From: an uncultured Pirellula sp.
GTDB lineage: Bacteria; Planctomycetota; Planctomycetia; Pirellulales; Pirellulaceae
DNA length: 64,000 nt
Direction of reading: 5' to 3'
Assembly (NCBI GenBank): GCA_903892355.1
Contig: CAITIE010000153.1
Coordinates: 62,001-126,000 of the forward strand
This document shows, in pieces, positions 1-64,000 of this stretch. The notes under the pieces are model-generated. The model was given only the letters and a program-made list of their open reading frames with translations. It made no database searches and had not been told where the DNA came from. A program made the translations under genes and the position numbers. Within the stretch, counting starts at the first letter, position 1. Every line of letters starts with the position of its first letter.

Positions 1-219
1 CATATTCGAATCCGAATGACAGCACTTCAGAAATTCAATCTGGATTTCGATTTCTCTACTGGTATTCTCCGGCGGCTGACGGACAATTTCGGTTCGACTC
101 TGCTGTCTTCCATGCTTCACGTGGCGAACGGACTTTGTCATCCACGGAAGGAAAGCAAGTGCGGTAACGCATGACGCTGGATCGTTGGATAGCGACGACA
201 AACAGCGTCTTCCTCAGGG
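1..219. other. Left-edge stretch without a supported gene
   Basis: No reading frame with convincing protein content is visible. A CAT at positions 1-3 could be the start codon of a minus-strand gene leaving the window, but nothing of its product can be read. The last few bases belong to the 15-bp repeat described next. An in-frame TAG at 190-192 limits how far the downstream desaturase can extend upstream. Confidence 0.4.
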
Positions 220-264
220 TTGAACTCCTCAGGGTTGAACTCCTCAGGGTTGAACTCCTCAGGG
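211..264 (+). repeat. 15-bp tandem repeat, 3.6 copies, at the desaturase N-terminus
   Basis: Three exact copies of TCCTCAGGGTTGAAC (211, 226, 241) are followed by a partial fourth, TCCTCAGGG. The period is five codons, so copy number changes keep the frame and give an (NSSGL)n peptide. Each full unit contains a TTG, so potential start codons recur at 220, 235 and 250. Confidence 0.95.
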
Positions 265-1227
265 TGCCGCGCCATTACCATCGTTCCAAGCCAGCGGAGC
301 ATTGAATTGCAAATCGACGTACCAGTTACCGTCAAACCGTACACGGTCCATTGGGTTTATGTATGCACGATCGTCGTTGTGCATATCCTGGCCTTGTTGG
401 CCCTGCACCCTTATTTCTTCTCCTGGGCAGGGGTGATCGCGGCCCTTCTTGGGATCCATGTCTTCGGCCAAGGAATCACGATCGGCTACCATCGGCTGCT
501 GACCCATCGCAGTTTCAAAACACCGCTATGGGTGGAACGCACCTTTGCGGTCCTTGGCATTTGCTGCTTGGAAGACACCCCGGCTCGATGGGTAGCGATC
601 CATCGCATCCACCATGTCCACTCCGATGATCAACCCGATCCGCATTCCCCGCTGGTGAACTTCCTTTGGTCCCATTTCGGCTGGCTCTGCATCAACAATC
701 GCCAGACGCATTGCCTCTCGGCCATCGAGAAATTCTCCAAGGATTTGCTTAGGGATCCGTTTTACATGTACCTGGAGAAACGACCGCTTACCCACGTCTA
801 CATCGCTCTTTTGCAAATTCCCGCGTTCTTCCTTCTAGGGACACTCATCGGGTATGCGATGAGCGGTCCGGAACAAGCGATCCGGATGGGATTGAGCATG
901 GTGGTTTGGGGTGTTTATGTTCGCTTGGTCGCCGTTTGGCACATCACTTGGTCTGTAAACTCGCTCAGCCATTTGTTCGGTTACCAAAACTACGAAACCG
1001 GCGAACACAGCAAGAATAATTGGCTGGTGGCGATCCTTACCGTCGGCGAAGGCTGGCATAACAACCACCATCATGACCCGTCCACCGCGTGCCTCCACCA
1101 TCGCTGGTGGGAAATTGACATCAGCTACCTGGAGATTAAGCTGCTAGAACGCCTGGGGCTCGCCAGTGAAATCATCCCTCCGAGACACCTGCGCCACAAG
1201 CACGCGAGCCCAGCCCAGCAGCAATAG
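220..1227 (+). CDS. Fatty acid desaturase (acyl-lipid/acyl-CoA type)
   Basis: This is an integral membrane di-iron desaturase that introduces a double bond into an acyl chain. It has the three histidine boxes of the type 1 fatty acid desaturase family: HRLLTH at residues 91-96, HRIHH at 128-132 and HNNHH at 280-284. Hydrophobic stretches lie around residues 46-90 and 195-245. The length of 335 residues is close to the family norm of about 300-330. The start is uncertain: there is no ATG before the conserved region, and the TTG codons at 220, 235 and 250 all lie inside a 15-bp tandem repeat, so the first 15 or so residues (NSSGL repeats) may vary or be untranslated. The delta-9 position is the commonest for this group but cannot be deduced here. 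It is followed 46 bp later by a DinB-fold gene on the same strand. Confidence 0.88.
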   Translation: MNSSGLNSSGLNSSGCRAITIVPSQRSIELQIDVPVTVKPYTVHWVYVCTIVVVHILALLALHPYFFSWAGVIAALLGIHVFGQGITIGYHRLLTHRSFKTPLWVERTFAVLGICCLEDTPARWVAIHRIHHVHSDDQPDPHSPLVNFLWSHFGWLCINNRQTHCLSAIEKFSKDLLRDPFYMYLEKRPLTHVYIALLQIPAFFLLGTLIGYAMSGPEQAIRMGLSMVVWGVYVRLVAVWHITWSVNSLSHLFGYQNYETGEHSKNNWLVAILTVGEGWHNNHHHDPSTACLHHRWWEIDISYLEIKLLERLGLASEIIPPRHLRHKHASPAQQQ

Positions 1228-1273
1228 CATTCGGCGTGCACTGCCCCCGGCGACTTTCCTTTCAGAGAATATC

Positions 1274-1771
1274 ATGAACTCAACTCGTATCGACGCATAT
1301 CTGGCCGGCAGTGCGGAACTGCTGAAATCGATTTGGGGATTGACCCATGATCAACTTCATGCCAAACCCGCCGACGGCTCTTGGACCATCCACCAAATTG
1401 TCATCCATATGCTGGATAGCGATCTGATCGGTACGGACCGAATGAAGCGGATCGCATGCATGGACACGCCTCTGATCGTGGCTTACGACGAGAACGCCAT
1501 GGTACACCTCCCAGGCACCTCGGAACTTAATGCATTCGCAGCCTGTGAAATGTTCCAGAGGAATCGCCAAATGACCGCGACAATCTTACGGCACCTACCT
1601 GCAGCGGCCTGGGAGCGATTCGGGATCCATACCGAGAGTGGCAAGGTCACCCTTGGGGAATTCCTCGTAAAATACACGCAACACCTGGACCATCACCTCA
1701 AGTTCATCGCGGCGAAACGATCGCGTCTCGAAGGGACTGCTCCAAGCGAACCAACCAGCAACGCTGGTTGA
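1274..1771 (+). CDS. DinB-fold protein
   Basis: The 165-residue product resembles the DinB/YfiT-like four-helix bundle family, whose members are putative metal- or thiol-dependent transferases. The visible signature is the early helix with WTIHQIVIHMLDSD (a conserved His in the family's metal site) and a late TQHLDHHLKFI helix supplying further histidines. The open frame extends upstream to 1166 inside the desaturase gene, but the ATG at 1274 was chosen because it clears that gene and begins where similarity to the family begins. The substrate is unknown. A perfect 7-bp hairpin (1753-1769) overlaps the last codons without a T-tract. Confidence 0.7.
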   Translation: MNSTRIDAYLAGSAELLKSIWGLTHDQLHAKPADGSWTIHQIVIHMLDSDLIGTDRMKRIACMDTPLIVAYDENAMVHLPGTSELNAFAACEMFQRNRQMTATILRHLPAAAWERFGIHTESGKVTLGEFLVKYTQHLDHHLKFIAAKRSRLEGTAPSEPTSNAG

Positions 1772-2058
1772 TCGCTCGCATCCGGCATCACCGTCCTGGC
1801 TATCCCTGAGCAGGACCCGCGTTGTTTTGACGCCTCAGCAATGCCCTCTTAAAATCACCAACGCGAATGGGGCCCACTGGGTTGCTCAGCCCTTTTCATG
1901 CGAGAGATTGCCCAGGGATCGCCCCGCAAAACGCCGCCGAGCATGCGGCCCTCCACTGAGCATTCGCTTTGCTCAGGGCAACAAAAAAACCCGCCGAGTC
2001 TGGCGGGCTTTTTTTGGTTGGATTCAGAGTGCTGGGAATCCATTGTTTCCGACTGTGA
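1772..2058. other. Convergent intergenic region
   Basis: No gene is supported between the DinB-fold gene and rpsI. Besides the terminator at 1983-2015 there is a 7-bp stem, CTGAGCA (1956-1962) with TGCTCAG (1970-1976). An open plus-strand frame running into rpsI has no protein-like composition. Confidence 0.5.
1983..2015. terminator. Bidirectional intrinsic terminator
   Basis: A perfect CCCGCC/GGCGGG stem (1990-1995 and 2002-2007) with a 6-nt loop is flanked by seven A on the left and seven T on the right. It can therefore terminate the rplM-rpsI transcript (minus) and the DinB-fold gene transcript (plus). Confidence 0.85.
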
Positions 2059-2469
2059 TTAACGCTTCGAGAACTGGGTTCCGCGGCGTGCACCACGCAG
2101 ACCGTATTTCTTACGTTCCTTCATACGCGAGTCGCGTGTGAGGAACCCGTCGTCGCGGAGGGGTGGAAAATGCTCTTCGCTGAGGCTGACGAGGGCTCGC
2201 GCGACACCCATGCGGATCGCGCCGGCTTGGCTCATCGGACCACCCCCGGACACTCGAACGAACACGTCTACTGCGTCTCGTTGCCCGACGTGATCGAGCG
2301 CCTGAACAACCAATCGTCGCTCGGCATCGGTCACAAAATACTCTTCGAACTCGCGATCGTTGACCGTGATTTTTCCTGCACCTGGGCGGATTCGTACCCG
2401 AGCGACGCTGGTTTTACGACGCCCCGTTCCGAGGCTGTCACCGTTAACTTTGTCTTTCTTCGTGAACAT
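2059..2469 (-). CDS. rpsI: 30S ribosomal protein S9
   Basis: The 136-residue basic protein matches S9: GTGRRKTSVARVRI near the N-terminus, GGGPMSQAGAIRMGVARAL in the middle, and the universally conserved C-terminal tail ending QFSKR, which reaches the P-site tRNA in the small subunit. It lies 35 bp downstream of rplM, the standard L13-S9 operon order. The start is ATG at 2469. Confidence 0.97.
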   Translation of the reverse strand: MFTKKDKVNGDSLGTGRRKTSVARVRIRPGAGKITVNDREFEEYFVTDAERRLVVQALDHVGQRDAVDVFVRVSGGGPMSQAGAIRMGVARALVSLSEEHFPPLRDDGFLTRDSRMKERKKYGLRGARRGTQFSKR

Positions 2470-2504
2470 CAGTTTGGGTCTCGATATCGGTTCGATGGAT
2501 GGAT

Positions 2505-2960
2505 TTAGCTAGCTTGGTTTCCGAACGGAGCCGGAATCGGGCTTTGGGCTTGATGGGGATGTTCGCTTCCTGCGTAAACCTTCAACTTGCCCAGCATGTG
2601 GCGAGCAAGCGTATTCTTCTTTGGCAACATCCGCTTGACAGCGAGGAGTACCAAATCGGTCGGCTTGCGTTCCAACCGCTCGCCGTAGCTCTCGATTTTC
2701 TGACGATGGTATCCGTTGTACCACGTGTAGTGACGGTGTTCGAGTTTTCGCCCGGACATCTTCACCTTTTCAGCGTTGATGACGATGACATACTCACCCG
2801 TATCGACGTGCGGGGTGTATTGAGGGCGGTGTTTCCCCATCAATACCATCGCGATTTCGCTAGCCAACCGACCCAACGTGCAATCAGTCGCATCGACGAC
2901 GTACCACTTCTGTTCGACCTGACCCGGCTTGGCAACCGTTGTTTTTTGCTGAGCAACCAT
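2505..2960 (-). CDS. rplM: 50S ribosomal protein L13
   Basis: The 151-residue product has the L13 pattern: [16 protein letters not shown] near the N-terminus, [16 protein letters not shown], then [19 protein letters not shown] and [12 protein letters not shown]-like sequence. The ATG at 2960 is preferred over a GTG at 2990 because it is preceded by AGGA about 8 nt upstream. It is the first gene of the L13-S9 operon, an early assembly protein of the large subunit. Confidence 0.96.
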
Positions 2961-3330
2961 GACAATTCCTAACCTTTTTTCCAGCAACACGCTGGGAGCA
3001 AACGCTCATCAAGCAATAAAATCTAGCGGATCGCAGTGCACCTAAACTGGGTGATTTCGATGCCAGAGGGGGCGAAAGTATAGCCCTGATGGTTAAATAC
3101 AACAAGTGGTTTTTCGGTTACCCACCTAGATCGGAACGGAGGTTTTTCCCTTGGGATGTGGGAAAAACCGTTCAGAAAAGGTCTTGGAGGGGTCATCCCC
3201 GCCAAAAACCCTGCTCCAGACTATCGGTTTGAATCGGTTGCCTGTACCGAGTTTGACGAATCGACAGTATAACGGAAATCCGATAAGCATCCTTGAACAG
3301 CAACTAATTCGTCATTTGAATGCGAGCAAA
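2961..3330. other. Divergent region between rplM and the lipid-synthase fusion
   Basis: This region should hold the rplM promoter (minus) and that of the acyl-AMP ligase fusion (plus). I cannot pick confident -35/-10 boxes. The fusion's frame stays open upstream to a TTG at 3151, so part of this stretch might be translated. The 60 residues it would add show no domain similarity. Confidence 0.4.
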
Positions 3331-6300
3331 ATGTCCATCGCCTTCCAGCCAACCGCAAACGGCCGATCCGACGCCAAGGGGAAGATCGTCCTAGATCTCG
3401 CCCGAGTTCATGCTCCCTATTCTCCGCCGAAGAACTCGATGGTGGACATCCTTCGGTTTTGGGCAAACACATGCCCGAATAAGGTAGCCTTCTATCTGTC
3501 GGATGGTGAAGGGGACGACCAGACGTCGATGACTTACGCGGAGCTCGACCATGCGGCCCGAGCGACGGCCGTCCGAATCCTTGAAAAGCACCCCGCTGGC
3601 TCCCGTTGCTTGCTCCTCTACCCCCCCGGAAGCGTTGAATTTGTGGTGGGATTTTTCGGTTGCTTGTACGCGGGTTGCGTCGCGGTACCCGCTTACCCGC
3701 CTCGCCGCAATCGCAAGGGGGCCCGGATCCAAGGGATCGCGGAGGACTGCCAAGCGGCCATTGCTTTGTCGACTCATGATTCCGTGGAGCAGATTCTCAA
3801 GGACGAGAATATGCGGAGCGAGACCAACAGCCTGGATCTGATCGGCACCGATGCCATCGATCGATCGATCGCTATCCAATTCCATGAAACCCCAACAATC
3901 GACTCGAGCTTGGCGGTTCTCCAGTACACATCGGGATCCACGGGGGAACCGAAAGGGGTCATGCTGACCCATGCAAACCTGATTCGCAATTGCGAAATTA
4001 TCTCGGTCCTATTCGGCGAAAGCCGCGAGGCAATCGGCGTTAGCTGGCTTCCCACCTACCACGACATGGGTTTGATTGGTGGGATTCTGTCCCCGTTATT
4101 TTTCGGCGCGTCGATGGTTCTTATGAGCCCCATGACCTTCCTGCAACGACCTGTTCGTTGGCTCCGTACGATATCCAAGTACAAAGCGAGCACCAGCGGT
4201 GGACCGAACTTTGCCTATCAACTCTGCGTCGACAAAGTAACCGATGAAGAACTCGAAGGCCTCGACTTGAGCCATTGGCGAGTAGCATTCAACGGTGCCG
4301 AGCCCGTGCGCGCAGCCACACTTGAGCAATTTTCAAAACGGTTTGCATCGGTCGGTTTCAAGCATGAATCGCATCTTCCATGCTACGGTATGGCAGAAAC
4401 CACCCTCATCGTCACCGGTGGCCCGTGCGATACACCACCTGTGATTCGCTCGTTCGATGGTCGCCAGCTCGACGCTCGCAACGTCCAAGCTGTAGAACCT
4501 GAGGCGTTGAACGCCAGGGCACTGGTCGGCTGCGGTGTGACGACCGACAACGAACGGGTAATCATCGTCAACACCGATACCAAAACCCAATTGGCGGACA
4601 ACGAGATCGGTGAGATCTGGGTCGATAGTCCCAGCGTTGGATTAGGCTATTGGGAAAAGTCTGAATTGAGTCGAGAAGTATTCCATGCGGTGACCAAAGA
4701 TGGCGACGGTCCTTTTTTGCGAACCGGGGACCTTGGGTTCCTCAGCGAAGGCCAACTCTACGTCGCCGGTCGCGTCAAGGATTTGATCATCGTCCGAGGG
4801 GTTAACCGATACCCACAGGACATTGAACAGACGGTTGAGGCGTGCCATGAATCGATTCTCTCTGCTGCCGCAGCCGCTTTCGCAGACGATTCGGGACCAC
4901 GTGAACGATTAATCATCACTGTCGAAGTTCAACGCTCCCTCGAGGATGACTGGAATCCCGTCGTTCAAGCCATTCGCCGCGCAGTTACGGCCACTCACGA
5001 AATCCCACCCGATGCGGTGGTCCTCGTTCGGCACGGATCCTTGCCACGAACTTCTTCGGGCAAGATCCAACGTCACGCGTGCCTCCGCAGTTTTCGCGAG
5101 GGTAGCCTGAGAGTGGTTCATCAATGGCTCAGCTGGGAAGAAAGCCTATTCGACGGTCCACCGATGATCGCTGCGGCCACGCTCCAAGACATCAAGGATG
5201 GCGCGTCCGCATCGGGATCTCAGCAGAAGAAAACACGCGATCCGGACCCCGAAGTTGTCGAACTGGTAAAACGGGCTGTCAAGAACGTTGCGCAAGAACG
5301 CGCCAAGCTATTGGACCTCGACACCAACGTAATCGTCGATCTCGGCCTCGATAGTCTCGAACGCCTTCAGATCGCGCATTCCCTCGAGAACTCGGTTGGA
5401 GGACGATTCCCTGAAGATATTCTTCAGGAAATCGAAACGATTCGAGAGATCGCTGAAGCCATCGAAAAACTGTTCGGCAAATCCCGTATCCGCGATGACC
5501 TCAGCCCTCCCGAGTCGAGCGAACCGGTTGAACGCACCGTCGCCCCAGAGGACTACCGATTTGATTTGATGCCCGAATACCGCCGGCTCAAGCAAATGAT
5601 GGAACAGTTCGCTATGACCGGACTTCCCAACCCGTACTTCTCAGTCCATCAAGGCCTGACTCGGGACACAACCACTGTCGATGGTAGAAACTTGATCAGT
5701 TTCGCCAGCTACAACTACCTCGGTATGAGCGGTGACCCGAATGTCACCCAAGCAGTACTCCAGGCGACGCAGAAATACGGCACCAGCGTGTCCGCATCCC
5801 GATTGGTTAGTGGCGAGAAGGATATCCACCGCGAACTCGAACAAGAAATCGCAAACTGGATCGGGGTGGAAGACGCGATCGTCATGGTGGGTGGTCACTC
5901 CACCAACGAATCGGTCATCGGACACATCGTCGGCCAACAGGACTTGATCCTTCACGACTCCCTGTCCCACAACAGCATCGTCCAAGGAGCCATTCTTTCC
6001 GGAAGCCGACGCCGACCGTTCCCGCACAATGATTACGAAGCCCTCGATGCAGCGCTCACCGAGCAGCGAAAACGTTACCGACGTGTGCTGGTCATCGTCG
6101 AAGGTGTCTACAGCATGGATGGCGACTTCCCGAACCTACCCAAGTTCATCGAGGTTTGCAAGAAACATCAATGCTGGCTGATGGTCGACGAAGCGCACTC
6201 GATTGGAACGATGGGTCCCAGCGGCCGAGGACTCGCCGAGCATTTCGGCATCAACGCCAACGATGTCGATATCTGGATGGGAACATTGAGCAAATCCTTC

Positions 6301-6780
6301 GGATCGTGTGGCGGCTATATCGCTGGCAAGCACGCTCTGATCGAATACCTCAAGTTCACGACCCCAGGCTTCGTGTTCAGCGTCGGGCTGTCCCCACCCA
6401 ACACCGCCGCCGCACTCGCTGCTATCCGCACGCTCAAAAACGACCCTGGTCGTGTCGCAAGACTCAAAGAAGCATCCCGATTGTTCTTGACCGAAGCCAA
6501 AAAACGAGGCTTGAATACAGGCAACAGCGGCGAGACCCCCGTTGTCCCTGTGATCACAGGGAACTCGTTGCATGCCCTTCAATTGTCCCGCAAGATGATC
6601 GATGCCGGAGTGAACGTTCAACCGATTCTCTATCCTGCGGTCGAAGAGTCTGCGGCTCGACTCCGATTTTTCATCAACTCGACCCACTCCAACCAACAGA
6701 TTCTCTTCGCCGTAGACAAGTGCGCGGAGTATCTGAAAGCGATTGCTCCTGAATCGTTCCGAAGTGCTCCTTCCCACTGA
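3331..6780 (+). CDS. Fatty acyl-AMP ligase / acyl carrier protein / alpha-oxoamine synthase fusion
   Basis: One 1149-residue polypeptide carries three activities. Residues about 30-620 are a fatty acyl-AMP ligase (FAAL): the AMP-binding loop LQYTSGSTGEPKG near 197, the FAAL-type YHDMGLIGG near 243, YGMAETT, and RVKDLIIVRGVNRYPQDIE in the C-terminal lobe. Residues about 635-715 are an acyl carrier protein with the phosphopantetheine serine S675 in LGLDSLE. Residues about 760-1149 are a PLP-dependent alpha-oxoamine synthase, with SASRLVSG, HDSLSHNSI, VDEAHSIG and the PLP lysine K988 in GTLSKSFGSCGG. The order suggests an acyl chain is adenylated, loaded on the ACP and condensed with an amino acid with loss of CO2, as serine palmitoyltransferase does. 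The amino acid is unknown. The ATG at 3331 was chosen; TTG codons upstream keep the frame open. rex follows 15 bp later. Confidence 0.88.
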   Translation: MSIAFQPTANGRSDAKGKIVLDLARVHAPYSPPKNSMVDILRFWANTCPNKVAFYLSDGEGDDQTSMTYAELDHAARATAVRILEKHPAGSRCLLLYPPGSVEFVVGFFGCLYAGCVAVPAYPPRRNRKGARIQGIAEDCQAAIALSTHDSVEQILKDENMRSETNSLDLIGTDAIDRSIAIQFHETPTIDSSLAVLQYTSGSTGEPKGVMLTHANLIRNCEIISVLFGESREAIGVSWLPTYHDMGLIGGILSPLFFGASMVLMSPMTFLQRPVRWLRTISKYKASTSGGPNFAYQLCVDKVTDEELEGLDLSHWRVAFNGAEPVRAATLEQFSKRFASVGFKHESHLPCYGMAETTLIVTGGPCDTPPVIRSFDGRQLDARNVQAVEPEALNARALVGCGVTTDNERVIIVNTDTKTQLADNEIGEIWVDSPSVGLGYWEKSELSREVFHAVTKDGDGPFLRTGDLGFLSEGQLYVAGRVKDLIIVRGVNRYPQDIEQTVEACHESILSAAAAAFADDSGPRERLIITVEVQRSLEDDWNPVVQAIRRAVTATHEIPPDAVVLVRHGSLPRTSSGKIQRHACLRSFREGSLRVVHQWLSWEESLFDGPPMIAAATLQDIKDGASASGSQQKKTRDPDPEVVELVKRAVKNVAQERAKLLDLDTNVIVDLGLDSLERLQIAHSLENSVGGRFPEDILQEIETIREIAEAIEKLFGKSRIRDDLSPPESSEPVERTVAPEDYRFDLMPEYRRLKQMMEQFAMTGLPNPYFSVHQGLTRDTTTVDGRNLISFASYNYLGMSGDPNVTQAVLQATQKYGTSVSASRLVSGEKDIHRELEQEIANWIGVEDAIVMVGGHSTNESVIGHIVGQQDLILHDSLSHNSIVQGAILSGSRRRPFPHNDYEALDAALTEQRKRYRRVLVIVEGVYSMDGDFPNLPKFIEVCKKHQCWLMVDEAHSIGTMGPSGRGLAEHFGINANDVDIWMGTLSKSFGSCGGYIAGKHALIEYLKFTTPGFVFSVGLSPPNTAAALAAIRTLKNDPGRVARLKEASRLFLTEAKKRGLNTGNSGETPVVPVITGNSLHALQLSRKMIDAGVNVQPILYPAVEESAARLRFFINSTHSNQQILFAVDKCAEYLKAIAPESFRSAPSH

Positions 6781-6795
6781 TCAAGGCGATCGCCG

Positions 6796-7440
6796 ATGCC
6801 GAAGTCGCGATCCGAAATCCCCGTCGCCACTGTCTCAAGGCTTGCTCTTTACCTCCGCGAATTGCAGCAGCTGCAGCGCGGGGCTACAGTCCATGTTCGA
6901 AGCCAATCCTTGGCCGAGCGACTCGGATTGAAAGATTCCCAAGTTCGACGCGATCTGTCGTGCCTCGGTCCAGTCGGACAACGCGGTGTCGGCTATCCCA
7001 TCGCGGATCTCATCATCGCTATTGAGCGTGTTCTCGGTACCGATCGCGCCTGGAACGTGATCCTAGTAGGTGCCGGGAATTTGGGCCGCGCTCTCTCAGG
7101 CTACAAAGGGTTTGATCAACAAGGATTCCGATTGGTCGCCGTCTTCGATAGCGACCCCAATAAAATTGGATCCAAGGTCGAAGAGTTCCCAGTCCAGGAC
7201 TTGGACACGCTCGAGTTCTTCGTTGCAAACACACAAATCGACCTGGCTATCCTTGCAGTTCCCGCCTCTGCCGCTCGCTCTGTCGCGTCCCGCTTGGAAG
7301 CTGCGGGTATCGCGGGCATCTTGAATTTCGCCCCGATCGCAGTCCAATCCTCAGGCTCGACCACCGTGCAAGACGTCGATCTTGCGATCGAATTGCAACG
7401 TCTCGCGTTCTCAGTCGTCCGAAATCAACGCCCGCACTAG
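6796..7440 (+). CDS. rex: Redox-sensing transcriptional repressor Rex
   Basis: This is a 214-residue cytoplasmic DNA-binding protein that senses the NADH/NAD+ ratio. An N-terminal winged helix (about residues 10-80, with SQVRRDLS and GVGYP typical of Rex) is followed by a Rossmann domain with the nucleotide loop VGAGNLGRAL starting at residue 91 and FDSDPNKIG. The length matches the family. It begins 15 bp after the lipid-synthase fusion and is probably cotranscribed with it. Its TAG stop lies inside a 13-bp tandem duplication. Confidence 0.95.
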   Translation: MPKSRSEIPVATVSRLALYLRELQQLQRGATVHVRSQSLAERLGLKDSQVRRDLSCLGPVGQRGVGYPIADLIIAIERVLGTDRAWNVILVGAGNLGRALSGYKGFDQQGFRLVAVFDSDPNKIGSKVEEFPVQDLDTLEFFVANTQIDLAILAVPASAARSVASRLEAAGIAGILNFAPIAVQSSGSTTVQDVDLAIELQRLAFSVVRNQRPH

Positions 7441-7454
7441 TCGCCCGCACTAGT
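7429..7454 (+). repeat. 13-bp tandem duplication spanning the rex stop codon
   Basis: CGCCCGCACTAGT is present twice without a gap (7429-7441 and 7442-7454). The first copy encodes the last Rex residues and its TAG. The second is untranslated and repeats the TAG. Confidence 0.95.
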
Positions 7455-7471
7455 TCTATGAAGCTGGATCA

Positions 7472-8926
7472 CTACGCGATCCAATCGTTGATGACCCGAC
7501 CGTGGACATCGGTCAATCGAAAATCGCGACCCGCCCAACGGTAAGTCAGTTTGGTATGGTCGAATCCCATCAGATGAAGCATCGTGGCGTGGAGATCATG
7601 CACGTGCACCCGATTCTCCTGGGCCTTGAACCCAAACTCATCCGTAGCCCCATACGCTTGCCCACCTTTAACGCCGCCACCCGCCATCCATACGGTGAAT
7701 CCATAATGGTTGTGATCGCGGCCACTGATGGTGCCATCGTTCGCCCCCTTCTGAGGCATTTCGACGGTTGGGGTTCGACCGAACTCACCACCCCACAAGA
7801 TCAATGTCTCATCGAGCAGCCCATGCTGCTGGAGGTCCGTTAGCAATGCCGCAATCGCTTGATCGCATTCCCCAGCGAGTTTCTTGTGCCCCTCCGCGAT
7901 ACGGTCATGATTATCCCACGGTTGGCCTTGGCCGTGCCACAACTGCACAACGCGGACGCCTCGTTGGATCAATCGTCGCGCGACGAGCATCTGGCGAGCT
8001 TGGACCCCAGGTCCATACATGTCGAGGACATGCTGGGGCTCGCGTGAAATGTCGAAGACATCCATCGCTTCTTCTTGCATGCGGTAGGCGAGCTCCATCG
8101 ATTGGATACGAGCCTCAAGCATCGGATCGACCGCCCTGGACTGGATATGCTCGGCATTCATTTTTTGAATCAAGTCCAATTCGCGTCGCTGCGCGGAGCG
8201 GCTCATCTTTCGATTGACGACGTATTCCACAAGCTTATCTACCGATTCATGCTGCGAATCGATGTAGGTGCCTTGATAGATGCCAGGCAAAAATCCAGCT
8301 TGCCAGTTCTGCGATTCCTGAATCGGGTACCCGCCTGGGCACATCGAAATGAACGCGGGCAAATTTTGGTTTTCGGTACCCAGCCCATACGTCAACCATG
8401 AACCCACGCTCGGTCGCACTTGGCGGGCCTCTCCGCAATTCATGAGAAGCAATGAGGGTTCGTGATTTGGAACATCCGCATGCATCGATCGGATCACGCA
8501 TAATTTGTCCGCATGCGCACTTGCGGTCTTTTCAAACAACTCGCTCGCTTCGATCCCAGACTCACCATACTTTTGGAATTTGAACGTGGAGGGATACAAA
8601 TTCCCCGTGGGTCGTTCCGTGCGAGGAGCTCCTCCAGGGAGTTCTTGACCCGCGTGCTTTTCAATCGCAGGCTTGGGATCCCATGTATCAACGTGCGAAG
8701 GCCCCCCGTTAGCAAAGATGTGGATCAGGTGCTTGGCTTTCGCAGGAAAATGCGGTTGCCTGGGCAGAAGAGGGTTCGGCGACGACTCGCCCGCCAGCAA
8801 TTCCGGCATCAAACCCGATTGCATCATCCCGGTCAGTGCCAAGGATCCCAGTCCGAAACCAGTGCGCTGCAATAGCTCGCGCCGCGACCAGCCGCCTCGT
8901 GGGTTATAGCTCGACGAAGGGTTCAT
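7472..8926 (-). CDS. DUF1501 family exported protein
   Basis: The 484-residue DUF1501 protein belongs to the alkaline phosphatase/sulfatase-like fold family. A twin-arginine signal (WSRRELLQRTGFG, near residues 13-25) leads a hydrophobic segment. Family landmarks are HFPAKAKHLIHIFANGGPSHVDTWDPK, LWGGEFGRTP and GRDHNHYGFTVWMAGGG. It is the downstream gene of a two-gene operon with the DUF1553 cytochrome-like protein 108 bp upstream, the arrangement typical of planctomycetes. The biochemical role of the pair is not established; the fold and export suggest hydrolysis of a substrate in the periplasm. Confidence 0.92.
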   Translation of the reverse strand: MNPSSSYNPRGGWSRRELLQRTGFGLGSLALTGMMQSGLMPELLAGESSPNPLLPRQPHFPAKAKHLIHIFANGGPSHVDTWDPKPAIEKHAGQELPGGAPRTERPTGNLYPSTFKFQKYGESGIEASELFEKTASAHADKLCVIRSMHADVPNHEPSLLLMNCGEARQVRPSVGSWLTYGLGTENQNLPAFISMCPGGYPIQESQNWQAGFLPGIYQGTYIDSQHESVDKLVEYVVNRKMSRSAQRRELDLIQKMNAEHIQSRAVDPMLEARIQSMELAYRMQEEAMDVFDISREPQHVLDMYGPGVQARQMLVARRLIQRGVRVVQLWHGQGQPWDNHDRIAEGHKKLAGECDQAIAALLTDLQQHGLLDETLILWGGEFGRTPTVEMPQKGANDGTISGRDHNHYGFTVWMAGGGVKGGQAYGATDEFGFKAQENRVHVHDLHATMLHLMGFDHTKLTYRWAGRDFRLTDVHGRVINDWIA

Positions 8927-9034
8927 GAAGATAGGCTCCGATTCCTGCAGCTCTGATCGTGGTTGGATTGGGATTGGGGGATAGGCTTGAAATAGCCGCT
9001 GTGGAGACCACCGCGACCCGTTGCGATTGATCCG

Positions 9035-11707
9035 TCAGTCGATGAAACAAAATTCATTGGTCAGCAGCAACGCCTGGGCAGCTTGCTCCCAAGGCGAAAG
9101 CGTTACCGGTTGGGTCGCGCTAAAGTGACGCTCGCTATTGGATTTGTACGAACCCTCGCCATTGGAGACCAATCGCACTTTCCATTCAAAGGTATCGCTG
9201 TTGGCATCACCTAAACTATCCGTCACGAAATCGATGGTGTCACCTGGGGCCACGACGACTTCGTCGACATTGGTTTCCGAGGATCCGTGGTGAACGGTCC
9301 ATTCGCCAACTTTCTCAACTCCTCGCACCACAATCGATGCGCGGACTCCATTTCCTGGCTCGGCAGGGTGTTTACAATTTCCGCGGATCCGAACAGTAAC
9401 CGGCGCGAAGGCCGTCCATCGCCGGACGACCGTTTGATCCAAACGATCGCCAGGATGACCACCTGTGGAGTTCAACAATGCCCAATCGAGCTCTGGATCG
9501 GGCAACTCATCCTTGGCCCCTTGCCATCTCCCACTCACAAACCGAGGCAGCAATCGGAATTGCTCGATTCGACCGGTTTCCGGGGTGTAGCTGGCTACGC
9601 CGTACGACCACTGGTTCTGCGGGCTATCGGGAAGAGATCTGTCGTTGGCTGCGATCAATGCGGCGAACCACTCGCGCTCCTGTGGATTGCACTTTCGAGC
9701 CAAAATTTCTTCGAACAAGTACTCGATCCCGGCCTCGCCTCCTCGCTCCGAAGCCCGCGCGGCGATATCGACAAGCATGCTTTGCAGCAGGTCGCTATTC
9801 ATCAAAACCAAACCTTGTTGCGGTACTGTGGTCTGAGGCCGCAGCGGCACGTGAGAATCAGGGGACGCGAAGTCAAACGACCTAAAGATCTGCGGTAAGT
9901 TTTGGCGATCGATGTAAGCATACAGCGTACGACGCTTGGGAAACGGGCGTTCGGTAATGTTGACGCTCGTGCCACCGACGGCTCGGTCGAGTTGGCCGGT
10001 CGCCGCAAGGAGAGAGTCCCGAAGCGATTCAAAATCCATCCGCTTGCGCTGCGATCTCCACAACCAACGGTTCTCCGGATCTAGCGCATACGCCTCGGGC
10101 CGATGATCGCTCTTTTGACGGTAGACTCGCGACAAGACAATCCGACGAATCAATTGCTTCGTGCTCCAGCCTTGTTTTTGAAAATCCCACGCGAGAGAAT
10201 CGAGGACCCCTTGATGAACCGGTGGTTCGCAACGTACGCCAAAATCGCTAGGCGTATCGACAAGCGGCACTCCAAAAACCCAACCCCAAATGCGGTTCAC
10301 GTACACACGCGAAGTCAACGGATTCTTCGCATCGACGATCGCTTCCGCCATCTCCAGGCGACCGCTTCCGGTCTTCATTTCCACAGAGTTTGAGGGCGTT
10401 AGGAATCCAATGAAACGCCTTGGAACTTCAGGCCCCGGATTTCCTGGGCTACCTCGAAGAAGCAACCTCGTTGGACCTTGGCTCTCTTTATCCACAAGGC
10501 GCATCGGTGACGGATCGCCACCCGGTTCTTCGCTTCCCAGCAATGCAGCATGCAGTGAATAGTAATCGGCCATGGAGACCGGATCGAACTTGTGATCATG
10601 GCATCGAGCGCACGCAGCCGTGACCCCTAACAAGCCTCGCGTGATCACATCGATCCGATCGTCCGCAATGTCGTGAACATTGTTCAGAAACCGCCGACCC
10701 AAGGTCAGCATCCCCATCGCATCCAAATGCCCCTCCGCATTCTGAGGATCCAATCGATCTCCGATCAATTGGTAACGCACAAACTGATTGTACGGGAGAT
10801 CGTTGTTGAACGATCGGATCAGCCAATCTCGATAGCGGTAGGCGTGTGGGTATTCGCGATTTTCAGCGAAGACATAACCTTTATTGTCTGCGTAGCGAGT
10901 CACATCCATCCAACGACGCGCCATCCGCTCACCGAAGTGAGGGGATTGCAACAATCCATCGACAAGCTTGGTGTACCAGTCGGGCGACGTGTCGGCCTCG
11001 ACCGATTGGATTTGCGCTAGCGTTGGTGGTATGCCGAGCATGTCATAATACAAACGGCGAACCAGCGTGCGTCGATCCGCTTCCATCGCAAGCGACAATC
11101 CCTGCGAGGCCAGCTTTGCCATGACAATGCGATCGATCGGGTCACTCTCCGTCGAAAGATCACCCGATGGGGCTGGGATACTTGGTTCCACAAGGGGTTG
11201 GTAGGCCCAATGGGTGGCAGCTAACATTTTCGGATTCGATTTCATGGCTACGTCTGGAGCATCCTCCAGTTCAGGCCGTGGATCGACGGCTCCTTCGGCG
11301 ATCCACTTCTTCAAATCGTCGATTTGCTCCTGGGTGAGCTTTCCGTCCGGTGGCATTTGGAGACTAGAGTCGTTGTACTCAACCGCTCGGATCAAAAGAC
11401 TTTGATCGGCGGTTCCAACCACCAACGCCGGACCCATCGTTCCACCGCGACGCATCAGTCCCGGTGCATCCAGTCGCAGCGTGCCACCGAGATCCGACGA
11501 CTTGGCACTGTGGCATTCGTAACACTTTTCCACGAGGATCGGTCGGATCTTCGATTCAAAAAAATCGATCTTTGGATCTTGCCCACCGCATGGATCCGAC
11601 CACCCGAAGACCATGACAACCAGCGGCAACGAGCACGCCCACAAAGGAAGTAAGGAACCGATGCGTCTTTTCGAGGTCTTCGGTTGGGAACGATTGAAAA
11701 AAATCAT
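9035..11707 (-). CDS. DUF1549/DUF1553 protein with planctomycete cytochrome c domain
   Basis: This is an 890-residue exported protein. After a signal-like segment (SLLPLWACSLPLVVMVFG) comes a planctomycete-type cytochrome c domain with CYECH, then DUF1549 (WMDVTRYADNKGY) and DUF1553 (DAKNPLTSRVYVNRIWGWVFG, then GLVLMNSDLLQSM). A second CxxCH, CARCHDHKFDP, lies in DUF1549. These motifs suggest covalent heme and an electron-transfer or redox role outside the cytoplasmic membrane, though function is unproven. The frame extends to 11830; the ATG at 11707 was chosen because it directly precedes the signal segment. Upstream lies an 18-bp repeat. Confidence 0.9.
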   Translation of the reverse strand: MIFFNRSQPKTSKRRIGSLLPLWACSLPLVVMVFGWSDPCGGQDPKIDFFESKIRPILVEKCYECHSAKSSDLGGTLRLDAPGLMRRGGTMGPALVVGTADQSLLIRAVEYNDSSLQMPPDGKLTQEQIDDLKKWIAEGAVDPRPELEDAPDVAMKSNPKMLAATHWAYQPLVEPSIPAPSGDLSTESDPIDRIVMAKLASQGLSLAMEADRRTLVRRLYYDMLGIPPTLAQIQSVEADTSPDWYTKLVDGLLQSPHFGERMARRWMDVTRYADNKGYVFAENREYPHAYRYRDWLIRSFNNDLPYNQFVRYQLIGDRLDPQNAEGHLDAMGMLTLGRRFLNNVHDIADDRIDVITRGLLGVTAACARCHDHKFDPVSMADYYSLHAALLGSEEPGGDPSPMRLVDKESQGPTRLLLRGSPGNPGPEVPRRFIGFLTPSNSVEMKTGSGRLEMAEAIVDAKNPLTSRVYVNRIWGWVFGVPLVDTPSDFGVRCEPPVHQGVLDSLAWDFQKQGWSTKQLIRRIVLSRVYRQKSDHRPEAYALDPENRWLWRSQRKRMDFESLRDSLLAATGQLDRAVGGTSVNITERPFPKRRTLYAYIDRQNLPQIFRSFDFASPDSHVPLRPQTTVPQQGLVLMNSDLLQSMLVDIAARASERGGEAGIEYLFEEILARKCNPQEREWFAALIAANDRSLPDSPQNQWSYGVASYTPETGRIEQFRLLPRFVSGRWQGAKDELPDPELDWALLNSTGGHPGDRLDQTVVRRWTAFAPVTVRIRGNCKHPAEPGNGVRASIVVRGVEKVGEWTVHHGSSETNVDEVVVAPGDTIDFVTDSLGDANSDTFEWKVRLVSNGEGSYKSNSERHFSATQPVTLSPWEQAAQALLLTNEFCFID

Positions 11708-12104
11708 CCAGGAAACGATTCGGTTTAAAAGGTAATGGTTAGCCAACAAATCGCGGCCGTGGTTCCGGCAAGGGAGACCGCAGCTTTGTTGGTGAGTGGG
11801 GAAGGTAGCCATTAACAGGTAGGTAGCCATTCATTGGAAGGTAGGTACCGCACTCGGAGCCAGCCGGCAAGTTGGAAGGCATTGGCCTAACGGCATCGAT
11901 CGACTTGAATGTTAGGAAAAACCGAGGCGTCATGGAAAGTCCATGTACGGAAACGCAACACGCTAAACCTTTCAAGCCATCTCGCTAGCTCCTTTAGTAT
12001 ATTCTACCAGCGGGAAGAATCGGCAACGAAATCCAAGGGTAACCGATGGAGAGAGCCGTTCCAGAGAGTCGGGTCATACGATAAACTAGCTTGCCGATGA
12101 AGAG
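11708..12104. other. Leader of the cytochrome operon and tRNA upstream region
   Basis: No gene is supported. It contains the 18-bp repeat at 11804-11849 and the space for the promoters of the minus-strand operon and of tRNA-Leu. A minus-strand frame here encodes the repeat as MNGYLP units but has no other protein-like character. Confidence 0.45.
11804..11849 (-). repeat. Imperfect 18-bp tandem repeat in the leader of a DUF1553 operon
   Basis: GGTAGCCATT occurs at 11804-11813 and 11822-11831 (18-bp period), and a related GGTAGGTACC at 11840-11849. It lies about 100 nt upstream of the chosen start of the cytochrome-like gene. Confidence 0.8.
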
Positions 12105-12191
12105 GTCGCTGTGGCGAAATGGCAGACGCATTGGACTTAAAATCCAAGGACCGGTGATACGGTCGTGTGGGTTCGACCCCCACCAGCGACA
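12105..12191 (+). tRNA. tRNA-Leu (anticodon UAA)
   Basis: The acceptor stem is GTCGCTG (12105-12111) with CAGCGAC (12184-12190) and discriminator A at 12191. The anticodon stem TTGGA/TCCAA encloses the loop CTTAAAA, giving anticodon TAA at 12138-12140. A long variable arm and GTTCGACCC in the T arm make it a class II tRNA, as expected for leucine. CCA is not encoded. Confidence 0.95.
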
Positions 12192-12270
12192 CTTCTTTTC
12201 GTAAAAAACGGTGAAAATTGGCCGAGACGCCGCACACGCAGGATCGTATAGTTCCTTGAAGAGGTGTGTG

Positions 12271-12804
12271 ATGTTCCGAGCCCTGATTGCCCTATCGATG
12301 AGCGTAGCCCTGCTATGGGGCCCTAATTCGTGCTGCTGCACTGCCAGCCACGTCGCATCGCTTTTTGGCAAGTGGTTTGGAACTGTCTCTAGTGGCGAAC
12401 AGTCTGCCGATCCAGGCGTGGCTCCCCGAAAATCGTGTTGCTCGGCGAGCTCCTGTCATGCAACTCAAGACAGGCCTGCGGACCAAAACGACAGCCGGGA
12501 CACGATCCAACAACGTTCGAATCAACAACGTTCGAAGGGGACATCGGTCTCGAAACCGTTTTGCTGTTCAGTGGACACCCAAACTCCCTGCGGTTGCTTC
12601 CACGCCATCGTTCTCTCCAATGAAAGAACCTCTCCTACAGGCCCATCGAAAGCCGATTTCGATGATTTGGTAGTTTGGCTGCTACCTTCAACACCACATT
12701 CGGCGAACGCCTTGAACGATGCTTCGCTTCGAAATCGGTCCAGAGGCTCAGGCGTTCTCGCCTCTCTACCACTCCGCACGCAATTGCAGCGATGGAATTG
12801 TTGA
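12271..12804 (+). CDS. Small cysteine-rich exported protein, unknown
   Basis: The 177-residue product has an N-terminal hydrophobic signal-like segment (MFRALIALSMSVALLW) followed directly by a cysteine triplet (NSCCCTAS). Further cysteines come in clusters: SCCSASSC, FCCS, TPCGCF and a C-terminal Cys. The start ATG at 12271 has GAGG about 6 nt upstream. I recognise no family. Cysteine pairs and the neighbouring 20-cysteine exported protein suggest metal binding or disulfide-rich structure. A 15-bp duplication (QQRSN/QQRSK) lies in its middle. Confidence 0.6.
   Translation: MFRALIALSMSVALLWGPNSCCCTASHVASLFGKWFGTVSSGEQSADPGVAPRKSCCSASSCHATQDRPADQNDSRDTIQQRSNQQRSKGTSVSKPFCCSVDTQTPCGCFHAIVLSNERTSPTGPSKADFDDLVVWLLPSTPHSANALNDASLRNRSRGSGVLASLPLRTQLQRWNC
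12508..12537 (+). repeat. 15-bp tandem duplication in a cysteine-rich gene
   Basis: CAACAACGTTCGAAT (12508-12522) is followed directly by CAACAACGTTCGAAG (12523-12537), one mismatch. It is in frame, giving QQRSN-QQRSK. Confidence 0.92.
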
Positions 12805-13021
12805 TCTAGCGGTGTATCGATCCCGTCGCGTGCGGGTGCCTTGTTGCCAGTCTCTTACAGTTTTTCCGTTGGGAGCAGCGATACTCTCGCAGCCATTCAC
12901 CCTAAGATGATTTTGGAAGGCGTTCCTCGGTTTCATGAAACCGATCCCCCACCTTCCGAAACAACCCGATCTATAGATTTCTACTGAACTAAAACATCTC
13001 GATTCAAAAAGGTTAAACACT

Positions 13022-13345
13022 ATGAAAACGACTTACTTCACCGCGGGTGCTTTTGCATTGTTGCTCGCCTTGGTTGCCACCATCGCGGGTGCAAACGCAT
13101 TCCGGGATTCCAAGAACGCCACCGCAGCAACCAAAGACTCCTCGTGCGTTTGCAAAGGTTGCTGTCCTGATGGTTCTTGCTGCTGCGAAACTGGATCTTG
13201 CAGTTGCGATGCATGCGCATGCGAATGCTGCGTAGGCCAATCATGCTGCAAGAAGGCAGATGCCCCGACCACCAGTTGCTGCGATAGCGCATCGAAGGAT
13301 GCCGCCTCGTGCGAAAAGGGTGCTTGCTGCTCCGAAGGTAAATAA
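13022..13345 (+). CDS. Exported metallothionein-like cysteine-rich protein
   Basis: The 107-residue product has a clear signal peptide (MKTTYFTAGAFALLLALVAT, cleavage probably after AGANA) and then 20 cysteines in about 68 residues. They are arranged as CxC, CC and CCC groups: CVCKGCC, CCC, CSCDACACECC, SCC, SCC and ACC. Such spacing is that of metal-thiolate cluster proteins, but standard bacterial metallothioneins are cytoplasmic and this one should be exported. AAGG lies about 9 nt before the ATG. An intrinsic terminator follows at 13374-13415, so it is probably a short, strongly expressed unit. No named family is recognised. Confidence 0.75.
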   Translation: MKTTYFTAGAFALLLALVATIAGANAFRDSKNATAATKDSSCVCKGCCPDGSCCCETGSCSCDACACECCVGQSCCKKADAPTTSCCDSASKDAASCEKGACCSEGK

Positions 13346-13373
13346 CCTTCGCTTTGATTCCCTAAAAGACTTA

Positions 13374-13415
13374 GACCTAGCTCTCGGTCCCTGTGAACGA
13401 GGGCTAGGTCTTTTT
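13374..13415 (+). terminator. Intrinsic terminator
   Basis: A 13-bp stem (GACCTAGCTCTCG at 13374-13386 with CGAGGGCTAGGTC at 13398-13410, including G-T pairs) is followed by TTTTT. It ends the cysteine-rich gene and could also serve the convergent PEP-CTERM gene. Confidence 0.88.
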
Positions 13416-13460
13416 ATTGCCTTCACCATCGACGAATTATGCTGTTCGCTGAGCATCCAT

Positions 13461-14369
13461 TTACGCCGATGCTTCTTCGACCCTCAACGTGGACTTTTTC
13501 TTGAACCTCTTTCGCAGTACACCAAACGCCGCGACCGACGCGAGCAATGCAATCGTACCTGGCTCAGGGACCGAACTGAACTGCAATCCATCCATCGCAA
13601 AGTACGCAGGGGTGTTGATGTATACAAAACCACCGAAAGTCGATGTATCGCTGGAGTGCAACGAAAACTTCAATGAGTCAACAGTTCCCAGAGACGTCAG
13701 TCCCACATTGGTCCAATCGCTTACGATATAGTCCTGCGAGTTGTCAGCAGATCGAAAATCCGCCAGAAAGAAGTCTACTGTCCCAGTAACCGTTCCACCG
13801 CGATAACCGTGAATGCTCAGTTTGAAAAAGTCGGCGTCATTTCCTGAATCGCCGCCGAATTTTTTCGCCCATGAGTCCCCATTCTTCATCGAATAGTACG
13901 CGTAACTTGTGTTGCTGATATCGAACGACTTGACATTCGCTTGTGCACCAAAAGTGATGACCACTTCGCCTTCTACGCCGTTTATTGATCCGTTGGAAAA
14001 AATCGCATACTGGCTCGATCCGTTGCTACCTAACCCGGGCCGTGCGGCGAATTGGTTTTCGTAACCACCCGTGGTGCTGTTGTTCACTTTCGAGTACGCA
14101 GAGCCCCCCCAATACGGCCCCCAAGTAAGATCATTCTCGTAGTAATTCGAAAAATGAACGCCCCTACTTGTCCAACCGTCGCTGTTAAAATCTCCGTTTC
14201 CTTTATCCCCCTTGTAGTACAGGCCTCCTGAACCCACCGAGTAAATATTCAACTCTTCAAAGTCCACGATGTCCGCGTGAGCGGTTCCGCTGATGGGTGT
14301 TAGGGTCATCCAAAGGCAGCCCGCGATTAGGGTTGCAGCAATCAAGGTGCGTAAAATCATGGTTCGCAT
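13461..14369 (-). CDS. PEP-CTERM protein, DUF4465-like, behind a B12 riboswitch
   Basis: This 302-residue exported protein has an N-terminal signal (MILRTLIAATLIAGCLWMTL) and a C-terminal PEP-CTERM sorting tag: VPEPGTIALLASVAAFGVLR followed by the basic RKRFKKK. The body, with NYYENDLTWGPYWGGSAYSK, GGYENQFAA and the C-terminal half with TDWTNVGL-like sequence, resembles DUF4465 beta-sandwich proteins. A cobalamin riboswitch sits about 185 nt upstream on the same strand with no other gene between, so expression is probably repressed by B12. That points to a role in B12 or corrinoid capture, or in a B12-independent replacement pathway. ATGs at 14369 and 14360 are both possible. Confidence 0.82.
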   Translation of the reverse strand: MRTMILRTLIAATLIAGCLWMTLTPISGTAHADIVDFEELNIYSVGSGGLYYKGDKGNGDFNSDGWTSRGVHFSNYYENDLTWGPYWGGSAYSKVNNSTTGGYENQFAARPGLGSNGSSQYAIFSNGSINGVEGEVVITFGAQANVKSFDISNTSYAYYSMKNGDSWAKKFGGDSGNDADFFKLSIHGYRGGTVTGTVDFFLADFRSADNSQDYIVSDWTNVGLTSLGTVDSLKFSLHSSDTSTFGGFVYINTPAYFAMDGLQFSSVPEPGTIALLASVAAFGVLRKRFKKKSTLRVEEASA

Positions 14370-14554
14370 AGGTGTGGGACTCCGCGTGCAATGACTCGAC
14401 GCGCATGCATCGCTCCCCGGGAATGCTTCGTGCAGGGGGTGAAACGCGGCCCGGAGTGCTGGTCGCGATTCAAGTCGTATTGGGGCACTTGATGTACAAG
14501 AAGTGCTGGCTCACAGCAGTCGCCTCAATCCCAGAAAGCGAAACACTGCCATTT

Positions 14555-14790
14555 CGCGAGGTAGGTCTTCTGACTTGCTGTCGCACTCACCCCGTTCGCC
14601 TTCTCGGTTCGTTTGCTGAACCAATGGCACTTCGTTAGAAGCAGGATGAGCTGGCAGGTCATTCCTTCGCATATTGGAAAGAATCCTGCGGACAACTCAC
14701 AGCGGCCGGACCGTCCCGGGTTTTCACCGGTGTTCCCTGTTGCCCGAAAAGCACTTGTTTTGCTTTCGGTCACCTCACGCAGTTGCCCAG
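14555..14790 (-). promoter_or_regulatory. Cobalamin (B12) riboswitch
   Basis: Reading the minus strand, the core elements appear in order: GCGTGAGGTGACCG, CAGGGAACACCGGTGAAAA, CCGGGACGGTCC, then GCCGCTGTGAG, a GCCATTGG segment and the B12-box-like AAGTCAGAAGACCTACC near 14560-14576. These are the conserved segments of the AdoCbl riboswitch. Limits are approximate. The only gene downstream on this strand is the PEP-CTERM protein. Confidence 0.93.
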
Positions 14791-14876
14791 GATACGCAAT
14801 ATCGATTCGAAGTCAACCAGATTGCGTGGCGTTCAAAAAATCTTTATTCACCGATAAAAATCGAAGACCTAACGAA

Positions 14877-16403
14877 TTACGAAAGTAGTTCGCTGAGTAC
14901 ATGGCCATGAACGTCGGTCAACCGTCGCTCGATCCCGTTGTGGTAGAACGATAACTGCTCATGATTGAGCCCCAGCAAATGCAGGATCGTCGCATGCAAA
15001 TCGTAGATCGTGGCCACATTCTCGATCGCCTTATAGCCAAACGGATCGGTAGCCCCATACGAGTACCCTCGCTTGACCCCAGCCCCTGCCAGCCAGACGG
15101 TAAAACCAGACGGATTATGATCCCGGCCACTGGCGCCCTTTTGGAATGTTGGCATCCGCCCAAACTCGGTCACAAACGCGACCAGCGTATCGTCGAGCAA
15201 CCCGCGGCGTTTAAGATCGGTGACCAAACCAGCCACAGGTTGGTCTAGGATTGGACCGTGGATGGCATACTGCTGCTCGATCACCTTGTGACCATCCCAA
15301 TTACCAACCCCTTCCCCCATGGCATACGACCCATTGAAGAGTTGCACAAATCGAACGTCCCGTTCGAGCAAGCGTCGGGCGAGAATGCAGTTCTTCGCAA
15401 ACCGAGCCTTGTTGGTATTCGTCGTATCATCCGCCCCGTAGAGTGCCAACGTCTCGTCGGTCTCATCGGAAAGGTCGTTGAGCGATGCAGCAGCCAATTG
15501 CATCTTGGCGGCGAGTTCATAACTTGCGATCCTCGCCGCGAGAGCTTCATCCTGCGGATTGCGATCGATTTGAAACTGATTCAACCGCCGCAGGAACTCG
15601 CGGGTCGCAATATCCTTTTCTCGAGGGATCTCCACCGGAGGTACCAGATTCGGGATGGGCCGGTCCGAATTGAACGGAGTTCCTTGAAAGGCAGCAGGCA
15701 AAAAACCGCTGGACCATTGTCTCGCGCCGATTTGTGGAATCCCACGCGGATCAGGGATCGCAACGAAGGCTGGCAGATCCTGACACTCTGAACCGAGCGC
15801 ATAGCTGACCCAAGCCCCAATGCTTGGAAACCCATCGAGCGTGAAGCCGGTCGCCATTTGATTCTCTGCCGGCCCATGCGTATTGGACTTAGCCGTCATC
15901 GAATGGATGAAACAAATATCGTCGGCGAGTTCACCGATGCGAGGCAAGAGGTCGCTGGTCATCTTGCCCGACTCACCCCGAGGCCGGAATTTCCACCTGG
16001 GCTCAATGAGGTTCCCTTGTTCCCCTTGGAAGGTGATCAACCCGGAGCTATCGGGCATCGGTTTGTCATGATTTTTTACCAGCTCGGGTTTGTAGTCGAA
16101 GGTATCGACATGGGAGATCGCTCCCGAAACAAAGATCAGCAAAATCCTCTTGGCTTTGGGTGCGAAGTGCGGTGATCTTGGTGCGTAGGGTGTGGATGGG
16201 TCGATCTCCGGACGGATCGGTGGGCCATTGGCTCGCGCTCGCTGCAGCAGCGACTGGTCACCGAGCATCGATGCAAGCGCAATCGATCCTAATCCCGTCG
16301 CTCCACAACCCAAGAACAATCTTCGGTCCAAAAACAACGAGCCGGTCGGGGAGAGCGATTTATTCCGCTGGAATTGGTTACGCATGCGTTCGCTGAATCC
16401 CAT
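14877..16403 (-). CDS. DUF1501 family exported protein
   Basis: The 508-residue DUF1501 protein has DRRLFLGCGATGLG as a twin-arginine-type export signal. Family landmarks are HFAPKAKRILLIFVSGAISHVDTFDYKP, FVTEFGRMP and GRDHNPSGFTVWLAGAG. The start ATG at 16403 lies 2 bp beyond the stop of the upstream DUF1553 gene (16406-16408), so the two are very probably translationally linked. The frame is open to 16499 but the extra residues overlap the upstream gene. Confidence 0.92.
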   Translation of the reverse strand: MGFSERMRNQFQRNKSLSPTGSLFLDRRLFLGCGATGLGSIALASMLGDQSLLQRARANGPPIRPEIDPSTPYAPRSPHFAPKAKRILLIFVSGAISHVDTFDYKPELVKNHDKPMPDSSGLITFQGEQGNLIEPRWKFRPRGESGKMTSDLLPRIGELADDICFIHSMTAKSNTHGPAENQMATGFTLDGFPSIGAWVSYALGSECQDLPAFVAIPDPRGIPQIGARQWSSGFLPAAFQGTPFNSDRPIPNLVPPVEIPREKDIATREFLRRLNQFQIDRNPQDEALAARIASYELAAKMQLAAASLNDLSDETDETLALYGADDTTNTNKARFAKNCILARRLLERDVRFVQLFNGSYAMGEGVGNWDGHKVIEQQYAIHGPILDQPVAGLVTDLKRRGLLDDTLVAFVTEFGRMPTFQKGASGRDHNPSGFTVWLAGAGVKRGYSYGATDPFGYKAIENVATIYDLHATILHLLGLNHEQLSFYHNGIERRLTDVHGHVLSELLS

Positions 16404-16405
16404 TC

Positions 16406-19243
16406 TTAGTAAACCATGATGAACTCGTTGGTGTTGAATATCGCTCGGCAGAACTCCTCCAGCCCCTGCGATTGGATGAACGCTTCGCTCACCTCCCATT
16501 CGATCGCTTCCGGCGGACGGGAAAAGGCTGTCAGAAACGCTGCTCGAACTTGGTCGCGTGGCGTGCTACCACCTTCTCTTCTCAATCGCTCCGCGAACCA
16601 TTTCGATTGATCCAGAATGAATTGGCTGTTGAGCAAATTCAATGCTTGCAACGGGGTTGTACTCACGTTGCGGCGAGGCTGGATCTGGCCTGCATCCGGG
16701 CAGTCAAACGCACCAAACAACTGATCGAGCTCGACTCTAGGTTTGTTCTGATACACCATCCGTCGAAAATCACCGTCACCGAATTTCGTTTTCGACTCAT
16801 AGACGCGCACGTAGTTACTGTTGGGCTCAAACAGATCAAACCCCGGACCACCAGCTTGTAGCGAAAGCTTTCCACTCATCGCGAGGATCGTATCTCTCAA
16901 CGGTTCTGCTTCCAATCGCCGCGCCGGAAAGTGCCAAAGCAAACGGTTGCTGGAATCGACTTGATTCCCAGGCACAACCATCCCTTCTGGCAACCCTAAA
17001 GAGGCTTGGCGATAGGCTTGTGAATTGCATATCAATCGCTGGATAGACTTAATGCTCCATCGGTTCTCGATCAATCGCACTGCTAACCAGTCAAGCAGTT
17101 CCGGGTGGGATGGACGCCCTCCTCCAGCACCAAAATCGCTAGGGGTATCGACGATCCCTACTCCAAAGTGGTAATGCCACAATCGATTGACGATCACGCG
17201 GGCTGTCAAAGGATTGTCAGGCGCCGCGATCCACTCCGCCAACGCAACCCGTCGGTCTTGATCGCTCGAATCCATACCCAGTTCAAAACCACCCAACGCT
17301 GAAACACTTCCCGGTGCGACCGCTTCACGGGGCTGTGTCGGATCGCCGCGCGAAAATCTGGCAACGCTTTCCGGTTTTCCCATCATTCCAACATACGCTT
17401 TAGGGTGCCCAACCAGCTTTTGTATTTCCTGCTCGATCGATTTCTTACGCCCTCTCCACTCGGTCGCTTTTGCAATCTCTTCGTCGGTCAGCCCTAAATT
17501 GGAATCCGGCACATCACCCGCCGCTGCGTTGCGTGGTAATCGATCCGAGTGATTGGCGACCGTTGTCCATGTCTCTCCATCGAGACTCACCGAAATTGAA
17601 TATTCCGTAACAACACGATCGGCATACTGAGGCTCGGGGGTTCTATCCCGACTCCAATGAACCCGCTGGATCTCTATAGGCATCCCGAGATCGAAATTGA
17701 GTTGGCCCTTTCCTGCACTGTTTGAAATCCATGAGTGCGAGTTTCCATACAAGCCATCATTTATATGATTCAACCGATGGAATGGGTTGTTTGGAAAATC
17801 ACCCGACGATGCCACCTGGGCATCGCGAGCAACATTCGCGTTCGCCGAACTTACAATCTCAAGCTCATCGATACACGGCTCACCGCCAGAAGTGGCTGAT
17901 ATCTCAAATCGCAAATACTTTGCGGTGATCGGACGAAATCGATCGACGTTCTCCCGATGGGAAACAGCTGCTCGAGCGCCGCGCGACAATGACGCTGGCC
18001 CAACGCGTTCCAACGACGCAATCGGATGCAACTGCTGCAATTTTGCATCGATGTTTCCTAACTCTTCGCGCAGTGCGATCGCCTGCGACTCTCGCTCCGC
18101 ATGGTCTGCTGGCTTGAGTTCCCGCTCTCCATGCTGAACACCGGATAGACACGCCTTGACTCGATAGTAATCCACCTGAGAAATAGGATCGAATTTATGG
18201 GAATGGCATCGGGCACATCCAATGGTCAACCCTAAAAACGCAGTCCCTGTAACACTGACCATGTCGTGCAATTCATCAGCCCGCTGATTTGCGGTGAGTA
18301 CAGGATCCGGTGATTTAACGCGATCCCAGGGCCCTCCAACCAAAAAGCCGGTGGCTCGATCGACACCGAAACGATCACCGGCGATTTGATTTCGAATGAA
18401 CGCGTCGAATGGCTCATCGTCGTTCCAGGATTCGATGACGTAATCACGGTAATGCCATGCGCTCGGCCGAGGATGATTCATCTCAAAACCATCGCTCTCG
18501 GCGAATCGGACGACATCCAGCCAATGCCTTGCCCAGCGTTCGCCATACTGAGGTGCCGCCAAAAGCCGATCAACAGCAATGGCCACCCCCTTGTCTGGAT
18601 CTTCCATCCAAGCCCTAGTGAACTCCTCGACCTGGGACGGAGTCGGCGGTAATCCATGGAGATTGAAGTACAATCGTCGAACGATTTGGTGCGGCTCCGC
18701 CAATGGCGCTGCGGCGAGCCCAGCTTCATTTCGCTTCTTCGTTAAAAATCCATCGATAGAGTCGGCCTCGAACGTGGGCTGCAACGGTCGAAAACTCCAG
18801 TGATCGAGTTTCCCCGGATCCACCGTTGCCGACGTATCGCCCCATACCGCACCTTCGTCAATCCAGCGGCGGATGACCTCAACCTCGGCATCGTTAAGCG
18901 GACGACGGCCATCCTTCCGTGGAGGCATGGCGTTGGCATGATCTTGCTCCTTGATGTAGGTATAAAGCGGACTCTCACCGGATTTACCAGGAACAATCGC
19001 CGGCTCCCCAAAATCACCACCGCGAAGAGGAGACTCCCGAATGTCCAGCCTAAGTCCGCTGATTTGCTTGGATGGCCCATGGCACTCCATGCAATGCTTC
19101 TCGAAAAGCGGCCGGACCAATTCATCAAACCGAATGGGGCCATCCTCCCCAGCAACGGCTTGAACGGCCGCAGTCATGAGTCCGGAATGAGCAAGAACAA
19201 GGAACAGGATGGCTGATAACATTCGATTACGAACCGGGCTCAT
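16406..19243 (-). CDS. DUF1549/DUF1553 cytochrome-like protein with inserted discoidin domain
   Basis: This is a 945-residue exported protein. A signal peptide (MLSAILFLVLAHSGLMTAAV) is followed by a planctomycete cytochrome c domain with CMECH, DUF1549 with WLDVVRFAESDGFE and a second heme motif CARCHSHKFDP, and C-terminal DUF1553 with NPLTARVIVNRLWHYHFG. Between DUF1549 and DUF1553 is an insertion that looks like an F5/8-type C (discoidin) domain: KYLRFEISATSGGEPCIDE, SWISNSAGKGQLNFDLG and YSISVSLDGETW. Such domains bind carbohydrate or lipid. The ATG at 19243 was chosen because AAGGAA lies 7 nt upstream; longer starts at 19264 and 19282 fall inside an 18-bp repeat. Confidence 0.9.
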   Translation of the reverse strand: MSPVRNRMLSAILFLVLAHSGLMTAAVQAVAGEDGPIRFDELVRPLFEKHCMECHGPSKQISGLRLDIRESPLRGGDFGEPAIVPGKSGESPLYTYIKEQDHANAMPPRKDGRRPLNDAEVEVIRRWIDEGAVWGDTSATVDPGKLDHWSFRPLQPTFEADSIDGFLTKKRNEAGLAAAPLAEPHQIVRRLYFNLHGLPPTPSQVEEFTRAWMEDPDKGVAIAVDRLLAAPQYGERWARHWLDVVRFAESDGFEMNHPRPSAWHYRDYVIESWNDDEPFDAFIRNQIAGDRFGVDRATGFLVGGPWDRVKSPDPVLTANQRADELHDMVSVTGTAFLGLTIGCARCHSHKFDPISQVDYYRVKACLSGVQHGERELKPADHAERESQAIALREELGNIDAKLQQLHPIASLERVGPASLSRGARAAVSHRENVDRFRPITAKYLRFEISATSGGEPCIDELEIVSSANANVARDAQVASSGDFPNNPFHRLNHINDGLYGNSHSWISNSAGKGQLNFDLGMPIEIQRVHWSRDRTPEPQYADRVVTEYSISVSLDGETWTTVANHSDRLPRNAAAGDVPDSNLGLTDEEIAKATEWRGRKKSIEQEIQKLVGHPKAYVGMMGKPESVARFSRGDPTQPREAVAPGSVSALGGFELGMDSSDQDRRVALAEWIAAPDNPLTARVIVNRLWHYHFGVGIVDTPSDFGAGGGRPSHPELLDWLAVRLIENRWSIKSIQRLICNSQAYRQASLGLPEGMVVPGNQVDSSNRLLWHFPARRLEAEPLRDTILAMSGKLSLQAGGPGFDLFEPNSNYVRVYESKTKFGDGDFRRMVYQNKPRVELDQLFGAFDCPDAGQIQPRRNVSTTPLQALNLLNSQFILDQSKWFAERLRREGGSTPRDQVRAAFLTAFSRPPEAIEWEVSEAFIQSQGLEEFCRAIFNTNEFIMVY

Positions 19244-19549
19244 TCCAAGTTTCCTTAGTTTCATGCGATGGCCCGATAACATGGGAGTACCCGGTTATGT
19301 GCGAGTACCCGGTGTCATGCGAGTACCCAGAAGGGGGAGGGGTGTACCTGCTCGACGCAGTTGCAGATGGCTTGAGTAAAGGGAGGCTTGACTTCAACGG
19401 TAGTTGGGAAGGACACATCGTCAGTGCAGTACCAAGTATACCTACCGAACATTACCATGTTGAGAAGAGACGGCATGGGTTGTCAACTTTTCCATCCTAT
19501 CTTCCTTAAGCAATCTTCGGTTCTTTAACAGGGACTCCAAGGTCTCCAC
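19244..19549. other. Divergent region with repeat array
   Basis: Besides the 18-bp repeat at 19257-19328, nothing gene-like is visible between the divergent DUF1553 operon and the unknown exported protein. Both promoters must lie here. Confidence 0.45.
19257..19328 (-). repeat. 18-bp tandem repeat, four copies, in the leader of a DUF1553 operon
   Basis: On the minus strand the units are GGGTACTCGCATGACACC, GGGTACTCGCACATAACC, GGGTACTCCCATGTTATC and GGGCCATCGCATGAAACT, strictly 18 bp apart. Two of the alternative ATG starts of the downstream gene lie within the array. Read in frame they encode (GYSHxT)n, but the real start is probably below the array. Confidence 0.92.
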
Positions 19550-21712
19550 ATGCTTTTTCAACACCATTTTTCCGTCACAACCTACTCGGTTTCCACCACA
19601 CGCTTCCTCCGATCCGTGACGCAGACCATCGCATGGCTGATCGGATTCTCCGCGGCTTTGCACGGCGATGCTGTCATCGCTGCTCCCTGCGAAGTCTCGG
19701 AGGACGAAGTCCAAGTCATCGGTGTCAGCGTTACACCCCATCAGTTCTCTCCGAACATGCAGTGGCGACGCGCACCTAATCCAGAGCTATCCGCGCGCGT
19801 CGAGATCTTTGTTCAGAATCAAAGTGATCGCCCGATCCAGGTTCCATCGCCAATTCGATTTGACGACAAGACGCCTGAAGAGTTACTGGCTGAAAAGAGC
19901 TGGGCATGGCATGACACCGCTTCCAAAACCGGATTTGAGCTACCTGCCGGAGCTCTGCGAGTCCTGCGTTGGAATGGGCTCGATGCAGACTGGGGAGCTG
20001 GGACGGAGCATGATGTCTCGTTGGGTGCCGAGTCCTCGTCAAAATCACCGATCAATCTTGCGCTCCCACGTGTCTTTTTCGAGTCGATCACGTTTCATGC
20101 TGCAGGATCGCACGATGGAAACAATTCGATGCATCCAGACAGAATGCTCGCCACCATCCGCAACGATCTGCGGGAACCGATTCGGATGGTTTCCTGCCGT
20201 CTTTGGTTACCGCAGTCCAACGAAACGTTCCATACCCTTTACCCCAAACCGATCCAGCGTGAACTCAAACCCTACCCCGAGGATGCGATCGTTCCTGCGG
20301 GTGAGATTGGTGGCATTGAACTGGATCTTGGTCCGTTGCCACTGACGTATGCCGCGGTAGAGATGGTCGTCCGTCCAATCGCTCGCGATGAAGAAATTCA
20401 TGTTTGGGGATATCTCAAGATTCGTCGCTCATCGTTTGACATCAGTGGCGGTTGGGTCGCGAGCGTCGTCAAAGGACGCAACAGCATGACCCAAATCCCT
20501 TTCCTAAAGACGTTGGCCCAACTCTACGTCAACACGGGCCAGATCGAAGAGGTGTCCGGTTATACCGACAATCAGGAGCTGTACTCGCAGTACCCCATCA
20601 AACGATTCAACCGGATGGCGGACAAAAATCGTTACGAGTCTGATTCGATGCTACCTACCATTCATGCTATCGAATTCCTCGGCGAACCACAGTACGGTGG
20701 TGGACGTCCGGTCCCACCCCAAGAAGTCTTCGATCAACTCGCTCCCTATCAATCATGGAAGCTACCCACCACGGTCACATTGAGCGAGGAGCGAGACTGG
20801 CGATACTACGTCGGCGTTTGCGATTATCCTCACTATGACGCGTACCGAGTCATCGCCCCAGCCGCCGATTCATGGTCTAAATACGATCGCTGGGGAGGCA
20901 AATCGATTCGCTGGGGAGCTCCTCTGGAGACGATCGGCGATATGACTAGAAGCTTGCGGCAACAAAGTCGCCCGGTGACGATCGCTTACTGGTCCCAAGG
21001 AGCCCATCACGACTGGGGTGGTGTGCTTAGCCCTAGGCGTGGTTCCCCCACACCCGATGAGTTACGATCCCAAGCATGGCAGGGGTTAGGCAATGGGATT
21101 GCATCGTTGTATTGGTTCAATTTGAGCATGAAGTCACTCGCCAAATTCCCCGACTTGATCGATCCAATCCGTCGAGTCGGTCGCGAAATCCAATTGCTGA
21201 AACCCATCTTGGAACAATGCGTCTGTTATCAGTACGAGCGGCAAACCAACGATGGACTGCTGGAATGGGATCTAAACTCCTTGGTCACTCGTGACACAGC
21301 TTTGTTGGTTGCCAATGACATTGGGTACGCCATCGACGAACGCTCGAAAACATTTCGCTTCGAAAAACGGGATGGCGTTTTTTCCTTCCAACTGCCAACT
21401 TGGCTAGCTACGCCCAATGACGGAGGCACGACGGGCGGCATCACAAGCGATAGCACGACCGATGAGAACCTCCACGTGTTCCGGGTCGATTCCGAAGGGA
21501 CACACAATGTGGAGTACACCCTCGAATCTCGACAGATCAAGATACGCGATGCGGTATCCGTTGTCGGAGTGTACATCGTAACCAGGGACAAAAATCTCCG
21601 GCTCTCGATGGATACAAAGCTTGCGAGCCTTCTTCAATCGGAGCTCGAATTGGGTTTCAACCCCGTCGATTCCGAGGCCGACCGGAAAACGTTGCAGTCG
21701 CTGGTCGATTAA
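19550..21712 (+). CDS. Large exported protein of unknown function
   Basis: The 720-residue product has an N-terminal hydrophobic segment (TIAWLIGFSAALHGDAVIAA) that looks like a signal peptide, then a beta-rich region (VEIFVQNQSDRPIQVPSPIRF) and a central part with aromatic, acidic segments such as YYVGVCDYPHYDAYRV, SRPVTIAYWSQGAHHDWGG and LGNGIASLYWFNLS, which recall a TIM-barrel glycoside hydrolase. I cannot assign a family. ATG at 19550 has AAGG about 8 nt upstream. It precedes a sulfatase on the same strand (75-bp gap), which makes a role in polysaccharide breakdown plausible. Confidence 0.65.
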   Translation: MLFQHHFSVTTYSVSTTRFLRSVTQTIAWLIGFSAALHGDAVIAAPCEVSEDEVQVIGVSVTPHQFSPNMQWRRAPNPELSARVEIFVQNQSDRPIQVPSPIRFDDKTPEELLAEKSWAWHDTASKTGFELPAGALRVLRWNGLDADWGAGTEHDVSLGAESSSKSPINLALPRVFFESITFHAAGSHDGNNSMHPDRMLATIRNDLREPIRMVSCRLWLPQSNETFHTLYPKPIQRELKPYPEDAIVPAGEIGGIELDLGPLPLTYAAVEMVVRPIARDEEIHVWGYLKIRRSSFDISGGWVASVVKGRNSMTQIPFLKTLAQLYVNTGQIEEVSGYTDNQELYSQYPIKRFNRMADKNRYESDSMLPTIHAIEFLGEPQYGGGRPVPPQEVFDQLAPYQSWKLPTTVTLSEERDWRYYVGVCDYPHYDAYRVIAPAADSWSKYDRWGGKSIRWGAPLETIGDMTRSLRQQSRPVTIAYWSQGAHHDWGGVLSPRRGSPTPDELRSQAWQGLGNGIASLYWFNLSMKSLAKFPDLIDPIRRVGREIQLLKPILEQCVCYQYERQTNDGLLEWDLNSLVTRDTALLVANDIGYAIDERSKTFRFEKRDGVFSFQLPTWLATPNDGGTTGGITSDSTTDENLHVFRVDSEGTHNVEYTLESRQIKIRDAVSVVGVYIVTRDKNLRLSMDTKLASLLQSELELGFNPVDSEADRKTLQSLVD

Positions 21713-21787
21713 TCACTAACATGGCAGTTGGATGCAGTTACAATACCGTTGCTGTGTTTTATCAATAGCGCAGCACCTCCTTACTGA

Positions 21788-23443
21788 ATGCACCTCAAGC
21801 TTCCTATTAACATGCTGACCTATCCCAAAATCCTCGGCGTTGCCTCGAGATCTGAGTTCATTCGATTCCTCAGCTCATTAGTCATTTTCTGCTGTGCGAA
21901 CATCGGTATCGCCGAGGATCGCCCAAACATCCTGTTCATTTTTTCGGACGACCACGCGCGGCATGCGATTTCAGCGTACGGCTCCAAAGTGAATCAAACT
22001 CCTCATTTGGACCGTTTGGCCAAAGAGGGTGCTCGATTCATCCATTCGTTCGTCACCAATTCGATTTGCACCCCCAGCCGCGCAACGCTGTTAACAGGCC
22101 AGTATTCGCACCTCAATGGAGTGCCGGTCTTCAATCGGTTCGATGGAGCCCGAGATCACGTAGCAAAACGGTTGCAGAGTGCCGGATACCATACCGGTAT
22201 GATCGGCAAGTGGCATCTCGGTTCGGATCCCACTGGGTTTGATCGCTGGATCGTTCTGCCCGGCCAAGGCTCCTACAAGGACCCTCAATTCCTCGTCCCT
22301 GGTCATAAGCTGACCGTTGAAGGCCACTGCACCGAAGTAACAACTGCGCTCGGGATCGAGTTCCTCGAGACTCGCCCCAAAGACAAGCCATTCTTCTTGA
22401 TGCTGCACCATAAAGCTCCTCACCGCGGATGGGAGCCGGATGCAAAGAACAAAGAAGCGTTTCGCAATCGGTCCTTCCCAGAACCGGACACACTCTGGGA
22501 CGACTATGCGACACGTCCAGCCGCTCTTCCTGAAAACGCCCAAACGATCGCCAAAGATCTCACACGAAGCGATTTGAAGCTAACTCCACCCGACAGCCTG
22601 AGCGGGAAAGAGCTCAACGCATGGTTGGGCGAAAAGCCTATGGAACTCACCGTCGATGGAAAACAACTCACCGGGAAGGAATTGGTTCGATGGAAATACC
22701 AGCGGTACATGCAGGACTACCTCGCATGCGTCCAAGGTGTCGATGATAGTATCGGCCAAGTCCTCGAATATCTCGACAAGAACGATTTGGCGAAGAACAC
22801 GATCGTGATGTACACCGCAGACAATGGTTGGTATCTCGGCGACCTTGGAATGTACGACAAGCGTTTCATGTACGAACCCGGATTGCGAACCCCTTTGATC
22901 GTCCGAGGGCCCGGCGTCGCTGCCGGCTCTACTCCCGAAGGAATGGTAGCCAACATCGATTTTGCCCCGACATTTTTAGAGCTTGCAGGGGTTGCTATCC
23001 CGGAGAGTGTTCAAGGCCGTTCTATCGTTCCACTGCTGCAGGGCAAAACGCCGAACGATTGGCGATCCTCGATCTACTATCGCTACTACCACGATCCCGG
23101 CCATCACAACACGAGAGCCCACTATGGCGTACGTACAGCAAACCACAAATTGATCTACTACTGGCGCAAAGATGCCTACGAACTGTTCGACTTGGAGAAA
23201 GACCCAAATGAACAAAACAATTTGCTCTTCGATCCCGCCGTCGCATCGCAGCCTGATGTTGCGAAACTCTTCTCCGACCTGAAGCAAGAGATCCAGCGAT
23301 TGCAAAAGGAATATCGAGATGACGGAACGTATGCGGATCCAAAGAGTTGGCCGCAAGGGAGTGCCGACGGACCCTTCGGCGATAAATCGCCGTTGGGAAA
23401 GAAATCGGTCCGAGATGCGATCGGAGCGTCCGTGGGAATTTAG
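21788..23443 (+). CDS. Sulfatase (arylsulfatase family, formylglycine type)
   Basis: The 551-residue exported protein hydrolyses sulfate esters. RPNILFIFSDDHARHAISAYG gives the metal-binding aspartates, and CTPSR at 94-98 is the formylglycine signature whose C94 is matured by a sulfatase-modifying enzyme not seen in this window. GKWHLG and the late TADNGWYLGD and KRFMYEPGLRTPLIV match the family. A hydrophobic signal (FLSSLVIFCCANIGIAE) precedes the catalytic domain. The natural substrate is probably a sulfated polysaccharide. The gene converges with the next one, stops being 3 bp apart. Confidence 0.93.
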   Translation: MHLKLPINMLTYPKILGVASRSEFIRFLSSLVIFCCANIGIAEDRPNILFIFSDDHARHAISAYGSKVNQTPHLDRLAKEGARFIHSFVTNSICTPSRATLLTGQYSHLNGVPVFNRFDGARDHVAKRLQSAGYHTGMIGKWHLGSDPTGFDRWIVLPGQGSYKDPQFLVPGHKLTVEGHCTEVTTALGIEFLETRPKDKPFFLMLHHKAPHRGWEPDAKNKEAFRNRSFPEPDTLWDDYATRPAALPENAQTIAKDLTRSDLKLTPPDSLSGKELNAWLGEKPMELTVDGKQLTGKELVRWKYQRYMQDYLACVQGVDDSIGQVLEYLDKNDLAKNTIVMYTADNGWYLGDLGMYDKRFMYEPGLRTPLIVRGPGVAAGSTPEGMVANIDFAPTFLELAGVAIPESVQGRSIVPLLQGKTPNDWRSSIYYRYYHDPGHHNTRAHYGVRTANHKLIYYWRKDAYELFDLEKDPNEQNNLLFDPAVASQPDVAKLFSDLKQEIQRLQKEYRDDGTYADPKSWPQGSADGPFGDKSPLGKKSVRDAIGASVGI

Positions 23444-23446
23444 CCA

Positions 23447-24454
23447 CTAACGAGGGAAGAGTTTTAACGCAGCGAGCGGAATCTCCATTCCGTCGCTCCA
23501 CTCCTCGTCGGCAGCAAAGTTTTTTTCCGGTTCCGAAGATGTTGCTTGAGTAGGATCGGCTGCTGCACCTCGCTCGCCGCAGTACCAGTGGACTTTACCA
23601 CTCCCGATCACCCGAGCTTTCGTTCCATGGATCCATAACGCAGTCGATTCATCGAGACCGAGCCCGTATAAGGTTTGGTGGTCGGTTACGGCGCGATGCA
23701 GTCTTTCTTGTCGGTTTTTTGCCAAGAAGTGCTGATCGATAATCACACCTGGCAATAGCCCGAACCCAGTTTTGAACTCGGGGTGAACCGCTCCGCCCGA
23801 AATCATCCTTTGCGAACAGATTGCTGCACCCGCGCTGGTTCCACCCAATACACCGCCTCGCTCGAGCAATCGCACGAGTTCCGACGCAATGGGCGTTCCG
23901 AGATAGCGTTCGCTCAATCGGCTTTGATCGCCCCCGGCAATCCAAACAGCATCGGCACCTCGTAAGCGTTCGACCCATTGGTCGACCAACGGTGGATCCG
24001 CAAGCCATTGATCCCGATTCGATGCATGGACAACGTCGATCGATTGCCAAGGATAATCCTTCCAATAGTCGGTCCAAAAACAGAAATCCCCGAGATCGGA
24101 TCGAGGTGACGCTGTCGGGATAATTACCAATTTGCCAGCAGTTCCGTGACCTAACCGAAAGAAAGTATCGAGGATCGGTTTTGGCAACGTGGAACCACCG
24201 CACAGGAGGATCGAGCCGTTCCATGGAGCTACCGCGGAGTCTGTATCGGAGTCTGTATCGGAAGCAATAACGGAGGCTACCGTCGAGGGGACCAATGTCG
24301 AGTCAGCGGACCGGGCCCGTGCAGGCGCGTTGAGTTCTTGCGCGGCGGCGGGTACCGATGCCAACGAGTGCCCGAAGGCCAACGAGCACGCAGCCCAGAG
24401 GGCCGGGGCTCTGTTCTGGCTTGCATTCGAATGGCGGCCTCCGCAGGCTGACAT
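23447..24454 (-). CDS. Cyanophycinase-like S51 family peptidase, exported
   Basis: This 335-residue protein has the S51 fold: LLCGGSTLPKPILDTFF, KLVIIPTASP, WIAGGDQSRLSE, and the nucleophile S207 in GGTSAGAAI. Related enzymes are cyanophycinase and dipeptidase E. An N-terminal stretch (ALWAACSLAFGHSLASVPAAA) resembles a signal peptide, so it would act outside the cytoplasm, unlike intracellular cyanophycinase. It begins 3 bp after lpd and is probably cotranscribed. A 12-bp duplication gives SDTD repeats in the linker after the signal. Confidence 0.82.
   Translation of the reverse strand: MSACGGRHSNASQNRAPALWAACSLAFGHSLASVPAAAQELNAPARARSADSTLVPSTVASVIASDTDSDTDSAVAPWNGSILLCGGSTLPKPILDTFFRLGHGTAGKLVIIPTASPRSDLGDFCFWTDYWKDYPWQSIDVVHASNRDQWLADPPLVDQWVERLRGADAVWIAGGDQSRLSERYLGTPIASELVRLLERGGVLGGTSAGAAICSQRMISGGAVHPEFKTGFGLLPGVIIDQHFLAKNRQERLHRAVTDHQTLYGLGLDESTALWIHGTKARVIGSGKVHWYCGERGAAADPTQATSSEPEKNFAADEEWSDGMEIPLAALKLFPR
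24235..24258 (-). repeat. 12-bp tandem duplication in the cyanophycinase-like gene
   Basis: CGGAGTCTGTAT occurs twice in tandem (24235-24246, 24247-24258) and is followed by a partial CGGA. In frame it gives SDTD-SDTD. Confidence 0.93.
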
Positions 24455-24457
24455 GGC

Positions 24458-25894
24458 TTATTGGGCGCTCGCGTGGCGCTTCGGCTTGTAGATTTCCGTG
24501 GCGGTCCCGAAGTGAACTTCGCCAGCGTTCATCAAGGTTTCGCTCAAGGTGGGGTGGGGGTGGATCGACTCGGTGATATCACGCACTTCGCAACCCATCT
24601 CGATCGCCAGCACCGCCTCAGCGATTAATTCACCCGCACCAGAACCGACGATGCCGCAACCGAGCACGCGATGCGTAGCGGGGTCGACGAGCCATTTGGT
24701 CAATCCATCGGTCCTACCGAGCGCTTGCGCTCGACCACTCGCTGCCCATGGATAGATTTCCACATCCACAGCGATCCCTTCCCGTTTGGCCCGTTCTTCG
24801 GTCAAGCCTGCCCAAGCGATCTCAGGATCGGTAAATACAACCGCCGGAATGGCTTGTTTATCAAACGTGACATCGCGTCCTAGGATGACTTCGATGGCAA
24901 CCTTCGCTTCATGACTTGCTTTGTGCGCGAGCATCGGTTCGCCAGCGATATCGCCAATCGCAAAAATGTGGGGGTCGGCGGTCCGCTGCTGCTTATCGCA
25001 CACAGCAAAGCCTCGCTCGTTGACTTGGACCATCGTGTTCTCAAGTCCGATCCCTCGACTCGAAGGACGACGGCCGACACTGACGAGGACACGATCGAAT
25101 CGTTCATGACCAAATTTGCCAGGACCTTCGAACGTGACTTCGACTTGATTGTCGATTTCCGCGACAGACCCAACTTTCGTGTTCAAGTAGATACGGTTTT
25201 CGAACAAGGCTTTCAGACGGCGTTGAAGCGGGGCGACCAAATCTCGGTCGGCACCGGGAAGCAGCGTGTCGGTCCACTCGACCACGCTAACCTTCGAACC
25301 GAGGTGGGCGTAAACCGTCCCCATCTCGAGACCGATGTAACCACCACCGATGACGAGCAATCGTTCTGGGATATCGGCCAACTCCAAAGCGCCCGTCGAA
25401 TCCATAACCCGCTTGGAGCCGACTTGAAAACTGGGGGGCATGGCTGGGGTACTGCCCGTAGCCAAAACGCAATAGTCGAATGTTAGTTTACCACCTTCTG
25501 GAATGCTCGGATCGTTTCCTTCGAGGATCAATGTCGTGGAGTTTTCGAACTTGCCACGTGCGCGGATCACTTTGACATTACGTCGCTTGGAAAGTTGCCC
25601 GAGCCCGCCGGTCAGCGTCTCGATCACCTTTTCCTTTCGAGCTCGCACCTTGTTGATATCGATCTTGGGTTTGGGGTACTCAACACCCCAACCTTCGCTC
25701 AGTTCATGAGCCTCTTCGATCACCTTGGCCACATGCAACAACGCTTTGGAGTGAATACAACCTCGGAGCAAGCACGTACCGCCGAGCTTTGGTTCGGACT
25801 CGACGATCGCGACTTCAAGCCCTTCGTCCGCCGCAAGAAACGCTGCTGCATATCCGCCGGGGCCACCACCCAAGACTACAACTGGTACGTGCAT
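24458..25894 (-). CDS. lpd: Dihydrolipoyl dehydrogenase
   Basis: This 478-residue FAD flavoprotein is the E3 subunit of 2-oxoacid dehydrogenase complexes. VVVLGGGPGGYAAAF binds FAD, the redox disulfide is C41/C46 in GTCLLRGCIHSK, VIGGGYIGLEMGTVYAHLG binds NAD, and the C-terminal interface carries IHPHPTLSE with the catalytic His-Glu pair. It also has FAIGDIAGEPMLAHKASHE. No E1 or E2 genes are near; it is linked only to the cyanophycinase-like gene downstream. Confidence 0.95.
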   Translation of the reverse strand: MHVPVVVLGGGPGGYAAAFLAADEGLEVAIVESEPKLGGTCLLRGCIHSKALLHVAKVIEEAHELSEGWGVEYPKPKIDINKVRARKEKVIETLTGGLGQLSKRRNVKVIRARGKFENSTTLILEGNDPSIPEGGKLTFDYCVLATGSTPAMPPSFQVGSKRVMDSTGALELADIPERLLVIGGGYIGLEMGTVYAHLGSKVSVVEWTDTLLPGADRDLVAPLQRRLKALFENRIYLNTKVGSVAEIDNQVEVTFEGPGKFGHERFDRVLVSVGRRPSSRGIGLENTMVQVNERGFAVCDKQQRTADPHIFAIGDIAGEPMLAHKASHEAKVAIEVILGRDVTFDKQAIPAVVFTDPEIAWAGLTEERAKREGIAVDVEIYPWAASGRAQALGRTDGLTKWLVDPATHRVLGCGIVGSGAGELIAEAVLAIEMGCEVRDITESIHPHPTLSETLMNAGEVHFGTATEIYKPKRHASAQ

Positions 25895-25939
25895 TCGATG
25901 TTCGCCATGAAGAAAGGAACAGGGTCACGAAACATAGAG

Positions 25940-25978
25940 AAAACAAAAGGGCTCTGTTCGAAATTCGAACCGAGCCCC
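25940..25978 (-). terminator. Intrinsic terminator after rpsD
   Basis: GGGCTC (25949-25954) pairs with GAGCCC (25972-25977), and an inner GTTCGAA/TTCGAAC extends the stem. On the minus strand the stem is followed by CTTTTGTTTTC. It lies 30 bp past the rpsD stop. Confidence 0.82.
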
Positions 25979-26008
25979 AATAGAATTTTAGCGACGACAA
26001 CAGCGATG

Positions 26009-26620
26009 TTATCGCGACAAGAATTCGACCACGATGTTGGCGTTCACTGGCAGCGAAATGTCGCTAGCGCCAGGCTGGCCGAGCACCGTCGCTTTGAGGC
26101 CTTCGGTATCGAGAGACACCCAGTCGAGCGGAGCTGGTGCACCGTTCGCAATGATTCCTCGATAAAGATTCCGGATGGCTTCGTTGCTGCGAATTTCGAT
26201 CACGTCACCTGGGCGGAGCATGAACGAAGGGCTGGTCACTTTGACGCCGTTGACCTTGAAGTGGCCATGCACAACGCCTTGACGGGCTTGTGGACGAGTC
26301 TTCGCCAAACCGATTCGGCGAAGAACATTGTCGAGCCGACGTTCGCACATCAACAGCAGGGTCTGACCGGTGTTCCCCTTCTTGCGAACCGCGTCATCGA
26401 AGTAACGACGAAGCTGGCGTTCACCGAGGCCGTAGAAATACTTGATCTTTTGCTTTTCAGCGAGGGCGGTGCCATAGTTGCTCGAACGGCGGCTGCGTGG
26501 GTGCATCCCCGGAGGGCTCTCGCTTCGCTTTTCGTAAGCTCGTACGCAACCTGCACTTTCGTACAATAGGGCGCCCAAGCGTCGATTGATGCGGGCTTTT
26601 GGGCCGGTATACCGTGCCAT
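26009..26620 (-). CDS. rpsD: 30S ribosomal protein S4
   Basis: The 203-residue product matches S4: MARYTGPKARINRRLG, EKQKIKYFYGLGERQLRRYF, and the S4 RNA-binding domain CERRLDNVLRRIGLAKTRPQARQ...HGHFKVNG. The ATG at 26620 has GGAG about 10 nt upstream and gives the canonical MARY start; the frame is open to 26647. It stands alone here, as ribosomal genes often do outside the main operons in planctomycetes. Confidence 0.96.
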   Translation of the reverse strand: MARYTGPKARINRRLGALLYESAGCVRAYEKRSESPPGMHPRSRRSSNYGTALAEKQKIKYFYGLGERQLRRYFDDAVRKKGNTGQTLLLMCERRLDNVLRRIGLAKTRPQARQGVVHGHFKVNGVKVTSPSFMLRPGDVIEIRSNEAIRNLYRGIIANGAPAPLDWVSLDTEGLKATVLGQPGASDISLPVNANIVVEFLSR

Positions 26621-26784
26621 AAATAAATCGCTCCTAACGATCGCCATTTCCAGTCGGCGGTCCGCGCTACTCCGCGCAGGGCTGCTGGAAGGAATCTTTG
26701 AATAGAAGCGAAATTATGGGAAATCATCGACGCCCAACAACCCCAAAAAAACGCGGAAACCCAGCGTTTCCATAACTTTCCAGG

Positions 26785-27573
26785 CTAACTTGCCCCTTCC
26801 GACGGCAAAAACAGTTGGGGTGGATAGTCGACGCGGATCAAGCACAGGCCTCGAGCAGGTGCGGTTTTGCCCTCCGGATCCCGTTCCCGGGACTCGAGCA
26901 AACCCTCGATCCAACGGGTCGAAAACCGCCCGCTCCCAATCGCCACCAGCGCTCCGGTGATGTTCCTGACCATGTTGTAAAGAAAACCATTCGCCTCAAT
27001 TTCCAGCGTTAATTCCCATCCGCGAAGATGCTCGCGCTCAGCGATTTCCAGTGCCCGAACGGTACGCACCGAGGTCTTGCGCGTGGACCCCTGCGCCTCA
27101 AATGCCTTGAAATCATGAGTACCAATCAACCGTGCAGCCCCTTCCCGCATCGCTGCAATATCGAGATGCCGCGTGATCCACCAATGGTAAGGATGATGGA
27201 TCGGATCGGGCACACGCGACATTCGAATGGTATAGCGGTACCGCTTGCCAATCGCATTTCGAATCGGATCAAACCCGGCCACAACTCCTCGACTCTCCAG
27301 CACCACAACATCGCGAGGCAAATGCCGGTTGATCGCTTGAACCAACCGATCCGCGGGATGCGACCATACATCGGTCGCAAAAGAACAGACTTGGCCGGTG
27401 GCATGCACCCCTGAATCGGTTCGACCACTCCCTTGAACCTGAACCGAGTGCCCGATCACTTTGGAGACCGCATCGGAGAGGACTTGTTGAACGGCGAGCC
27501 CGTTAGGTTGTATTTGCCAACCTGCATACCGAGTCCCATCGTAAGCGACGGTAAGAGCAAAAGCAGATGCCAT
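26785..27573 (-). CDS. truA: tRNA pseudouridine(38-40) synthase
   Basis: The 262-residue cytoplasmic enzyme isomerises uridines in the tRNA anticodon arm. The catalytic aspartate is D53 in GRTDSGVHATGQ; YDGTRYAGWQ at the N-terminus and NGFLYNMVRNITGALVAIGSG near the C-terminus are typical. Length fits the family. Confidence 0.95.
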   Translation of the reverse strand: MASAFALTVAYDGTRYAGWQIQPNGLAVQQVLSDAVSKVIGHSVQVQGSGRTDSGVHATGQVCSFATDVWSHPADRLVQAINRHLPRDVVVLESRGVVAGFDPIRNAIGKRYRYTIRMSRVPDPIHHPYHWWITRHLDIAAMREGAARLIGTHDFKAFEAQGSTRKTSVRTVRALEIAEREHLRGWELTLEIEANGFLYNMVRNITGALVAIGSGRFSTRWIEGLLESRERDPEGKTAPARGLCLIRVDYPPQLFLPSEGAS

Positions 27574-27620
27574 CTCGTTCAGCCTTCAACCACCTGAGTG
27601 CGATCTAATTGCCTAACTTC

Positions 27621-27693
27621 ATGCCAAACATCGCGAATCACCGATGTGCCATACATCGCGAATCACCGATGTGCCAAATATCGCGAATCACCG
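27621..27693 (+). repeat. Tandem repeat of about 25 bp, three copies, downstream of the DUF721 gene
   Basis: The shared core ATCGCGAATCACCG recurs in three adjacent units: 27621-27643 (23 bp), 27644-27668 and 27669-27693 (25 bp each). The array fills the gap between truA and the DUF721-like gene, and its last bases overlap that gene's stop codon (27688-27690). Confidence 0.93.
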
Positions 27694-28062
27694 ATGGCCA
27701 TCGCAACGAAACTTCAAAGAACGAATCGAAAAATCGGGCAATGACCTCTGGATTGACTTGAGCAATTGCGGTTTCATGAACTCCAATTCGGTCAATACGA
27801 TCTTGCTCGACGTAAAAACTTGCAATGCCCCCCGCTCCACCTTGCCCACCCGGGTTTGCGGCGCCAAATGTGGCCCGACAGCTTGTTCCCATGCCTGGCC
27901 GAGCAACTCCCTCGATTGGATCGCAGCGTACCCCTTCTGCTCGATAACGCGGTTGAGTACCGTCGAAATCTTCGATGCATTGATCCTGGTTCCGCGAGGC
28001 TTCGGGATCTGACTCAGATAATAGGCTTCATCGTCCTGGTTCATGCCTCCGATTGTAGGCAT
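27688..28062 (-). CDS. DUF721/DciA-like protein
   Basis: The 124-residue product looks like a DUF721 (DciA N-terminal-like) protein: an amphipathic helix region LNRVIEQKGYAAIQSRELLGQAWEQAVGP, then LQVFTSSKIVLTELEFMKPQLLKSI. DciA members load the replicative helicase in bacteria that lack DnaC, but short DUF721 proteins vary and the match is moderate. The start is either ATG 28062 (GGGAG 4 nt upstream) or ATG 28044 (GGAGG too close). Confidence 0.65.
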   Translation of the reverse strand: MPTIGGMNQDDEAYYLSQIPKPRGTRINASKISTVLNRVIEQKGYAAIQSRELLGQAWEQAVGPHLAPQTRVGKVERGALQVFTSSKIVLTELEFMKPQLLKSIQRSLPDFSIRSLKFRCDGHR

Positions 28063-28134
28063 CCAACTCCCGATTGCCGAGCGAAAAGAACCCGATTTTT
28101 TTCGGATGCCATTTTCATATCGAAATTGCGATCC

Positions 28135-29550
28135 CTAGCCCGCGATTGGACTCCTCTTGGATCGGCCACTGGAAACCAAATAGACAGCAAATCCGCTCGC
28201 AAATGTCCCTAGGCAGAACCAGAATTGCAGCGGCTTCACAAACCAAGCAGCGACCAGAAGCAACAACGCACCAGCGATGTAAACCGCCAAGGCCGCATGT
28301 TCCCACCATGCGATCTGCCTCCGATAGCTCATGGCTTGATAGGCAATCCACAAGGTACTCGTGGCCAAAGCGCCGCAAACGGTCAACGTGATACCCAAGT
28401 AACTAATCATATCGAGAATGTTGGCCAACCATACCAGCGCGATACTCAATGCCGCTTGGATCCCGATCGCCGCTCTCGGCACATCGTTTTGGAATCCCAA
28501 CCAAGATGGCAACCAACCATCAGCGGCCATCTGCGCGTAGACTCGAGGCCCTGTCGCTAGCATTGCCAAGACACTCGTTGCCGACGAGAGCGCAATGGTA
28601 ATGCGCATCACCCATTTCAACCTAGTACCTCCGACGTCATACGCGACGTCCGAAACAAAGTAATCGCCTCCCGCCAAGATCGCTTCACGCGTGTCGCACG
28701 CAAGGAACAAATAGTTAAGCCCCAAGTAGATTGCCGTGACTAGCAGACAGGCGATGATCATGGACCGGGGTACCAGCATATTGTTGCTGTTTGGTTTATT
28801 GCTGAGTCCCCCCCCGATTTGCTCGCCATCGATCTCGCCATCGATCTCACCGGCGATATAGATGCTCGCGTTAAACCCTGTGTACGACAACGAGATGAAA
28901 AAGAGTTGGACGAGTATAGTCATCCAGATCGCGCCATGATCCAGTTTGGCCAAATACTCGAGCGAGAAGAGTGACTCGTTGAGTGCGGGGACAAACGGAA
29001 CACTCGGGTCACTGGTCGATGGATGCTGCAGGAACCAAATGCATGCAAACGCAAAAAATAAGAAACCAATGAACTTGAGGAGAACAATGCCGTTGTTCAC
29101 CCACGAACCGGTCTTCAAATGGATCCAATGAAACAGAGCACCTGCCAGGATCAACCCAGTGGCTATCCATCGCGTGGTATCGTTGGCTGTTCTGCTTTCA
29201 CTCATGTAATTCCCAAACACCAACGCTGCGGTCGCAATAGGAGCGGTGAATCCGGCGATGAGTGAAATCCAACCGGCCATGAAGCCGACCGACGGATGGA
29301 CGAACCTGGACAAGAACGCATACTCACCTCCAGACATGGGTATACGTTTTGCGAGCGCCGCGTAAGCGATCGCGCCGCAAATCGCATGGACGCCCCCGAG
29401 CGCCCAAGCCAGGAGCACGAGTCTGGCATCCCCCAATGCTCCGAGCGCGTAGGTACTCGAGATGTAAACCCCCGATCCAATCATGTTTCCAATGACCAAA
29501 CAGACCAGCGAGACAAGCCCGATGGATCTCGTGCGCGATGTGGAACTCAC
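28135..29550 (-). CDS. Amino acid permease (APC superfamily)
   Basis: The 471-residue membrane protein has about 12 hydrophobic segments. The APC signature is at the N-terminus: GLVSLVCLVIGNMIGSGVYISS, where the GSG loop helps bind substrate, followed by RIPMSGGEYAFLSRFVHPSVGFMAGW. The substrate cannot be named. It starts with GTG at 29550 and overlaps the fmt stop as GTGA, so the two are translationally coupled. A 12-bp repeat encodes acidic GEID units in a loop. Confidence 0.88.
   Translation of the reverse strand: MSSTSRTRSIGLVSLVCLVIGNMIGSGVYISSTYALGALGDARLVLLAWALGGVHAICGAIAYAALAKRIPMSGGEYAFLSRFVHPSVGFMAGWISLIAGFTAPIATAALVFGNYMSESRTANDTTRWIATGLILAGALFHWIHLKTGSWVNNGIVLLKFIGFLFFAFACIWFLQHPSTSDPSVPFVPALNESLFSLEYLAKLDHGAIWMTILVQLFFISLSYTGFNASIYIAGEIDGEIDGEQIGGGLSNKPNSNNMLVPRSMIIACLLVTAIYLGLNYLFLACDTREAILAGGDYFVSDVAYDVGGTRLKWVMRITIALSSATSVLAMLATGPRVYAQMAADGWLPSWLGFQNDVPRAAIGIQAALSIALVWLANILDMISYLGITLTVCGALATSTLWIAYQAMSYRRQIAWWEHAALAVYIAGALLLLVAAWFVKPLQFWFCLGTFASGFAVYLVSSGRSKRSPIAG
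28822..28857 (-). repeat. 12-bp tandem repeat in the amino acid permease gene
   Basis: CTCGCCATCGAT occurs twice (28822-28833, 28834-28845) and is followed by CTCACCGGCGAT (28846-28857). In frame on the minus strand it gives GEID-GEID-GEQ in a cytoplasmic or periplasmic loop. Confidence 0.92.
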
Positions 29551-30689
29551 TGGGTCATGCTCCGTTCTGAACTGATCTCTGAATGGGTGCCGCTCTGAAT
29601 GGGTGCCGCGGGTGCCAAACCGATCATTCGCTCGAGCAACGGATGGGATACATCTGGCGTTTCCAAACGAAGCGAAGCGTGCCGGCCATACCCACGCAGG
29701 AACTCATCCGCCGTCATCGCTTTTTTTCCCGCGAGCTGCAGATTTTCAATGCTCAGATATCCATCGATGGTTGCGACGGCGAGCACACACCCCAAGGTTG
29801 CCGAACTGGTACCTTCCACGGTAGATGCACTGGCTGTATATGCACGAAACGCTTCGATCGCTTTGCCGTACAGCAACATGCCTGGATCGATCGACTGGGG
29901 ATGTACCGAGGGTGTTGCGGTGGGGATTGGTCGTGCGCGATGGATGATCAATCGCATCGACTTTCCATCGGGTAAAAGAAGATTGGTAAAGACTCCAGGC
30001 CAGGGTTGAAGGCCTCGTATTTGCCGATCGATCCATTTAACTGGATAACGGCAATTCAATTGCCCATCGGCTTTCTTCAACCGAGGAGCTTTGGTCGCGT
30101 ACGCTGGATCCTGCGGCAGACTGGGAGGGGAATCATTCTCGACCAACATTGCGATCGCATCGAGGGTGGGAGCTACCCCGAGTTGGCTCAGTCGCAGCTC
30201 CAATTGCCCGGCATCCTCATATTCGCCGATCGGGGTGTGCGCGCGGACCAAAACCGGACCCGCATCCAGATACGGTGTCATATGGATCACAGAAACTCCT
30301 GCATGCGAGTCTCCCGAAAGGATCGACCACTGGACAGGAGCTGCACCACGGTGACGCGGCAGGAGAGAACCATGCAAATTGATTCCTCCGAGCCTTGCCG
30401 TCCCGAGGGCTTCCTTCGACAGGATCTGACCATAATCGCAGACGACAAATAGATCGGCTCGCAGTCCCTTGAGCCACGCGACTGTATCTACGGCATTGAT
30501 CGAGTCCGGAGTCGTGATCGAAAAACCGTTCGCCTTAGCCCACACCACCACCGGGCTCTCCGGTGGTGCTTTACCCGCCGACGGAACTGCAGGACGAGCT
30601 ACGACTCCCAAAATTTCGTGTCCGGCGCTCGCGATTTTTTCGAAGGAGGGAACAGCGAAGGGGCCCGTTCCCATGAGAACTATTTTCAT
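29547..30689 (-). CDS. fmt: Methionyl-tRNA formyltransferase
   Basis: The 380-residue product formylates initiator Met-tRNA using 10-formyltetrahydrofolate. MKIVLMGTGPFAVPSFEKI and the catalytic HGSLLPRHRGAAPVQWSI are diagnostic, and the C-terminal tRNA-binding domain ends near LQLAGKKAMTADEFLRGYG. It is about 65 residues longer than usual because of a Ser/Thr/Ala-rich insertion in the C-terminal domain and a tail of about 45 residues. A 16-bp duplication in the tail makes the same DNA read in two frames. ATG 30689 was chosen; the open frame runs to 30749 into tilS. Confidence 0.94.
   Translation of the reverse strand: MKIVLMGTGPFAVPSFEKIASAGHEILGVVARPAVPSAGKAPPESPVVVWAKANGFSITTPDSINAVDTVAWLKGLRADLFVVCDYGQILSKEALGTARLGGINLHGSLLPRHRGAAPVQWSILSGDSHAGVSVIHMTPYLDAGPVLVRAHTPIGEYEDAGQLELRLSQLGVAPTLDAIAMLVENDSPPSLPQDPAYATKAPRLKKADGQLNCRYPVKWIDRQIRGLQPWPGVFTNLLLPDGKSMRLIIHRARPIPTATPSVHPQSIDPGMLLYGKAIEAFRAYTASASTVEGTSSATLGCVLAVATIDGYLSIENLQLAGKKAMTADEFLRGYGRHASLRLETPDVSHPLLERMIGLAPAAPIQSGTHSEISSERSMTQ
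29577..29608 (-). repeat. 16-bp tandem duplication in the fmt tail
   Basis: CTCTGAATGGGTGCCG is present twice (29577-29592, 29593-29608). As 16 is not a multiple of three, the copies are read as APIQS and GTHSE, so the duplication created a new C-terminal frame for Fmt. Confidence 0.95.
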
Positions 30690-30735
30690 GATGCGATTTG
30701 GGTGATTGGTCGTCACCGATCCAGCGGTGAATGGT

Positions 30736-31809
30736 TTATTTCGATTCATGGTACGGTGCTTGCCAACGCATCCGCCCGCGACGAATTGTAACCTGGATGT
30801 TCCCGGGCAGTTGCAATCGCTGAGGATGTTTCGAGGCTGCAGCGCGATCGATCAATTTACGGATGCGATTCCAGTGGGACAGGCTCATCTCGCGAAGTGG
30901 CCATCCCCAATCATGCCACAGCCGCACGAATCCCTCGCGAACGACGGGCCACGGAGTATCCATGCATGCATGGAGATCGAACTCGTACACGACAATGCTA
31001 TCAGGGCTACCAACGCTTGAAGTGATATCGAGATTGGTGATATCGAGATTATTGAGCCACGCGCTCGCCAACGATTCGATTACCATGTGCTCTTCGCGGA
31101 TCAGCTGAGATGCGTTCCAAAGTCGCCGATCTAGCCCCTCGGTATGGGCATATTGGCGGAGCCAAGGGAGCAATTCATTGCGTATACGATTGCGTGTGTA
31201 ATTGCTGGTATCGTTCGATGAGTCGTTTCGAAACAAGAGCCCGTGTTCGCGCAGATAGTCGATGATCTCTCGGCGATTGACACCGAGCAACGGTCGCACC
31301 AATTGAAGCGAAGGGGTTAGGCGTCGCGTCGGAGCCATCGCGGCAAGCCCGGCCGGGCCAGAGCCTCGGAGCAAATGATGCAAGAACGTTTCGACGCAAT
31401 CGTCCGCATGATGCCCGGTCGCGATCCATGACGCTCCAAACTTCGTCGCGGATTGCTTGAGGAACCGATGCCTCAACTCACGCAAGCATGCTTCGCTCAA
31501 ACGTGGCGCACCTGCGTCTTGGTCGTCTTTGGGAGAGGCGACTTCGATTTCCCTGGTGTCGGTCACAAAGGGCAGTCCCTTGGCAACCGCCAACTCGCGA
31601 ACAAAGTCCATATCACCATCGCTTTCAGCGCCTCGGACGGCGTGATTGAAATGGGCGACGATGACGCGGGTTTTGTCCGAGGCGAGTTCGAGGATCCCAT
31701 GGAGCAACGCTACGCTATCAGCGCCACCGCTGACCGCCACCAACACCGTGGTATCATGCCACATCGATTCAGGCCAATAACTGCGGATGGATTCGGTCAG
31801 TAGTGGCAT
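30736..31809 (-). CDS. tilS: tRNA(Ile)-lysidine synthase
   Basis: The 357-residue enzyme converts C34 of the CAU anticodon of tRNA-Ile to lysidine. The PP-loop SGGADS (residues 27-32) binds ATP, and HFNHAVRG, GHHADDCVETFLHHLLRGSG and RPLLGVNRREI are family landmarks. It is upstream of fmt on the same strand with a 46-bp gap, so tilS-fmt-permease is a likely operon. A 15-bp duplication gives NLDIT-NLDIT. Confidence 0.94.
   Translation of the reverse strand: MPLLTESIRSYWPESMWHDTTVLVAVSGGADSVALLHGILELASDKTRVIVAHFNHAVRGAESDGDMDFVRELAVAKGLPFVTDTREIEVASPKDDQDAGAPRLSEACLRELRHRFLKQSATKFGASWIATGHHADDCVETFLHHLLRGSGPAGLAAMAPTRRLTPSLQLVRPLLGVNRREIIDYLREHGLLFRNDSSNDTSNYTRNRIRNELLPWLRQYAHTEGLDRRLWNASQLIREEHMVIESLASAWLNNLDITNLDITSSVGSPDSIVVYEFDLHACMDTPWPVVREGFVRLWHDWGWPLREMSLSHWNRIRKLIDRAAASKHPQRLQLPGNIQVTIRRGRMRWQAPYHESK
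31024..31053 (-). repeat. 15-bp tandem duplication in tilS
   Basis: GATATCGAGATTGGT (31024-31038) and GATATCGAGATTATT (31039-31053) are adjacent. In frame they encode NLDIT-NLDIT in the C-terminal half. Confidence 0.9.
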
Positions 31810-31886
31810 GTTGCACTCGTAACATGAAGCGTTGGCACAGCGACCGCGAATCGCCCAAGCGATCCTGAACCCTCCAACGAGTACGG

Positions 31887-34706
31887 TTACTTGTCGTTTC
31901 CGGGCTTGTCTTTGTCAGGTTTCTCGGGGTTAGGTTTCTCGGGGTTAGGATTTAGTGCCGTTGATTTTCCAAAATCTCCCGCTGTCGCGATCACTAAATT
32001 ATCGGGTGACATGTATTCCGCGATCGCTTCGTTGACAGCTTCGACGGTGAGTTCTGCAATCTGCGCTTCGAGCCGCTCGTAGTATTGCATATCGCGGCCA
32101 GCGAAAAGATTGTTAGCGAGAATAGCCGCAAGTATCGCATCCCGAGAACGGCTTAATTGCTGTCTCTGTAAGAAGCCTTGCACGCTGTCTTTCAGTTCTT
32201 TTTCCGTCACACCGTCCTTGACTAGTTTACGAATCTCTTCATCGATGGCTTGGACGACTTTTGCAAGGTTGGCGGGGTTTGCGTTCGCGGAAATTGAGAG
32301 GACTGCAAATTCATCGATTGGATTGGCTCGTAAGCCGCTCGCGACGCTGTAGGAAAGGCCCTCTTTCTGACGGACCCGATCTCCAAGTCGTGACGATAAC
32401 CCACCTGCTCCCAAGACATAATTACCCATCAGCAGTGCTGCGTAATTAGGATCATCGTCTCGAAGCGGATACTGTTGCCCCGCGAAGTAGACGGAATTCG
32501 ATTTATCGGGCGTTTCGATCGACTTCATTGGGACTTTAACGTCCGTGGACGGGGTAACTGCAACACGCTGGTAGGGAATCTTGGACTTCCAATTGGTGAG
32601 GATCGCTGAAAGCTTGCTTTCGACCTCGGTTGCTTCAAAGTCGCCGACGAGGGACACCTCTCCCTCGCTGCCCGAGAGAAACTTGGCATGGATCTCCTTG
32701 ACGTCATCGAGCTTGAGGGCTTTGGTGTCTTCGAGTTCTTCGGCGACCGTTGGAACGTATCGGATATCTCCTCGGTCATACGGATTCAGCGTTCGCGTCA
32801 CGGCGAGGATCGCGAGTACCTCTGGCTCTTGGGCTTGGGTCTCCAATTCCGCAATCGACTGCTCGCGCAAAAGTTCGAACTCACGTTCCTCGAATCCCGG
32901 TTGGCGAAGTATTTCTTCGATCACATCGAGGACTTCCAACAACGTGTCTCGTTTAGTTTCCAAGCTGATATTGAGCTGCTGTTGGCCAGAGGAAACGCCG
33001 ACGCTCGCGTTCAATTCATCGAGTCGGTCATTCAATTCCTGCAGGGACTTCGTTGCGGTACCTCGTCGGAGCAGAGCACCGAGCATATCCACCGCAGCGG
33101 ACTTTCCATGGAGGGATGCTTCGTCTCCAAATCGAAGATTGAGACTCATCGTTACCGTACCGCCTCGCGTTTTCTTGGGAAGCATCGCAAACAGAAGTCC
33201 AGACTTGAGCTTTCCTCGCACGGTACGAGATTCCACGTTCTTCGGACTCGGGTCGAACTGCTCGCCGTCGCTCGCGGCTTCTCGGCCGGTGTAGCCAGCA
33301 ACCAATTCTTCGACCTTGGGACGCTCGGGAATCTCGATCCGCTGGGAAGCGGATGTCGGAATAAAGAGACCTACGGTGCGGTTATTGCGAACCAAGTATT
33401 TTTGAGCGACTCGCTGTACATCCGCTGCTGTTGTTTTCTCAAGGGCATCCCGGAACAGGAAATACAAACGCCAATCCCCTTGCGCGGCCCAATCGCTCAA
33501 CCCGATCGCCAAGCTTTGCGTTTTCGCCGCCATCATCTCACGTTGGTTGAGGAGTTGTCGTTTCGCCCGCTCCACTTCCGCATCGGTGATCGGATCTTCC
33601 GCGAGCCCTTCGAGAGTGGCGATCATGGTTTCCCGAGCTTCTTCAAGTGATTTTTCTTTGGGTACCTGCGCTAGAATCGTAAGTGCACCTGGATCATGCA
33701 AGGTAGGAGCGTCTGGTGCGACAAACGTCGCTTGCTTCGATTCCAGCAACGACTTGTACAATCGCCCGCTAGGGTCATCGGTCAGGATAGCTGCGAGAAT
33801 TTCAATGGCCGGGAAGGATGGGTCGGAACCCGCGGGGATATGGTACATGACCCCGACATACTGCGTCTCCCCAACGCGGCGAACGGTAGTGATACGGTCA
33901 CCATCTTGCGGTGGTTCTACCGTATACGTTTTTGGCAGTGGTTGGCTGGGTCGGTTGAGAATTCCAAAGTACTTTTGCACGTGCTCAAGAGCTTTTGTCT
34001 CATCGAAGTTACCAGCAATAATGACCATCGCATTGTCAGGACGATAGTACTTGCGATAAAACGCACGCAGTACGTCTACCGGAACGCGTTCGATATCGCT
34101 TCGATTACCGATCGTCGACTTGCCATAATTGTGCCACTGAAAGCACGCTGAAAACATGCGTTGCTGCAAAACAACAACAGGATTGTTTTCGTTCCGTTCA
34201 AACTCGCTTCGCACGACGGAAAACTCCGATTGGAGATCCTCGCCTCGGATCTTGCTGTTCACCAATCGGTCCGCCTCAAGCCGGATAGCGAACTCAAGAT
34301 TCTCATCGGATGCCGGAAGCGTTTCGTAGTAATTCGTGCGATCCAACCAAGTCGTACCGTTGAACTCAGCGCCCCGGTCCTTGAGTTGCTTCGGAATATC
34401 CGGATGTAGTTCTGTTCCTTTGAACAGCATGTGCTCGAGCAGGTGAGCCATCCCCCCCTCGCCGTACCCTTCATGCCGCGACCCCACAAAGACCGTGCAA
34501 TTCACGGTGACCTTGGGTTGACTACGGTCCTGAAAAAGTAAAACCTTAAGTCCATTTTCGAGCGCGTACTCGGTAATTCCTTCGACCTTGGTGATCTTGG
34601 TGGGCATCTTGCTATCCGCGAAGGAACTCGTTTTTGACAAAATCGCAAAGCAACAAACGCCCCAAAGGAAAAATAGAATTCCAGGTTTGAAGCGAGATAG
34701 GATCAT
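31887..34706 (-). CDS. M16 family zinc protease, two-domain, exported
   Basis: This 939-residue protein has a signal peptide (GILFFLWGVCCFAILS) and an inverted zinc motif HLLEH at 88-92, with the distal Glu expected in the NNPVVVLQQR region. The second half repeats the M16 fold (PVRGKLKSGLLFAMLPKKTRGG) without HxxEH, as in single-chain M16 enzymes in which one half is structural. It probably degrades peptides in the periplasm. The C-terminus is a charged tail (NPEKP)2 DKDKPGNDK, created partly by a 15-bp duplication. Confidence 0.92.
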   Translation of the reverse strand: MILSRFKPGILFFLWGVCCFAILSKTSSFADSKMPTKITKVEGITEYALENGLKVLLFQDRSQPKVTVNCTVFVGSRHEGYGEGGMAHLLEHMLFKGTELHPDIPKQLKDRGAEFNGTTWLDRTNYYETLPASDENLEFAIRLEADRLVNSKIRGEDLQSEFSVVRSEFERNENNPVVVLQQRMFSACFQWHNYGKSTIGNRSDIERVPVDVLRAFYRKYYRPDNAMVIIAGNFDETKALEHVQKYFGILNRPSQPLPKTYTVEPPQDGDRITTVRRVGETQYVGVMYHIPAGSDPSFPAIEILAAILTDDPSGRLYKSLLESKQATFVAPDAPTLHDPGALTILAQVPKEKSLEEARETMIATLEGLAEDPITDAEVERAKRQLLNQREMMAAKTQSLAIGLSDWAAQGDWRLYFLFRDALEKTTAADVQRVAQKYLVRNNRTVGLFIPTSASQRIEIPERPKVEELVAGYTGREAASDGEQFDPSPKNVESRTVRGKLKSGLLFAMLPKKTRGGTVTMSLNLRFGDEASLHGKSAAVDMLGALLRRGTATKSLQELNDRLDELNASVGVSSGQQQLNISLETKRDTLLEVLDVIEEILRQPGFEEREFELLREQSIAELETQAQEPEVLAILAVTRTLNPYDRGDIRYVPTVAEELEDTKALKLDDVKEIHAKFLSGSEGEVSLVGDFEATEVESKLSAILTNWKSKIPYQRVAVTPSTDVKVPMKSIETPDKSNSVYFAGQQYPLRDDDPNYAALLMGNYVLGAGGLSSRLGDRVRQKEGLSYSVASGLRANPIDEFAVLSISANANPANLAKVVQAIDEEIRKLVKDGVTEKELKDSVQGFLQRQQLSRSRDAILAAILANNLFAGRDMQYYERLEAQIAELTVEAVNEAIAEYMSPDNLVIATAGDFGKSTALNPNPEKPNPEKPDKDKPGNDK
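31917..31946 (-). repeat. 15-bp tandem duplication at the M16 protease C-terminus
   Basis: AGGTTTCTCGGGGTT occurs twice in tandem (31917-31931, 31932-31946), in frame, encoding NPEKP-NPEKP. Confidence 0.95.
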
Positions 34707-34866
34707 GAGACGAATCTCTAGCGAGTACCAACTAGAGTTGTTTTGTGAGAGAATGAGGAATCAGTAACGACAAAGCCGTCTCGATCGAAAGAATTTAGAC
34801 TGCAAATTGTAAACCAAATTCTGATTTTGCGCCCACGGGAACGCGTTTTTTCAACAGGGAATCGAG

Positions 34867-35175
34867 ATGGCTTGGCAGGAAGTTTTAACGTCCGAGGAAT
34901 TGGTGGAGGGCCAGGGGGTCGAAGTCCTGCATGAGGGAACTGTTATTGCTGTTTTTCGGCACCAAGGCTTGCTCTATGCCGTCGACGGGGTTTGCATGCA
35001 CCAAGGTGGACCGCTTGCCCGAGGAAAACTGTCCGGAGGTACGGTTGTTTGTCCATGGCATGGGTGGATGTATGAACTGTCTACTGGAAAGAATGCTGTC
35101 ACCTGTCAAAAAATGCTGAACACTTTCCTGGTCCGAGAAAGGGACGGGAAAATTGAGATTGACGCGAGTTCGTAG
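34867..35175 (+). CDS. Rieske [2Fe-2S] ferredoxin-like protein
   Basis: The 102-residue soluble protein has the cluster ligands C43/H45 (CMHQGG) and C62/H65 (CPWHGW), with no membrane segment. It resembles the small ferredoxin subunits of dioxygenases or NirD-like proteins, but no oxygenase is adjacent. The first codon is ATG 34867, after a short AGGGA sequence. It lies 72 bp before the L,D-transpeptidase gene on the same strand. Confidence 0.92.
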   Translation: MAWQEVLTSEELVEGQGVEVLHEGTVIAVFRHQGLLYAVDGVCMHQGGPLARGKLSGGTVVCPWHGWMYELSTGKNAVTCQKMLNTFLVRERDGKIEIDASS

Positions 35176-35247
35176 GGTTTCCTAGCATCCCGCATGGAAG
35201 GTGGCTTTCGCCTCGATTGAAGGATTTCCACGGTCAGGAGGACCGCA

Positions 35248-36699
35248 GTGCAAACGATCAAAACCGCAGTCGTCGTCGTTTTGTTGCTCTTCGTTCTATA
35301 CGGCGGTTACGTCGCCTTGAATGGAGAAAACACAGAACTGCAAACATCGCTGGTGAATTTGGTCAGCCCCGATGAACTCGTGGCCGACGTCTCCGGTCCC
35401 GCCGGTTTCCAACCTGCTGTTGGTTCGGCATCGAATGCTCCGAATGCAGATCCATTCGCGAAATTCGCGTCGACGCCACTGCCCACATTCTCTCCGCCGT
35501 CGCCTCCGCCGATCGCGAACCCGGCCGTCGCTAGCGGGGACAACTCCGCCGAACTCGCTTCGCCCCCAACGATTCCCGCGATCCCCAGTTCCGGTCCACC
35601 AACCATCCCCTCCCTTCCAAATCTATCCAGTCCATCGTCGTTACTGCCGACACTGGCGCCATCCTTGCGAGGCAACGACGCTTCTGCGAACGTCGAGGCT
35701 CCCAGGACGAACCCCGTCGATAAAGAGCAAGGAAGCAAAGAGGCACCTGGCTTTGGGTTGGCCGTTCCCAACGCACCAGCCCTACCGACCAACACTCCGC
35801 TTGCAAACTCTGCAACCACGGCATCGAACGAATTAGGGTTGCTGCCCAAAACCATCAACGGTTCGAATCCACCAGCCATCCCCCCCTTGGACCTGCCCAC
35901 ATTGCACGGTGGCGCAGATAATTTGAAGGATGCGACCACGGAACGAAGTTTGGAATCGACCACGTCCACGGAGCCTTCCATTCCATCGACAGCTATGGGC
36001 AAGTCATATGAGAATGCGAAACAATTGGCGATGGACCAAGCCGACGAAGGGAAATTACGAGAGGCTTTGGCAACGCTCTCAGTTTTCTACAACGCAGCGG
36101 AATTGACCACCGACCAGCGTAACGACCTATTAGATATGCTCGACGCCCTCGCGCGAGAAGTCATCTACTCCCAACGGCACTTGATGGAGTTCCCGTACGT
36201 CATCGCTCCCAACGAGACCATGGAACAAGTAGCCAAACGCTACAATGTTCCGAAGGAAATCTTGGCTCGCATCAACGGACTCGACCCTGAAAGCGAACCG
36301 GCAGCAGGGGCGAAACTAAAAATCGTTCAAGGTCCATTCCGAGCCGAAATCGATTTGACCCGAAGCGAGGTGACCTTGTTCGCAGACGATCTCTATGCGG
36401 GTCGTTACCCTGCGACGTTCGGGACCGAACCGCAGCCCAAGCCTGGGATCTACCAAGTCCTCGACAAGCAGCGCAAAAGGAATTACTACAGCAGCAATGG
36501 CGTCCAAATATCATCCGATGATCCGAAGAACCCTTACGGTGGCTACTGGATTGATTTAGGTCAAGATCTCTGCATCCATGGTTCCGCCGAGCTGGACGTA
36601 GGCGCCAATAATCTTGGCTGTATCAGCTTATCTCCGCTGGATGCCAACGATGTTTTTGGTATGCTCGGACGCGGTTCACAGGTGACTATTCGAAAGTAG
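35248..36699 (+). CDS. LysM and L,D-transpeptidase (YkuD) domain protein
   Basis: The 483-residue protein has an N-terminal membrane anchor (AVVVVLLLFVLYGGYVAL), about 200 residues rich in Pro, Ser, Ala and Asn, a LysM module (YVIAPNETMEQVAKRYNVP) and a C-terminal YkuD domain with H444 and catalytic C458 (NLGCISL). Such enzymes form 3-3 peptidoglycan cross-links or attach proteins to the wall. The usual Arg two residues after the catalytic Cys (GCIR) is Ser here. The GTG start at 35248 has AGGAGG 6 nt upstream. Confidence 0.88.
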   Translation: MQTIKTAVVVVLLLFVLYGGYVALNGENTELQTSLVNLVSPDELVADVSGPAGFQPAVGSASNAPNADPFAKFASTPLPTFSPPSPPPIANPAVASGDNSAELASPPTIPAIPSSGPPTIPSLPNLSSPSSLLPTLAPSLRGNDASANVEAPRTNPVDKEQGSKEAPGFGLAVPNAPALPTNTPLANSATTASNELGLLPKTINGSNPPAIPPLDLPTLHGGADNLKDATTERSLESTTSTEPSIPSTAMGKSYENAKQLAMDQADEGKLREALATLSVFYNAAELTTDQRNDLLDMLDALAREVIYSQRHLMEFPYVIAPNETMEQVAKRYNVPKEILARINGLDPESEPAAGAKLKIVQGPFRAEIDLTRSEVTLFADDLYAGRYPATFGTEPQPKPGIYQVLDKQRKRNYYSSNGVQISSDDPKNPYGGYWIDLGQDLCIHGSAELDVGANNLGCISLSPLDANDVFGMLGRGSQVTIRK

Positions 36700-36706
36700 G
36701 TCACTC

Positions 36707-36748
36707 CTCCGACTCCGATCCTCCGAATTCGATCCTCCGACTCCGATC
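36707..36748 (+). repeat. 14-bp tandem repeat, three copies, upstream of pyrE
   Basis: CTCCGACTCCGATC (36707), CTCCGAATTCGATC (36721) and CTCCGACTCCGATC (36735) are adjacent. The array lies between the transpeptidase stop and the TTG start of pyrE, ending 20 bp before it. Confidence 0.94.
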
Positions 36749-36768
36749 CAGCGGACACGCGATATATC

Positions 36769-37320
36769 TTGCAATACGACAAAGATCTCCTGAAGTCATT
36801 AGTGCGTGAGCACGCACTGCAGTTCGGTCAATTCACTCTAGCCAGCGGCAAACAAGCATCGTTCTACTTGGACTGCCGCAAAGTCACCCTGCATCCACAA
36901 GGCGCGAACTTGATCGCTGCAGGCATGCTCGACTGGATGACAGGCAATCGCTTTGCTTCGACACCTGACGCGGTTGGAGGTCTAGCCATCGGCGCCGATC
37001 CGATCACCGCATCCATCGTCGTGCTCGCCGGTCAACGGGGACTAGCAACTCGTGGCTTCATGGTACGCAAAGAAGCGAAAACGCATGGCACCGGAAAATT
37101 GGTCGAAGGCCCCGTTACCGCGGGGATGTCCTGCGTCATTGTCGAGGATGTCATCACCAGCGGTGGTAGTGCACTCAAGGCCGTCGAGTCGGCTCGAGAG
37201 TTCGGTATGACGGTACTCGGAGTCCTCGGTGTTATCGACCGCCTCGAAGGTGGCCGAGAAGCGATTGAACAAGCCGGGTTGCCACTTGCGACGCTCCTCA
37301 CCATCAACGACTTTCGTTGA
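36769..37320 (+). CDS. pyrE: Orotate phosphoribosyltransferase
   Basis: The 183-residue enzyme makes orotidine monophosphate in pyrimidine synthesis. The PRPP-binding motif is VIVEDVITSGGSALKAVE; ASGKQASFYLDCRKVTLHP and GGLAIGADPITASI match the family. The start is TTG at 36769; no ATG precedes the conserved region. A 14-bp repeat sits just upstream. Confidence 0.94.
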   Translation: MQYDKDLLKSLVREHALQFGQFTLASGKQASFYLDCRKVTLHPQGANLIAAGMLDWMTGNRFASTPDAVGGLAIGADPITASIVVLAGQRGLATRGFMVRKEAKTHGTGKLVEGPVTAGMSCVIVEDVITSGGSALKAVESAREFGMTVLGVLGVIDRLEGGREAIEQAGLPLATLLTINDFR

Positions 37321-37360
37321 TTCGACAGCGCGGTCGATGCACCATTCGGTAAGAGATGCT

Positions 37361-38833
37361 CTATGCGAGTATCTCCTGCAAAACGTTGGCTCCCTCGACA
37401 CCCGTCAACTTGAAATCCAACCCCTGGAATTTATACCTGAACGCATCGTGCGCAATGCCTAACTGATGAAGCATCGTCGCATGCAGATCGTGAACGGTGC
37501 TTATCTTTTCTGTCGCGGCATATCCAAGTTCATCCGTAGCCCCGTAGACAGTACCGCCACGGATTCCGGCACCCGCAAGCCACATCGACATCGATTTATT
37601 GTGGTGATCGCGTCCAATCGGACCTTTGTTTTGCTGCGACATGGGCGTGCGCCCAAACTCGCCACTCCAAACGATCAAGGTATCTTCGAACATACCCCGC
37701 CGCTTTAAATCCCGAATCAAGGCTGCGCTGGCTTGATCGACCTCCTTCGCTCGGAGCGGCAGTTCTTCGCGAAGTAAGCTGTGATGGTCCCAGTCCCTAT
37801 GGTACAGCTGGATAAAGCGCACGCCTCGCTCTGCCAAGCGTCTTGCCAGAATGCAGTTGCTGGCAAACGTGCCATCTCCAGGCTGACAACCATAAAGGTC
37901 CAATGTTTCTTGCGACTCGTCGCTCGCATCCATCAACTCCGGAACGCTCGATTGCATCTGAAACGCCAACTCAAATTGCGCGATTCGCGTCGCGATTTCC
38001 GGGTCATGCATGATTGCATCCTGCTGGCGATTGAGCGCATTGATCGCATCGACGTCCGCCCCCTGCTGCTCGCGACTGATCCCAGGTGGATTGCCGAGAT
38101 AGAGAACCGCGTCTCCCTTGCCTCGCAACTGGACACCTTGATGCCGACTGGGCAGGAATCCACTGCTCCACTGTCGAGCCGCAATCGGTTGCGGGCTCCT
38201 CCCTTTTCCTGTTGAAACCAAAACAACGAAACCAGGTAAGTTCTCGGCGATGCTCCCAAGTCCGTAATTCACCCACGCGCCCATACTGGGTCGGCCGGCA
38301 ATCTGAGAACCGGTGTTCATGAACATGTGCGCGGGATCATGATTGATCGCATCGGTCGTCATGGAGCGAACAAGGCAAATATCGTCAAGGACACCACCAA
38401 TGTTAGGGAGCAAGGAGCTGATCTCGGTTCCATTGCTGCCGTATTTCGCGAAAGGAAAAACTGGTCCCAAGCAAAATAGTTTTTCTCCTTGAAGCTGCGC
38501 TAACTGCTGACCTCGAGTGAAACTCTCGGGCATCGGTTCGCCATTCATCTCGGTTAGCTTCGGCTTAGGATCGTAAAGCTCCAAATGAGAGGGTCCACCT
38601 GCCATGGTTAGCCATATCACCCGTTTCGCGCGCTGCGGAAAAGGGAGAGAGTGCAGAACTCCGCGCGATTCAACCTTGGAGTTGCTCGGCAAATCGCCAT
38701 CGGGAATAAGCCCCGCAGACCGCGCTGTTCCTTGATGGAGTAAGTTTGAGAGCGCAGCGATTCCGATGGTGCTTTTTCCGAGCATCCGTCGGCGGCACAA
38801 GAGATTTTTGAGTTGGAGTTGAGTCGTATCCAT
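37361..38833 (-). CDS. DUF1501 family exported protein
   Basis: The 490-residue DUF1501 protein has CRRRMLGKSTIGIAAL as a twin-arginine-like signal. Landmarks are PQRAKRVIWLTMAGGPSHLE, VWSGEFGRTP and GRDHHNKSMSMWLAGAG. It is the downstream partner of the DUF1553 protein 74 bp upstream. The ATG at 38833 was chosen (AGGA about 9 nt upstream); the frame is open to 38896. Confidence 0.91.
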   Translation of the reverse strand: MDTTQLQLKNLLCRRRMLGKSTIGIAALSNLLHQGTARSAGLIPDGDLPSNSKVESRGVLHSLPFPQRAKRVIWLTMAGGPSHLELYDPKPKLTEMNGEPMPESFTRGQQLAQLQGEKLFCLGPVFPFAKYGSNGTEISSLLPNIGGVLDDICLVRSMTTDAINHDPAHMFMNTGSQIAGRPSMGAWVNYGLGSIAENLPGFVVLVSTGKGRSPQPIAARQWSSGFLPSRHQGVQLRGKGDAVLYLGNPPGISREQQGADVDAINALNRQQDAIMHDPEIATRIAQFELAFQMQSSVPELMDASDESQETLDLYGCQPGDGTFASNCILARRLAERGVRFIQLYHRDWDHHSLLREELPLRAKEVDQASAALIRDLKRRGMFEDTLIVWSGEFGRTPMSQQNKGPIGRDHHNKSMSMWLAGAGIRGGTVYGATDELGYAATEKISTVHDLHATMLHQLGIAHDAFRYKFQGLDFKLTGVEGANVLQEILA

Positions 38834-38907
38834 GTGTGGAGTCCTAACGTTTACCAACATACCGCTTCGCAGGAAAGCGGCTTGAGACCCATTCAAGGTT
38901 CGGAGGT

Positions 38908-41604
38908 TTAATTGCGAGTGATTGTTTCATGCAAGCTCAGCAAAACACGGGCGACATGCGTCCAACTCGCCACTTCACTTGGATCCAAATCACTTGGTGG
39001 ACTTGACAATCCAACCGCCAAAAGAGCCTTGGCCGCCAATGGCTCTTGCTCGTAACGCGACCGATGGTAGCGGAGCAAGCTGACCAGCTTGGCCGTTTCC
39101 TCGTCGCGCGGCGAACGCTGCAACACTTGACGCATCATCCAATTCATACGGTGAGAATCTTTTGCCAAATCGCTCCCATCGATTTCCGAAACAGGCCCGA
39201 GATTCGAGGGTTCTCGCATCGCTCGAACCGCTAACGCCCGGGCAGCTTCGACATACGTCGGGTCATTCAGCAACACCAAAGCTTGCTGAGGAATGTTCGA
39301 CCGATTCCTCTCCGCACAACATTCTTCTCGGCTCGGGGCATCAAAGGCCACCATGCTCGGATGTAGAAACGTCCGCTGCCACCATGTGTACAAGCCTCTT
39401 CGGTATTGGTTATCTCCCTCGTCGTGCACATAGGTTCGCATCGGAAAGTTCAAGTTTTCCCAGTAGCCATCCGGTTGGTAAGGCTTCGCGCTGGGACCAC
39501 CGATCCGAGGAACCAAAAGCCCCGAGACCGCCAATGAGTAGTCTCGCACCAATTCCGCATCGATACGAAAAGGGGTTTGCCGGGCGAGCTGCCGGTTGTA
39601 CGGATCGGCTTGCATCAACTCCGGGGCGGCTGTCGAAACCTGACGATACGTCTGACTCATCACTATCAATCGCACCATGTGCTTGATATCCCAGCCTTTG
39701 TCCATGAACTCAAAGGCTAGGAAATCCAACAACTCCGGATTCACCGGCAATTCACCTTGGGCTCCTAAATCATCAAGAACCTTGCTGAGCCCAATCCCGA
39801 AGAATTGCTTCCATAAGCGATTCATGGTGACTCGGGCAGTCAACGGATTGTCTTTCGAGACAATCCATTGCGCCAAATCGAGTCGATTGAGCTCGCGGCC
39901 GTTAACCTCGAGTTGCGGAAGGTAGGACGGAAGAGCAGGCTTCACAACTTCGCCGCTTTCATCCAACCAATTGCCGCGCGGCAAGATACGAACGACCCGC
40001 TTTGTCTTTGCCGACTTCGTGACGATGCACTTAGGAAGCGATCGATAGAAATCCGCTCGTGCCTTTTCCGCCACTTCGAGTGCCGAACGCTCCTCACGAT
40101 AGGGACTAGCCGATCTGTCCCGAAAATACTTTTGGATTTCTTGCGACTGCTGTGGGGATCGTTTTTCAGCTTTCAATGCCGCAACGACTCCCTTAGCGGC
40201 CTTGACCTGTGCGTCGGTTGCTTTGGCATCAGCGAAATTCGCATCACGTGCGAGCTCAGGTAGCACATACCCAGATTCCGATATCTCTTTCTCCCACGTT
40301 TTTTGAGCCGCATCGAGTTCTGGTGCAAGCGATTGAACCTTCTGCTTTGCGGTTGCAACCGCACTATCCAATTCCTGCAAGCGTTCACGCTGCAAGTCGG
40401 TCATCACAGCCATCCCCTCTTCGCGAGGCGCAATGATTCCTTCTTGGATATCCGCAAAGAAAGCTCCTAACGAGTAGAAGTCTCGCATCGTAAACGGATC
40501 GAATTTGTGATCATGGCATTGTGCGCATCCCGTGGTTTGACCCAACCAAACACTCCCGACCGCCCGAACTCGGTCCGCCAACATCCGCGACTCATAATCC
40601 TTTGGCTGAGCACCTCCCTCTTCGGTCGTCAGAAGCAGCCGATTGAACGCGGACCCGACCAAGGCATCTTGATTGCCCAACTCATGATCTGCTGCATCCG
40701 CCTCGAGGTCACCAGCGAGTTGCTCGATGGTAAACCGATCGAAGGACTTGTTCGAGTTGAATGAGCGGATCACGTAATCCCGATAAGGCCAAATGTTCCG
40801 TGGGTTATCGCTGTGATAGCCGATCGTGTCCGCAAATCGCACAACATCCAACCAATGCATCGCCATCCGCTCACCATAGCGTTCATCCCCCAGCAATCGC
40901 TCTACCAAAGCCGAGTATGCATCGGGCGCATCGTCGTGGACGAACGTATCCACTTCCTCTGGAGTCGGAGGCAAACCGATCAAGTCGCTATACAGCCGCC
41001 GGATCAGCGTCCTTCGATCCGCGGTTGGCGATGGGACAAGTCCCGCCTTATTCAATCCTGCCTTATCCAATTGCTTTCGCACCAAGACATCGATACTGTT
41101 GGTATCGATTCTGTTGGTATCTTGAGAGTTATCAGGTCGTACGAACGTCGGAGGCTGTACAGGGACATACGCCCAATGCTTTTGATACTGGGCTCCTTGA
41201 TCGATCCATCGCCGCAGGATCTCTTTCTGCCGAGGGCTGAGTGGTTTGTTCGCCGACGGGGGTGGCATCACGAGGTCCGTGTCTGTCGATTCGACACGAT
41301 GGACCAAAGCGCTTTCGGCCCCGTTGCCAGGTACAAATGCTTCGTGCTGGAGCGATGCTTCACGATCATCCAACCTCAATTCCGCTTGGCGATGGTTGGG
41401 ATCCGGGCCATGGCAGTAGAAGCAATGGTCCGACAAGATCGGCCGAACATCCCGATTGAATTCGATCGAATCTGGTAGCGACGTTGCGTCGACATCCCGA
41501 TTTGAGATGGCGGTTGGTTCTTTAGAAAGACAGGCACCCGCACCGAGAGCTATGGTCGCCCATGCAACCAGACAAGTGAGCACCGGAATTGCTTCAGAGA
41601 TCAT
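38908..41604 (-). CDS. DUF1549/DUF1553 protein with planctomycete cytochrome c domain
   Basis: This 898-residue exported protein has an N-terminal hydrophobic segment (MISEAIPVLTCLVAWATIAL), the heme motif CFYCH, DUF1549 with WLDVVRFADTIGYHS, a second heme motif CAQCHDHKFDP, a helical insertion rich in Ala, Gln and Lys (coiled-coil-like, around LDSAVATAKQKVQSLAPEL), and DUF1553 with NPLTARVTMNRLWKQFFG. Starts at 41604 or 41685 are possible. Two adjacent 15-bp duplications lie in the linker after the cytochrome domain. Function is unproven. Confidence 0.89.
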   Translation of the reverse strand: MISEAIPVLTCLVAWATIALGAGACLSKEPTAISNRDVDATSLPDSIEFNRDVRPILSDHCFYCHGPDPNHRQAELRLDDREASLQHEAFVPGNGAESALVHRVESTDTDLVMPPPSANKPLSPRQKEILRRWIDQGAQYQKHWAYVPVQPPTFVRPDNSQDTNRIDTNSIDVLVRKQLDKAGLNKAGLVPSPTADRRTLIRRLYSDLIGLPPTPEEVDTFVHDDAPDAYSALVERLLGDERYGERMAMHWLDVVRFADTIGYHSDNPRNIWPYRDYVIRSFNSNKSFDRFTIEQLAGDLEADAADHELGNQDALVGSAFNRLLLTTEEGGAQPKDYESRMLADRVRAVGSVWLGQTTGCAQCHDHKFDPFTMRDFYSLGAFFADIQEGIIAPREEGMAVMTDLQRERLQELDSAVATAKQKVQSLAPELDAAQKTWEKEISESGYVLPELARDANFADAKATDAQVKAAKGVVAALKAEKRSPQQSQEIQKYFRDRSASPYREERSALEVAEKARADFYRSLPKCIVTKSAKTKRVVRILPRGNWLDESGEVVKPALPSYLPQLEVNGRELNRLDLAQWIVSKDNPLTARVTMNRLWKQFFGIGLSKVLDDLGAQGELPVNPELLDFLAFEFMDKGWDIKHMVRLIVMSQTYRQVSTAAPELMQADPYNRQLARQTPFRIDAELVRDYSLAVSGLLVPRIGGPSAKPYQPDGYWENLNFPMRTYVHDEGDNQYRRGLYTWWQRTFLHPSMVAFDAPSREECCAERNRSNIPQQALVLLNDPTYVEAARALAVRAMREPSNLGPVSEIDGSDLAKDSHRMNWMMRQVLQRSPRDEETAKLVSLLRYHRSRYEQEPLAAKALLAVGLSSPPSDLDPSEVASWTHVARVLLSLHETITRN
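41041..41118 (-). repeat. Two neighbouring 15-bp tandem duplications in a DUF1553 gene
   Basis: TCCCGCCTTATTCAA/TCCTGCCTTATCCAA at 41041-41070 (one mismatch per few bases) encodes DKAGL-NKAGL. ATCGATACTGTTGGT/ATCGATTCTGTTGGT at 41089-41118 encodes TNRID-TNSID. Both are in frame, 18 bp apart. Confidence 0.9.
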
Positions 41605-41873
41605 GGATGATGGCCATTTCGCAGAAAATCGCACTTCGTTGGTGTACGCGAGTTGGGTTACGAAAGTGCTGCGGTAGGTGGACATCGCATCATTGTGATT
41701 GATCGCGAGGGGAAACGAAAGACAGCCCCGCTCAATCCAGGGGCAAAAGTTCCCTCAGAGGGATCTTCCCCATGGGGCGTTCCCATCAATGGAACCGCCC
41801 CGAAAGAAAGATACGCAACAAATTCGAACGCCATCAGTAGACGAGCACGCCAACGCTAAGAAGACGGGCGCGA

Positions 41874-42356
41874 CTAAGAAACCGACTTGATTTCGATCTG
41901 TCGCGACGTCGGTTTCGGGAGCTTAGGAACCGTAACGTGGAGAACGCCGTTCTTCAGTGCCGCACCAATCCGGTCCACATCGACTTGCTTGGGCAATCGA
42001 ACGCTGCGAGAGAATTTGCCTTGTGGCGTTTCGCCACGGTGCATCACGACCCCATCTCCCAAGGATACAACCCCGCGTGTTCCCACGACATGAAGCCTGT
42101 CCTCGATCACTTCGAGTTTCAAGTTTTCCAGGGCAACGCCAGGGATGTCCACCAACAGATGGTATTCTGCCTCGGACTCGTAGACATCGACACTGGGACG
42201 ATATTGCGACTCGCAGTTACTTTCGCACTCGGATTCATTGCACGATCTAGAAGCACTCCCATTGTTAAAGACCTGGTCGACGATGTTTTCCATCTCCGAT
42301 GCAAAGTCCTGTAACGCTGTCGGCAGCTGACGAATCTGAAAGGGGAACTGTGCCAT
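41874..42356 (-). CDS. Small heat shock protein, Hsp20/alpha-crystallin family
   Basis: The 160-residue ATP-independent chaperone has an alpha-crystallin domain (about residues 50-145): YRPSVDVYESEAEYHLLVDIPGV, LHVVGTRG and the C-terminal ALKNGVLHVTVPKLP, where the A-x-x-x-N-G-V-L motif is diagnostic. ATG 42356 was chosen because GAGG lies 9 nt upstream; ATG 42371 is the alternative. I see no complete CIRCE operator upstream. Confidence 0.93.
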   Translation of the reverse strand: MAQFPFQIRQLPTALQDFASEMENIVDQVFNNGSASRSCNESECESNCESQYRPSVDVYESEAEYHLLVDIPGVALENLKLEVIEDRLHVVGTRGVVSLGDGVVMHRGETPQGKFSRSVRLPKQVDVDRIGAALKNGVLHVTVPKLPKPTSRQIEIKSVS

Positions 42357-42786
42357 AGCGAACAACCTCATTTTGAAAAAAGGTTTGAACCAGCAGGTGC
42401 TCGACAGACGTCTGTCAATGTGACAGCACCATTTTTCGAACGCATCTTTTGAGAAGCAAGTACTGTGCCAAGATCTTTGAACTGTGAATATTCACGGCAG
42501 AAAGCAGCGGGCGCTTGACGCTGAAATCATCGCCGTGCCGTGCGCACCAAAGATGCATGCGAGATGTCGAACGTAACAATCCTAACGATCCCCCCCAAAG
42601 AAGAGTGCTAGCACATTGGGGGAGTTTTTTGGATCTGTATCCGGATTTGCTTTCCCCCTGATTGACACGAATGCATTTCATCCAAACAATGCCCGACTGA
42701 AGGATCACTCGGTGCGGCAGGAGGCCGCTTTTTCTGTCTCCGCGGCAGAAGGCCGCTTTTCTGTCTCCTGAATTGGCGATGCTGCA
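42357..42786. other. Divergent region between hsp20 and the M28 gene
   Basis: No gene is supported. A 10-bp palindrome GTGCTAGCAC lies at 42605-42614. The right end holds two tandem terminator-like hairpins (42714-42768). Confidence 0.45.
42714..42768 (+). repeat. Tandemly duplicated terminator-like hairpin
   Basis: Units of 28 bp (42714-42741) and 27 bp (42742-42768) each hold GCGGC, a 5-nt loop and GCCGC followed by TTTTT or TTTT, then CTGTCTCC. Each alone looks like a weak intrinsic terminator for plus-strand transcription. They lie just upstream of the M28 gene with no plus-strand gene before them. Confidence 0.88.
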
Positions 42787-43968
42787 TTGGTCCAGAAACA
42801 GAAAGCCTTTCAAACCGAACACGTCCGCGTGCCGGCACTCCTTCTTTTCCTTGCCTGTGCAGTTCTAGCCGGTTGTTCAAGTCAAAGCCCAACCGATAGC
42901 GTGCAAGATCGCAAAGGTTCCTCGGGCAAAGGTTCTACGGAATCTATTTCAGGGACTGGCTCCGGCTCAGTAAACGGCTCCGTATCAGGAAACGGCTCCG
43001 GCTCAGGAAACGGCGCTGCTTCTCCCACTCTGACTACCGTGGCCGTGTCAGGCTCTCCGAGCGCGCTCGCAGCAAAATGGGTACCGCCAGCCCCACTCGA
43101 TTCGGCCCGCGCCTTCGGGTACTTACAGCAACTGTGCAAGATCGGGTCGCGGACGACCGGAACCGCAGGAATGATTACGCAGCAGAAACTGCTTCAAGAT
43201 CATTTTGAGAAGCTCGGAGGCAAAGTCGTTTGGCAATCGTTCACCCACAAACATCCCCTCAACAATGGGCCCGTTGAGGTGAAAAACATGATCGTTCAAT
43301 GGCGACCGGAACTCAAAGAAAGGGTGCTTCTCTGCTCGCATTACGATACGCGGCCACTCCCTGATCGCGACCCGAAGAATCCGAAGGGACTGTTCGTAGG
43401 AGCCAACGATGGAGGCAGCAGCACCGCATTGCTCATGGAATTGGGACATGCGATGCCAAATCTGAAAGTAAACGTTGGTGTCGACTTTGTATTTTTTGAT
43501 GCGGAGGAACTGGTTTACACCGCTCCTAATGGAACATCGCTGGGTGATTTTTTCATCGGATCCACCTATTTCGCTCAGAGACTCGTCGACGAGCCATCGG
43601 ATCGGGTCTATCGGTCTGGGATCCTTATGGACATGATCGGGGACAAGGACCTTCAAATCTACTGGGAAGAGGTTGGATTCCAGAATGCGCCGACCGTCGC
43701 ACGCGAAGTATGGGAGATCGCCAAGCAATTGGGGATCAAGGAGTTCGTCCCTAAAGTCGTCCACTCCGTCCGCGATGACCATTTGCCCCTCATCCAAATC
43801 GCTCGTATTCCCGTTATCGATATCATCGATTTCGATTATCCAACGGTGGCGTCAAGGACGCGTAGCTATTGGCATACGATGGCCGACACTCCCGACAAGT
43901 GTTCGGGTGACTCGATCACTAAAGTAGCCACCGTAGTCATGGAATGGCTCAAGCGACAACCCAAGTAA
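42787..43968 (+). CDS. M28 family metallopeptidase / glutaminyl cyclase-like lipoprotein
   Basis: The 393-residue product has a lipoprotein signal (ALLLFLACAVLAGC, lipobox LAGC) then a Gly/Ser/Asn-rich linker. The catalytic domain carries M28-type zinc ligands: SHYDTR, ANDGGSS, DAEEL, MDMIGD and WHTMADTPD. This arrangement, with a single domain and DDHLPL, resembles glutaminyl-peptide cyclotransferase-like enzymes as well as aminopeptidases. The start is TTG at 42787 or GTG at 42829; neither has a good ribosome-binding site. The ABC ATPase gene follows 13 bp downstream. Confidence 0.85.
   Translation: MVQKQKAFQTEHVRVPALLLFLACAVLAGCSSQSPTDSVQDRKGSSGKGSTESISGTGSGSVNGSVSGNGSGSGNGAASPTLTTVAVSGSPSALAAKWVPPAPLDSARAFGYLQQLCKIGSRTTGTAGMITQQKLLQDHFEKLGGKVVWQSFTHKHPLNNGPVEVKNMIVQWRPELKERVLLCSHYDTRPLPDRDPKNPKGLFVGANDGGSSTALLMELGHAMPNLKVNVGVDFVFFDAEELVYTAPNGTSLGDFFIGSTYFAQRLVDEPSDRVYRSGILMDMIGDKDLQIYWEEVGFQNAPTVAREVWEIAKQLGIKEFVPKVVHSVRDDHLPLIQIARIPVIDIIDFDYPTVASRTRSYWHTMADTPDKCSGDSITKVATVVMEWLKRQPK
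42958..43011 (+). repeat. 18-bp tandem repeat in the M28 lipoprotein linker
   Basis: GGCTCCGGCTCAGTAAAC, GGCTCCGTATCAGGAAAC and GGCTCCGGCTCAGGAAAC are adjacent at 42958, 42976 and 42994. In frame they encode GSGSVN, GSVSGN and GSGSGN, a flexible tether after the lipid anchor. Confidence 0.94.
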
Positions 43969-43981
43969 GAGGGCTTGGCGA

Positions 43982-45070
43982 ATGAGTCCTGCTGCAACCG
44001 CGATCTCTCTCGATTCTCTCTGTTATCGATTTGGTACCAAGGTTGTACTGAACCGCTTGAATCTTGAAGTCAGTCCAGGGGAGTGCATCGCGGTACTAGG
44101 GACGAGCGGTTGCGGCAAATCGACGTTGCTTCGGGTCATCGCGGGATTGCTACCCCCGGCATCGGGAATCGTTCGATTGATGGGTACCGACCAAGTTCGC
44201 ACAGCTCCTCACCAACGCGACATCGCGGTCGTATCTCAAGCCGCAGGGAGTTACGATCATTTAACCGTCGAAGAAAACCTCCGGTTGGCCGAGCGATTGC
44301 CGTCACTCAACCAAGCAACGAACCTCCATGCGAAGCAGAAAGCAACTTTGCTGGAACAACTGGAAGTGCTTCCGCTGTTGGGCAAGAAGCCACCTCAGTT
44401 ATCTGGGGGCCAATCACAAAGGGTCGCAATTGCGAGAGCGTTTCTCTCGGGGCGAAGCATTCTCTTGATGGACGAACCTATGGCCCACCTGCACGAGGGC
44501 TTGCGGGATCCGATTCGTTCTCTGATCCGCAAGTTGCAAAAAACTACCGGAAAAACGTGTATCTATATCACACATGATTCAGCCGAAGCTTGCCAACTGG
44601 CAGATCGTATCGCCGTTTTGGCGGAAGGTACCATCCAACAAATCGACTCTCCCCCGGATATCTATCGGAACCCCGCCAACCATCACGTCGCCAATCTGTT
44701 CGGCAGACCACCCATCCAATGGTTTGATCCACAATCTCTGGGTTGGGGCGATCGGAGGAATCCGATTGGAGTAAGACCCAACGACTGGAAAATTCTCGAG
44801 ATCAATAACGAAGGAAATTCGTTGCGTCGGACTGAGGACCTTACGTCAGAACATCCTGCGGACACGTCAAACCGCATCGCGGGAGTTGTACGAGAGATCC
44901 AAAAAATCGAATCCGATCTATGGATCGAAGTGACCATGCCCTCTCATGCTGGATCGCAACGGAGCGAAGAGATAACCCTACGCGTCGTTTGCAGCGAAGA
45001 TTGCACAAGGAATCCACCCATGGTGGGTCATAGGATAACGCTGTATCCCAAACACATTTACGGCTGGTGA
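43982..45070 (+). CDS. ABC transporter ATP-binding protein
   Basis: The 362-residue ATPase has Walker A GTSGCGKST at 40-48, signature LSGGQ near residue 140, Walker B ILLMDEP and the H-loop THD. The C-terminal part (about 240-362) resembles a TOBE-like regulatory domain, as in MalK/PotA-type importers. No permease or binding protein gene is adjacent, so its partners are elsewhere. It starts at ATG 43982, 13 bp after the M28 gene. Confidence 0.92.
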   Translation: MSPAATAISLDSLCYRFGTKVVLNRLNLEVSPGECIAVLGTSGCGKSTLLRVIAGLLPPASGIVRLMGTDQVRTAPHQRDIAVVSQAAGSYDHLTVEENLRLAERLPSLNQATNLHAKQKATLLEQLEVLPLLGKKPPQLSGGQSQRVAIARAFLSGRSILLMDEPMAHLHEGLRDPIRSLIRKLQKTTGKTCIYITHDSAEACQLADRIAVLAEGTIQQIDSPPDIYRNPANHHVANLFGRPPIQWFDPQSLGWGDRRNPIGVRPNDWKILEINNEGNSLRRTEDLTSEHPADTSNRIAGVVREIQKIESDLWIEVTMPSHAGSQRSEEITLRVVCSEDCTRNPPMVGHRITLYPKHIYGW

Positions 45071-45098
45071 TTATCCGCCCGACGCCCGTTTCGAACTA

Positions 45099-45872
45099 CT
45101 ACGAGTTATGCGATTGGGGGGATGGCGAATGACTATGGAGTTCGGCACCACTTCCATGGTGGGTTTCCGGCGCACTAGGAGTTTGGCTCGTTGGCGGCGT
45201 AGCCGACATCACGTACCCTCGGCCTCGTACAGTATGGATCAAAGAAGTATCGAAGCCCTTGTCGACTTTGCTTCTCAACCTATTGATGTGAACTTCAATG
45301 ACATTCGTTTCGCTCTCCCAATTGGTCTCCCAAAGCTGGTGGTAAAGCATCTTTCGAGAGAGCACTTTGTTTTCATGCCTCATGAAAAGCTCCAGCAACG
45401 AGATTTCCGTCGGTGATAGCTTGAGCTCTTTACCGTCTCTAAAAGCTCTGCGTGTGGTGAGCTCCAAACGGATTGGCCCAAATGTCAATAGAGGACCTTC
45501 GGCGCGTTGACTCCTTCGAGCGAGGGCAACTAGCCTTGCATACAACTCTCGCATTTCAAAGGGCTTGACCAAGTAATCGTCGGCGCCAGCCAAGAGTCCA
45601 TTCACTCGATGCTCAATCGTGCCAAGAGTGCTCAAGATCAAGATTGGAGTTTGATCTCGGTTCGATCGTACGGTCCTAAGTACATCCATCCCCGATTCTT
45701 CACCCAAAAGCATTTCTAGCACGACAATATCTGGCCTCAAATGCTGAATGGCCATCAATGCTTCTTTGACATTGGAAGCGATCTCCGACTCTATCCCATC
45801 AGCCCGTAGCCCTTCGCGAATGGCGTTCGTGGTCGACGTGTCATCTTGTACGAGAAGTACTTTACGAGGCAT
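45099..45872 (-). CDS. OmpR-family response regulator with Glu at the phosphorylation site
   Basis: The product (257 residues from ATG 45872) has a receiver domain (about 4-118) and a winged-helix DNA-binding domain (about 125-225; SPTEISLLELFMRHENKVLSRKML, VHINRLRSKVDKGF, VRGRGYVM). The acidic pair (QDD), the Ser/Thr (LST) and Lys (LVKPF) switch residues are present, but the phosphoacceptor Asp is replaced by E53 in PDIVVLEMLL. No histidine kinase is nearby. The C-terminal 30 residues are Ser/Thr/Pro/His-rich. A TTG at 45890 is an alternative start. Confidence 0.9.
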   Translation of the reverse strand: MPRKVLLVQDDTSTTNAIREGLRADGIESEIASNVKEALMAIQHLRPDIVVLEMLLGEESGMDVLRTVRSNRDQTPILILSTLGTIEHRVNGLLAGADDYLVKPFEMRELYARLVALARRSQRAEGPLLTFGPIRLELTTRRAFRDGKELKLSPTEISLLELFMRHENKVLSRKMLYHQLWETNWESETNVIEVHINRLRSKVDKGFDTSLIHTVRGRGYVMSATPPTSQTPSAPETHHGSGAELHSHSPSPQSHNS

Positions 45873-45906
45873 AATTTTGGATACCGACAAGACTCTCAGC
45901 GAGCCG

Positions 45907-47217
45907 TTATGGGGTTAAACAAGTAGGAGGAGACATGTCGGGCGAGAGAGCGTGCGGAGCTGGCGATCGGGTGCTAGACTGCAGCAGGGCTGCGGCAAAG
46001 CCTAGCAAATCTCCACGATTTCGAGCGTGATCCTTCATCGGCTGAAAGTTTCCAGCCGCTTGAGCGAGTTCCAAAAGGGACGGCGCAATCCCGAACGGAC
46101 GCATTCCCGAGGGCATTGCTTTCATCAAATAGGCTGATGCTTCAGCTGGGCGCCCGACGCGTGCGAGCAAGTCCGCGTAGGTTTCAATCCCTACGGTCCC
46201 GTGCTCCTGCGGATCGAGCGTCTCCGCCTTCTGACGGAAAATACGCAAAGCAGCGTCAACGTGTTCTCCGAGAAGGGCTCGGAACCAAGCCAAACTCATC
46301 GGATATAGGTCCGCGAAAGGCTCCTCGCTTTGATATTGGTACTGCGCATGGAGTTGGCGACCATACTCCGCCAGATCGGCCGCCAACCGCAACGTGGCAT
46401 GCCGATCCAAAACACGAGCAAAACGGACCGTAGAGGCCAAATGAGTCGTATCCAAATGATACGTTCCATCCCGAAGCAAACCCGACTGAAGCTCCAACCA
46501 ATCTACAATCCTTCCACCAACAGGAGGAGCAATGTTTGGCTGACGACGCCGGATGTCGGCGATCAAATTGGCGAGTAACTCCTGGTGCACATGCTCCACC
46601 AATGCAGTCACTGCAGCTTGCTGATCCGCTCGCCCTCGCATAGCCACCACAGAATCCAACATCGTGATCGTATTGCACGTACCCCGCATCTTCAAAGAAA
46701 GCTGAGCTCCCCTGCCTACGTCGACACCCTCATGAACATAAAGATTCAGCAACATGTCGAGGTTATCTTGATTAGGCTCAACCGCAGAGAGCGCTTCTGC
46801 GGTTAGCGCGTTATCACCCACCGCCCGCAAATACATCCAACCTTCCTGGAGTCGCTCCGCCCGCATCAACCCACAACCTACCTCGCGGCACGCGTCGAGC
46901 AAGCGTTTATCTAATTCGTCTTGAACCTTAGGATCCAACGTACCAACCACTGCAGTACCAGTCGCTTCCGCCTCGTTCCTAACCGTCTCATTCGCCGACG
47001 AAACCACTTCCACATGGACCGCTGGAAGCCCCAACTCGATGCGATGAAGCATCTTTCGGGCTTCAAACAATTCGGCAAATCTTCCTTCGGACCGGAGCTT
47101 CTCCACCAGAGCGCACGCGACCGCGAGCGAACCTTGCTTTTCAGCAAGATTCTCAAGCTTTACGAAGAGATCGCTATCTTTCAGTCCTGTTAGGTTTTCC
47201 ATGGGGATATTCGCCAT
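45907..47217 (-). CDS. Helical protein of unknown function
   Basis: The 436-residue soluble protein is predicted mainly helical, with repeated alanine- and leucine-rich segments that recall TPR/HEAT-like scaffolds (LFVKLENLAEKQGSLAVACA, ALRIFRQKAETLDPQEHG, YADLLARVGRPAEASAYL). I recognise no family or catalytic motif. The start may be ATG 47217 or 47202. It begins only 9 bp after the U32 peptidase stop and is probably cotranscribed. Confidence 0.6.
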   Translation of the reverse strand: MANIPMENLTGLKDSDLFVKLENLAEKQGSLAVACALVEKLRSEGRFAELFEARKMLHRIELGLPAVHVEVVSSANETVRNEAEATGTAVVGTLDPKVQDELDKRLLDACREVGCGLMRAERLQEGWMYLRAVGDNALTAEALSAVEPNQDNLDMLLNLYVHEGVDVGRGAQLSLKMRGTCNTITMLDSVVAMRGRADQQAAVTALVEHVHQELLANLIADIRRRQPNIAPPVGGRIVDWLELQSGLLRDGTYHLDTTHLASTVRFARVLDRHATLRLAADLAEYGRQLHAQYQYQSEEPFADLYPMSLAWFRALLGEHVDAALRIFRQKAETLDPQEHGTVGIETYADLLARVGRPAEASAYLMKAMPSGMRPFGIAPSLLELAQAAGNFQPMKDHARNRGDLLGFAAALLQSSTRSPAPHALSPDMSPPTCLTP

Positions 47218-47225
47218 CCTATAAA

Positions 47226-49844
47226 CTACAAAATTGCCAAAGGGTTCCGCGGATGTTCCAAAGTTCCTCGAGTTACTCCGACTCGATTTTCCGCCTTTAA
47301 CGATTTCCAAACCGATCCTGTATCCAATTTGCCCGCGATTAGGTCGCGATAAAGCCCGATCAGCCGCTCAATTTCGGCGAAGGGTGCATCCCGCAAAATC
47401 TCGACTCGGAAGTTTTTCACTCCCATGCCTCGAAGCATCGGGACTACTTCTGCGCCGCTCTGCGCGTTCCCGTTGTAAAGTGTATTGCGGCAACCGACAT
47501 CGGCGTGGAGAACGTGCTGAACTCCGATCCTATCTCGAAGCTTGACGTCGTGCCGGTCGCATGGACGACCGCAGTTGGATTTGTTGGTACCTGGAGAAAG
47601 CACCGTGCAAAACACGCAATGCTCCATATGAAACATTGGCATATGCTGGTGGATGACCACCTCCAACCGCTCCGCCGGCATCTGGCCCACCAATTCCACC
47701 AACTGGTCGCGGTTCAGGTCGTAGGAGGGCGTAACACGCGCCGCGCCGCGGGAGACGAGCCACTCTGCCGTCAGGGGATTGGTAACATTCAGCGAAAAAT
47801 CAGCGATGCACGGGATACCATGTTCGGTCGCAAAGCGCAAAGCGGCCAAATTCCGAACCAGCCAACCGTCGGCTCGATGCTTCGCCAATGCCTTGAACAA
47901 ACCGACCTCGCCCTGCTTTTGGATTCTCAGCGTGGCGAGGTAAATCTCAGCGTCGGCATCGCGAGCCAAGATCACCGCTTGGCGGTACTCCCGGATGTCA
48001 TGAAACTCAACATAGAATTTTCGATGCCCCGACTCGAGCCCGTATTTCAATTGCTCGAGCGAGCGACAAAGAACGCGCAAGCAGCCTTCGGTGGTAATTT
48101 CGGCGGTAGTCGCCGACGCGGCGGCAAAGTCCGTCGTTGACGAAGACTCTGGTTCCGACTCAAACTCTATCCTCGCCATACTCGATCGCGCGTTTTCGAG
48201 CATCCGTACCGCAACACCCTCTTCCGAAATACGGCGGTTGGGGCTTTCAAGTCGTGTCTCGTCCACCCGTTCAATCAATTGCTTTCGCAATTCCCCAAGA
48301 ACACTGAGTGGAATCATCGGCACCCCGTCGATGTGCACCTCGCACGAACCAATCTCATAAGGAGTATTCCCGAGCCGTGCCAATTGCGTCTCAATCATTT
48401 CTGCCGTGACTGGATGCTTGCGAGCCGGTTCAGGGCAGTGGGGATGAACCAACTCGATTTGTCGCTGTGGCTCAGTAAGTCCCTCGCGTTGCTCCGACCA
48501 TTCGACCCCAATTCGAATCGGCTGCCCCATCGAAATGCGCCCGCGCAGATGGAGTTTCAGCCGGCGTTGAAACTGCTCGCTTGCAAAGGTCGATCGCCAT
48601 CGCTTGGTCAGTTTAGGTGCATCGGTCTGCCAAACTTCTTGGCCCTCAAACACCTCCGCATCCTTGAGCACTCCTCGCTGGAGTTCTATTTCGACACGCC
48701 CATTCGCGGGATGATCGGTCGGTCGGTGATTCGAGTAGATTTGAAAGATGCGACCTCCGATCTCAGAACCAGCGGCGCGATCCCCTTGGAGAACAATCCC
48801 ATCCCCTTTGGCGAGCGCCAACTCAAGATCCAGGACAAGCCGTTCACCCTTTTTACGTACGATCCGTCCGGCCAACACACCGCGCTTAGAGCTACTCTTG
48901 CCCGGAACCAATCGCTTGTGGTTGCAGCCCTCGATCCAACCCGGTGAAAATCCTCGGGAGAAACTCAGTTCCATCTCTCGCTTGGTTTCATCCGTGAATG
49001 CAATCCGACGACCACGCATGGCTTCGTCGATAGCTCGCCGATAATGACTGACAATATTGGCCACATATTCCGGTGACTTCAATCGTCCTTCAATCTTCAA
49101 GGAGCAGACTCCGGCATCGATCAAATCCGGGATCTGCTCGTAGGCGGCGAGATCCTGAGGGGACAACAAGTACTTCATGTCCCCGAGATCAACTTCTTTC
49201 CCATCGTTGATCAACTGATACTCGAGCCGGCATGCTTGTGCGCATTGCCCCCGATTCGCACTCCGTCCACCGAGCGACTCACTGGTCAAGCATTGTCCGC
49301 TGTAGGCCACGCACAATGCCCCGTGGACAAATGTTTCAACGGGCATCTTCGTGGCTTCGGTGATCTTGCGAATCTCAGCGAGCGAGCACTCACGCGCCAA
49401 CACCACGCGATCGATTCCCAGAGGCTCGATCGCAGCAATCGTCTCCGCCGAAACCATCGTCATCTGAGTGCTTGCATGCACACTCAATTCAGGACAGATC
49501 TCATGGATCAAGCGAACCGCACCGAGGTCTTGAACCAGCACTGCATCAACGCCGGCATCCGCCAAACGGGCAACATGCTTTTCAAATGCTGGAAGTTCGT
49601 CGGTAAAGACGAGCGTGTTTAGCGTCACGAAACCGGAGAGACCCCGTCGATGCAATAACTGCATCAATCGAGGAAGATCGTCGAGTGAAAAGTTCACGGC
49701 GCGAGCTCGCGCATTGAAACCCGATTCGAGTCCGAAATAGATGGCATCCGCACCGTTCTCGATGGCGGCATGCACGCATTCCCAGTTTCCCGCAGGGGCC
49801 AGCAGCTCGGGCGCCGGCCTCCCAAAGGAGGATTCCGTGTTCAT
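47226..49844 (-). CDS. U32 family peptidase / RNA hydroxylation-type protein
   Basis: The 872-residue product has the U32 domain (about residues 5-320): LLAPAGNWECVHAAIENGADAIYFGL, VHASTQMTM, VLARECSL and the cysteine-rich CVAYSGQCLTSESLGGRSANRGQCAQACR, which in relatives such as RlhA and TrhO/TrhP-type proteins marks an Fe-S site. A second part (DUF3656-like) follows, and a further U32-like C-terminal repeat carries CVFCTVLSPGTNKSNCGRPC. Homologues hydroxylate rRNA or tRNA, so a role in RNA modification is more likely than proteolysis. No signal peptide. Confidence 0.87.
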   Translation of the reverse strand: MNTESSFGRPAPELLAPAGNWECVHAAIENGADAIYFGLESGFNARARAVNFSLDDLPRLMQLLHRRGLSGFVTLNTLVFTDELPAFEKHVARLADAGVDAVLVQDLGAVRLIHEICPELSVHASTQMTMVSAETIAAIEPLGIDRVVLARECSLAEIRKITEATKMPVETFVHGALCVAYSGQCLTSESLGGRSANRGQCAQACRLEYQLINDGKEVDLGDMKYLLSPQDLAAYEQIPDLIDAGVCSLKIEGRLKSPEYVANIVSHYRRAIDEAMRGRRIAFTDETKREMELSFSRGFSPGWIEGCNHKRLVPGKSSSKRGVLAGRIVRKKGERLVLDLELALAKGDGIVLQGDRAAGSEIGGRIFQIYSNHRPTDHPANGRVEIELQRGVLKDAEVFEGQEVWQTDAPKLTKRWRSTFASEQFQRRLKLHLRGRISMGQPIRIGVEWSEQREGLTEPQRQIELVHPHCPEPARKHPVTAEMIETQLARLGNTPYEIGSCEVHIDGVPMIPLSVLGELRKQLIERVDETRLESPNRRISEEGVAVRMLENARSSMARIEFESEPESSSTTDFAAASATTAEITTEGCLRVLCRSLEQLKYGLESGHRKFYVEFHDIREYRQAVILARDADAEIYLATLRIQKQGEVGLFKALAKHRADGWLVRNLAALRFATEHGIPCIADFSLNVTNPLTAEWLVSRGAARVTPSYDLNRDQLVELVGQMPAERLEVVIHQHMPMFHMEHCVFCTVLSPGTNKSNCGRPCDRHDVKLRDRIGVQHVLHADVGCRNTLYNGNAQSGAEVVPMLRGMGVKNFRVEILRDAPFAEIERLIGLYRDLIAGKLDTGSVWKSLKAENRVGVTRGTLEHPRNPLAIL

Positions 49845-49924
49845 AAGTATTCTGCTTGTCAGTGTACTACTCGACTGCGGGCTGATTGTCAGCTACGCAT
49901 CGAATCTCTCGGTCCAGTGTATTC

Positions 49925-51280
49925 TCAGGTCAATGAAACGATACCGTTTGCATCCCCAAAATTGCCGACATCCGATCCTACCGTGTCGAGCATGGACCGG
50001 AATAGATTGTTGAGAGGCGTATACTGAGGTTGCTCGATGATCCGCCCAGTCTGCAACTTCCTGCCGCCACGGCCTGCTAATAGGATCGGCAAATCATGGT
50101 GGTCATGCCGATTCCCGTCGGTGATTGCGCCACCATAGAGAATCAACGAATTGTCGAGCAGATTTCCTTCGCCGTCCGGCGTTTCTCGCAATCGTGTCAG
50201 GAAGTACGCGAACTGCTCGGAGTAATAACGATCGATCTTGGCGATCTTCGCGATGTTGTCTTGATTGTTCTCATGGTGCGAAAGTTGGTGGTGACCGTCC
50301 TTCACCTCGATCATCGGAAAGGCTCGGTTGCTCCCTTCATTCGCCAACATGAACGTGGCGATTCGGGTGGTATCCGTCCTGAACGCGAGAACCATCAAAT
50401 CGTACATCAGGCGGATGTGCTCCGTCGCATCGCTCGGTTTTTCAGAAGGCTCAATCGTTCCTTCAGGCAATACCACAGGGGTCGTAAAACGTGCGATCCG
50501 TTGTTCAATCTCGCGCACGCTGGTGAAGTATTCGTCCAACTTCCTCGCATCATCGGCACCGACACTGGTGGTGAGGTATTTTCGCTGGTCATTGACGAAG
50601 TCAAGAATACTCTTCTTCGCGCTTTGCTGTTTGGCATCCCCTCCGCCCGTCACGCCGAACAGTCTTGCAAACGCTCGCTTAGGCTGAATTTCCTTGCCCG
50701 TCGGCAACGATTCCGACCGCCACGAAATGTTGTTGGAATACGCACAGGAATAACCGGAGTCGCAAGCCCCTGCATCGCGACCTTCTTCGGTCCCTAACTC
50801 CAAGGATGCGAGCCGAGTGACTCGACCGTACGAGTCCGCAGCGATTTGGTCAGCGCTGCGTCCGACTCGAATCTTCGAGCCTGCCGTCTTGAACGGGTGA
50901 GCACCGGTGAGGAACGCAGCCGCGCTACGAGCGTGGTCACCAGGACCATCCCCGAGCGATTGCGCGTTGACTTGCGCCAACCCCTTCATCACGTTGAAAT
51001 CGTTCTTGCAACTTGCCAACGGCTCCAAGCCTGGGCTTAACTGCCAATCCGTCCCCGACGATCCCTTGGGTATCCACTGTTCAGCATTCGTGCCATTCGG
51101 GAAAAAGACCCAGGCCAACCGAACAGGTGACGCGGTTCCCTCAGCAGCAATCGCCGCCGGCTTCATCACTTCAAGCATGGGAAGGGCCAATGTCGCGCCG
51201 AAGCTCTGTAGCACCGTTCGGCGGCTTAATCGCATTCCTGATCTCATCCGTCGCAGAGGGGTATCTTTTTGGTTTTCCAT
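49925..51280 (-). CDS. DUF1552 family exported protein
   Basis: The 451-residue protein has a twin-arginine signal (RLSRRTVLQSFGATLALPML). The DUF1552 body includes RLAWVFFPNGTN, GDHARSAAAFLTGAHP, ADQIAAD and ILYGGAITDGNRHDHHDLPILLAGRGG. It is paired with the DUF1592-type cytochrome-like gene 204 bp upstream; the gap contains five 17-bp repeats. Function is unknown but the pairing is conserved in planctomycetes and myxobacteria. Confidence 0.92.
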   Translation of the reverse strand: MENQKDTPLRRMRSGMRLSRRTVLQSFGATLALPMLEVMKPAAIAAEGTASPVRLAWVFFPNGTNAEQWIPKGSSGTDWQLSPGLEPLASCKNDFNVMKGLAQVNAQSLGDGPGDHARSAAAFLTGAHPFKTAGSKIRVGRSADQIAADSYGRVTRLASLELGTEEGRDAGACDSGYSCAYSNNISWRSESLPTGKEIQPKRAFARLFGVTGGGDAKQQSAKKSILDFVNDQRKYLTTSVGADDARKLDEYFTSVREIEQRIARFTTPVVLPEGTIEPSEKPSDATEHIRLMYDLMVLAFRTDTTRIATFMLANEGSNRAFPMIEVKDGHHQLSHHENNQDNIAKIAKIDRYYSEQFAYFLTRLRETPDGEGNLLDNSLILYGGAITDGNRHDHHDLPILLAGRGGRKLQTGRIIEQPQYTPLNNLFRSMLDTVGSDVGNFGDANGIVSLT

Positions 51281-51293
51281 GGCTGCTTTGGGT

Positions 51294-51378
51294 TTAGGTG
51301 GGACGGGTAGTTAGGTGGGACGGGTAGTTAGGTGGGACGGGTAGTTAAGTGGGACGGGTAGTTAAGTGGGACAGTAGG
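51294..51378 (-). repeat. 17-bp tandem repeat, five copies, between operon genes
   Basis: TTAGGTGGGACGGGTAG occurs three times exactly (51294, 51311, 51328) and twice with changes (51345, 51362). It lies 14 bp upstream of the DUF1552 start, in the gap after the DUF1592-type gene. The unit length is not a multiple of three and the region is not coding. Confidence 0.97.
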
Positions 51379-51469
51379 TAGATAATACGGGAGGGTGGAA
51401 CTAGGTTTGATTGTGGAAACAGCAGCGTCGGGAATGGGCAACTCGATTCCAGACGTTTTGACGCGATTG

Positions 51470-51495
51470 AGCTATTGGCTATAGCTATTGGCTAT
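51470..51495 (-). repeat. 13-bp tandem duplication spanning the DUF1592-type gene stop
   Basis: AGCTATTGGCTAT is present twice (51470-51482, 51483-51495). The TAG stop of the gene (51485-51487 on the minus strand) is inside one copy. Confidence 0.94.
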
Positions 51496-53905
51496 TCGGT
51501 CCGACCGATCGCTGCAGGAATGCATCGCTTTGCGCGATTCCCTCGACGATCGACTTTATTGTATAGCCATTTTGCTTGGACCGCTCCAGAATCTTATCGA
51601 CATCGCAGCGGTCTGGCCGCTGCAAACCTCGGCCAAGAGCGTAAGTTAGGAGCCTCTCGGTGAAGTTTTTAGCGACAGAATCCTCCCGTTGCGACAGGAT
51701 TTCCACCAATTCGGTCGGCCCAGAAAAGGCTCGTCCATCGGCAAGCTCACCCTGCGGAGCGATGGCAAGCTCACCCTCCTTATCCCGCCAACGCCCGATG
51801 GCGTCGAAATTTTCAAGCCCTAACCCTATGGGATCCATTAACTTATGGCAGCCTGCACAGCTGGGATTGGAACGGTGGACCTCGAGCCGCTCCCGCAGCG
51901 AAGCCGACGCCTCGGCCTTGGCCTGCTCGAGGGAGGGAACGTTCGGCGGTGCCGAAGGGGGTGGGTCACCGAGTATGGTTTCCAGGATCCATTTTCCGCG
52001 TTTCACGGGGGAACTTCGGGTGGGATTCGAGGTGAGTGCCAGTACCGCTGCTTGGGTCATCAACCCGCGACGGTTCTCCGGAAGCATCACCCGAATCCAC
52101 TTATCCTCATCATTGTAGAGCCCCTGTCGACGAGGATCCTGTCCCTTGGATCCCGGTCGACGGCGGTACATGCTCGCCGGATCCTTGTCTTCAAAGGTCA
52201 CTCCGTAGAACTCCGCCAATCTCGGGTTCACGTACGTGTGCCCCCCGTCCAAAAGGTCCCGAATCTTCCCGTCACGCATCATCTCGCGACAGAACATCTC
52301 GGTCTCCCGAATCATCGCCGTTCGCAGCCGATCCGACCAGAACGGATACTTGTCGCGATCGATGTCGATCTTGCTGAGATTCCGAAGCCCCAGCCATTGC
52401 GCGAAAAAACCGGAGAGCAAGGACTCTGCTTTGCTATCTGCCAGCATCCTCGCCACTTGTTGATTGCAGATCGCTTCATCCTTCAGCTGGCCTGCTGCCG
52501 CTAACTCCAAAAGTTCGTTATCGGGCATGCTGGCCCATAAAAAGTACGAAAGCCGACTCGCGATACTAAAATCATCGAGTTGCCAATGATCGACCGACTC
52601 AATGCGTTTCTCGGTGCGAAACAGAAACTGGGGCGCGACCAAGACCGCTTGGACTCCCACCCGCACTGACTCTTCGAACCCGTACCCGGAGTCATTCGCG
52701 TTCTGGCAGACCATCATGACTGCATGAAGTTCTTCGTCGCTGACAGGCCTCCGGTAAGCGCGAGGCAGCAGCTTGTGAAAGATGCGACGGGTCGCTTCAG
52801 TGAAGCCAATCGGCTGCGATTCGGGAGCATCTTGGGACGCGGGCGTTGCAATGACCAATTGCTGATGCGATTTCGGAAAGGCGGGCTCGCCACCCTCAGG
52901 ACCTACCAAGCGAACCGACTCGATATTCAGTCTTCGATTGGGAGCGTTCCTCATCTCGGGCTCCGCGTCGTCCGAGTACTCAACAATCAACACATGGTCA
53001 CCCGGTGAAGCCTCAAACTCCTGCTTCAAGGTTTCGTCTTTAGGTGGAACATCCCACTCCGCGATGACCTGATCGTCGAGCAGCAATCGAGCTTTGCAGT
53101 TGTCCTTTTGGTCATCACCAAACCGAGCCCGAACACTCACGCTGTATTTTCCCGCAGCCAAATTGATAGGGATCTTCAAACGTTGCGAGAAGGCAAGGTT
53201 CTCTCCGTCAAAGCTCTGTTTACGAAACTTTTCTCGATCGGTTGCGATCACCCGCTCTGAGACCCACTGCGCAGCTTGCAGGTATTTCTCCATCGCGATC
53301 GGTGGCAACGTCAACACCTCGCCTTGATTGTCAAATCCATTGCCCACATCATCCGAAACAAATCCGATTTCCTTCGATGGCCGGAGTTCCATGCCGAACA
53401 GATCGCGGATGGTGTTGTCGTACTCGAATTGATTCAGTCGCCGAACCGTCACGCTCGGAGGTACCGGACGACATCCGCAATCAACCTCATGCAATGCTCG
53501 CTCAATCCACAGTGTCAAGACCTTGCGCTCTTCCGGAGTGATGGTCGCCGATTCAGGGGGTGGCATGGCCTCCGCGCGAATGACACCTCGAATCTGTTCC
53601 CACGTGCTCTCATGGGCCCGAATCTTGTCGAGGCTGTCGTAGTCATCGAACCCAACCCCTCCTTCATTCCCCCCATTCATATGGCATTCACCACAGTGCT
53701 TCAGCAAAACTGGACGAACCACTTCCGTCCACTCCGCGGTTATAGCCCGATCGGCTGTGGCCCCCGCACTCTGCGAGGAACCCGCCGCACCTCCAACTGC
53801 CGTAACTTCTTGAGCGCATAACAAGCCCATTACGGTATGCCCAATCATCGACTGCAGGCCAACGACGCTTCCGAGGAGCACAACGGCCCTCAACATCATG
53901 ATCAT
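51485..53905 (-). CDS. DUF1587/1592/1588/1585 cytochrome-like exported protein
   Basis: The 806-residue protein has a hydrophobic export segment (MLRAVVLLGSVVGLQSMIG), a heme motif CGECH in the N-terminal cytochrome domain, DUF1587 (VRRLNQFEYDNTIRDLFG), a carbohydrate-binding-like domain (AGKYSVSVRARFGDDQKDN, LDDQVIAEWDV), DUF1595/DUF1592 (LPRAYRRPVSDEEL, RLSYFLWASMPDNELLELA), DUF1588 with SNPSCAGCHKLMDPIGLGLE (another CxxCH), and DUF1585. It is a planctomycete-type multidomain protein with its DUF1552 partner downstream. Start ATG 53905 was chosen ahead of the signal; the frame is open to 54130. Confidence 0.91.
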   Translation of the reverse strand: MIMMLRAVVLLGSVVGLQSMIGHTVMGLLCAQEVTAVGGAAGSSQSAGATADRAITAEWTEVVRPVLLKHCGECHMNGGNEGGVGFDDYDSLDKIRAHESTWEQIRGVIRAEAMPPPESATITPEERKVLTLWIERALHEVDCGCRPVPPSVTVRRLNQFEYDNTIRDLFGMELRPSKEIGFVSDDVGNGFDNQGEVLTLPPIAMEKYLQAAQWVSERVIATDREKFRKQSFDGENLAFSQRLKIPINLAAGKYSVSVRARFGDDQKDNCKARLLLDDQVIAEWDVPPKDETLKQEFEASPGDHVLIVEYSDDAEPEMRNAPNRRLNIESVRLVGPEGGEPAFPKSHQQLVIATPASQDAPESQPIGFTEATRRIFHKLLPRAYRRPVSDEELHAVMMVCQNANDSGYGFEESVRVGVQAVLVAPQFLFRTEKRIESVDHWQLDDFSIASRLSYFLWASMPDNELLELAAAGQLKDEAICNQQVARMLADSKAESLLSGFFAQWLGLRNLSKIDIDRDKYPFWSDRLRTAMIRETEMFCREMMRDGKIRDLLDGGHTYVNPRLAEFYGVTFEDKDPASMYRRRPGSKGQDPRRQGLYNDEDKWIRVMLPENRRGLMTQAAVLALTSNPTRSSPVKRGKWILETILGDPPPSAPPNVPSLEQAKAEASASLRERLEVHRSNPSCAGCHKLMDPIGLGLENFDAIGRWRDKEGELAIAPQGELADGRAFSGPTELVEILSQREDSVAKNFTERLLTYALGRGLQRPDRCDVDKILERSKQNGYTIKSIVEGIAQSDAFLQRSVGPNSQ
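51740..51777 (-). repeat. 24-bp spaced direct repeat in the DUF1592-type gene
   Basis: GGCAAGCTCACCCT is repeated at 51740-51753 and 51764-51777, a 24-bp period, in frame, giving EGELAIAP and QGELADG-type units. Confidence 0.8.
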
Positions 53906-54290
53906 GAATCCAGGAAATGAATCTCTGCACCCACGTGCATTGGCACCGCGAATCAGATTCAGGGTCCAGCAGGTAAATCGACGCATAACGACAAATGGTC
54001 CTTCAACGGACGGTTGTTTAGGCAGTGCCACGGATTGCACGGGCGAGGGGGAGGGGCCTCTAGGAGGGATAAGGAGCAGCAGCACGAACCACCGTCCTCC
54101 GGGGCATTGTAGTCCATCGGCTCCATTCAAGCCAATCAGCGAGGATATCCACGGAGACGAACCACCCCTCGACGGGCAAAAAACAAGTCAAAAAACAGGA
54201 GCTATCGCGTGGGCTCGACATTGGAAATGAGGCCAGGAAAATCATGCGAACTGGAATGTCAGCCGATGCAATTGCGTTACAATTCCCGTC
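53906..54290. other. Divergent region between the DUF1592 operon and bestrophin
   Basis: No gene is supported. If the longer start at 54130 is used, part is coding for the cytochrome-like protein. The rest should hold the two divergent promoters; I cannot place them. Confidence 0.4.
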
Positions 54291-55145
54291 ATGCCTTTTA
54301 AAGATGTAATCAGCCCCCTCACTTCGTCGAAGACCCTCAGTACCGTAGCGCTGCTAGCTATGGCAATGGGGATTTATTCGATCCTTCCGGTTTTGAAAGA
54401 GAACTCGCGGTTCCGCGAAATGGGGGACATGCCCTCGGACATCCACGCAGCCTTGTCACTCGTACTTGGGTGGCTTTTGGTTTTTCGAACCAATACGGCC
54501 TACGCACGGTGGTGGGAAGCTCGCACGCTTTGGGGAGCACTGGTGAATGCAACTCGCAACCTTTCGATCAAACTTTCGGTCCTTGCAACACTCAATAGCA
54601 CCGAAGCTGAGTATCTGCGCAAAAGGTTAGTCGATTTCCCACTCGCCCTCATGTGCCACTTGCGTCAAGTCCCCTACGGCGGCGATGTTTACCCGAAAGA
54701 GGGATGTCCTTCCCATCCACCTCTAGCCATCGCTAACGAACTCTACCGCTGGGTAGCGGAGCATAAGAAATCACGAAGTATCGATGGCGACGACATGCGG
54801 GTCATCGATGCGGAGATGGCGAAGTTAATGGATGTATGCGGTGCATGCGAGCGGATCGCGCGAACACCCATGGTGATCTCGTACCGTATCTTTGCCCGTC
54901 AATGCATCGTACTCTTCTTGTTCACGCTGCCTTGGGGGATCTCCAACGATTTCAAATGGTGGACGATCCCCATCACCATCGTCATCGCTTATTTCATGCT
55001 CGGAATGGAAATTGTCGCTGAGCATGTTGAAAACCCGTTTGGGTATGACGAAGACGATTTAGACCTGGAAGGTATTTGCGACACGATCGCTCGAAGTGTC
55101 AATGACATCTTCCATCAGAGTGGTTTCGAAGTCACACCGCCATAG
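54291..55145 (+). CDS. Bestrophin-family anion channel
   Basis: The 284-residue membrane protein has four hydrophobic segments and family landmarks: LGWLLVFRTNTAYARWWEAR, FPLALMCHLR, and near the C-terminus LGMEIVAEHVENPFGYDEDDLDLE, the acidic cluster of bestrophins. The family conducts small anions such as chloride or bicarbonate. It is 36 bp upstream of a beta-carbonic anhydrase gene on the same strand, which makes bicarbonate movement plausible. Confidence 0.88.
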   Translation: MPFKDVISPLTSSKTLSTVALLAMAMGIYSILPVLKENSRFREMGDMPSDIHAALSLVLGWLLVFRTNTAYARWWEARTLWGALVNATRNLSIKLSVLATLNSTEAEYLRKRLVDFPLALMCHLRQVPYGGDVYPKEGCPSHPPLAIANELYRWVAEHKKSRSIDGDDMRVIDAEMAKLMDVCGACERIARTPMVISYRIFARQCIVLFLFTLPWGISNDFKWWTIPITIVIAYFMLGMEIVAEHVENPFGYDEDDLDLEGICDTIARSVNDIFHQSGFEVTPP

Positions 55146-55181
55146 TCATTCCGTATCCTTTCGCTCACTAGGAAATCTAAA

Positions 55182-56075
55182 ATGGATATTGTTTATCGAT
55201 TTGACCCACATGCCCCGCTTGAGCTAAAGCGTCCTCGCAGCAACAAACAAGCCCTAAAAATGCTCGAGCAAGGGAACATGCGTTTCTGCAAAATGGTCAA
55301 GCACATTCAGACTATCGGCGAGGGAGAGCGAGAGCATCCCCCGATGGTGATCCCAGTGAATCCAATCCAATTAGGGATCCCGATCGCCAAAGGGCTCGAG
55401 GTAATGCAAGCCCCTTGGGCTTTGGTTCTCGGGTGTGCCGACGCCAGAGTTCCCATCGAACATGTCATGGATTGCTCGTCGAACGATTTATTCGTGGTTC
55501 GAGTCGCAGGAAATGTGCTCGGATTGGAGTGCATCGGCAGCGTCGATTATGCTGCGACTCACATGCGTGAATCTCTCCAAAGCGTGATCGTATTGGGCCA
55601 TACCGGATGCGGCGCCGTCACGGCGACGGTCGATGTGTACCTATCTCCAAACAACTTTTCCGACATTGCCTTTAGTCATCCCGTTCGAACACTGATCGAT
55701 CGACTGATGCTCTCTGTTCGCGGGGCAGCCAAAGCCCTGGAACAGGAATGCGGTTCGAATATCCAAAAGGATTCCCACTACCGCGAATGGCTAATTACGA
55801 CGGCCTGCTACCTGAACGCAGCGGTTATTTCCTTGGATCTGCAGCGCGAAGTCAACTCGGTTACCAAGGGCCTGCACGTTTCTTACACCGTCTACGACAC
55901 GGCTTGGTCCAGGATCGAGGCATTGCCGATCCGACCCGAAGAGGATTCGGACAGCCCCAATCGTGTCGTCTTCGGAAATGCTCCCGGATCGGCTGAGGAG
56001 TTCAGCGAACTGTCGAAACGCATCATTCAGCGACTGGTTGAAAACGCGGCGGGAAACCGCAAACGTAAGCGCTAA
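55182..56075 (+). CDS. Beta-class carbonic anhydrase
   Basis: The 297-residue enzyme interconverts CO2 and bicarbonate. The zinc ligands are C85, H140 and C143, and the D87/R89 dyad is in CADAR. VVRVAGN and HTGCGAV are typical. It has an N-terminal extension of about 80 residues and a C-terminal extension relative to the shortest family members. It sits directly behind the bestrophin gene. Confidence 0.93.
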   Translation: MDIVYRFDPHAPLELKRPRSNKQALKMLEQGNMRFCKMVKHIQTIGEGEREHPPMVIPVNPIQLGIPIAKGLEVMQAPWALVLGCADARVPIEHVMDCSSNDLFVVRVAGNVLGLECIGSVDYAATHMRESLQSVIVLGHTGCGAVTATVDVYLSPNNFSDIAFSHPVRTLIDRLMLSVRGAAKALEQECGSNIQKDSHYREWLITTACYLNAAVISLDLQREVNSVTKGLHVSYTVYDTAWSRIEALPIRPEEDSDSPNRVVFGNAPGSAEEFSELSKRIIQRLVENAAGNRKRKR

Positions 56076-56117
56076 TGGGGGTGCATGAGCGGGTGATCGA
56101 TTCAGCTCGCGAGCGAG

Positions 56118-57989
56118 TCAAGGTACCGTTGTTCGGGATTTTAGGTTGTCCCAGAACTGCCTCGCCGATTCTTTTCGATCGGCGTAATGCAACCGCTGTT
56201 CGTCGTCTCGATCGATCGCTTCGATCGATCGCTCAAGCCACCCTTGGAAAAACTCCACGCTCTTTTTGGAGACACGCGGCTTGCCCTCGAACTCAAAGTA
56301 AAACGGTGCGGTACTCGCATACCGATACCCATCTTCGTGCGCGGTTACCACCCGTATCACTAACCATCCGCTTTCGCTCACCGAAAGCTCGGGAAACTCA
56401 CCTCGTTTGTAATGATCCTCGAGCTTGGCATTATAAAGCGTCTCGCCATTAAAGATCACATCGAGATAATCCACTTTTTCTCGAACGGCGAGAGAAACCG
56501 CGATATCTAGCGGTATCGCCTCTCCACGGTACCCTGGATGGACCGACCCCGGAGGAGAGCCGTTGACCATGGCTCGCAATAACGGCCCATTCGAAACGAA
56601 TGACGCTGCACGCTCGAGCCCCTGCCACCACGTATCAACAGTGGGAGTTCCCACAGACGCGATCGCATTCTCCGCCCCGTCTCCCTGCGATCCCCCACGA
56701 TCCGATCGGCCACTCTCCGACTCACTCTTCTCTAGCCCGGAACTTCGAGAAAGTTCTCCGCTGGTCTCTTCGCAATGAACATACACGCGATTGTAGCCAA
56801 CATGCGTATCCCCTTTACCAAATCCCGACGCTGCGCTCGGCCCTAACCTAAGTCCCGCTTCCAGCATCTGCCAGTAAAGAAACTCATTGAGTTTTCCAAC
56901 CCCGAGAGCTCCTTTGAATCGAATCCGCTGGTCGGCAGGAACTGGCGCACTGATCAGCAACGAAATTCGATCCTTGCCCACGCCGAGCAAAACACTCGCG
57001 AAGGAAGTGGGATCATCCGATCTTGGAAAGCTCAACACATCATCCCCTTTTGGGCGATTGACGTTCGATAAGACACGAACCAGTTTCACGTTCGGATCGG
57101 CGAGAAGGAATGGCGTATCGCGCGCGCCCGGTTGGGTGATCTCTACCAAAGCTCGATCCGAATCCCGAGCCGCTTCGATGGCATCCCATGCAGCCCGCCA
57201 TCCGAGTGCCGTTCCGACCGGGAGCTCGCTTTGGTCCGTATCGCTCTTTTCGTACTCGCGCGGTTCGTAGCGATGGATAGCGATGCCGATTTCCGGCGCG
57301 AGGATATCGAGGGACATGCTTCCCCAACGTTCTCCGAGTTGATCAGCGCTGCCGGTGATGCCAGACGTCCCATTTTTTGCCGCTGGATTGTTTGCCTTTG
57401 GATTCTTTACAGGCGACGCATCGCGTTTTTGTGCCCTAACGTTGGTGACAACCATGTCGACCGCATCGGCGACCTGCCACCTCTGTGCGGTCGCTCGCTC
57501 CAACTCCACACCCAAGTCACCGCTGTACCATTGCTCGCCATGCATGTCGACCGCTCGCGGCAACTCGACAACCACCACGTCCTTCGCGCGACGCTCGATC
57601 GTGAATCCACCTCGAATTTCTTTGTACTCCGGACCTCGCTTGGCTAAGAACTCATACTCCCCTGGCGGCGGTTGCAAGACCAACCGACCTTCGGCAAGCC
57701 ACGTGTCTCCGGCGATAAGCATCTTTCGGTCGCGATTCAACTTTTTGGCCGATTTCACAACTTCAATCCGAGCCGCGATCGGTTCTCCTGTCTTCTCATC
57801 GACTACCTCTAGTGTCACCTCGTTCTGCCCTTGGGCGGGCCGCGAAGGAAATGCCAGGACGAGCACCATCGCAACCCAGAACACAGTACGTACAGAACGT
57901 ACAAACGGCGCTCTTGCAGACAGGGGGCGTGCAGACAGGGGGCGTGCAGACAGGGGGCGTGCAGACAGGGGGCGTGCAATTGGTGGCAA
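56118..57989 (-). CDS. Large exported protein, CehA-like fold, unknown
   Basis: The product (about 623 residues from a TTG at 57989) has a hydrophobic export segment (VRTVFWVAMVLVLAF) and a beta-sandwich-like N-terminal region (LEVVDEKTGEPIAARIEV, as in carboxypeptidase-regulatory domains). A later HGEQWYSGDLGVE recalls the WYSGDLHVH motif of CehA/McbA-like metal-dependent hydrolases but lacks the histidines, so it may be inactive or different. The true start is unclear: TTG 57989 and 58007 and GTG codons are possible, and (ARPLS)4 from a 15-bp repeat precedes the signal. Function is unknown. Confidence 0.6.
   Translation of the reverse strand: MPPIARPLSARPLSARPLSARPLSARAPFVRSVRTVFWVAMVLVLAFPSRPAQGQNEVTLEVVDEKTGEPIAARIEVVKSAKKLNRDRKMLIAGDTWLAEGRLVLQPPPGEYEFLAKRGPEYKEIRGGFTIERRAKDVVVVELPRAVDMHGEQWYSGDLGVELERATAQRWQVADAVDMVVTNVRAQKRDASPVKNPKANNPAAKNGTSGITGSADQLGERWGSMSLDILAPEIGIAIHRYEPREYEKSDTDQSELPVGTALGWRAAWDAIEAARDSDRALVEITQPGARDTPFLLADPNVKLVRVLSNVNRPKGDDVLSFPRSDDPTSFASVLLGVGKDRISLLISAPVPADQRIRFKGALGVGKLNEFLYWQMLEAGLRLGPSAASGFGKGDTHVGYNRVYVHCEETSGELSRSSGLEKSESESGRSDRGGSQGDGAENAIASVGTPTVDTWWQGLERAASFVSNGPLLRAMVNGSPPGSVHPGYRGEAIPLDIAVSLAVREKVDYLDVIFNGETLYNAKLEDHYKRGEFPELSVSESGWLVIRVVTAHEDGYRYASTAPFYFEFEGKPRVSKKSVEFFQGWLERSIEAIDRDDEQRLHYADRKESARQFWDNLKSRTTVP
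57376..57405 (-). repeat. 15-bp imperfect tandem duplication in the CehA-like gene
   Basis: TTTGCCGCTGGATTG (57376-57390) is followed by TTTGCCTTTGGATTC (57391-57405); in frame it gives NPKAN-NPAAK. Confidence 0.7.
57916..57975 (-). repeat. 15-bp tandem repeat, four copies, before the signal peptide
   Basis: GCAGACAGGGGGCGT is repeated exactly at 57916, 57931, 57946 and 57961. In frame it encodes (ARPLS)4 directly before the signal segment of the CehA-like gene. A separate 9-bp near-repeat (ACAGTACGT/ACAGAACGT, 57883-57900) lies next to it. Confidence 0.97.
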
Positions 57990-58254
57990 GGAAAACTGGG
58001 GCTGCAAGACACCGCGTCTCCCGGGCCCAAAAACGAGCTCAATAATCTGCAAATCTCCAGCTCCCGCATGGCTCGACGATTTGCAGGTGCAGCTTGACCG
58101 GGATGAGATAGAATAGTTCGTAACAACTGCGCGAGGGTTGGCAAGCCATTTGCGATACGTCCCGCATACGGCACCGTCCAAAATGCCATTTTGGCGGTTT
58201 CGGCTTGGTTTGTTCCTATCCGCGATCGGGAGTTGGCTTTGCATGGAATCCACA

Positions 58255-59187
58255 ATGGCAAACGATTACTACAAAACGCTCGGTATCAGTCGCACTGCAT
58301 CCCAGGAGGATATCGCCAAGGCGTACCGGAAATTGGCGCGCAAACACCACCCGGATCTGAACCCCGAGGATCAGAGCGCCAAAAAACGGTTTCAGGAGAT
58401 TCAAACGGCGTACGATACGTTGAATGAACCTGAAAAACGGAAGATGTACGATCAGTTCGGGGACGGCTACGAACAGTATCGGCAGGGCAGTCCTTTCGGT
58501 GGCGGAGGACGCTCTGGGGGTGCAGGCGGTTTTGATTTCGGGGACATTTTCGGTGGGGCCGGCGGTAGCGGTGCCGTCGACTTGGGGGACATCTTTCGAC
58601 AATTCGGAGCGGGTGCTGGTCCGACACGCTCACGGCGAGCTGCCACACCCCGTGGGCCCGATATCTCGGGCGAGATCGAGGTTCCCCTACGTACCATTAT
58701 CGAAGGTGGCGAACGGCAATTCCGGCTCGATCGTGACGGCCAATTGGAATCGATTGCGGTCAAGATACCCGCAGGGATGGAGCCTGGGAAAAAGATCCGG
58801 CTGCGCGGCCAAGGGGGCTCGATTCCCAACGGCAAAGCGGGCGACCTGCTTTTGACCGTCAATGTCGAATTGCATCCTAACGTCAAGCTCGTCGGAAACA
58901 ACCTTGAAATGCGACTACCGGTCAGCCTCCCTGAAGCGGTCGCAGGGGCAAAAGTCGATGTTCAAACTCCAAAGGGCACCATCACCATTACCATCCCACC
59001 GATGACCAGCAGCGGAAAACGATTGCGTCTCAAAGGCCAAGGCCTCGTGAACTCGAAAGGCACAGGAGATATGATCATCGAAGTCTTGATCAAACTTCCT
59101 GACACGATCTCTCCGGAAGCCAAAGAGGCCATCCAAGCCTTGGACGCTGCCTACTCGAAGAACCTCCGCGATTCCATTCAGTGGTAA
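58255..59187 (+). CDS. DnaJ-family cochaperone, CbpA-like
   Basis: The 310-residue Hsp40 has an N-terminal J domain with HPD at 32-34 that stimulates DnaK ATPase, a Gly/Ser-rich linker (GGGGRSGGAGGFDFGDIFGG) and C-terminal substrate-binding domains (LRTIIEGGERQFRL, KIRLRGQGG). It lacks the CxxCxGxG zinc fingers of DnaJ, so it is a CbpA-type protein. The ATG at 58255 has GGAA upstream; the frame is open to 58138 but the extra residues are not J-domain-like. Confidence 0.93.
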   Translation: MANDYYKTLGISRTASQEDIAKAYRKLARKHHPDLNPEDQSAKKRFQEIQTAYDTLNEPEKRKMYDQFGDGYEQYRQGSPFGGGGRSGGAGGFDFGDIFGGAGGSGAVDLGDIFRQFGAGAGPTRSRRAATPRGPDISGEIEVPLRTIIEGGERQFRLDRDGQLESIAVKIPAGMEPGKKIRLRGQGGSIPNGKAGDLLLTVNVELHPNVKLVGNNLEMRLPVSLPEAVAGAKVDVQTPKGTITITIPPMTSSGKRLRLKGQGLVNSKGTGDMIIEVLIKLPDTISPEAKEAIQALDAAYSKNLRDSIQW

Positions 59188-59218
59188 AACCAAAAGAAGC
59201 GGTGAAACCAACATCAGC
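59183..59218 (+). repeat. Imperfect 18-bp repeat at the cbpA-like stop
   Basis: GGTAAAACCAAAAGAAGC (59183-59200) and GGTGAAACCAACATCAGC (59201-59218) are adjacent, about 14 of 18 matching; the first contains the TAA stop. Moderate support. Confidence 0.55.
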
Positions 59219-59258
59219 GGTGCGGAACATCGCTACCCAAGCGTAAGGACGAGCGAAT

Positions 59259-60074
59259 TTGAATATTCTCCTAGCCAACGATGATGGAATCTACGCACCT
59301 GGCCTTCGTGCTCTAAGGCTCGCACTCCAGCGACTGGGTGATGTAACCGTGGTTGCTCCCGCCACGGAGCAGAGCGGTGTCGGGCATTCGATCACCTATT
59401 TATCACCGCTCACCTGCAAAGAGATTTTTGACGGCGATGCGTTCCGCGGCTGGGCCGTAGAAGGCTCACCAGCCGACTGTGTCAAACTCGGCGTTGCTGA
59501 ACTCGCTCCCAAACCCGTCGACTTGATTGTCAGCGGTGTCAACGGAGGACTCAATGCGGGGATCAACGTTCTCTACTCCGGGACCGTAGCCGCCGCCATC
59601 GAAGGCGCCTTCTTTCGAATCCCGAGCTTTGCTGTCTCACTCGAACATGACCCGCACGCAGACTTTGAGGCTGCAGCGATCATGGCCGTTTCGCTGATTG
59701 AAAACATCCTTGAACGACAAGGTCTCGCGCCTGAGCTGTACAACATCAACATCCCGACGGCAGCAACCCAAAAGTTCCGGGAAGGGGCGATGCCGCAAGT
59801 GCATGTTGTGCCGATGGGGGTCGAGCGGTACGGGGATCACTACATCAAACGCCAAGACCCCAAGGGCAGAAACTACTATTGGTCCACCAACGACCCACCT
59901 CCGAAACCAACAGATCATGAGACGGACCTGAACGCGCTCGCTGCAGGACATATCACCGTAACACCGCTTCAGTTCGACATGACGAAGCAACCGTTGCTTC
60001 AACGCATGGAAAGCTGGGGTTTATCGCTCCACGGTAACAGCGGTTCCGATAGTTCCATGGCCGAGGGTACGTGA
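59259..60074 (+). CDS. surE: 5'-nucleotidase SurE
   Basis: The 271-residue enzyme dephosphorylates nucleoside monophosphates. The metal site is NDDGIYAPGL at residues 7-16; GHSITY, GSPADCVKLG and VSGVNGGLNAGINVLYSGTVAAAIEG are typical. The start is TTG at 59259, with AAGGA 14 nt upstream. Its stop overlaps the start of the next gene (GTGA), so the two are coupled. Confidence 0.94.
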   Translation: MNILLANDDGIYAPGLRALRLALQRLGDVTVVAPATEQSGVGHSITYLSPLTCKEIFDGDAFRGWAVEGSPADCVKLGVAELAPKPVDLIVSGVNGGLNAGINVLYSGTVAAAIEGAFFRIPSFAVSLEHDPHADFEAAAIMAVSLIENILERQGLAPELYNINIPTAATQKFREGAMPQVHVVPMGVERYGDHYIKRQDPKGRNYYWSTNDPPPKPTDHETDLNALAAGHITVTPLQFDMTKQPLLQRMESWGLSLHGNSGSDSSMAEGT

Positions 60075-61294
60075 GCATGAATCTTTCCGCGCCATACCTG
60101 GAAGGAAAACGCATTGCCTTTCTCGGGAAATTGGGAGCGATGACGCGCAAGGAAGCTGGGCAACTGGCCAAACAACATGGCGCGGTTCCTGTCGAGCGAT
60201 GGAGCAACGATGTGGATCTCGTGGTCATCGGGGCTGATGAGATGCCCGACGAAGACTTGAACGCCATGCTCGGTGATCGATTTCGCGACTCGATCCGCTC
60301 TGGAAAAACAACGTTGGTCCACGAGCATGAACTGTGGGTCCAATTGGGTGTTGTCGAGGATCCTGCTCACCAGCAACTGTATACGCCCGCCATGGTCGCA
60401 GGATTGCTCAAAATACGGGTGAGCCACGTTCGCCGCTGGCACCGTATGGGATTGCTTCACAGCACCAAGATCGTGCACAGGCTTCCTTACTTCGACTTCG
60501 AACAAGTCCAGTGCGCGCGGCGTTTGATGGAGTGGGGGGCTCAAGGGGCCAAGCCGGGTGAAATCAAACGCCAACTCCATGAATTCGGCAACCGGATTGA
60601 GAATCGAAGCCTCCTCGAATTGGATCTGGTCTTCGATGGTCGACGTATTCTTCTGAGGGATCACGGCAAGTTGCTCGGCGCCCACGGGCAACTCCATCTC
60701 GACTTTGACCTCGATGCATCGGAACCCGAGGAGGACACACCCAGCAACCACGCGAACATCCGGTCGTTTCAGGTCCACGAGCCATCTCATGACGATGCAC
60801 TCCTCGTCGGCCCCCGAGAAACTAGCGATCTGGAACCATGGTCTCGCGACGACATGTTGCACGCCGCCGAAGAACTCGAGGATGCAGGCAGAATCGAAGA
60901 GGCGATCGAATGGTACCGAGTGATCCTGTCCAAATACGGCCCGCATGCTGAAATTGCATTTCAACTCGCGGAACTCCTTTATCGCTCAGGCGATGTCGGG
61001 GCGGCACGGGAGCGGTACTACAACGCGGTCGAGATCGATGAAGATTTCGTCGAAGCCCGCGCTAATCTCGGCTGCGTCCTCGCCGAATTGGGGCAAATCG
61101 ATTTGGCAATCGCAGCGTTTGAGGGAGCCCTCGCCCGCGATGATCGCTATCCGGATGTGCACTACCATCTCGCTCGGTCCTTGGATGAAGTCGGAAAATC
61201 GGATCAAGCAACCCGGCATTGGGTTCGATTTTTGCAACTTTCACCCCAAAGCCCCTGGGCCGATGAAGCCCTCGAGAGACTGGGTAAACTCTGA
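60071..61294 (+). CDS. BRCT-MerR-TPR domain fusion protein
   Basis: The 407-residue protein joins three modules: a BRCT domain (about residues 10-80; GKRIAFLGKLGAMTRKEAGQL, DLVVIG), a MerR-like DNA-binding region (about 100-170; YTPAMVAGLLKIRVSHVRRWHRMGLLH), and TPR repeats (about 270-400; AIEWYRVILSKYGPHAEIAFQLAELLYRSG, ARANLGCVLAELGQIDLAIAAFE). An acidic low-complexity stretch lies between. The start is GTG 60071 or ATG 60077, overlapping the surE stop. The combination suggests a DNA-associated scaffold, but the role is unknown. Confidence 0.8.
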   Translation: MSMNLSAPYLEGKRIAFLGKLGAMTRKEAGQLAKQHGAVPVERWSNDVDLVVIGADEMPDEDLNAMLGDRFRDSIRSGKTTLVHEHELWVQLGVVEDPAHQQLYTPAMVAGLLKIRVSHVRRWHRMGLLHSTKIVHRLPYFDFEQVQCARRLMEWGAQGAKPGEIKRQLHEFGNRIENRSLLELDLVFDGRRILLRDHGKLLGAHGQLHLDFDLDASEPEEDTPSNHANIRSFQVHEPSHDDALLVGPRETSDLEPWSRDDMLHAAEELEDAGRIEEAIEWYRVILSKYGPHAEIAFQLAELLYRSGDVGAARERYYNAVEIDEDFVEARANLGCVLAELGQIDLAIAAFEGALARDDRYPDVHYHLARSLDEVGKSDQATRHWVRFLQLSPQSPWADEALERLGKL

Positions 61295-61404
61295 TAATAT
61301 TTCCCCGGGCAGCGTCCGACTCGGCAGCCCCATCTTCAGAATCTACTAGCATCCATCGCTGGGGGTTGCTATGCTCGAACCCACCTCCGGATCTTTGTTC
61401 TTAC

Positions 61405-61430
61405 TCGCAATGATTCATCGCAATGAATCA
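61405..61430. repeat. 13-bp tandem duplication in an intergenic region
   Basis: TCGCAATGATTCA (61405-61417) and TCGCAATGAATCA (61418-61430), one mismatch, lie between the BRCT fusion and the oxidoreductase genes. Confidence 0.85.
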
Positions 61431-61504
61431 CCGCTTGTCTGTACAAGGCCCCACCATCCCTCCGAACATATTTCCAGCCTCCTTCACTACTAGGAAAACT
61501 CAAC

Positions 61505-62803
61505 ATGAACGACTCATCGAAAGCGAACGTGAACGACCTGTCCCGCCGTTCGTTCCTCGCTGCTGCTAGCACCGTCGCTGCCGCCGGAGCAACCCAACTC
61601 TCTGCCAAGAGCTACGCTCGCGTCCTCGGCGCTAACGATCGTCTCGGCGTTGGATTGATCGGTGGAGGGGTGATCGGTAAAGCCCACATGGGTGTCATCA
61701 ACAACCTTAAGGAAAAGAACAACCTTCACCCTGTCTGTGTCGCGGATTGCTGGAAAACCCGTGCGGACGAAGGCAAAGCAACGATCAACGCCGATCATGC
61801 GGAAACCGATTACCGCAAATTGCTCGAGCACAAAGATATCGATTACGTGATCGTTGCTACTCCAGAACACTGGCACTGGACCATGACCATCGATGCCATG
61901 GACGCCGGTAAAGCGGTCTATTGCGAAAAACCTCTCACCCACACCATTCCTGAAGCCCAAGCGGTCGTCAAGAAACAGAAGGAAACCGGGCGTCCTGTCC
62001 AAGTCGGCGTGCAAGCCATGTCGGACGACAGCTACATCTCGGCACGTAACGCGATCCGCGATGGCATCATCGGCAAAGTACTCCAAGCACAGATCGAATA
62101 CGTTCGCCGCTATAGCGAAGGTGCTGGCCCATGGCGCGAGCCGCAACTCGTGGAAGCGAACAAAAACAAGCCTGCGGATCTCGACTGGAATGCATGGTTG
62201 GGGAGCGCAAAGAAGATCGATTGGAATCCAAACCACTACTTTGAATGGCGCTGCTACTCGGCCTACTCAGGCGGCATCTGCACCGACTTGTTCATCCACC
62301 GCATCACGCGAATCATGCGTGCGTGCGATCTCCTCTTCCCACGCCGAGTCGTCGGCATGGGTGGTATTTGGCAATGGCCAGATGGACGGGATCTGCCTGA
62401 CAACGTCGAAATGATTTGTGAATACCCGCGGGGCATGACGGTTTACGTACTCGGTACCATGGGGAACCGGGTCCGCGTCGACCACTTGATCCGCGGTTAC
62501 GGCGGAACGCTTTTCTTCAACAACGATGGCTGGGTTGCCAAGGACCCCGATGGAAAGGTCCTCGGTCAACACAAGAAAACCGGTGGCGAAGATCAAAATC
62601 TTCACCATACAAATTTGCACAACCATCTCCGCAATGGCGAACCGCTCAACTGCCCAATCGAGCTAGGACTCGCTGGCGTGGTCGCTGTCAACATGGCCAA
62701 CGAAAGCTGGCGCACCAATCGCATGATGGGTTGGGACCGTGCCAACGAAAAGATGGTTCCAGCGGACATGCTCAACGAAGGCCACGAACCCGAAAAGGTT
62801 TAA
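61505..62803 (+). CDS. Gfo/Idh/MocA family oxidoreductase, Tat-exported
   Basis: The 432-residue NAD(P)-dependent dehydrogenase-like protein has a twin-arginine signal (LSRRSFLAAASTVAAAGATQ), an N-terminal Rossmann fold (GVGLIGGGVIGKAHMGV), VATPEHWHW, and the conserved YCEKPLTH motif whose Lys binds the substrate or cofactor. Export of a Gfo/Idh/MocA protein is common in planctomycetes; the substrate, probably a sugar derivative, is unknown. An intrinsic terminator follows at 62837-62867. Confidence 0.92.
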   Translation: MNDSSKANVNDLSRRSFLAAASTVAAAGATQLSAKSYARVLGANDRLGVGLIGGGVIGKAHMGVINNLKEKNNLHPVCVADCWKTRADEGKATINADHAETDYRKLLEHKDIDYVIVATPEHWHWTMTIDAMDAGKAVYCEKPLTHTIPEAQAVVKKQKETGRPVQVGVQAMSDDSYISARNAIRDGIIGKVLQAQIEYVRRYSEGAGPWREPQLVEANKNKPADLDWNAWLGSAKKIDWNPNHYFEWRCYSAYSGGICTDLFIHRITRIMRACDLLFPRRVVGMGGIWQWPDGRDLPDNVEMICEYPRGMTVYVLGTMGNRVRVDHLIRGYGGTLFFNNDGWVAKDPDGKVLGQHKKTGGEDQNLHHTNLHNHLRNGEPLNCPIELGLAGVVAVNMANESWRTNRMMGWDRANEKMVPADMLNEGHEPEKV

Positions 62804-62836
62804 TGGCTCCGTTCGATAAAAACTAAATGAAAACCG

Positions 62837-62867
62837 AACCGGGAACCATTGCGATCCCGGTTTTTTT
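62837..62867 (+). terminator. Intrinsic terminator
   Basis: AACCGGGA (62837-62844) pairs with TCCCGGTT (62855-62862) around a 10-nt loop, followed by a T-tract to 62867. It ends the oxidoreductase gene, and the T-tract touches the first possible ATG of the next frame. Confidence 0.9.
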
Positions 62868-62915
62868 ATGGCCCAAAGGTCTATTTACCCAAGCATTAAC
62901 AGACCGGATTTCGAC

Positions 62916-63581
62916 GTGAACTCTCAAAACGCTAATACCGTGAGCAGTCGGAGTGCGACAGCTACTGCTCGCGAACTGTTCATCGTCGAAGGGGAATCGG
63001 CGGGTCTAGCCGTCGAGCGCGTATGCAATCGTAGCCTCCAGTCCGTGATCGCGATGCAAGGCAAACCGCTCAACGCTTGGAAAGCTTCCCAAAGCAAAGT
63101 CGAATCCTATCCGCTCTTCCGAGAACTGATCGATCGACTGGGCGGTGGCATCGCGGAATCGTTCCGGCTGGAGAGCGTTCCATGGCAACGCGTAATCATG
63201 CTTTTCGATCCCGATGCCGATGGAATCCATTGTTGCGCGTTGATGTTATGGTTTTTCCATCGATGGATGCCTAGCTTGCTCGCTCAAAATCTCATTTACA
63301 CGGCAGCGGTACCGATGTGCCAATTGCATTCGGAGTCGCTGGGCATAACACGGTATCCCACCACAGACCAGGAAACGCAACGGATCATGCACGAATGGCG
63401 TTCTCAGGGTGCCGAAGACATCGAGCGCCGGCCATTCCGAGGACTAGCCAGCCTGGGTTCCGAACTCTTGTTCGAACGCTGCGTCGACCCAAAAACACGA
63501 TTGCTCAGACCGCTCGGGCCCGCCGATGCCATCGCGAGCCTCAATGTTTTCCAGCCTAAATCGCTCCGACCCGACGATTGA
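62916..63581 (+). CDS. TOPRIM-only relative of GyrB/ParE
   Basis: The product (221 residues from GTG 62916) matches the C-terminal half of type IIA topoisomerase B subunits: ELFIVEGESAG (the catalytic Glu of TOPRIM), QGKPLNAWKAS, then RVIMLFDPDADGIHCC (the DxDxDG metal site), and FRGLASLGSELLFERCVDPKTR, like the GLGEM...DP..R tail of GyrB. The GHKL ATPase and transducer domains are absent. An ATG at 62868 follows the terminator T-tract directly, so GTG 62916 or 62940 is more likely as start. It may act with GyrA/ParC or be regulatory; no partner is adjacent. Confidence 0.8.
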   Translation: MNSQNANTVSSRSATATARELFIVEGESAGLAVERVCNRSLQSVIAMQGKPLNAWKASQSKVESYPLFRELIDRLGGGIAESFRLESVPWQRVIMLFDPDADGIHCCALMLWFFHRWMPSLLAQNLIYTAAVPMCQLHSESLGITRYPTTDQETQRIMHEWRSQGAEDIERRPFRGLASLGSELLFERCVDPKTRLLRPLGPADAIASLNVFQPKSLRPDD

Positions 63582-63601
63582 GCCTGCAGACCTGCTTTGC
63601 G

Positions 63602-64000
63602 TTATTTCGCCGGCTCTTTTAACAAATCCTTCAAGATCAGTAGCGTAGCATCGATTTCAGCATCGGTTCCGACACTGATTCGCAGTCCATCGCCCCACGG
63701 CTGGTAGTTCATGTACCGGACCAGAATTCCTCGCGATTTCAATTGCTCGTAGAGCGGAGCAACAGGGCGGTCGTTGCGCGTGCACCACACAAAGTTGGCA
63801 TGCGATTCCCTGACATCAAAACCCATCGCCCGCAACTCGACGGTCATCCGTGCGCGGGTCGCACAAATCTTTGCGACATTCTCACGCAACCAAACCTGGT
63901 CAGTGATCGCTGCAGTGGCACCGGCGATCGAGATCGCATCGGTGTTGTAGGAATCCTTGACCTTTCGAAGGACGTCGATGATCGATTCATGCGCGACCAA
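63602..64000 (-). CDS. hisC: Histidinol-phosphate aminotransferase, C-terminal part
   Basis: The 132 visible residues, cut by the right end of the window, are the C-terminal domain of a class I/II PLP aminotransferase of the HisC type: ANFVWCTRND, LKSRGILVRYMNYQPWGDGLRISVGTDAEIDATLLILK. The PLP lysine lies beyond the window. It would transaminate imidazole acetol phosphate in histidine synthesis. The stop is at 63602. Confidence 0.85.
   Translation of the reverse strand: MVAHESIIDVLRKVKDSYNTDAISIAGATAAITDQVWLRENVAKICATRARMTVELRAMGFDVRESHANFVWCTRNDRPVAPLYEQLKSRGILVRYMNYQPWGDGLRISVGTDAEIDATLLILKDLLKEPAK

What the first reader, a model, noticed from the sequence alone, without database searches (positions are those of the whole stretch)
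1..64000. Dispersed short tandem duplications, about one per 3 kb, with a reading-frame signature
At least 22 loci hold 2-5 copies of a mostly 12-18 bp unit. In coding positions unit lengths are 12, 15, 18 or 24 bp (211, 12508, 24235, 28822, 31024, 31917, 41041, 41089, 42958, 51740, 57376, 57916), all multiples of three. In leaders, gaps or at stop codons they include 13, 14, 16, 17, 25 and 28 bp (7429, 27621, 29577, 36707, 42714, 51294, 51470, 61405), with 18-bp arrays at 11804 and 19257. This is what recent slippage plus selection against frameshift would give, and the two classes act as an internal control. All four cytochrome-type operons carry one. The density is far higher than I expect for an ordinary bacterial chromosome, and I know of no described element with this behaviour.
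Basis: partly seen in the sequence, partly recalled or inferred. Interest (0 to 1): 0.75.

Follow-up and report, generated by a model that had tools for sequence, protein, structure and literature searches.

The report
Bursts of 15-base tandem DNA duplications
Some Pirellula-like bacteria seem to keep copying random stretches of about 15 DNA bases next to themselves, mostly 12 to 21 bases long, which points to an unusual, size-limited copying error whose cause is unknown.

Summary
The window is from a draft genome whose nearest named relatives are Pirellula-like MAGs. All 22 listed loci exist. TRF density is 32.8 arrays/100 kb in the window and 20.7 (period 10-30) over 641 kb of the genome, against 1.0 in E. 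coli K-12, 2.5-8.8 in three other non-planctomycetes and 0-3 in the three sparsest same-genus genomes. Periods are multiples of three in 51 of 59 coding but 31 of 74 other arrays (Fisher 1e-7).

New here: (1) Perfect adjacent duplications of any length in four high-density genomes (827 kb): 4 at 10-11 bp, 113 at 12-21 bp (41 at 15), 4 at 22-40 bp. (2) Against a 93%-identical relative, 21 tandem indels per 6,633 substitutions, all of period 12-21; control pairs, 3 per 8,065 (regions picked are array-rich; two controls overlap). (3) High density is lineage-specific, in at least two branches. (4) No unit motif seen; junction microhomology in excess. (5) MutS, MutL and a PolA 5'-nuclease domain are present; Ku and Piwi were not found.

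Best reading: elevated slippage with a 12-21-nt step, then frame selection. What sets the size is unknown.

The parts
211..265 (.). 15-bp unit x3.7, upstream of the called start at 307; fewer copies in G005
7429..7454 (.). 13-bp unit x2 at the end of gene 6796-7440; second copy absent from G005 and G008
11800..11844 (.). 18-bp unit x2.5 in the leader of the PSCyt/PSD1-DUF1501 operon 7472-11629 (-); G005 has 18 bp more
12508..12536 (.). 15-bp unit x1.9, outside called genes
19272..19328 (.). 18-bp unit x3.2 in the leader of the PSCyt/PSD1-DUF1501 operon 14877-19177 (-); same in G005, a different 18-bp unit at the same place in G008
20879..20918 (.). 21-bp unit x1.9 (imperfect), coding; present in G005 and G008
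24235..24262 (.). 12-bp unit x2.3, coding, shared with G005
27622..27700 (.). 25-bp unit x3.2 overlapping a gene edge, shared with G005; longer than the 12-21 window
28822..28857 (.). 12-bp unit, coding (amino acid permease gene); 12 bp fewer in G005
29577..29609 (.). 16-bp unit x2.1 near the 3' end of the formyltransferase-domain gene 29547-30749 (-); not a multiple of three; shared with G005
31022..31050 (.). 15-bp unit, coding (PP-loop protein gene 30736-31809); G005 has 15 bp more
31917..31949 (.). 15-bp unit x2.2, coding, C-terminus of the M16 peptidase gene
36705..36749 (.). 14-bp unit x3.2, intergenic; 14 bp more than G005 and G008 (gain in this lineage)
41041..41071 (.). 15-bp unit x2.1 inside the PSCyt1/PSCyt2/PSD1 gene 38908-41685 (-), about residues 205-215
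41089..41121 (.). 15-bp unit x2.2, same gene, about residues 188-199
42714..42768 (.). 28-bp unit x2 (hairpin-like stretch plus T-run, by eye), intergenic; single in G008; longer than the 12-21 window
42958..43014 (.). 18-bp unit x3.2, coding (M28 peptidase gene)
51294..51372 (.). 17-bp unit x4.6, between the genes of the DUF1552-PSD operon 49925-54085 (-); shorter and diverged in G005
51470..51495 (.). 13-bp unit x2 across the stop codon of 51485-54085 (-)
51740..51777 (.). 24-bp unit x1.6, coding, present in G005; longer than the 12-21 window
56208..56233 (.). 13-bp unit x2 near the 3' end of gene 56118-57884 (-); not a multiple of three; shared with G005
57372..57408 (.). 15-bp unit x2.5, coding; sequence differs in both relatives
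57915..57978 (.). 15-bp unit x4.3, outside called genes; about one copy in G005
59183..59222 (.). 18-bp unit x2.2 at the end of gene 58255-59187; present in G005, absent from G008
61405..61434 (.). 13-bp unit x2.3, intergenic

Best explanation
These are local tandem duplications made by a replication- or repair-associated slippage that is unusually active in this lineage. SHOWN: in this genome and a few relatives, stretches of mostly 12-21 bp (mode 15) with no evident sequence motif stand as adjacent copies; several are absent from close relatives and, where an outgroup helps, mostly look like gains; arrays reach about nine copies; coding survivors are mostly multiples of three. INFERRED: the growing strand (or a displaced flap) unpairs, realigns about 15 nt upstream, often on a few bases of microhomology, and is extended, leaving a 12-21-nt loop that the next replication fixes. 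Further slippage expands the array, and selection removes frameshifts in genes. Loops this long are, from general knowledge, beyond ordinary MutS-MutL repair, so intact mismatch repair is compatible. What fixes the 12-21 window and raises the rate in some lineages is not shown.
For: Units are unrelated in sequence (listing of 142 arrays), have flank-like GC and no clear junction motif. Length window: perfect duplications 4 at 10-11, 113 at 12-21, 4 at 22-40 bp in 827 kb. Events: 21 tandem indels of period 12-21 and none of period 4-11 among 216 indels in 92 kb against G005; the 3 tandem indels of 3-5 bp are at the chance level of 2.4. Rate per substitution 8.5 times that of five control pairs, p=2e-5; 6.7 times, p=2e-4, without the overlapping control. 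Microhomology: extension of 3 or more bases in 41 of 79 two-copy duplications against about 4 expected. By my reading of the alignments at least six of the 21 are gains (own: 36716, L106:6383, L106:15246; G005: 35408, 55149, L105:714). Frame: 10/10 coding against 5/11 noncoding tandem events are multiples of three.
Against: Ordinary slippage should favour short steps; the near-absence of 10-11-bp duplications is unexplained. 20 of 79 two-copy duplications have no extra matching base, so microhomology is not required. At window 28838 G008 matches the longer allele in length, so that event may be a loss in G005; the rest are not polarised. The window and the two further 20-kb stretches (L105, L106) are array-rich, which inflates the rate ratio: window alone 11 per 4,294 substitutions, ratio 6.9 (5.4 without the overlapping control). 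The L054 locus of high-density G021 shows only 2 tandem indels per 1,642 substitutions against L053. 10 of 133 TRF arrays have periods 22-30 and one has 11. Some large extensions may be decayed three-copy arrays. Coding status uses my own dicodon gene caller, and a frameshifted gene tends to be called noncoding, which favours the frame result.
Confidence: 0.6

Rival explanations
1. Flap-ligation: Okazaki or repair flaps escape 5' nuclease removal and are ligated in, as in yeast lacking the flap nuclease.
For: Short duplications with flanking microhomology resemble what I recall for yeast rad27 mutants; an intermediate of defined size could give a size window. In a 13-row PolA alignment this genome and G005 share two changes in the 5'-nuclease part and one further on, at columns invariant in the other rows.
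Against: The 5'-nuclease domain (PF02739) is present, without inner stops, in 19 of 19 genomes. Of 177 invariant PolA columns this genome differs at only 3, none of them an acidic residue; G005 also has one D-to-E and one K-to-R change. G008 and G021 are not in that alignment. An earlier test was weakened by a row that is not PolA.
Confidence: 0.15
2. Fill-in of staggered nicks followed by end joining: two nicks on opposite strands 12-21 bp apart are filled in and rejoined, duplicating the overhang.
For: Gives tandem duplication of a bounded length without a sequence motif; 20 of 79 two-copy duplications show no microhomology.
Against: No Ku match in this genome or its 12 same-genus relatives. 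The excess of junction microhomology is not expected from plain fill-in.
Confidence: 0.12
3. Functional selection: the arrays are kept as regulatory or contingency (tuning) repeats, notably in leaders of PSCyt operons.
For: All four PSCyt-type operons found in the window carry one. The 18-bp leader array near 19272 keeps its place but has another unit in G008. Noncoding density is about nine times coding density.
Against: Units are unrelated and arrays also lie in many other genes and gaps, and several are absent or different in a 93%-identical relative. Weak constraint explains the noncoding excess.
Confidence: 0.1
4. Assembly artefact.
For: This genome and several relatives are fragmented drafts, MAGs where a name is given; the one-contig relative G006 is only moderately dense.
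Against: Coding units follow the reading frame, arrays have diverged and more than two copies, and several sit at the same place in G005, a different genome.
Confidence: 0.03

Closest known systems
Intergenic tandem repeats and structural variants of lake Planctomycetota (Okazaki et al. 2022, PMC9426551; section 10 read)
   Same: Freshwater planctomycetes, tandem-repeat variation, slippage proposed by those authors
   Different: They report SVs within populations and noncoding deletions at intergenic repeats. The section read gives no unit length, no coding-frame analysis and no contrast of lineages within a genus
Bacterial VNTR / minisatellite loci
   Same: Head-to-tail units of about 10-30 bp with copy number that differs between relatives
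   Different: Usually a handful of loci per genome (recalled); here about 20-40 per 100 kb with a narrow unit-length range
Prokaryotic satellites (Subirana and Messeguer 2019, PMC6749651; abstract and outline seen)
   Same: Short arrays, many in coding amino-acid repeats
   Different: Their abstract gives more than 4 satellites/Mb for only 18 of 119 bacteria, by a different definition; here about 207 TRF arrays/Mb
FEN1/rad27-type duplications in yeast (recalled)
   Same: Short duplications with microhomology at the junction
   Different: Broad size range as recalled; a flap-nuclease domain is present here

Membership tests
Bacterial VNTR / minisatellite | Head-to-tail tandem copies of a >6-bp unit | tested here: met
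Bacterial VNTR / minisatellite | Copy number differs between close relatives | tested here: met
   (a relative at 93% identity)
Bacterial VNTR / minisatellite | Copy-number polymorphism within one population | not testable with these tools
   no reads or strains of the same species were found or searched for
Mismatch-repair mutator slippage | mutS or mutL lost | tested here: not met
   MutS in own genome, open frame 899 aa; MutL in 16 of 16 genomes, own open frame 679 aa
Mismatch-repair mutator slippage | Excess of very short-unit (1-6 bp) slippage | tested here: inconclusive
   of 46 indels of 3-5 bp, 3 tandem against 2.4 by chance, but 1-2-bp indels were not tested; perfect 5-6-bp duplications as common as in low-density planctomycetes
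NHEJ fill-in duplication | Ku present | tested here: not met
   0 of 13 same-genus genomes, own included
Argonaute small-DNA-templated duplication | Piwi-domain protein in the high-density genomes | tested here: not met
   absent from G000, G005, G011, G021; present in G002, G006, G017; 16 genomes searched
Flap-nuclease-deficient duplication | 5' flap nuclease lost | tested here: not met
   PF02739 in 19 of 19 genomes
Flap-nuclease-deficient duplication | 5' flap nuclease altered | tested here: inconclusive
   two changes shared with G005 at otherwise invariant columns of the 5'-nuclease part
Target-site duplications left by transposons | Fixed or narrow length, no microhomology, element elsewhere | tested here: inconclusive
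   length varies from 12 to 21 and microhomology is in excess; elements not searched

The most novel reading that the evidence does not exclude
A previously undescribed, heritable mutational process in some Pirellula-like lineages makes tandem duplications with a molecular ruler: 12-21 bp, mode 15, hardly ever 10-11 or above 21. It has switched on (or off) more than once within the genus.
Probability: 0.33. Interest if true: 0.75.

Novelty: new variant of a known kind. Interest (0 to 1): 0.55.

Why it matters
Short tandem duplications are a basic source of new coding and regulatory sequence, but bacterial examples are usually scattered loci. A lineage that makes them several times faster, with a sharp size window, is a natural mutator for this one class and offers a handle on what sets slippage step length. 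High- and low-density relatives in one genus allow a direct gene-by-gene comparison. It also warns that gene ends and leaders in such genomes change quickly.

Tried and rejected
Detection-threshold artefact: TRF at score 50 cannot see two-copy units under about 13 bp, so I recounted perfect duplications of every length from 5 to 40 bp and aligned indels; the floor near 12 bp remains. Mismatch-repair loss: MutS and MutL present. NHEJ: no Ku in the genus sample. Argonaute small DNAs of about 15-20 nt (length recalled) as the ruler: no Piwi in the high-density genomes. Loss of the PolA flap nuclease: domain present. My first conservation test had one row, G016, that is not PolA; repeated without it it shows three changes in this genome at 177 otherwise invariant columns, so an altered nuclease is not excluded, and I raised that rival from 0.13 to 0.15 and lowered the best explanation from 0.62 to 0.60. 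Hairpin-driven slippage: predicted folding of the single-copy allele is not stronger than that of nearby stretches; it is slightly weaker, not significantly. A shared motif or mobile unit: none seen in the listing of 142 arrays, no clear junction motif. Paper searches: none of the titles and abstract openings listed (0 to 20 rows per search, often a small part of the hits; one search returned nothing) describes the length window.

Results against or weakening: the rate comparison uses array-rich regions for the high pair. Controls counted only periods of 12 or more: L053/L049 also holds a 6-bp tandem indel and L044/L045 a 7-bp one. L044 proved to be G001 sequence (100% over 9,000 bases), so the G001/G004 and L044/L045 controls overlap, and the G022 density row is partly G001. 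Left out of the control sum because they reuse sequence or include high-density G021 (L054): L048/L053, L048/L049, L054/L048, L054/L053 and L054/L049, with 0, 0, 0, 2 and 1 tandem indels. Also left out: G000/G008, 8 events per 13,762 substitutions, a lower rate than against G005, and E. coli K-12/E22, 0 per 1,447 (ratio 10.0 with it). G011 (29 kb), G021 (40 kb) and G004 (14 kb) are small samples. G005 and G000 are pooled, so shared arrays are counted twice.
Full report
WHAT AND WHERE. The window is G000:C153:62001-126000 of a 6.18-Mb draft genome in 158 contigs. A 1,209-aa protein of the window finds 24 loci in named genomes; the 16 closest are Pirellula, Planctomycetota or Planctomycetales MAGs, several with lake or pond isolate names, from which I infer a freshwater planctomycete. 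G005 (contig CAIYZV010000148, uncultured Pirellula sp. ErkenSummer) is syntenic at about 93% identity, and G008 is at about 78-86% in its longer pieces. Of 16 window proteins scanned, Pfam places four PSCyt-type operons.

THE OBSERVATION. All 22 listed loci exist. TRF score >=50 finds 21 non-overlapping arrays in the window, 32.8/100 kb, and none in one first-order Markov copy. In 641 kb of the same genome, window included, there are 142 arrays, 133 of them with period 10-30, or 20.7/100 kb, 95% interval 17.4-24.6. Controls: in coding sequence 65 real against 15-20 when synonymous codons are shuffled (so part of the signal is repeated amino acids) and 1-4 when codon order is shuffled; in gaps 59 real against 1-4.

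FRAME. Of arrays with period 10-30, 51 of 59 inside called genes are multiples of three against 31 of 74 others (Fisher 1e-7). Tandem indels against G005 give the same: 10 of 10 coding and 5 of 11 noncoding; other coding indels of 10 bp or more are multiples of three in 13 of 21. Gene calls come from my own dicodon caller, which tends to call a frameshifted gene noncoding, so the array figure is somewhat favoured.

HOW UNUSUAL. TRF arrays of period 10-30 per 100 kb: G005 39.3 (116 kb), G021 35.0 (40 kb), G011 34.3 (29 kb), G004 21.0 (14 kb), own 20.7, G008 14.4, G012 12.5, G022 11.2 (35 kb, partly G001 sequence), G010 11.1, G006 9.0, G001 7.1, G003 3.7 (27 kb), G009 3.0, G002 2.0, G007 0 (25 kb). 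Others: G016 8.8, G013 6.2, G018 6.0, G020 3.7, G017 1.0, Halomonas 8.8, Myxacorys 6.8, Ruminiclostridium 2.5, E. coli K-12 1.0. So the rise is lineage-specific. In a tree of the 1,209-aa protein, G021 (locus L054: 12 arrays in 23.5 kb) groups with L048, L049 and L053 (2, 2 and 0 arrays in 15-24 kb), away from the G000-G005-G008 clade. High density therefore occurs in at least two branches of the genus.

THE LENGTH WINDOW. TRF cannot see short two-copy units, so I counted every perfect adjacent duplication of a whole unit from 5 to 40 bp. In four high-density genomes (827 kb) there are 4 at 10-11 bp, 113 at 12-21 bp (15, 10, 8, 41, 11, 6, 12, 4, 2, 4 for 12 to 21) and 4 at 22-40 bp. Nine lower-density planctomycetes (939 kb) have 0, 21 and 2; four other bacteria (319 kb) 0, 3 and 0; one second-order Markov copy 1, 0 and 0. 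At 5-9 bp high and low planctomycetes are similar (912 and 937, 412 and 397, 57 and 95, 19 and 13, 22 and 24 per Mb). In noncoding sequence alone the peak is also at 15 bp. Orthologous arrays shared by G000 and G005 are counted twice. The window is not absolute: 10 of 133 TRF arrays in this genome have periods 22-30 and one has 11, and 27622, 42714 and 51740 in the window have 25, 28 and 24.

EVENTS. Alignment with G005 covers 91,982 bases with 6,633 substitutions and 216 indels. There are 21 tandem indels of period 12-21 and none of period 4-11; the 3 tandem ones of 3-5 bp match the chance expectation of 2.4. Control pairs, counting periods of 12 or more: G002/G003 0 per 2,024 substitutions, G001/G004 2 per 2,342, L053/L049 1 per 1,106, L044/L045 0 per 1,695 and L051/L052 0 per 898. 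The rate ratio is 8.5, p=2e-5. L044 is G001 sequence, so two controls overlap; without L044/L045 the ratio is 6.7, p=2e-4. The two 20-kb stretches added to the window (L105, L106) were picked because they are array-rich, and the window was flagged for arrays, so the ratio is biased upward; window alone, 11 per 4,294, ratio 6.9 or 5.4. E. coli K-12 against E22 gives 0 per 1,447, G000 against G008 8 per 13,762, and L054 of high-density G021 against L053 2 per 1,642. By my reading of the alignments, with G008 as outgroup, at least six events are gains, one (28838) may be a loss in G005, and the rest are unresolved.

MECHANISM. Units share no sequence that I can see (listing). GC is 0.54 in units and 0.55 in flanks, there is no clear junction motif, and predicted folding is not stronger than nearby. 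Of 79 two-copy duplications 41 extend by 3 or more matching bases, where about 4 are expected; 20 have none. This fits realignment of a nascent or displaced strand, helped but not required by microhomology. MutS, MutL and the PolA 5'-nuclease domain are present; Ku and Piwi were not found. PolA of this genome differs from 11 aligned relatives at 3 of 177 otherwise invariant columns, two of them in the 5'-nuclease part and shared with G005; whether this matters is untested. The cause of the higher rate and of the 12-21 window stays open. I commit to slippage with a long step plus frame selection; the size-setting step is inferred only.

KNOWN. Okazaki et al. 2022 (PMC9426551; section 10 read; other passages) report that lake Planctomycetota have disproportionately many structural variants and that their noncoding deletions are often at intergenic tandem repeats, and suggest polymerase slippage. 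Subirana and Messeguer 2019 (PMC6749651; abstract and outline) survey prokaryotic satellites. I saw no description of the 12-21-bp window in the listings; those cover open-licence PMC papers only and show 0 to 20 papers each.

VERDICT. A real, lineage-specific excess of short tandem duplications, seen throughout the 10% of the genome sampled, with reading-frame selection. The kind is known; the sharp unit-length window and its lineage contrast are, as far as my searches reach, new.

Noticed in passing
window 14543-14792 (-): Cobalamin riboswitch (RF00174, 78 bits) upstream of the minus-strand gene 13461-14369.
   Followed up: no
window 19272-19328: Leader array keeps its place but G008 has a different 18-bp unit in three copies there, as if whole arrays turn over.
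   Followed up: partly
L105:6243-6269 (G000:C153:152243-152269): CGAGCA hexanucleotide array with matches elsewhere in G005 and G008; two other array units in this genome also begin CGAGCA.
   Followed up: no
G000:C153:137270-137718 and G000:C11:6089-6595: Long-unit tandem arrays, about 195 bp x2.4 and 202 bp x2.5, unlike the short ones.
   Followed up: no
L145:7753-7823 and L145:19382-19423 (G002): Dispersed repeats of about 70 bp (matched on both strands) and 40 bp, in many contigs of G003 and, for the second, G012.
   Followed up: no
L250, L251, L252: Piwi-domain proteins in G006, G002 and G017 but not in the high-density genomes.
   Followed up: no
own genome sample and three relatives, coding perfect duplications: 17 of 42 lie in the first fifth of the called gene; gene starts are my own calls.
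   Followed up: no
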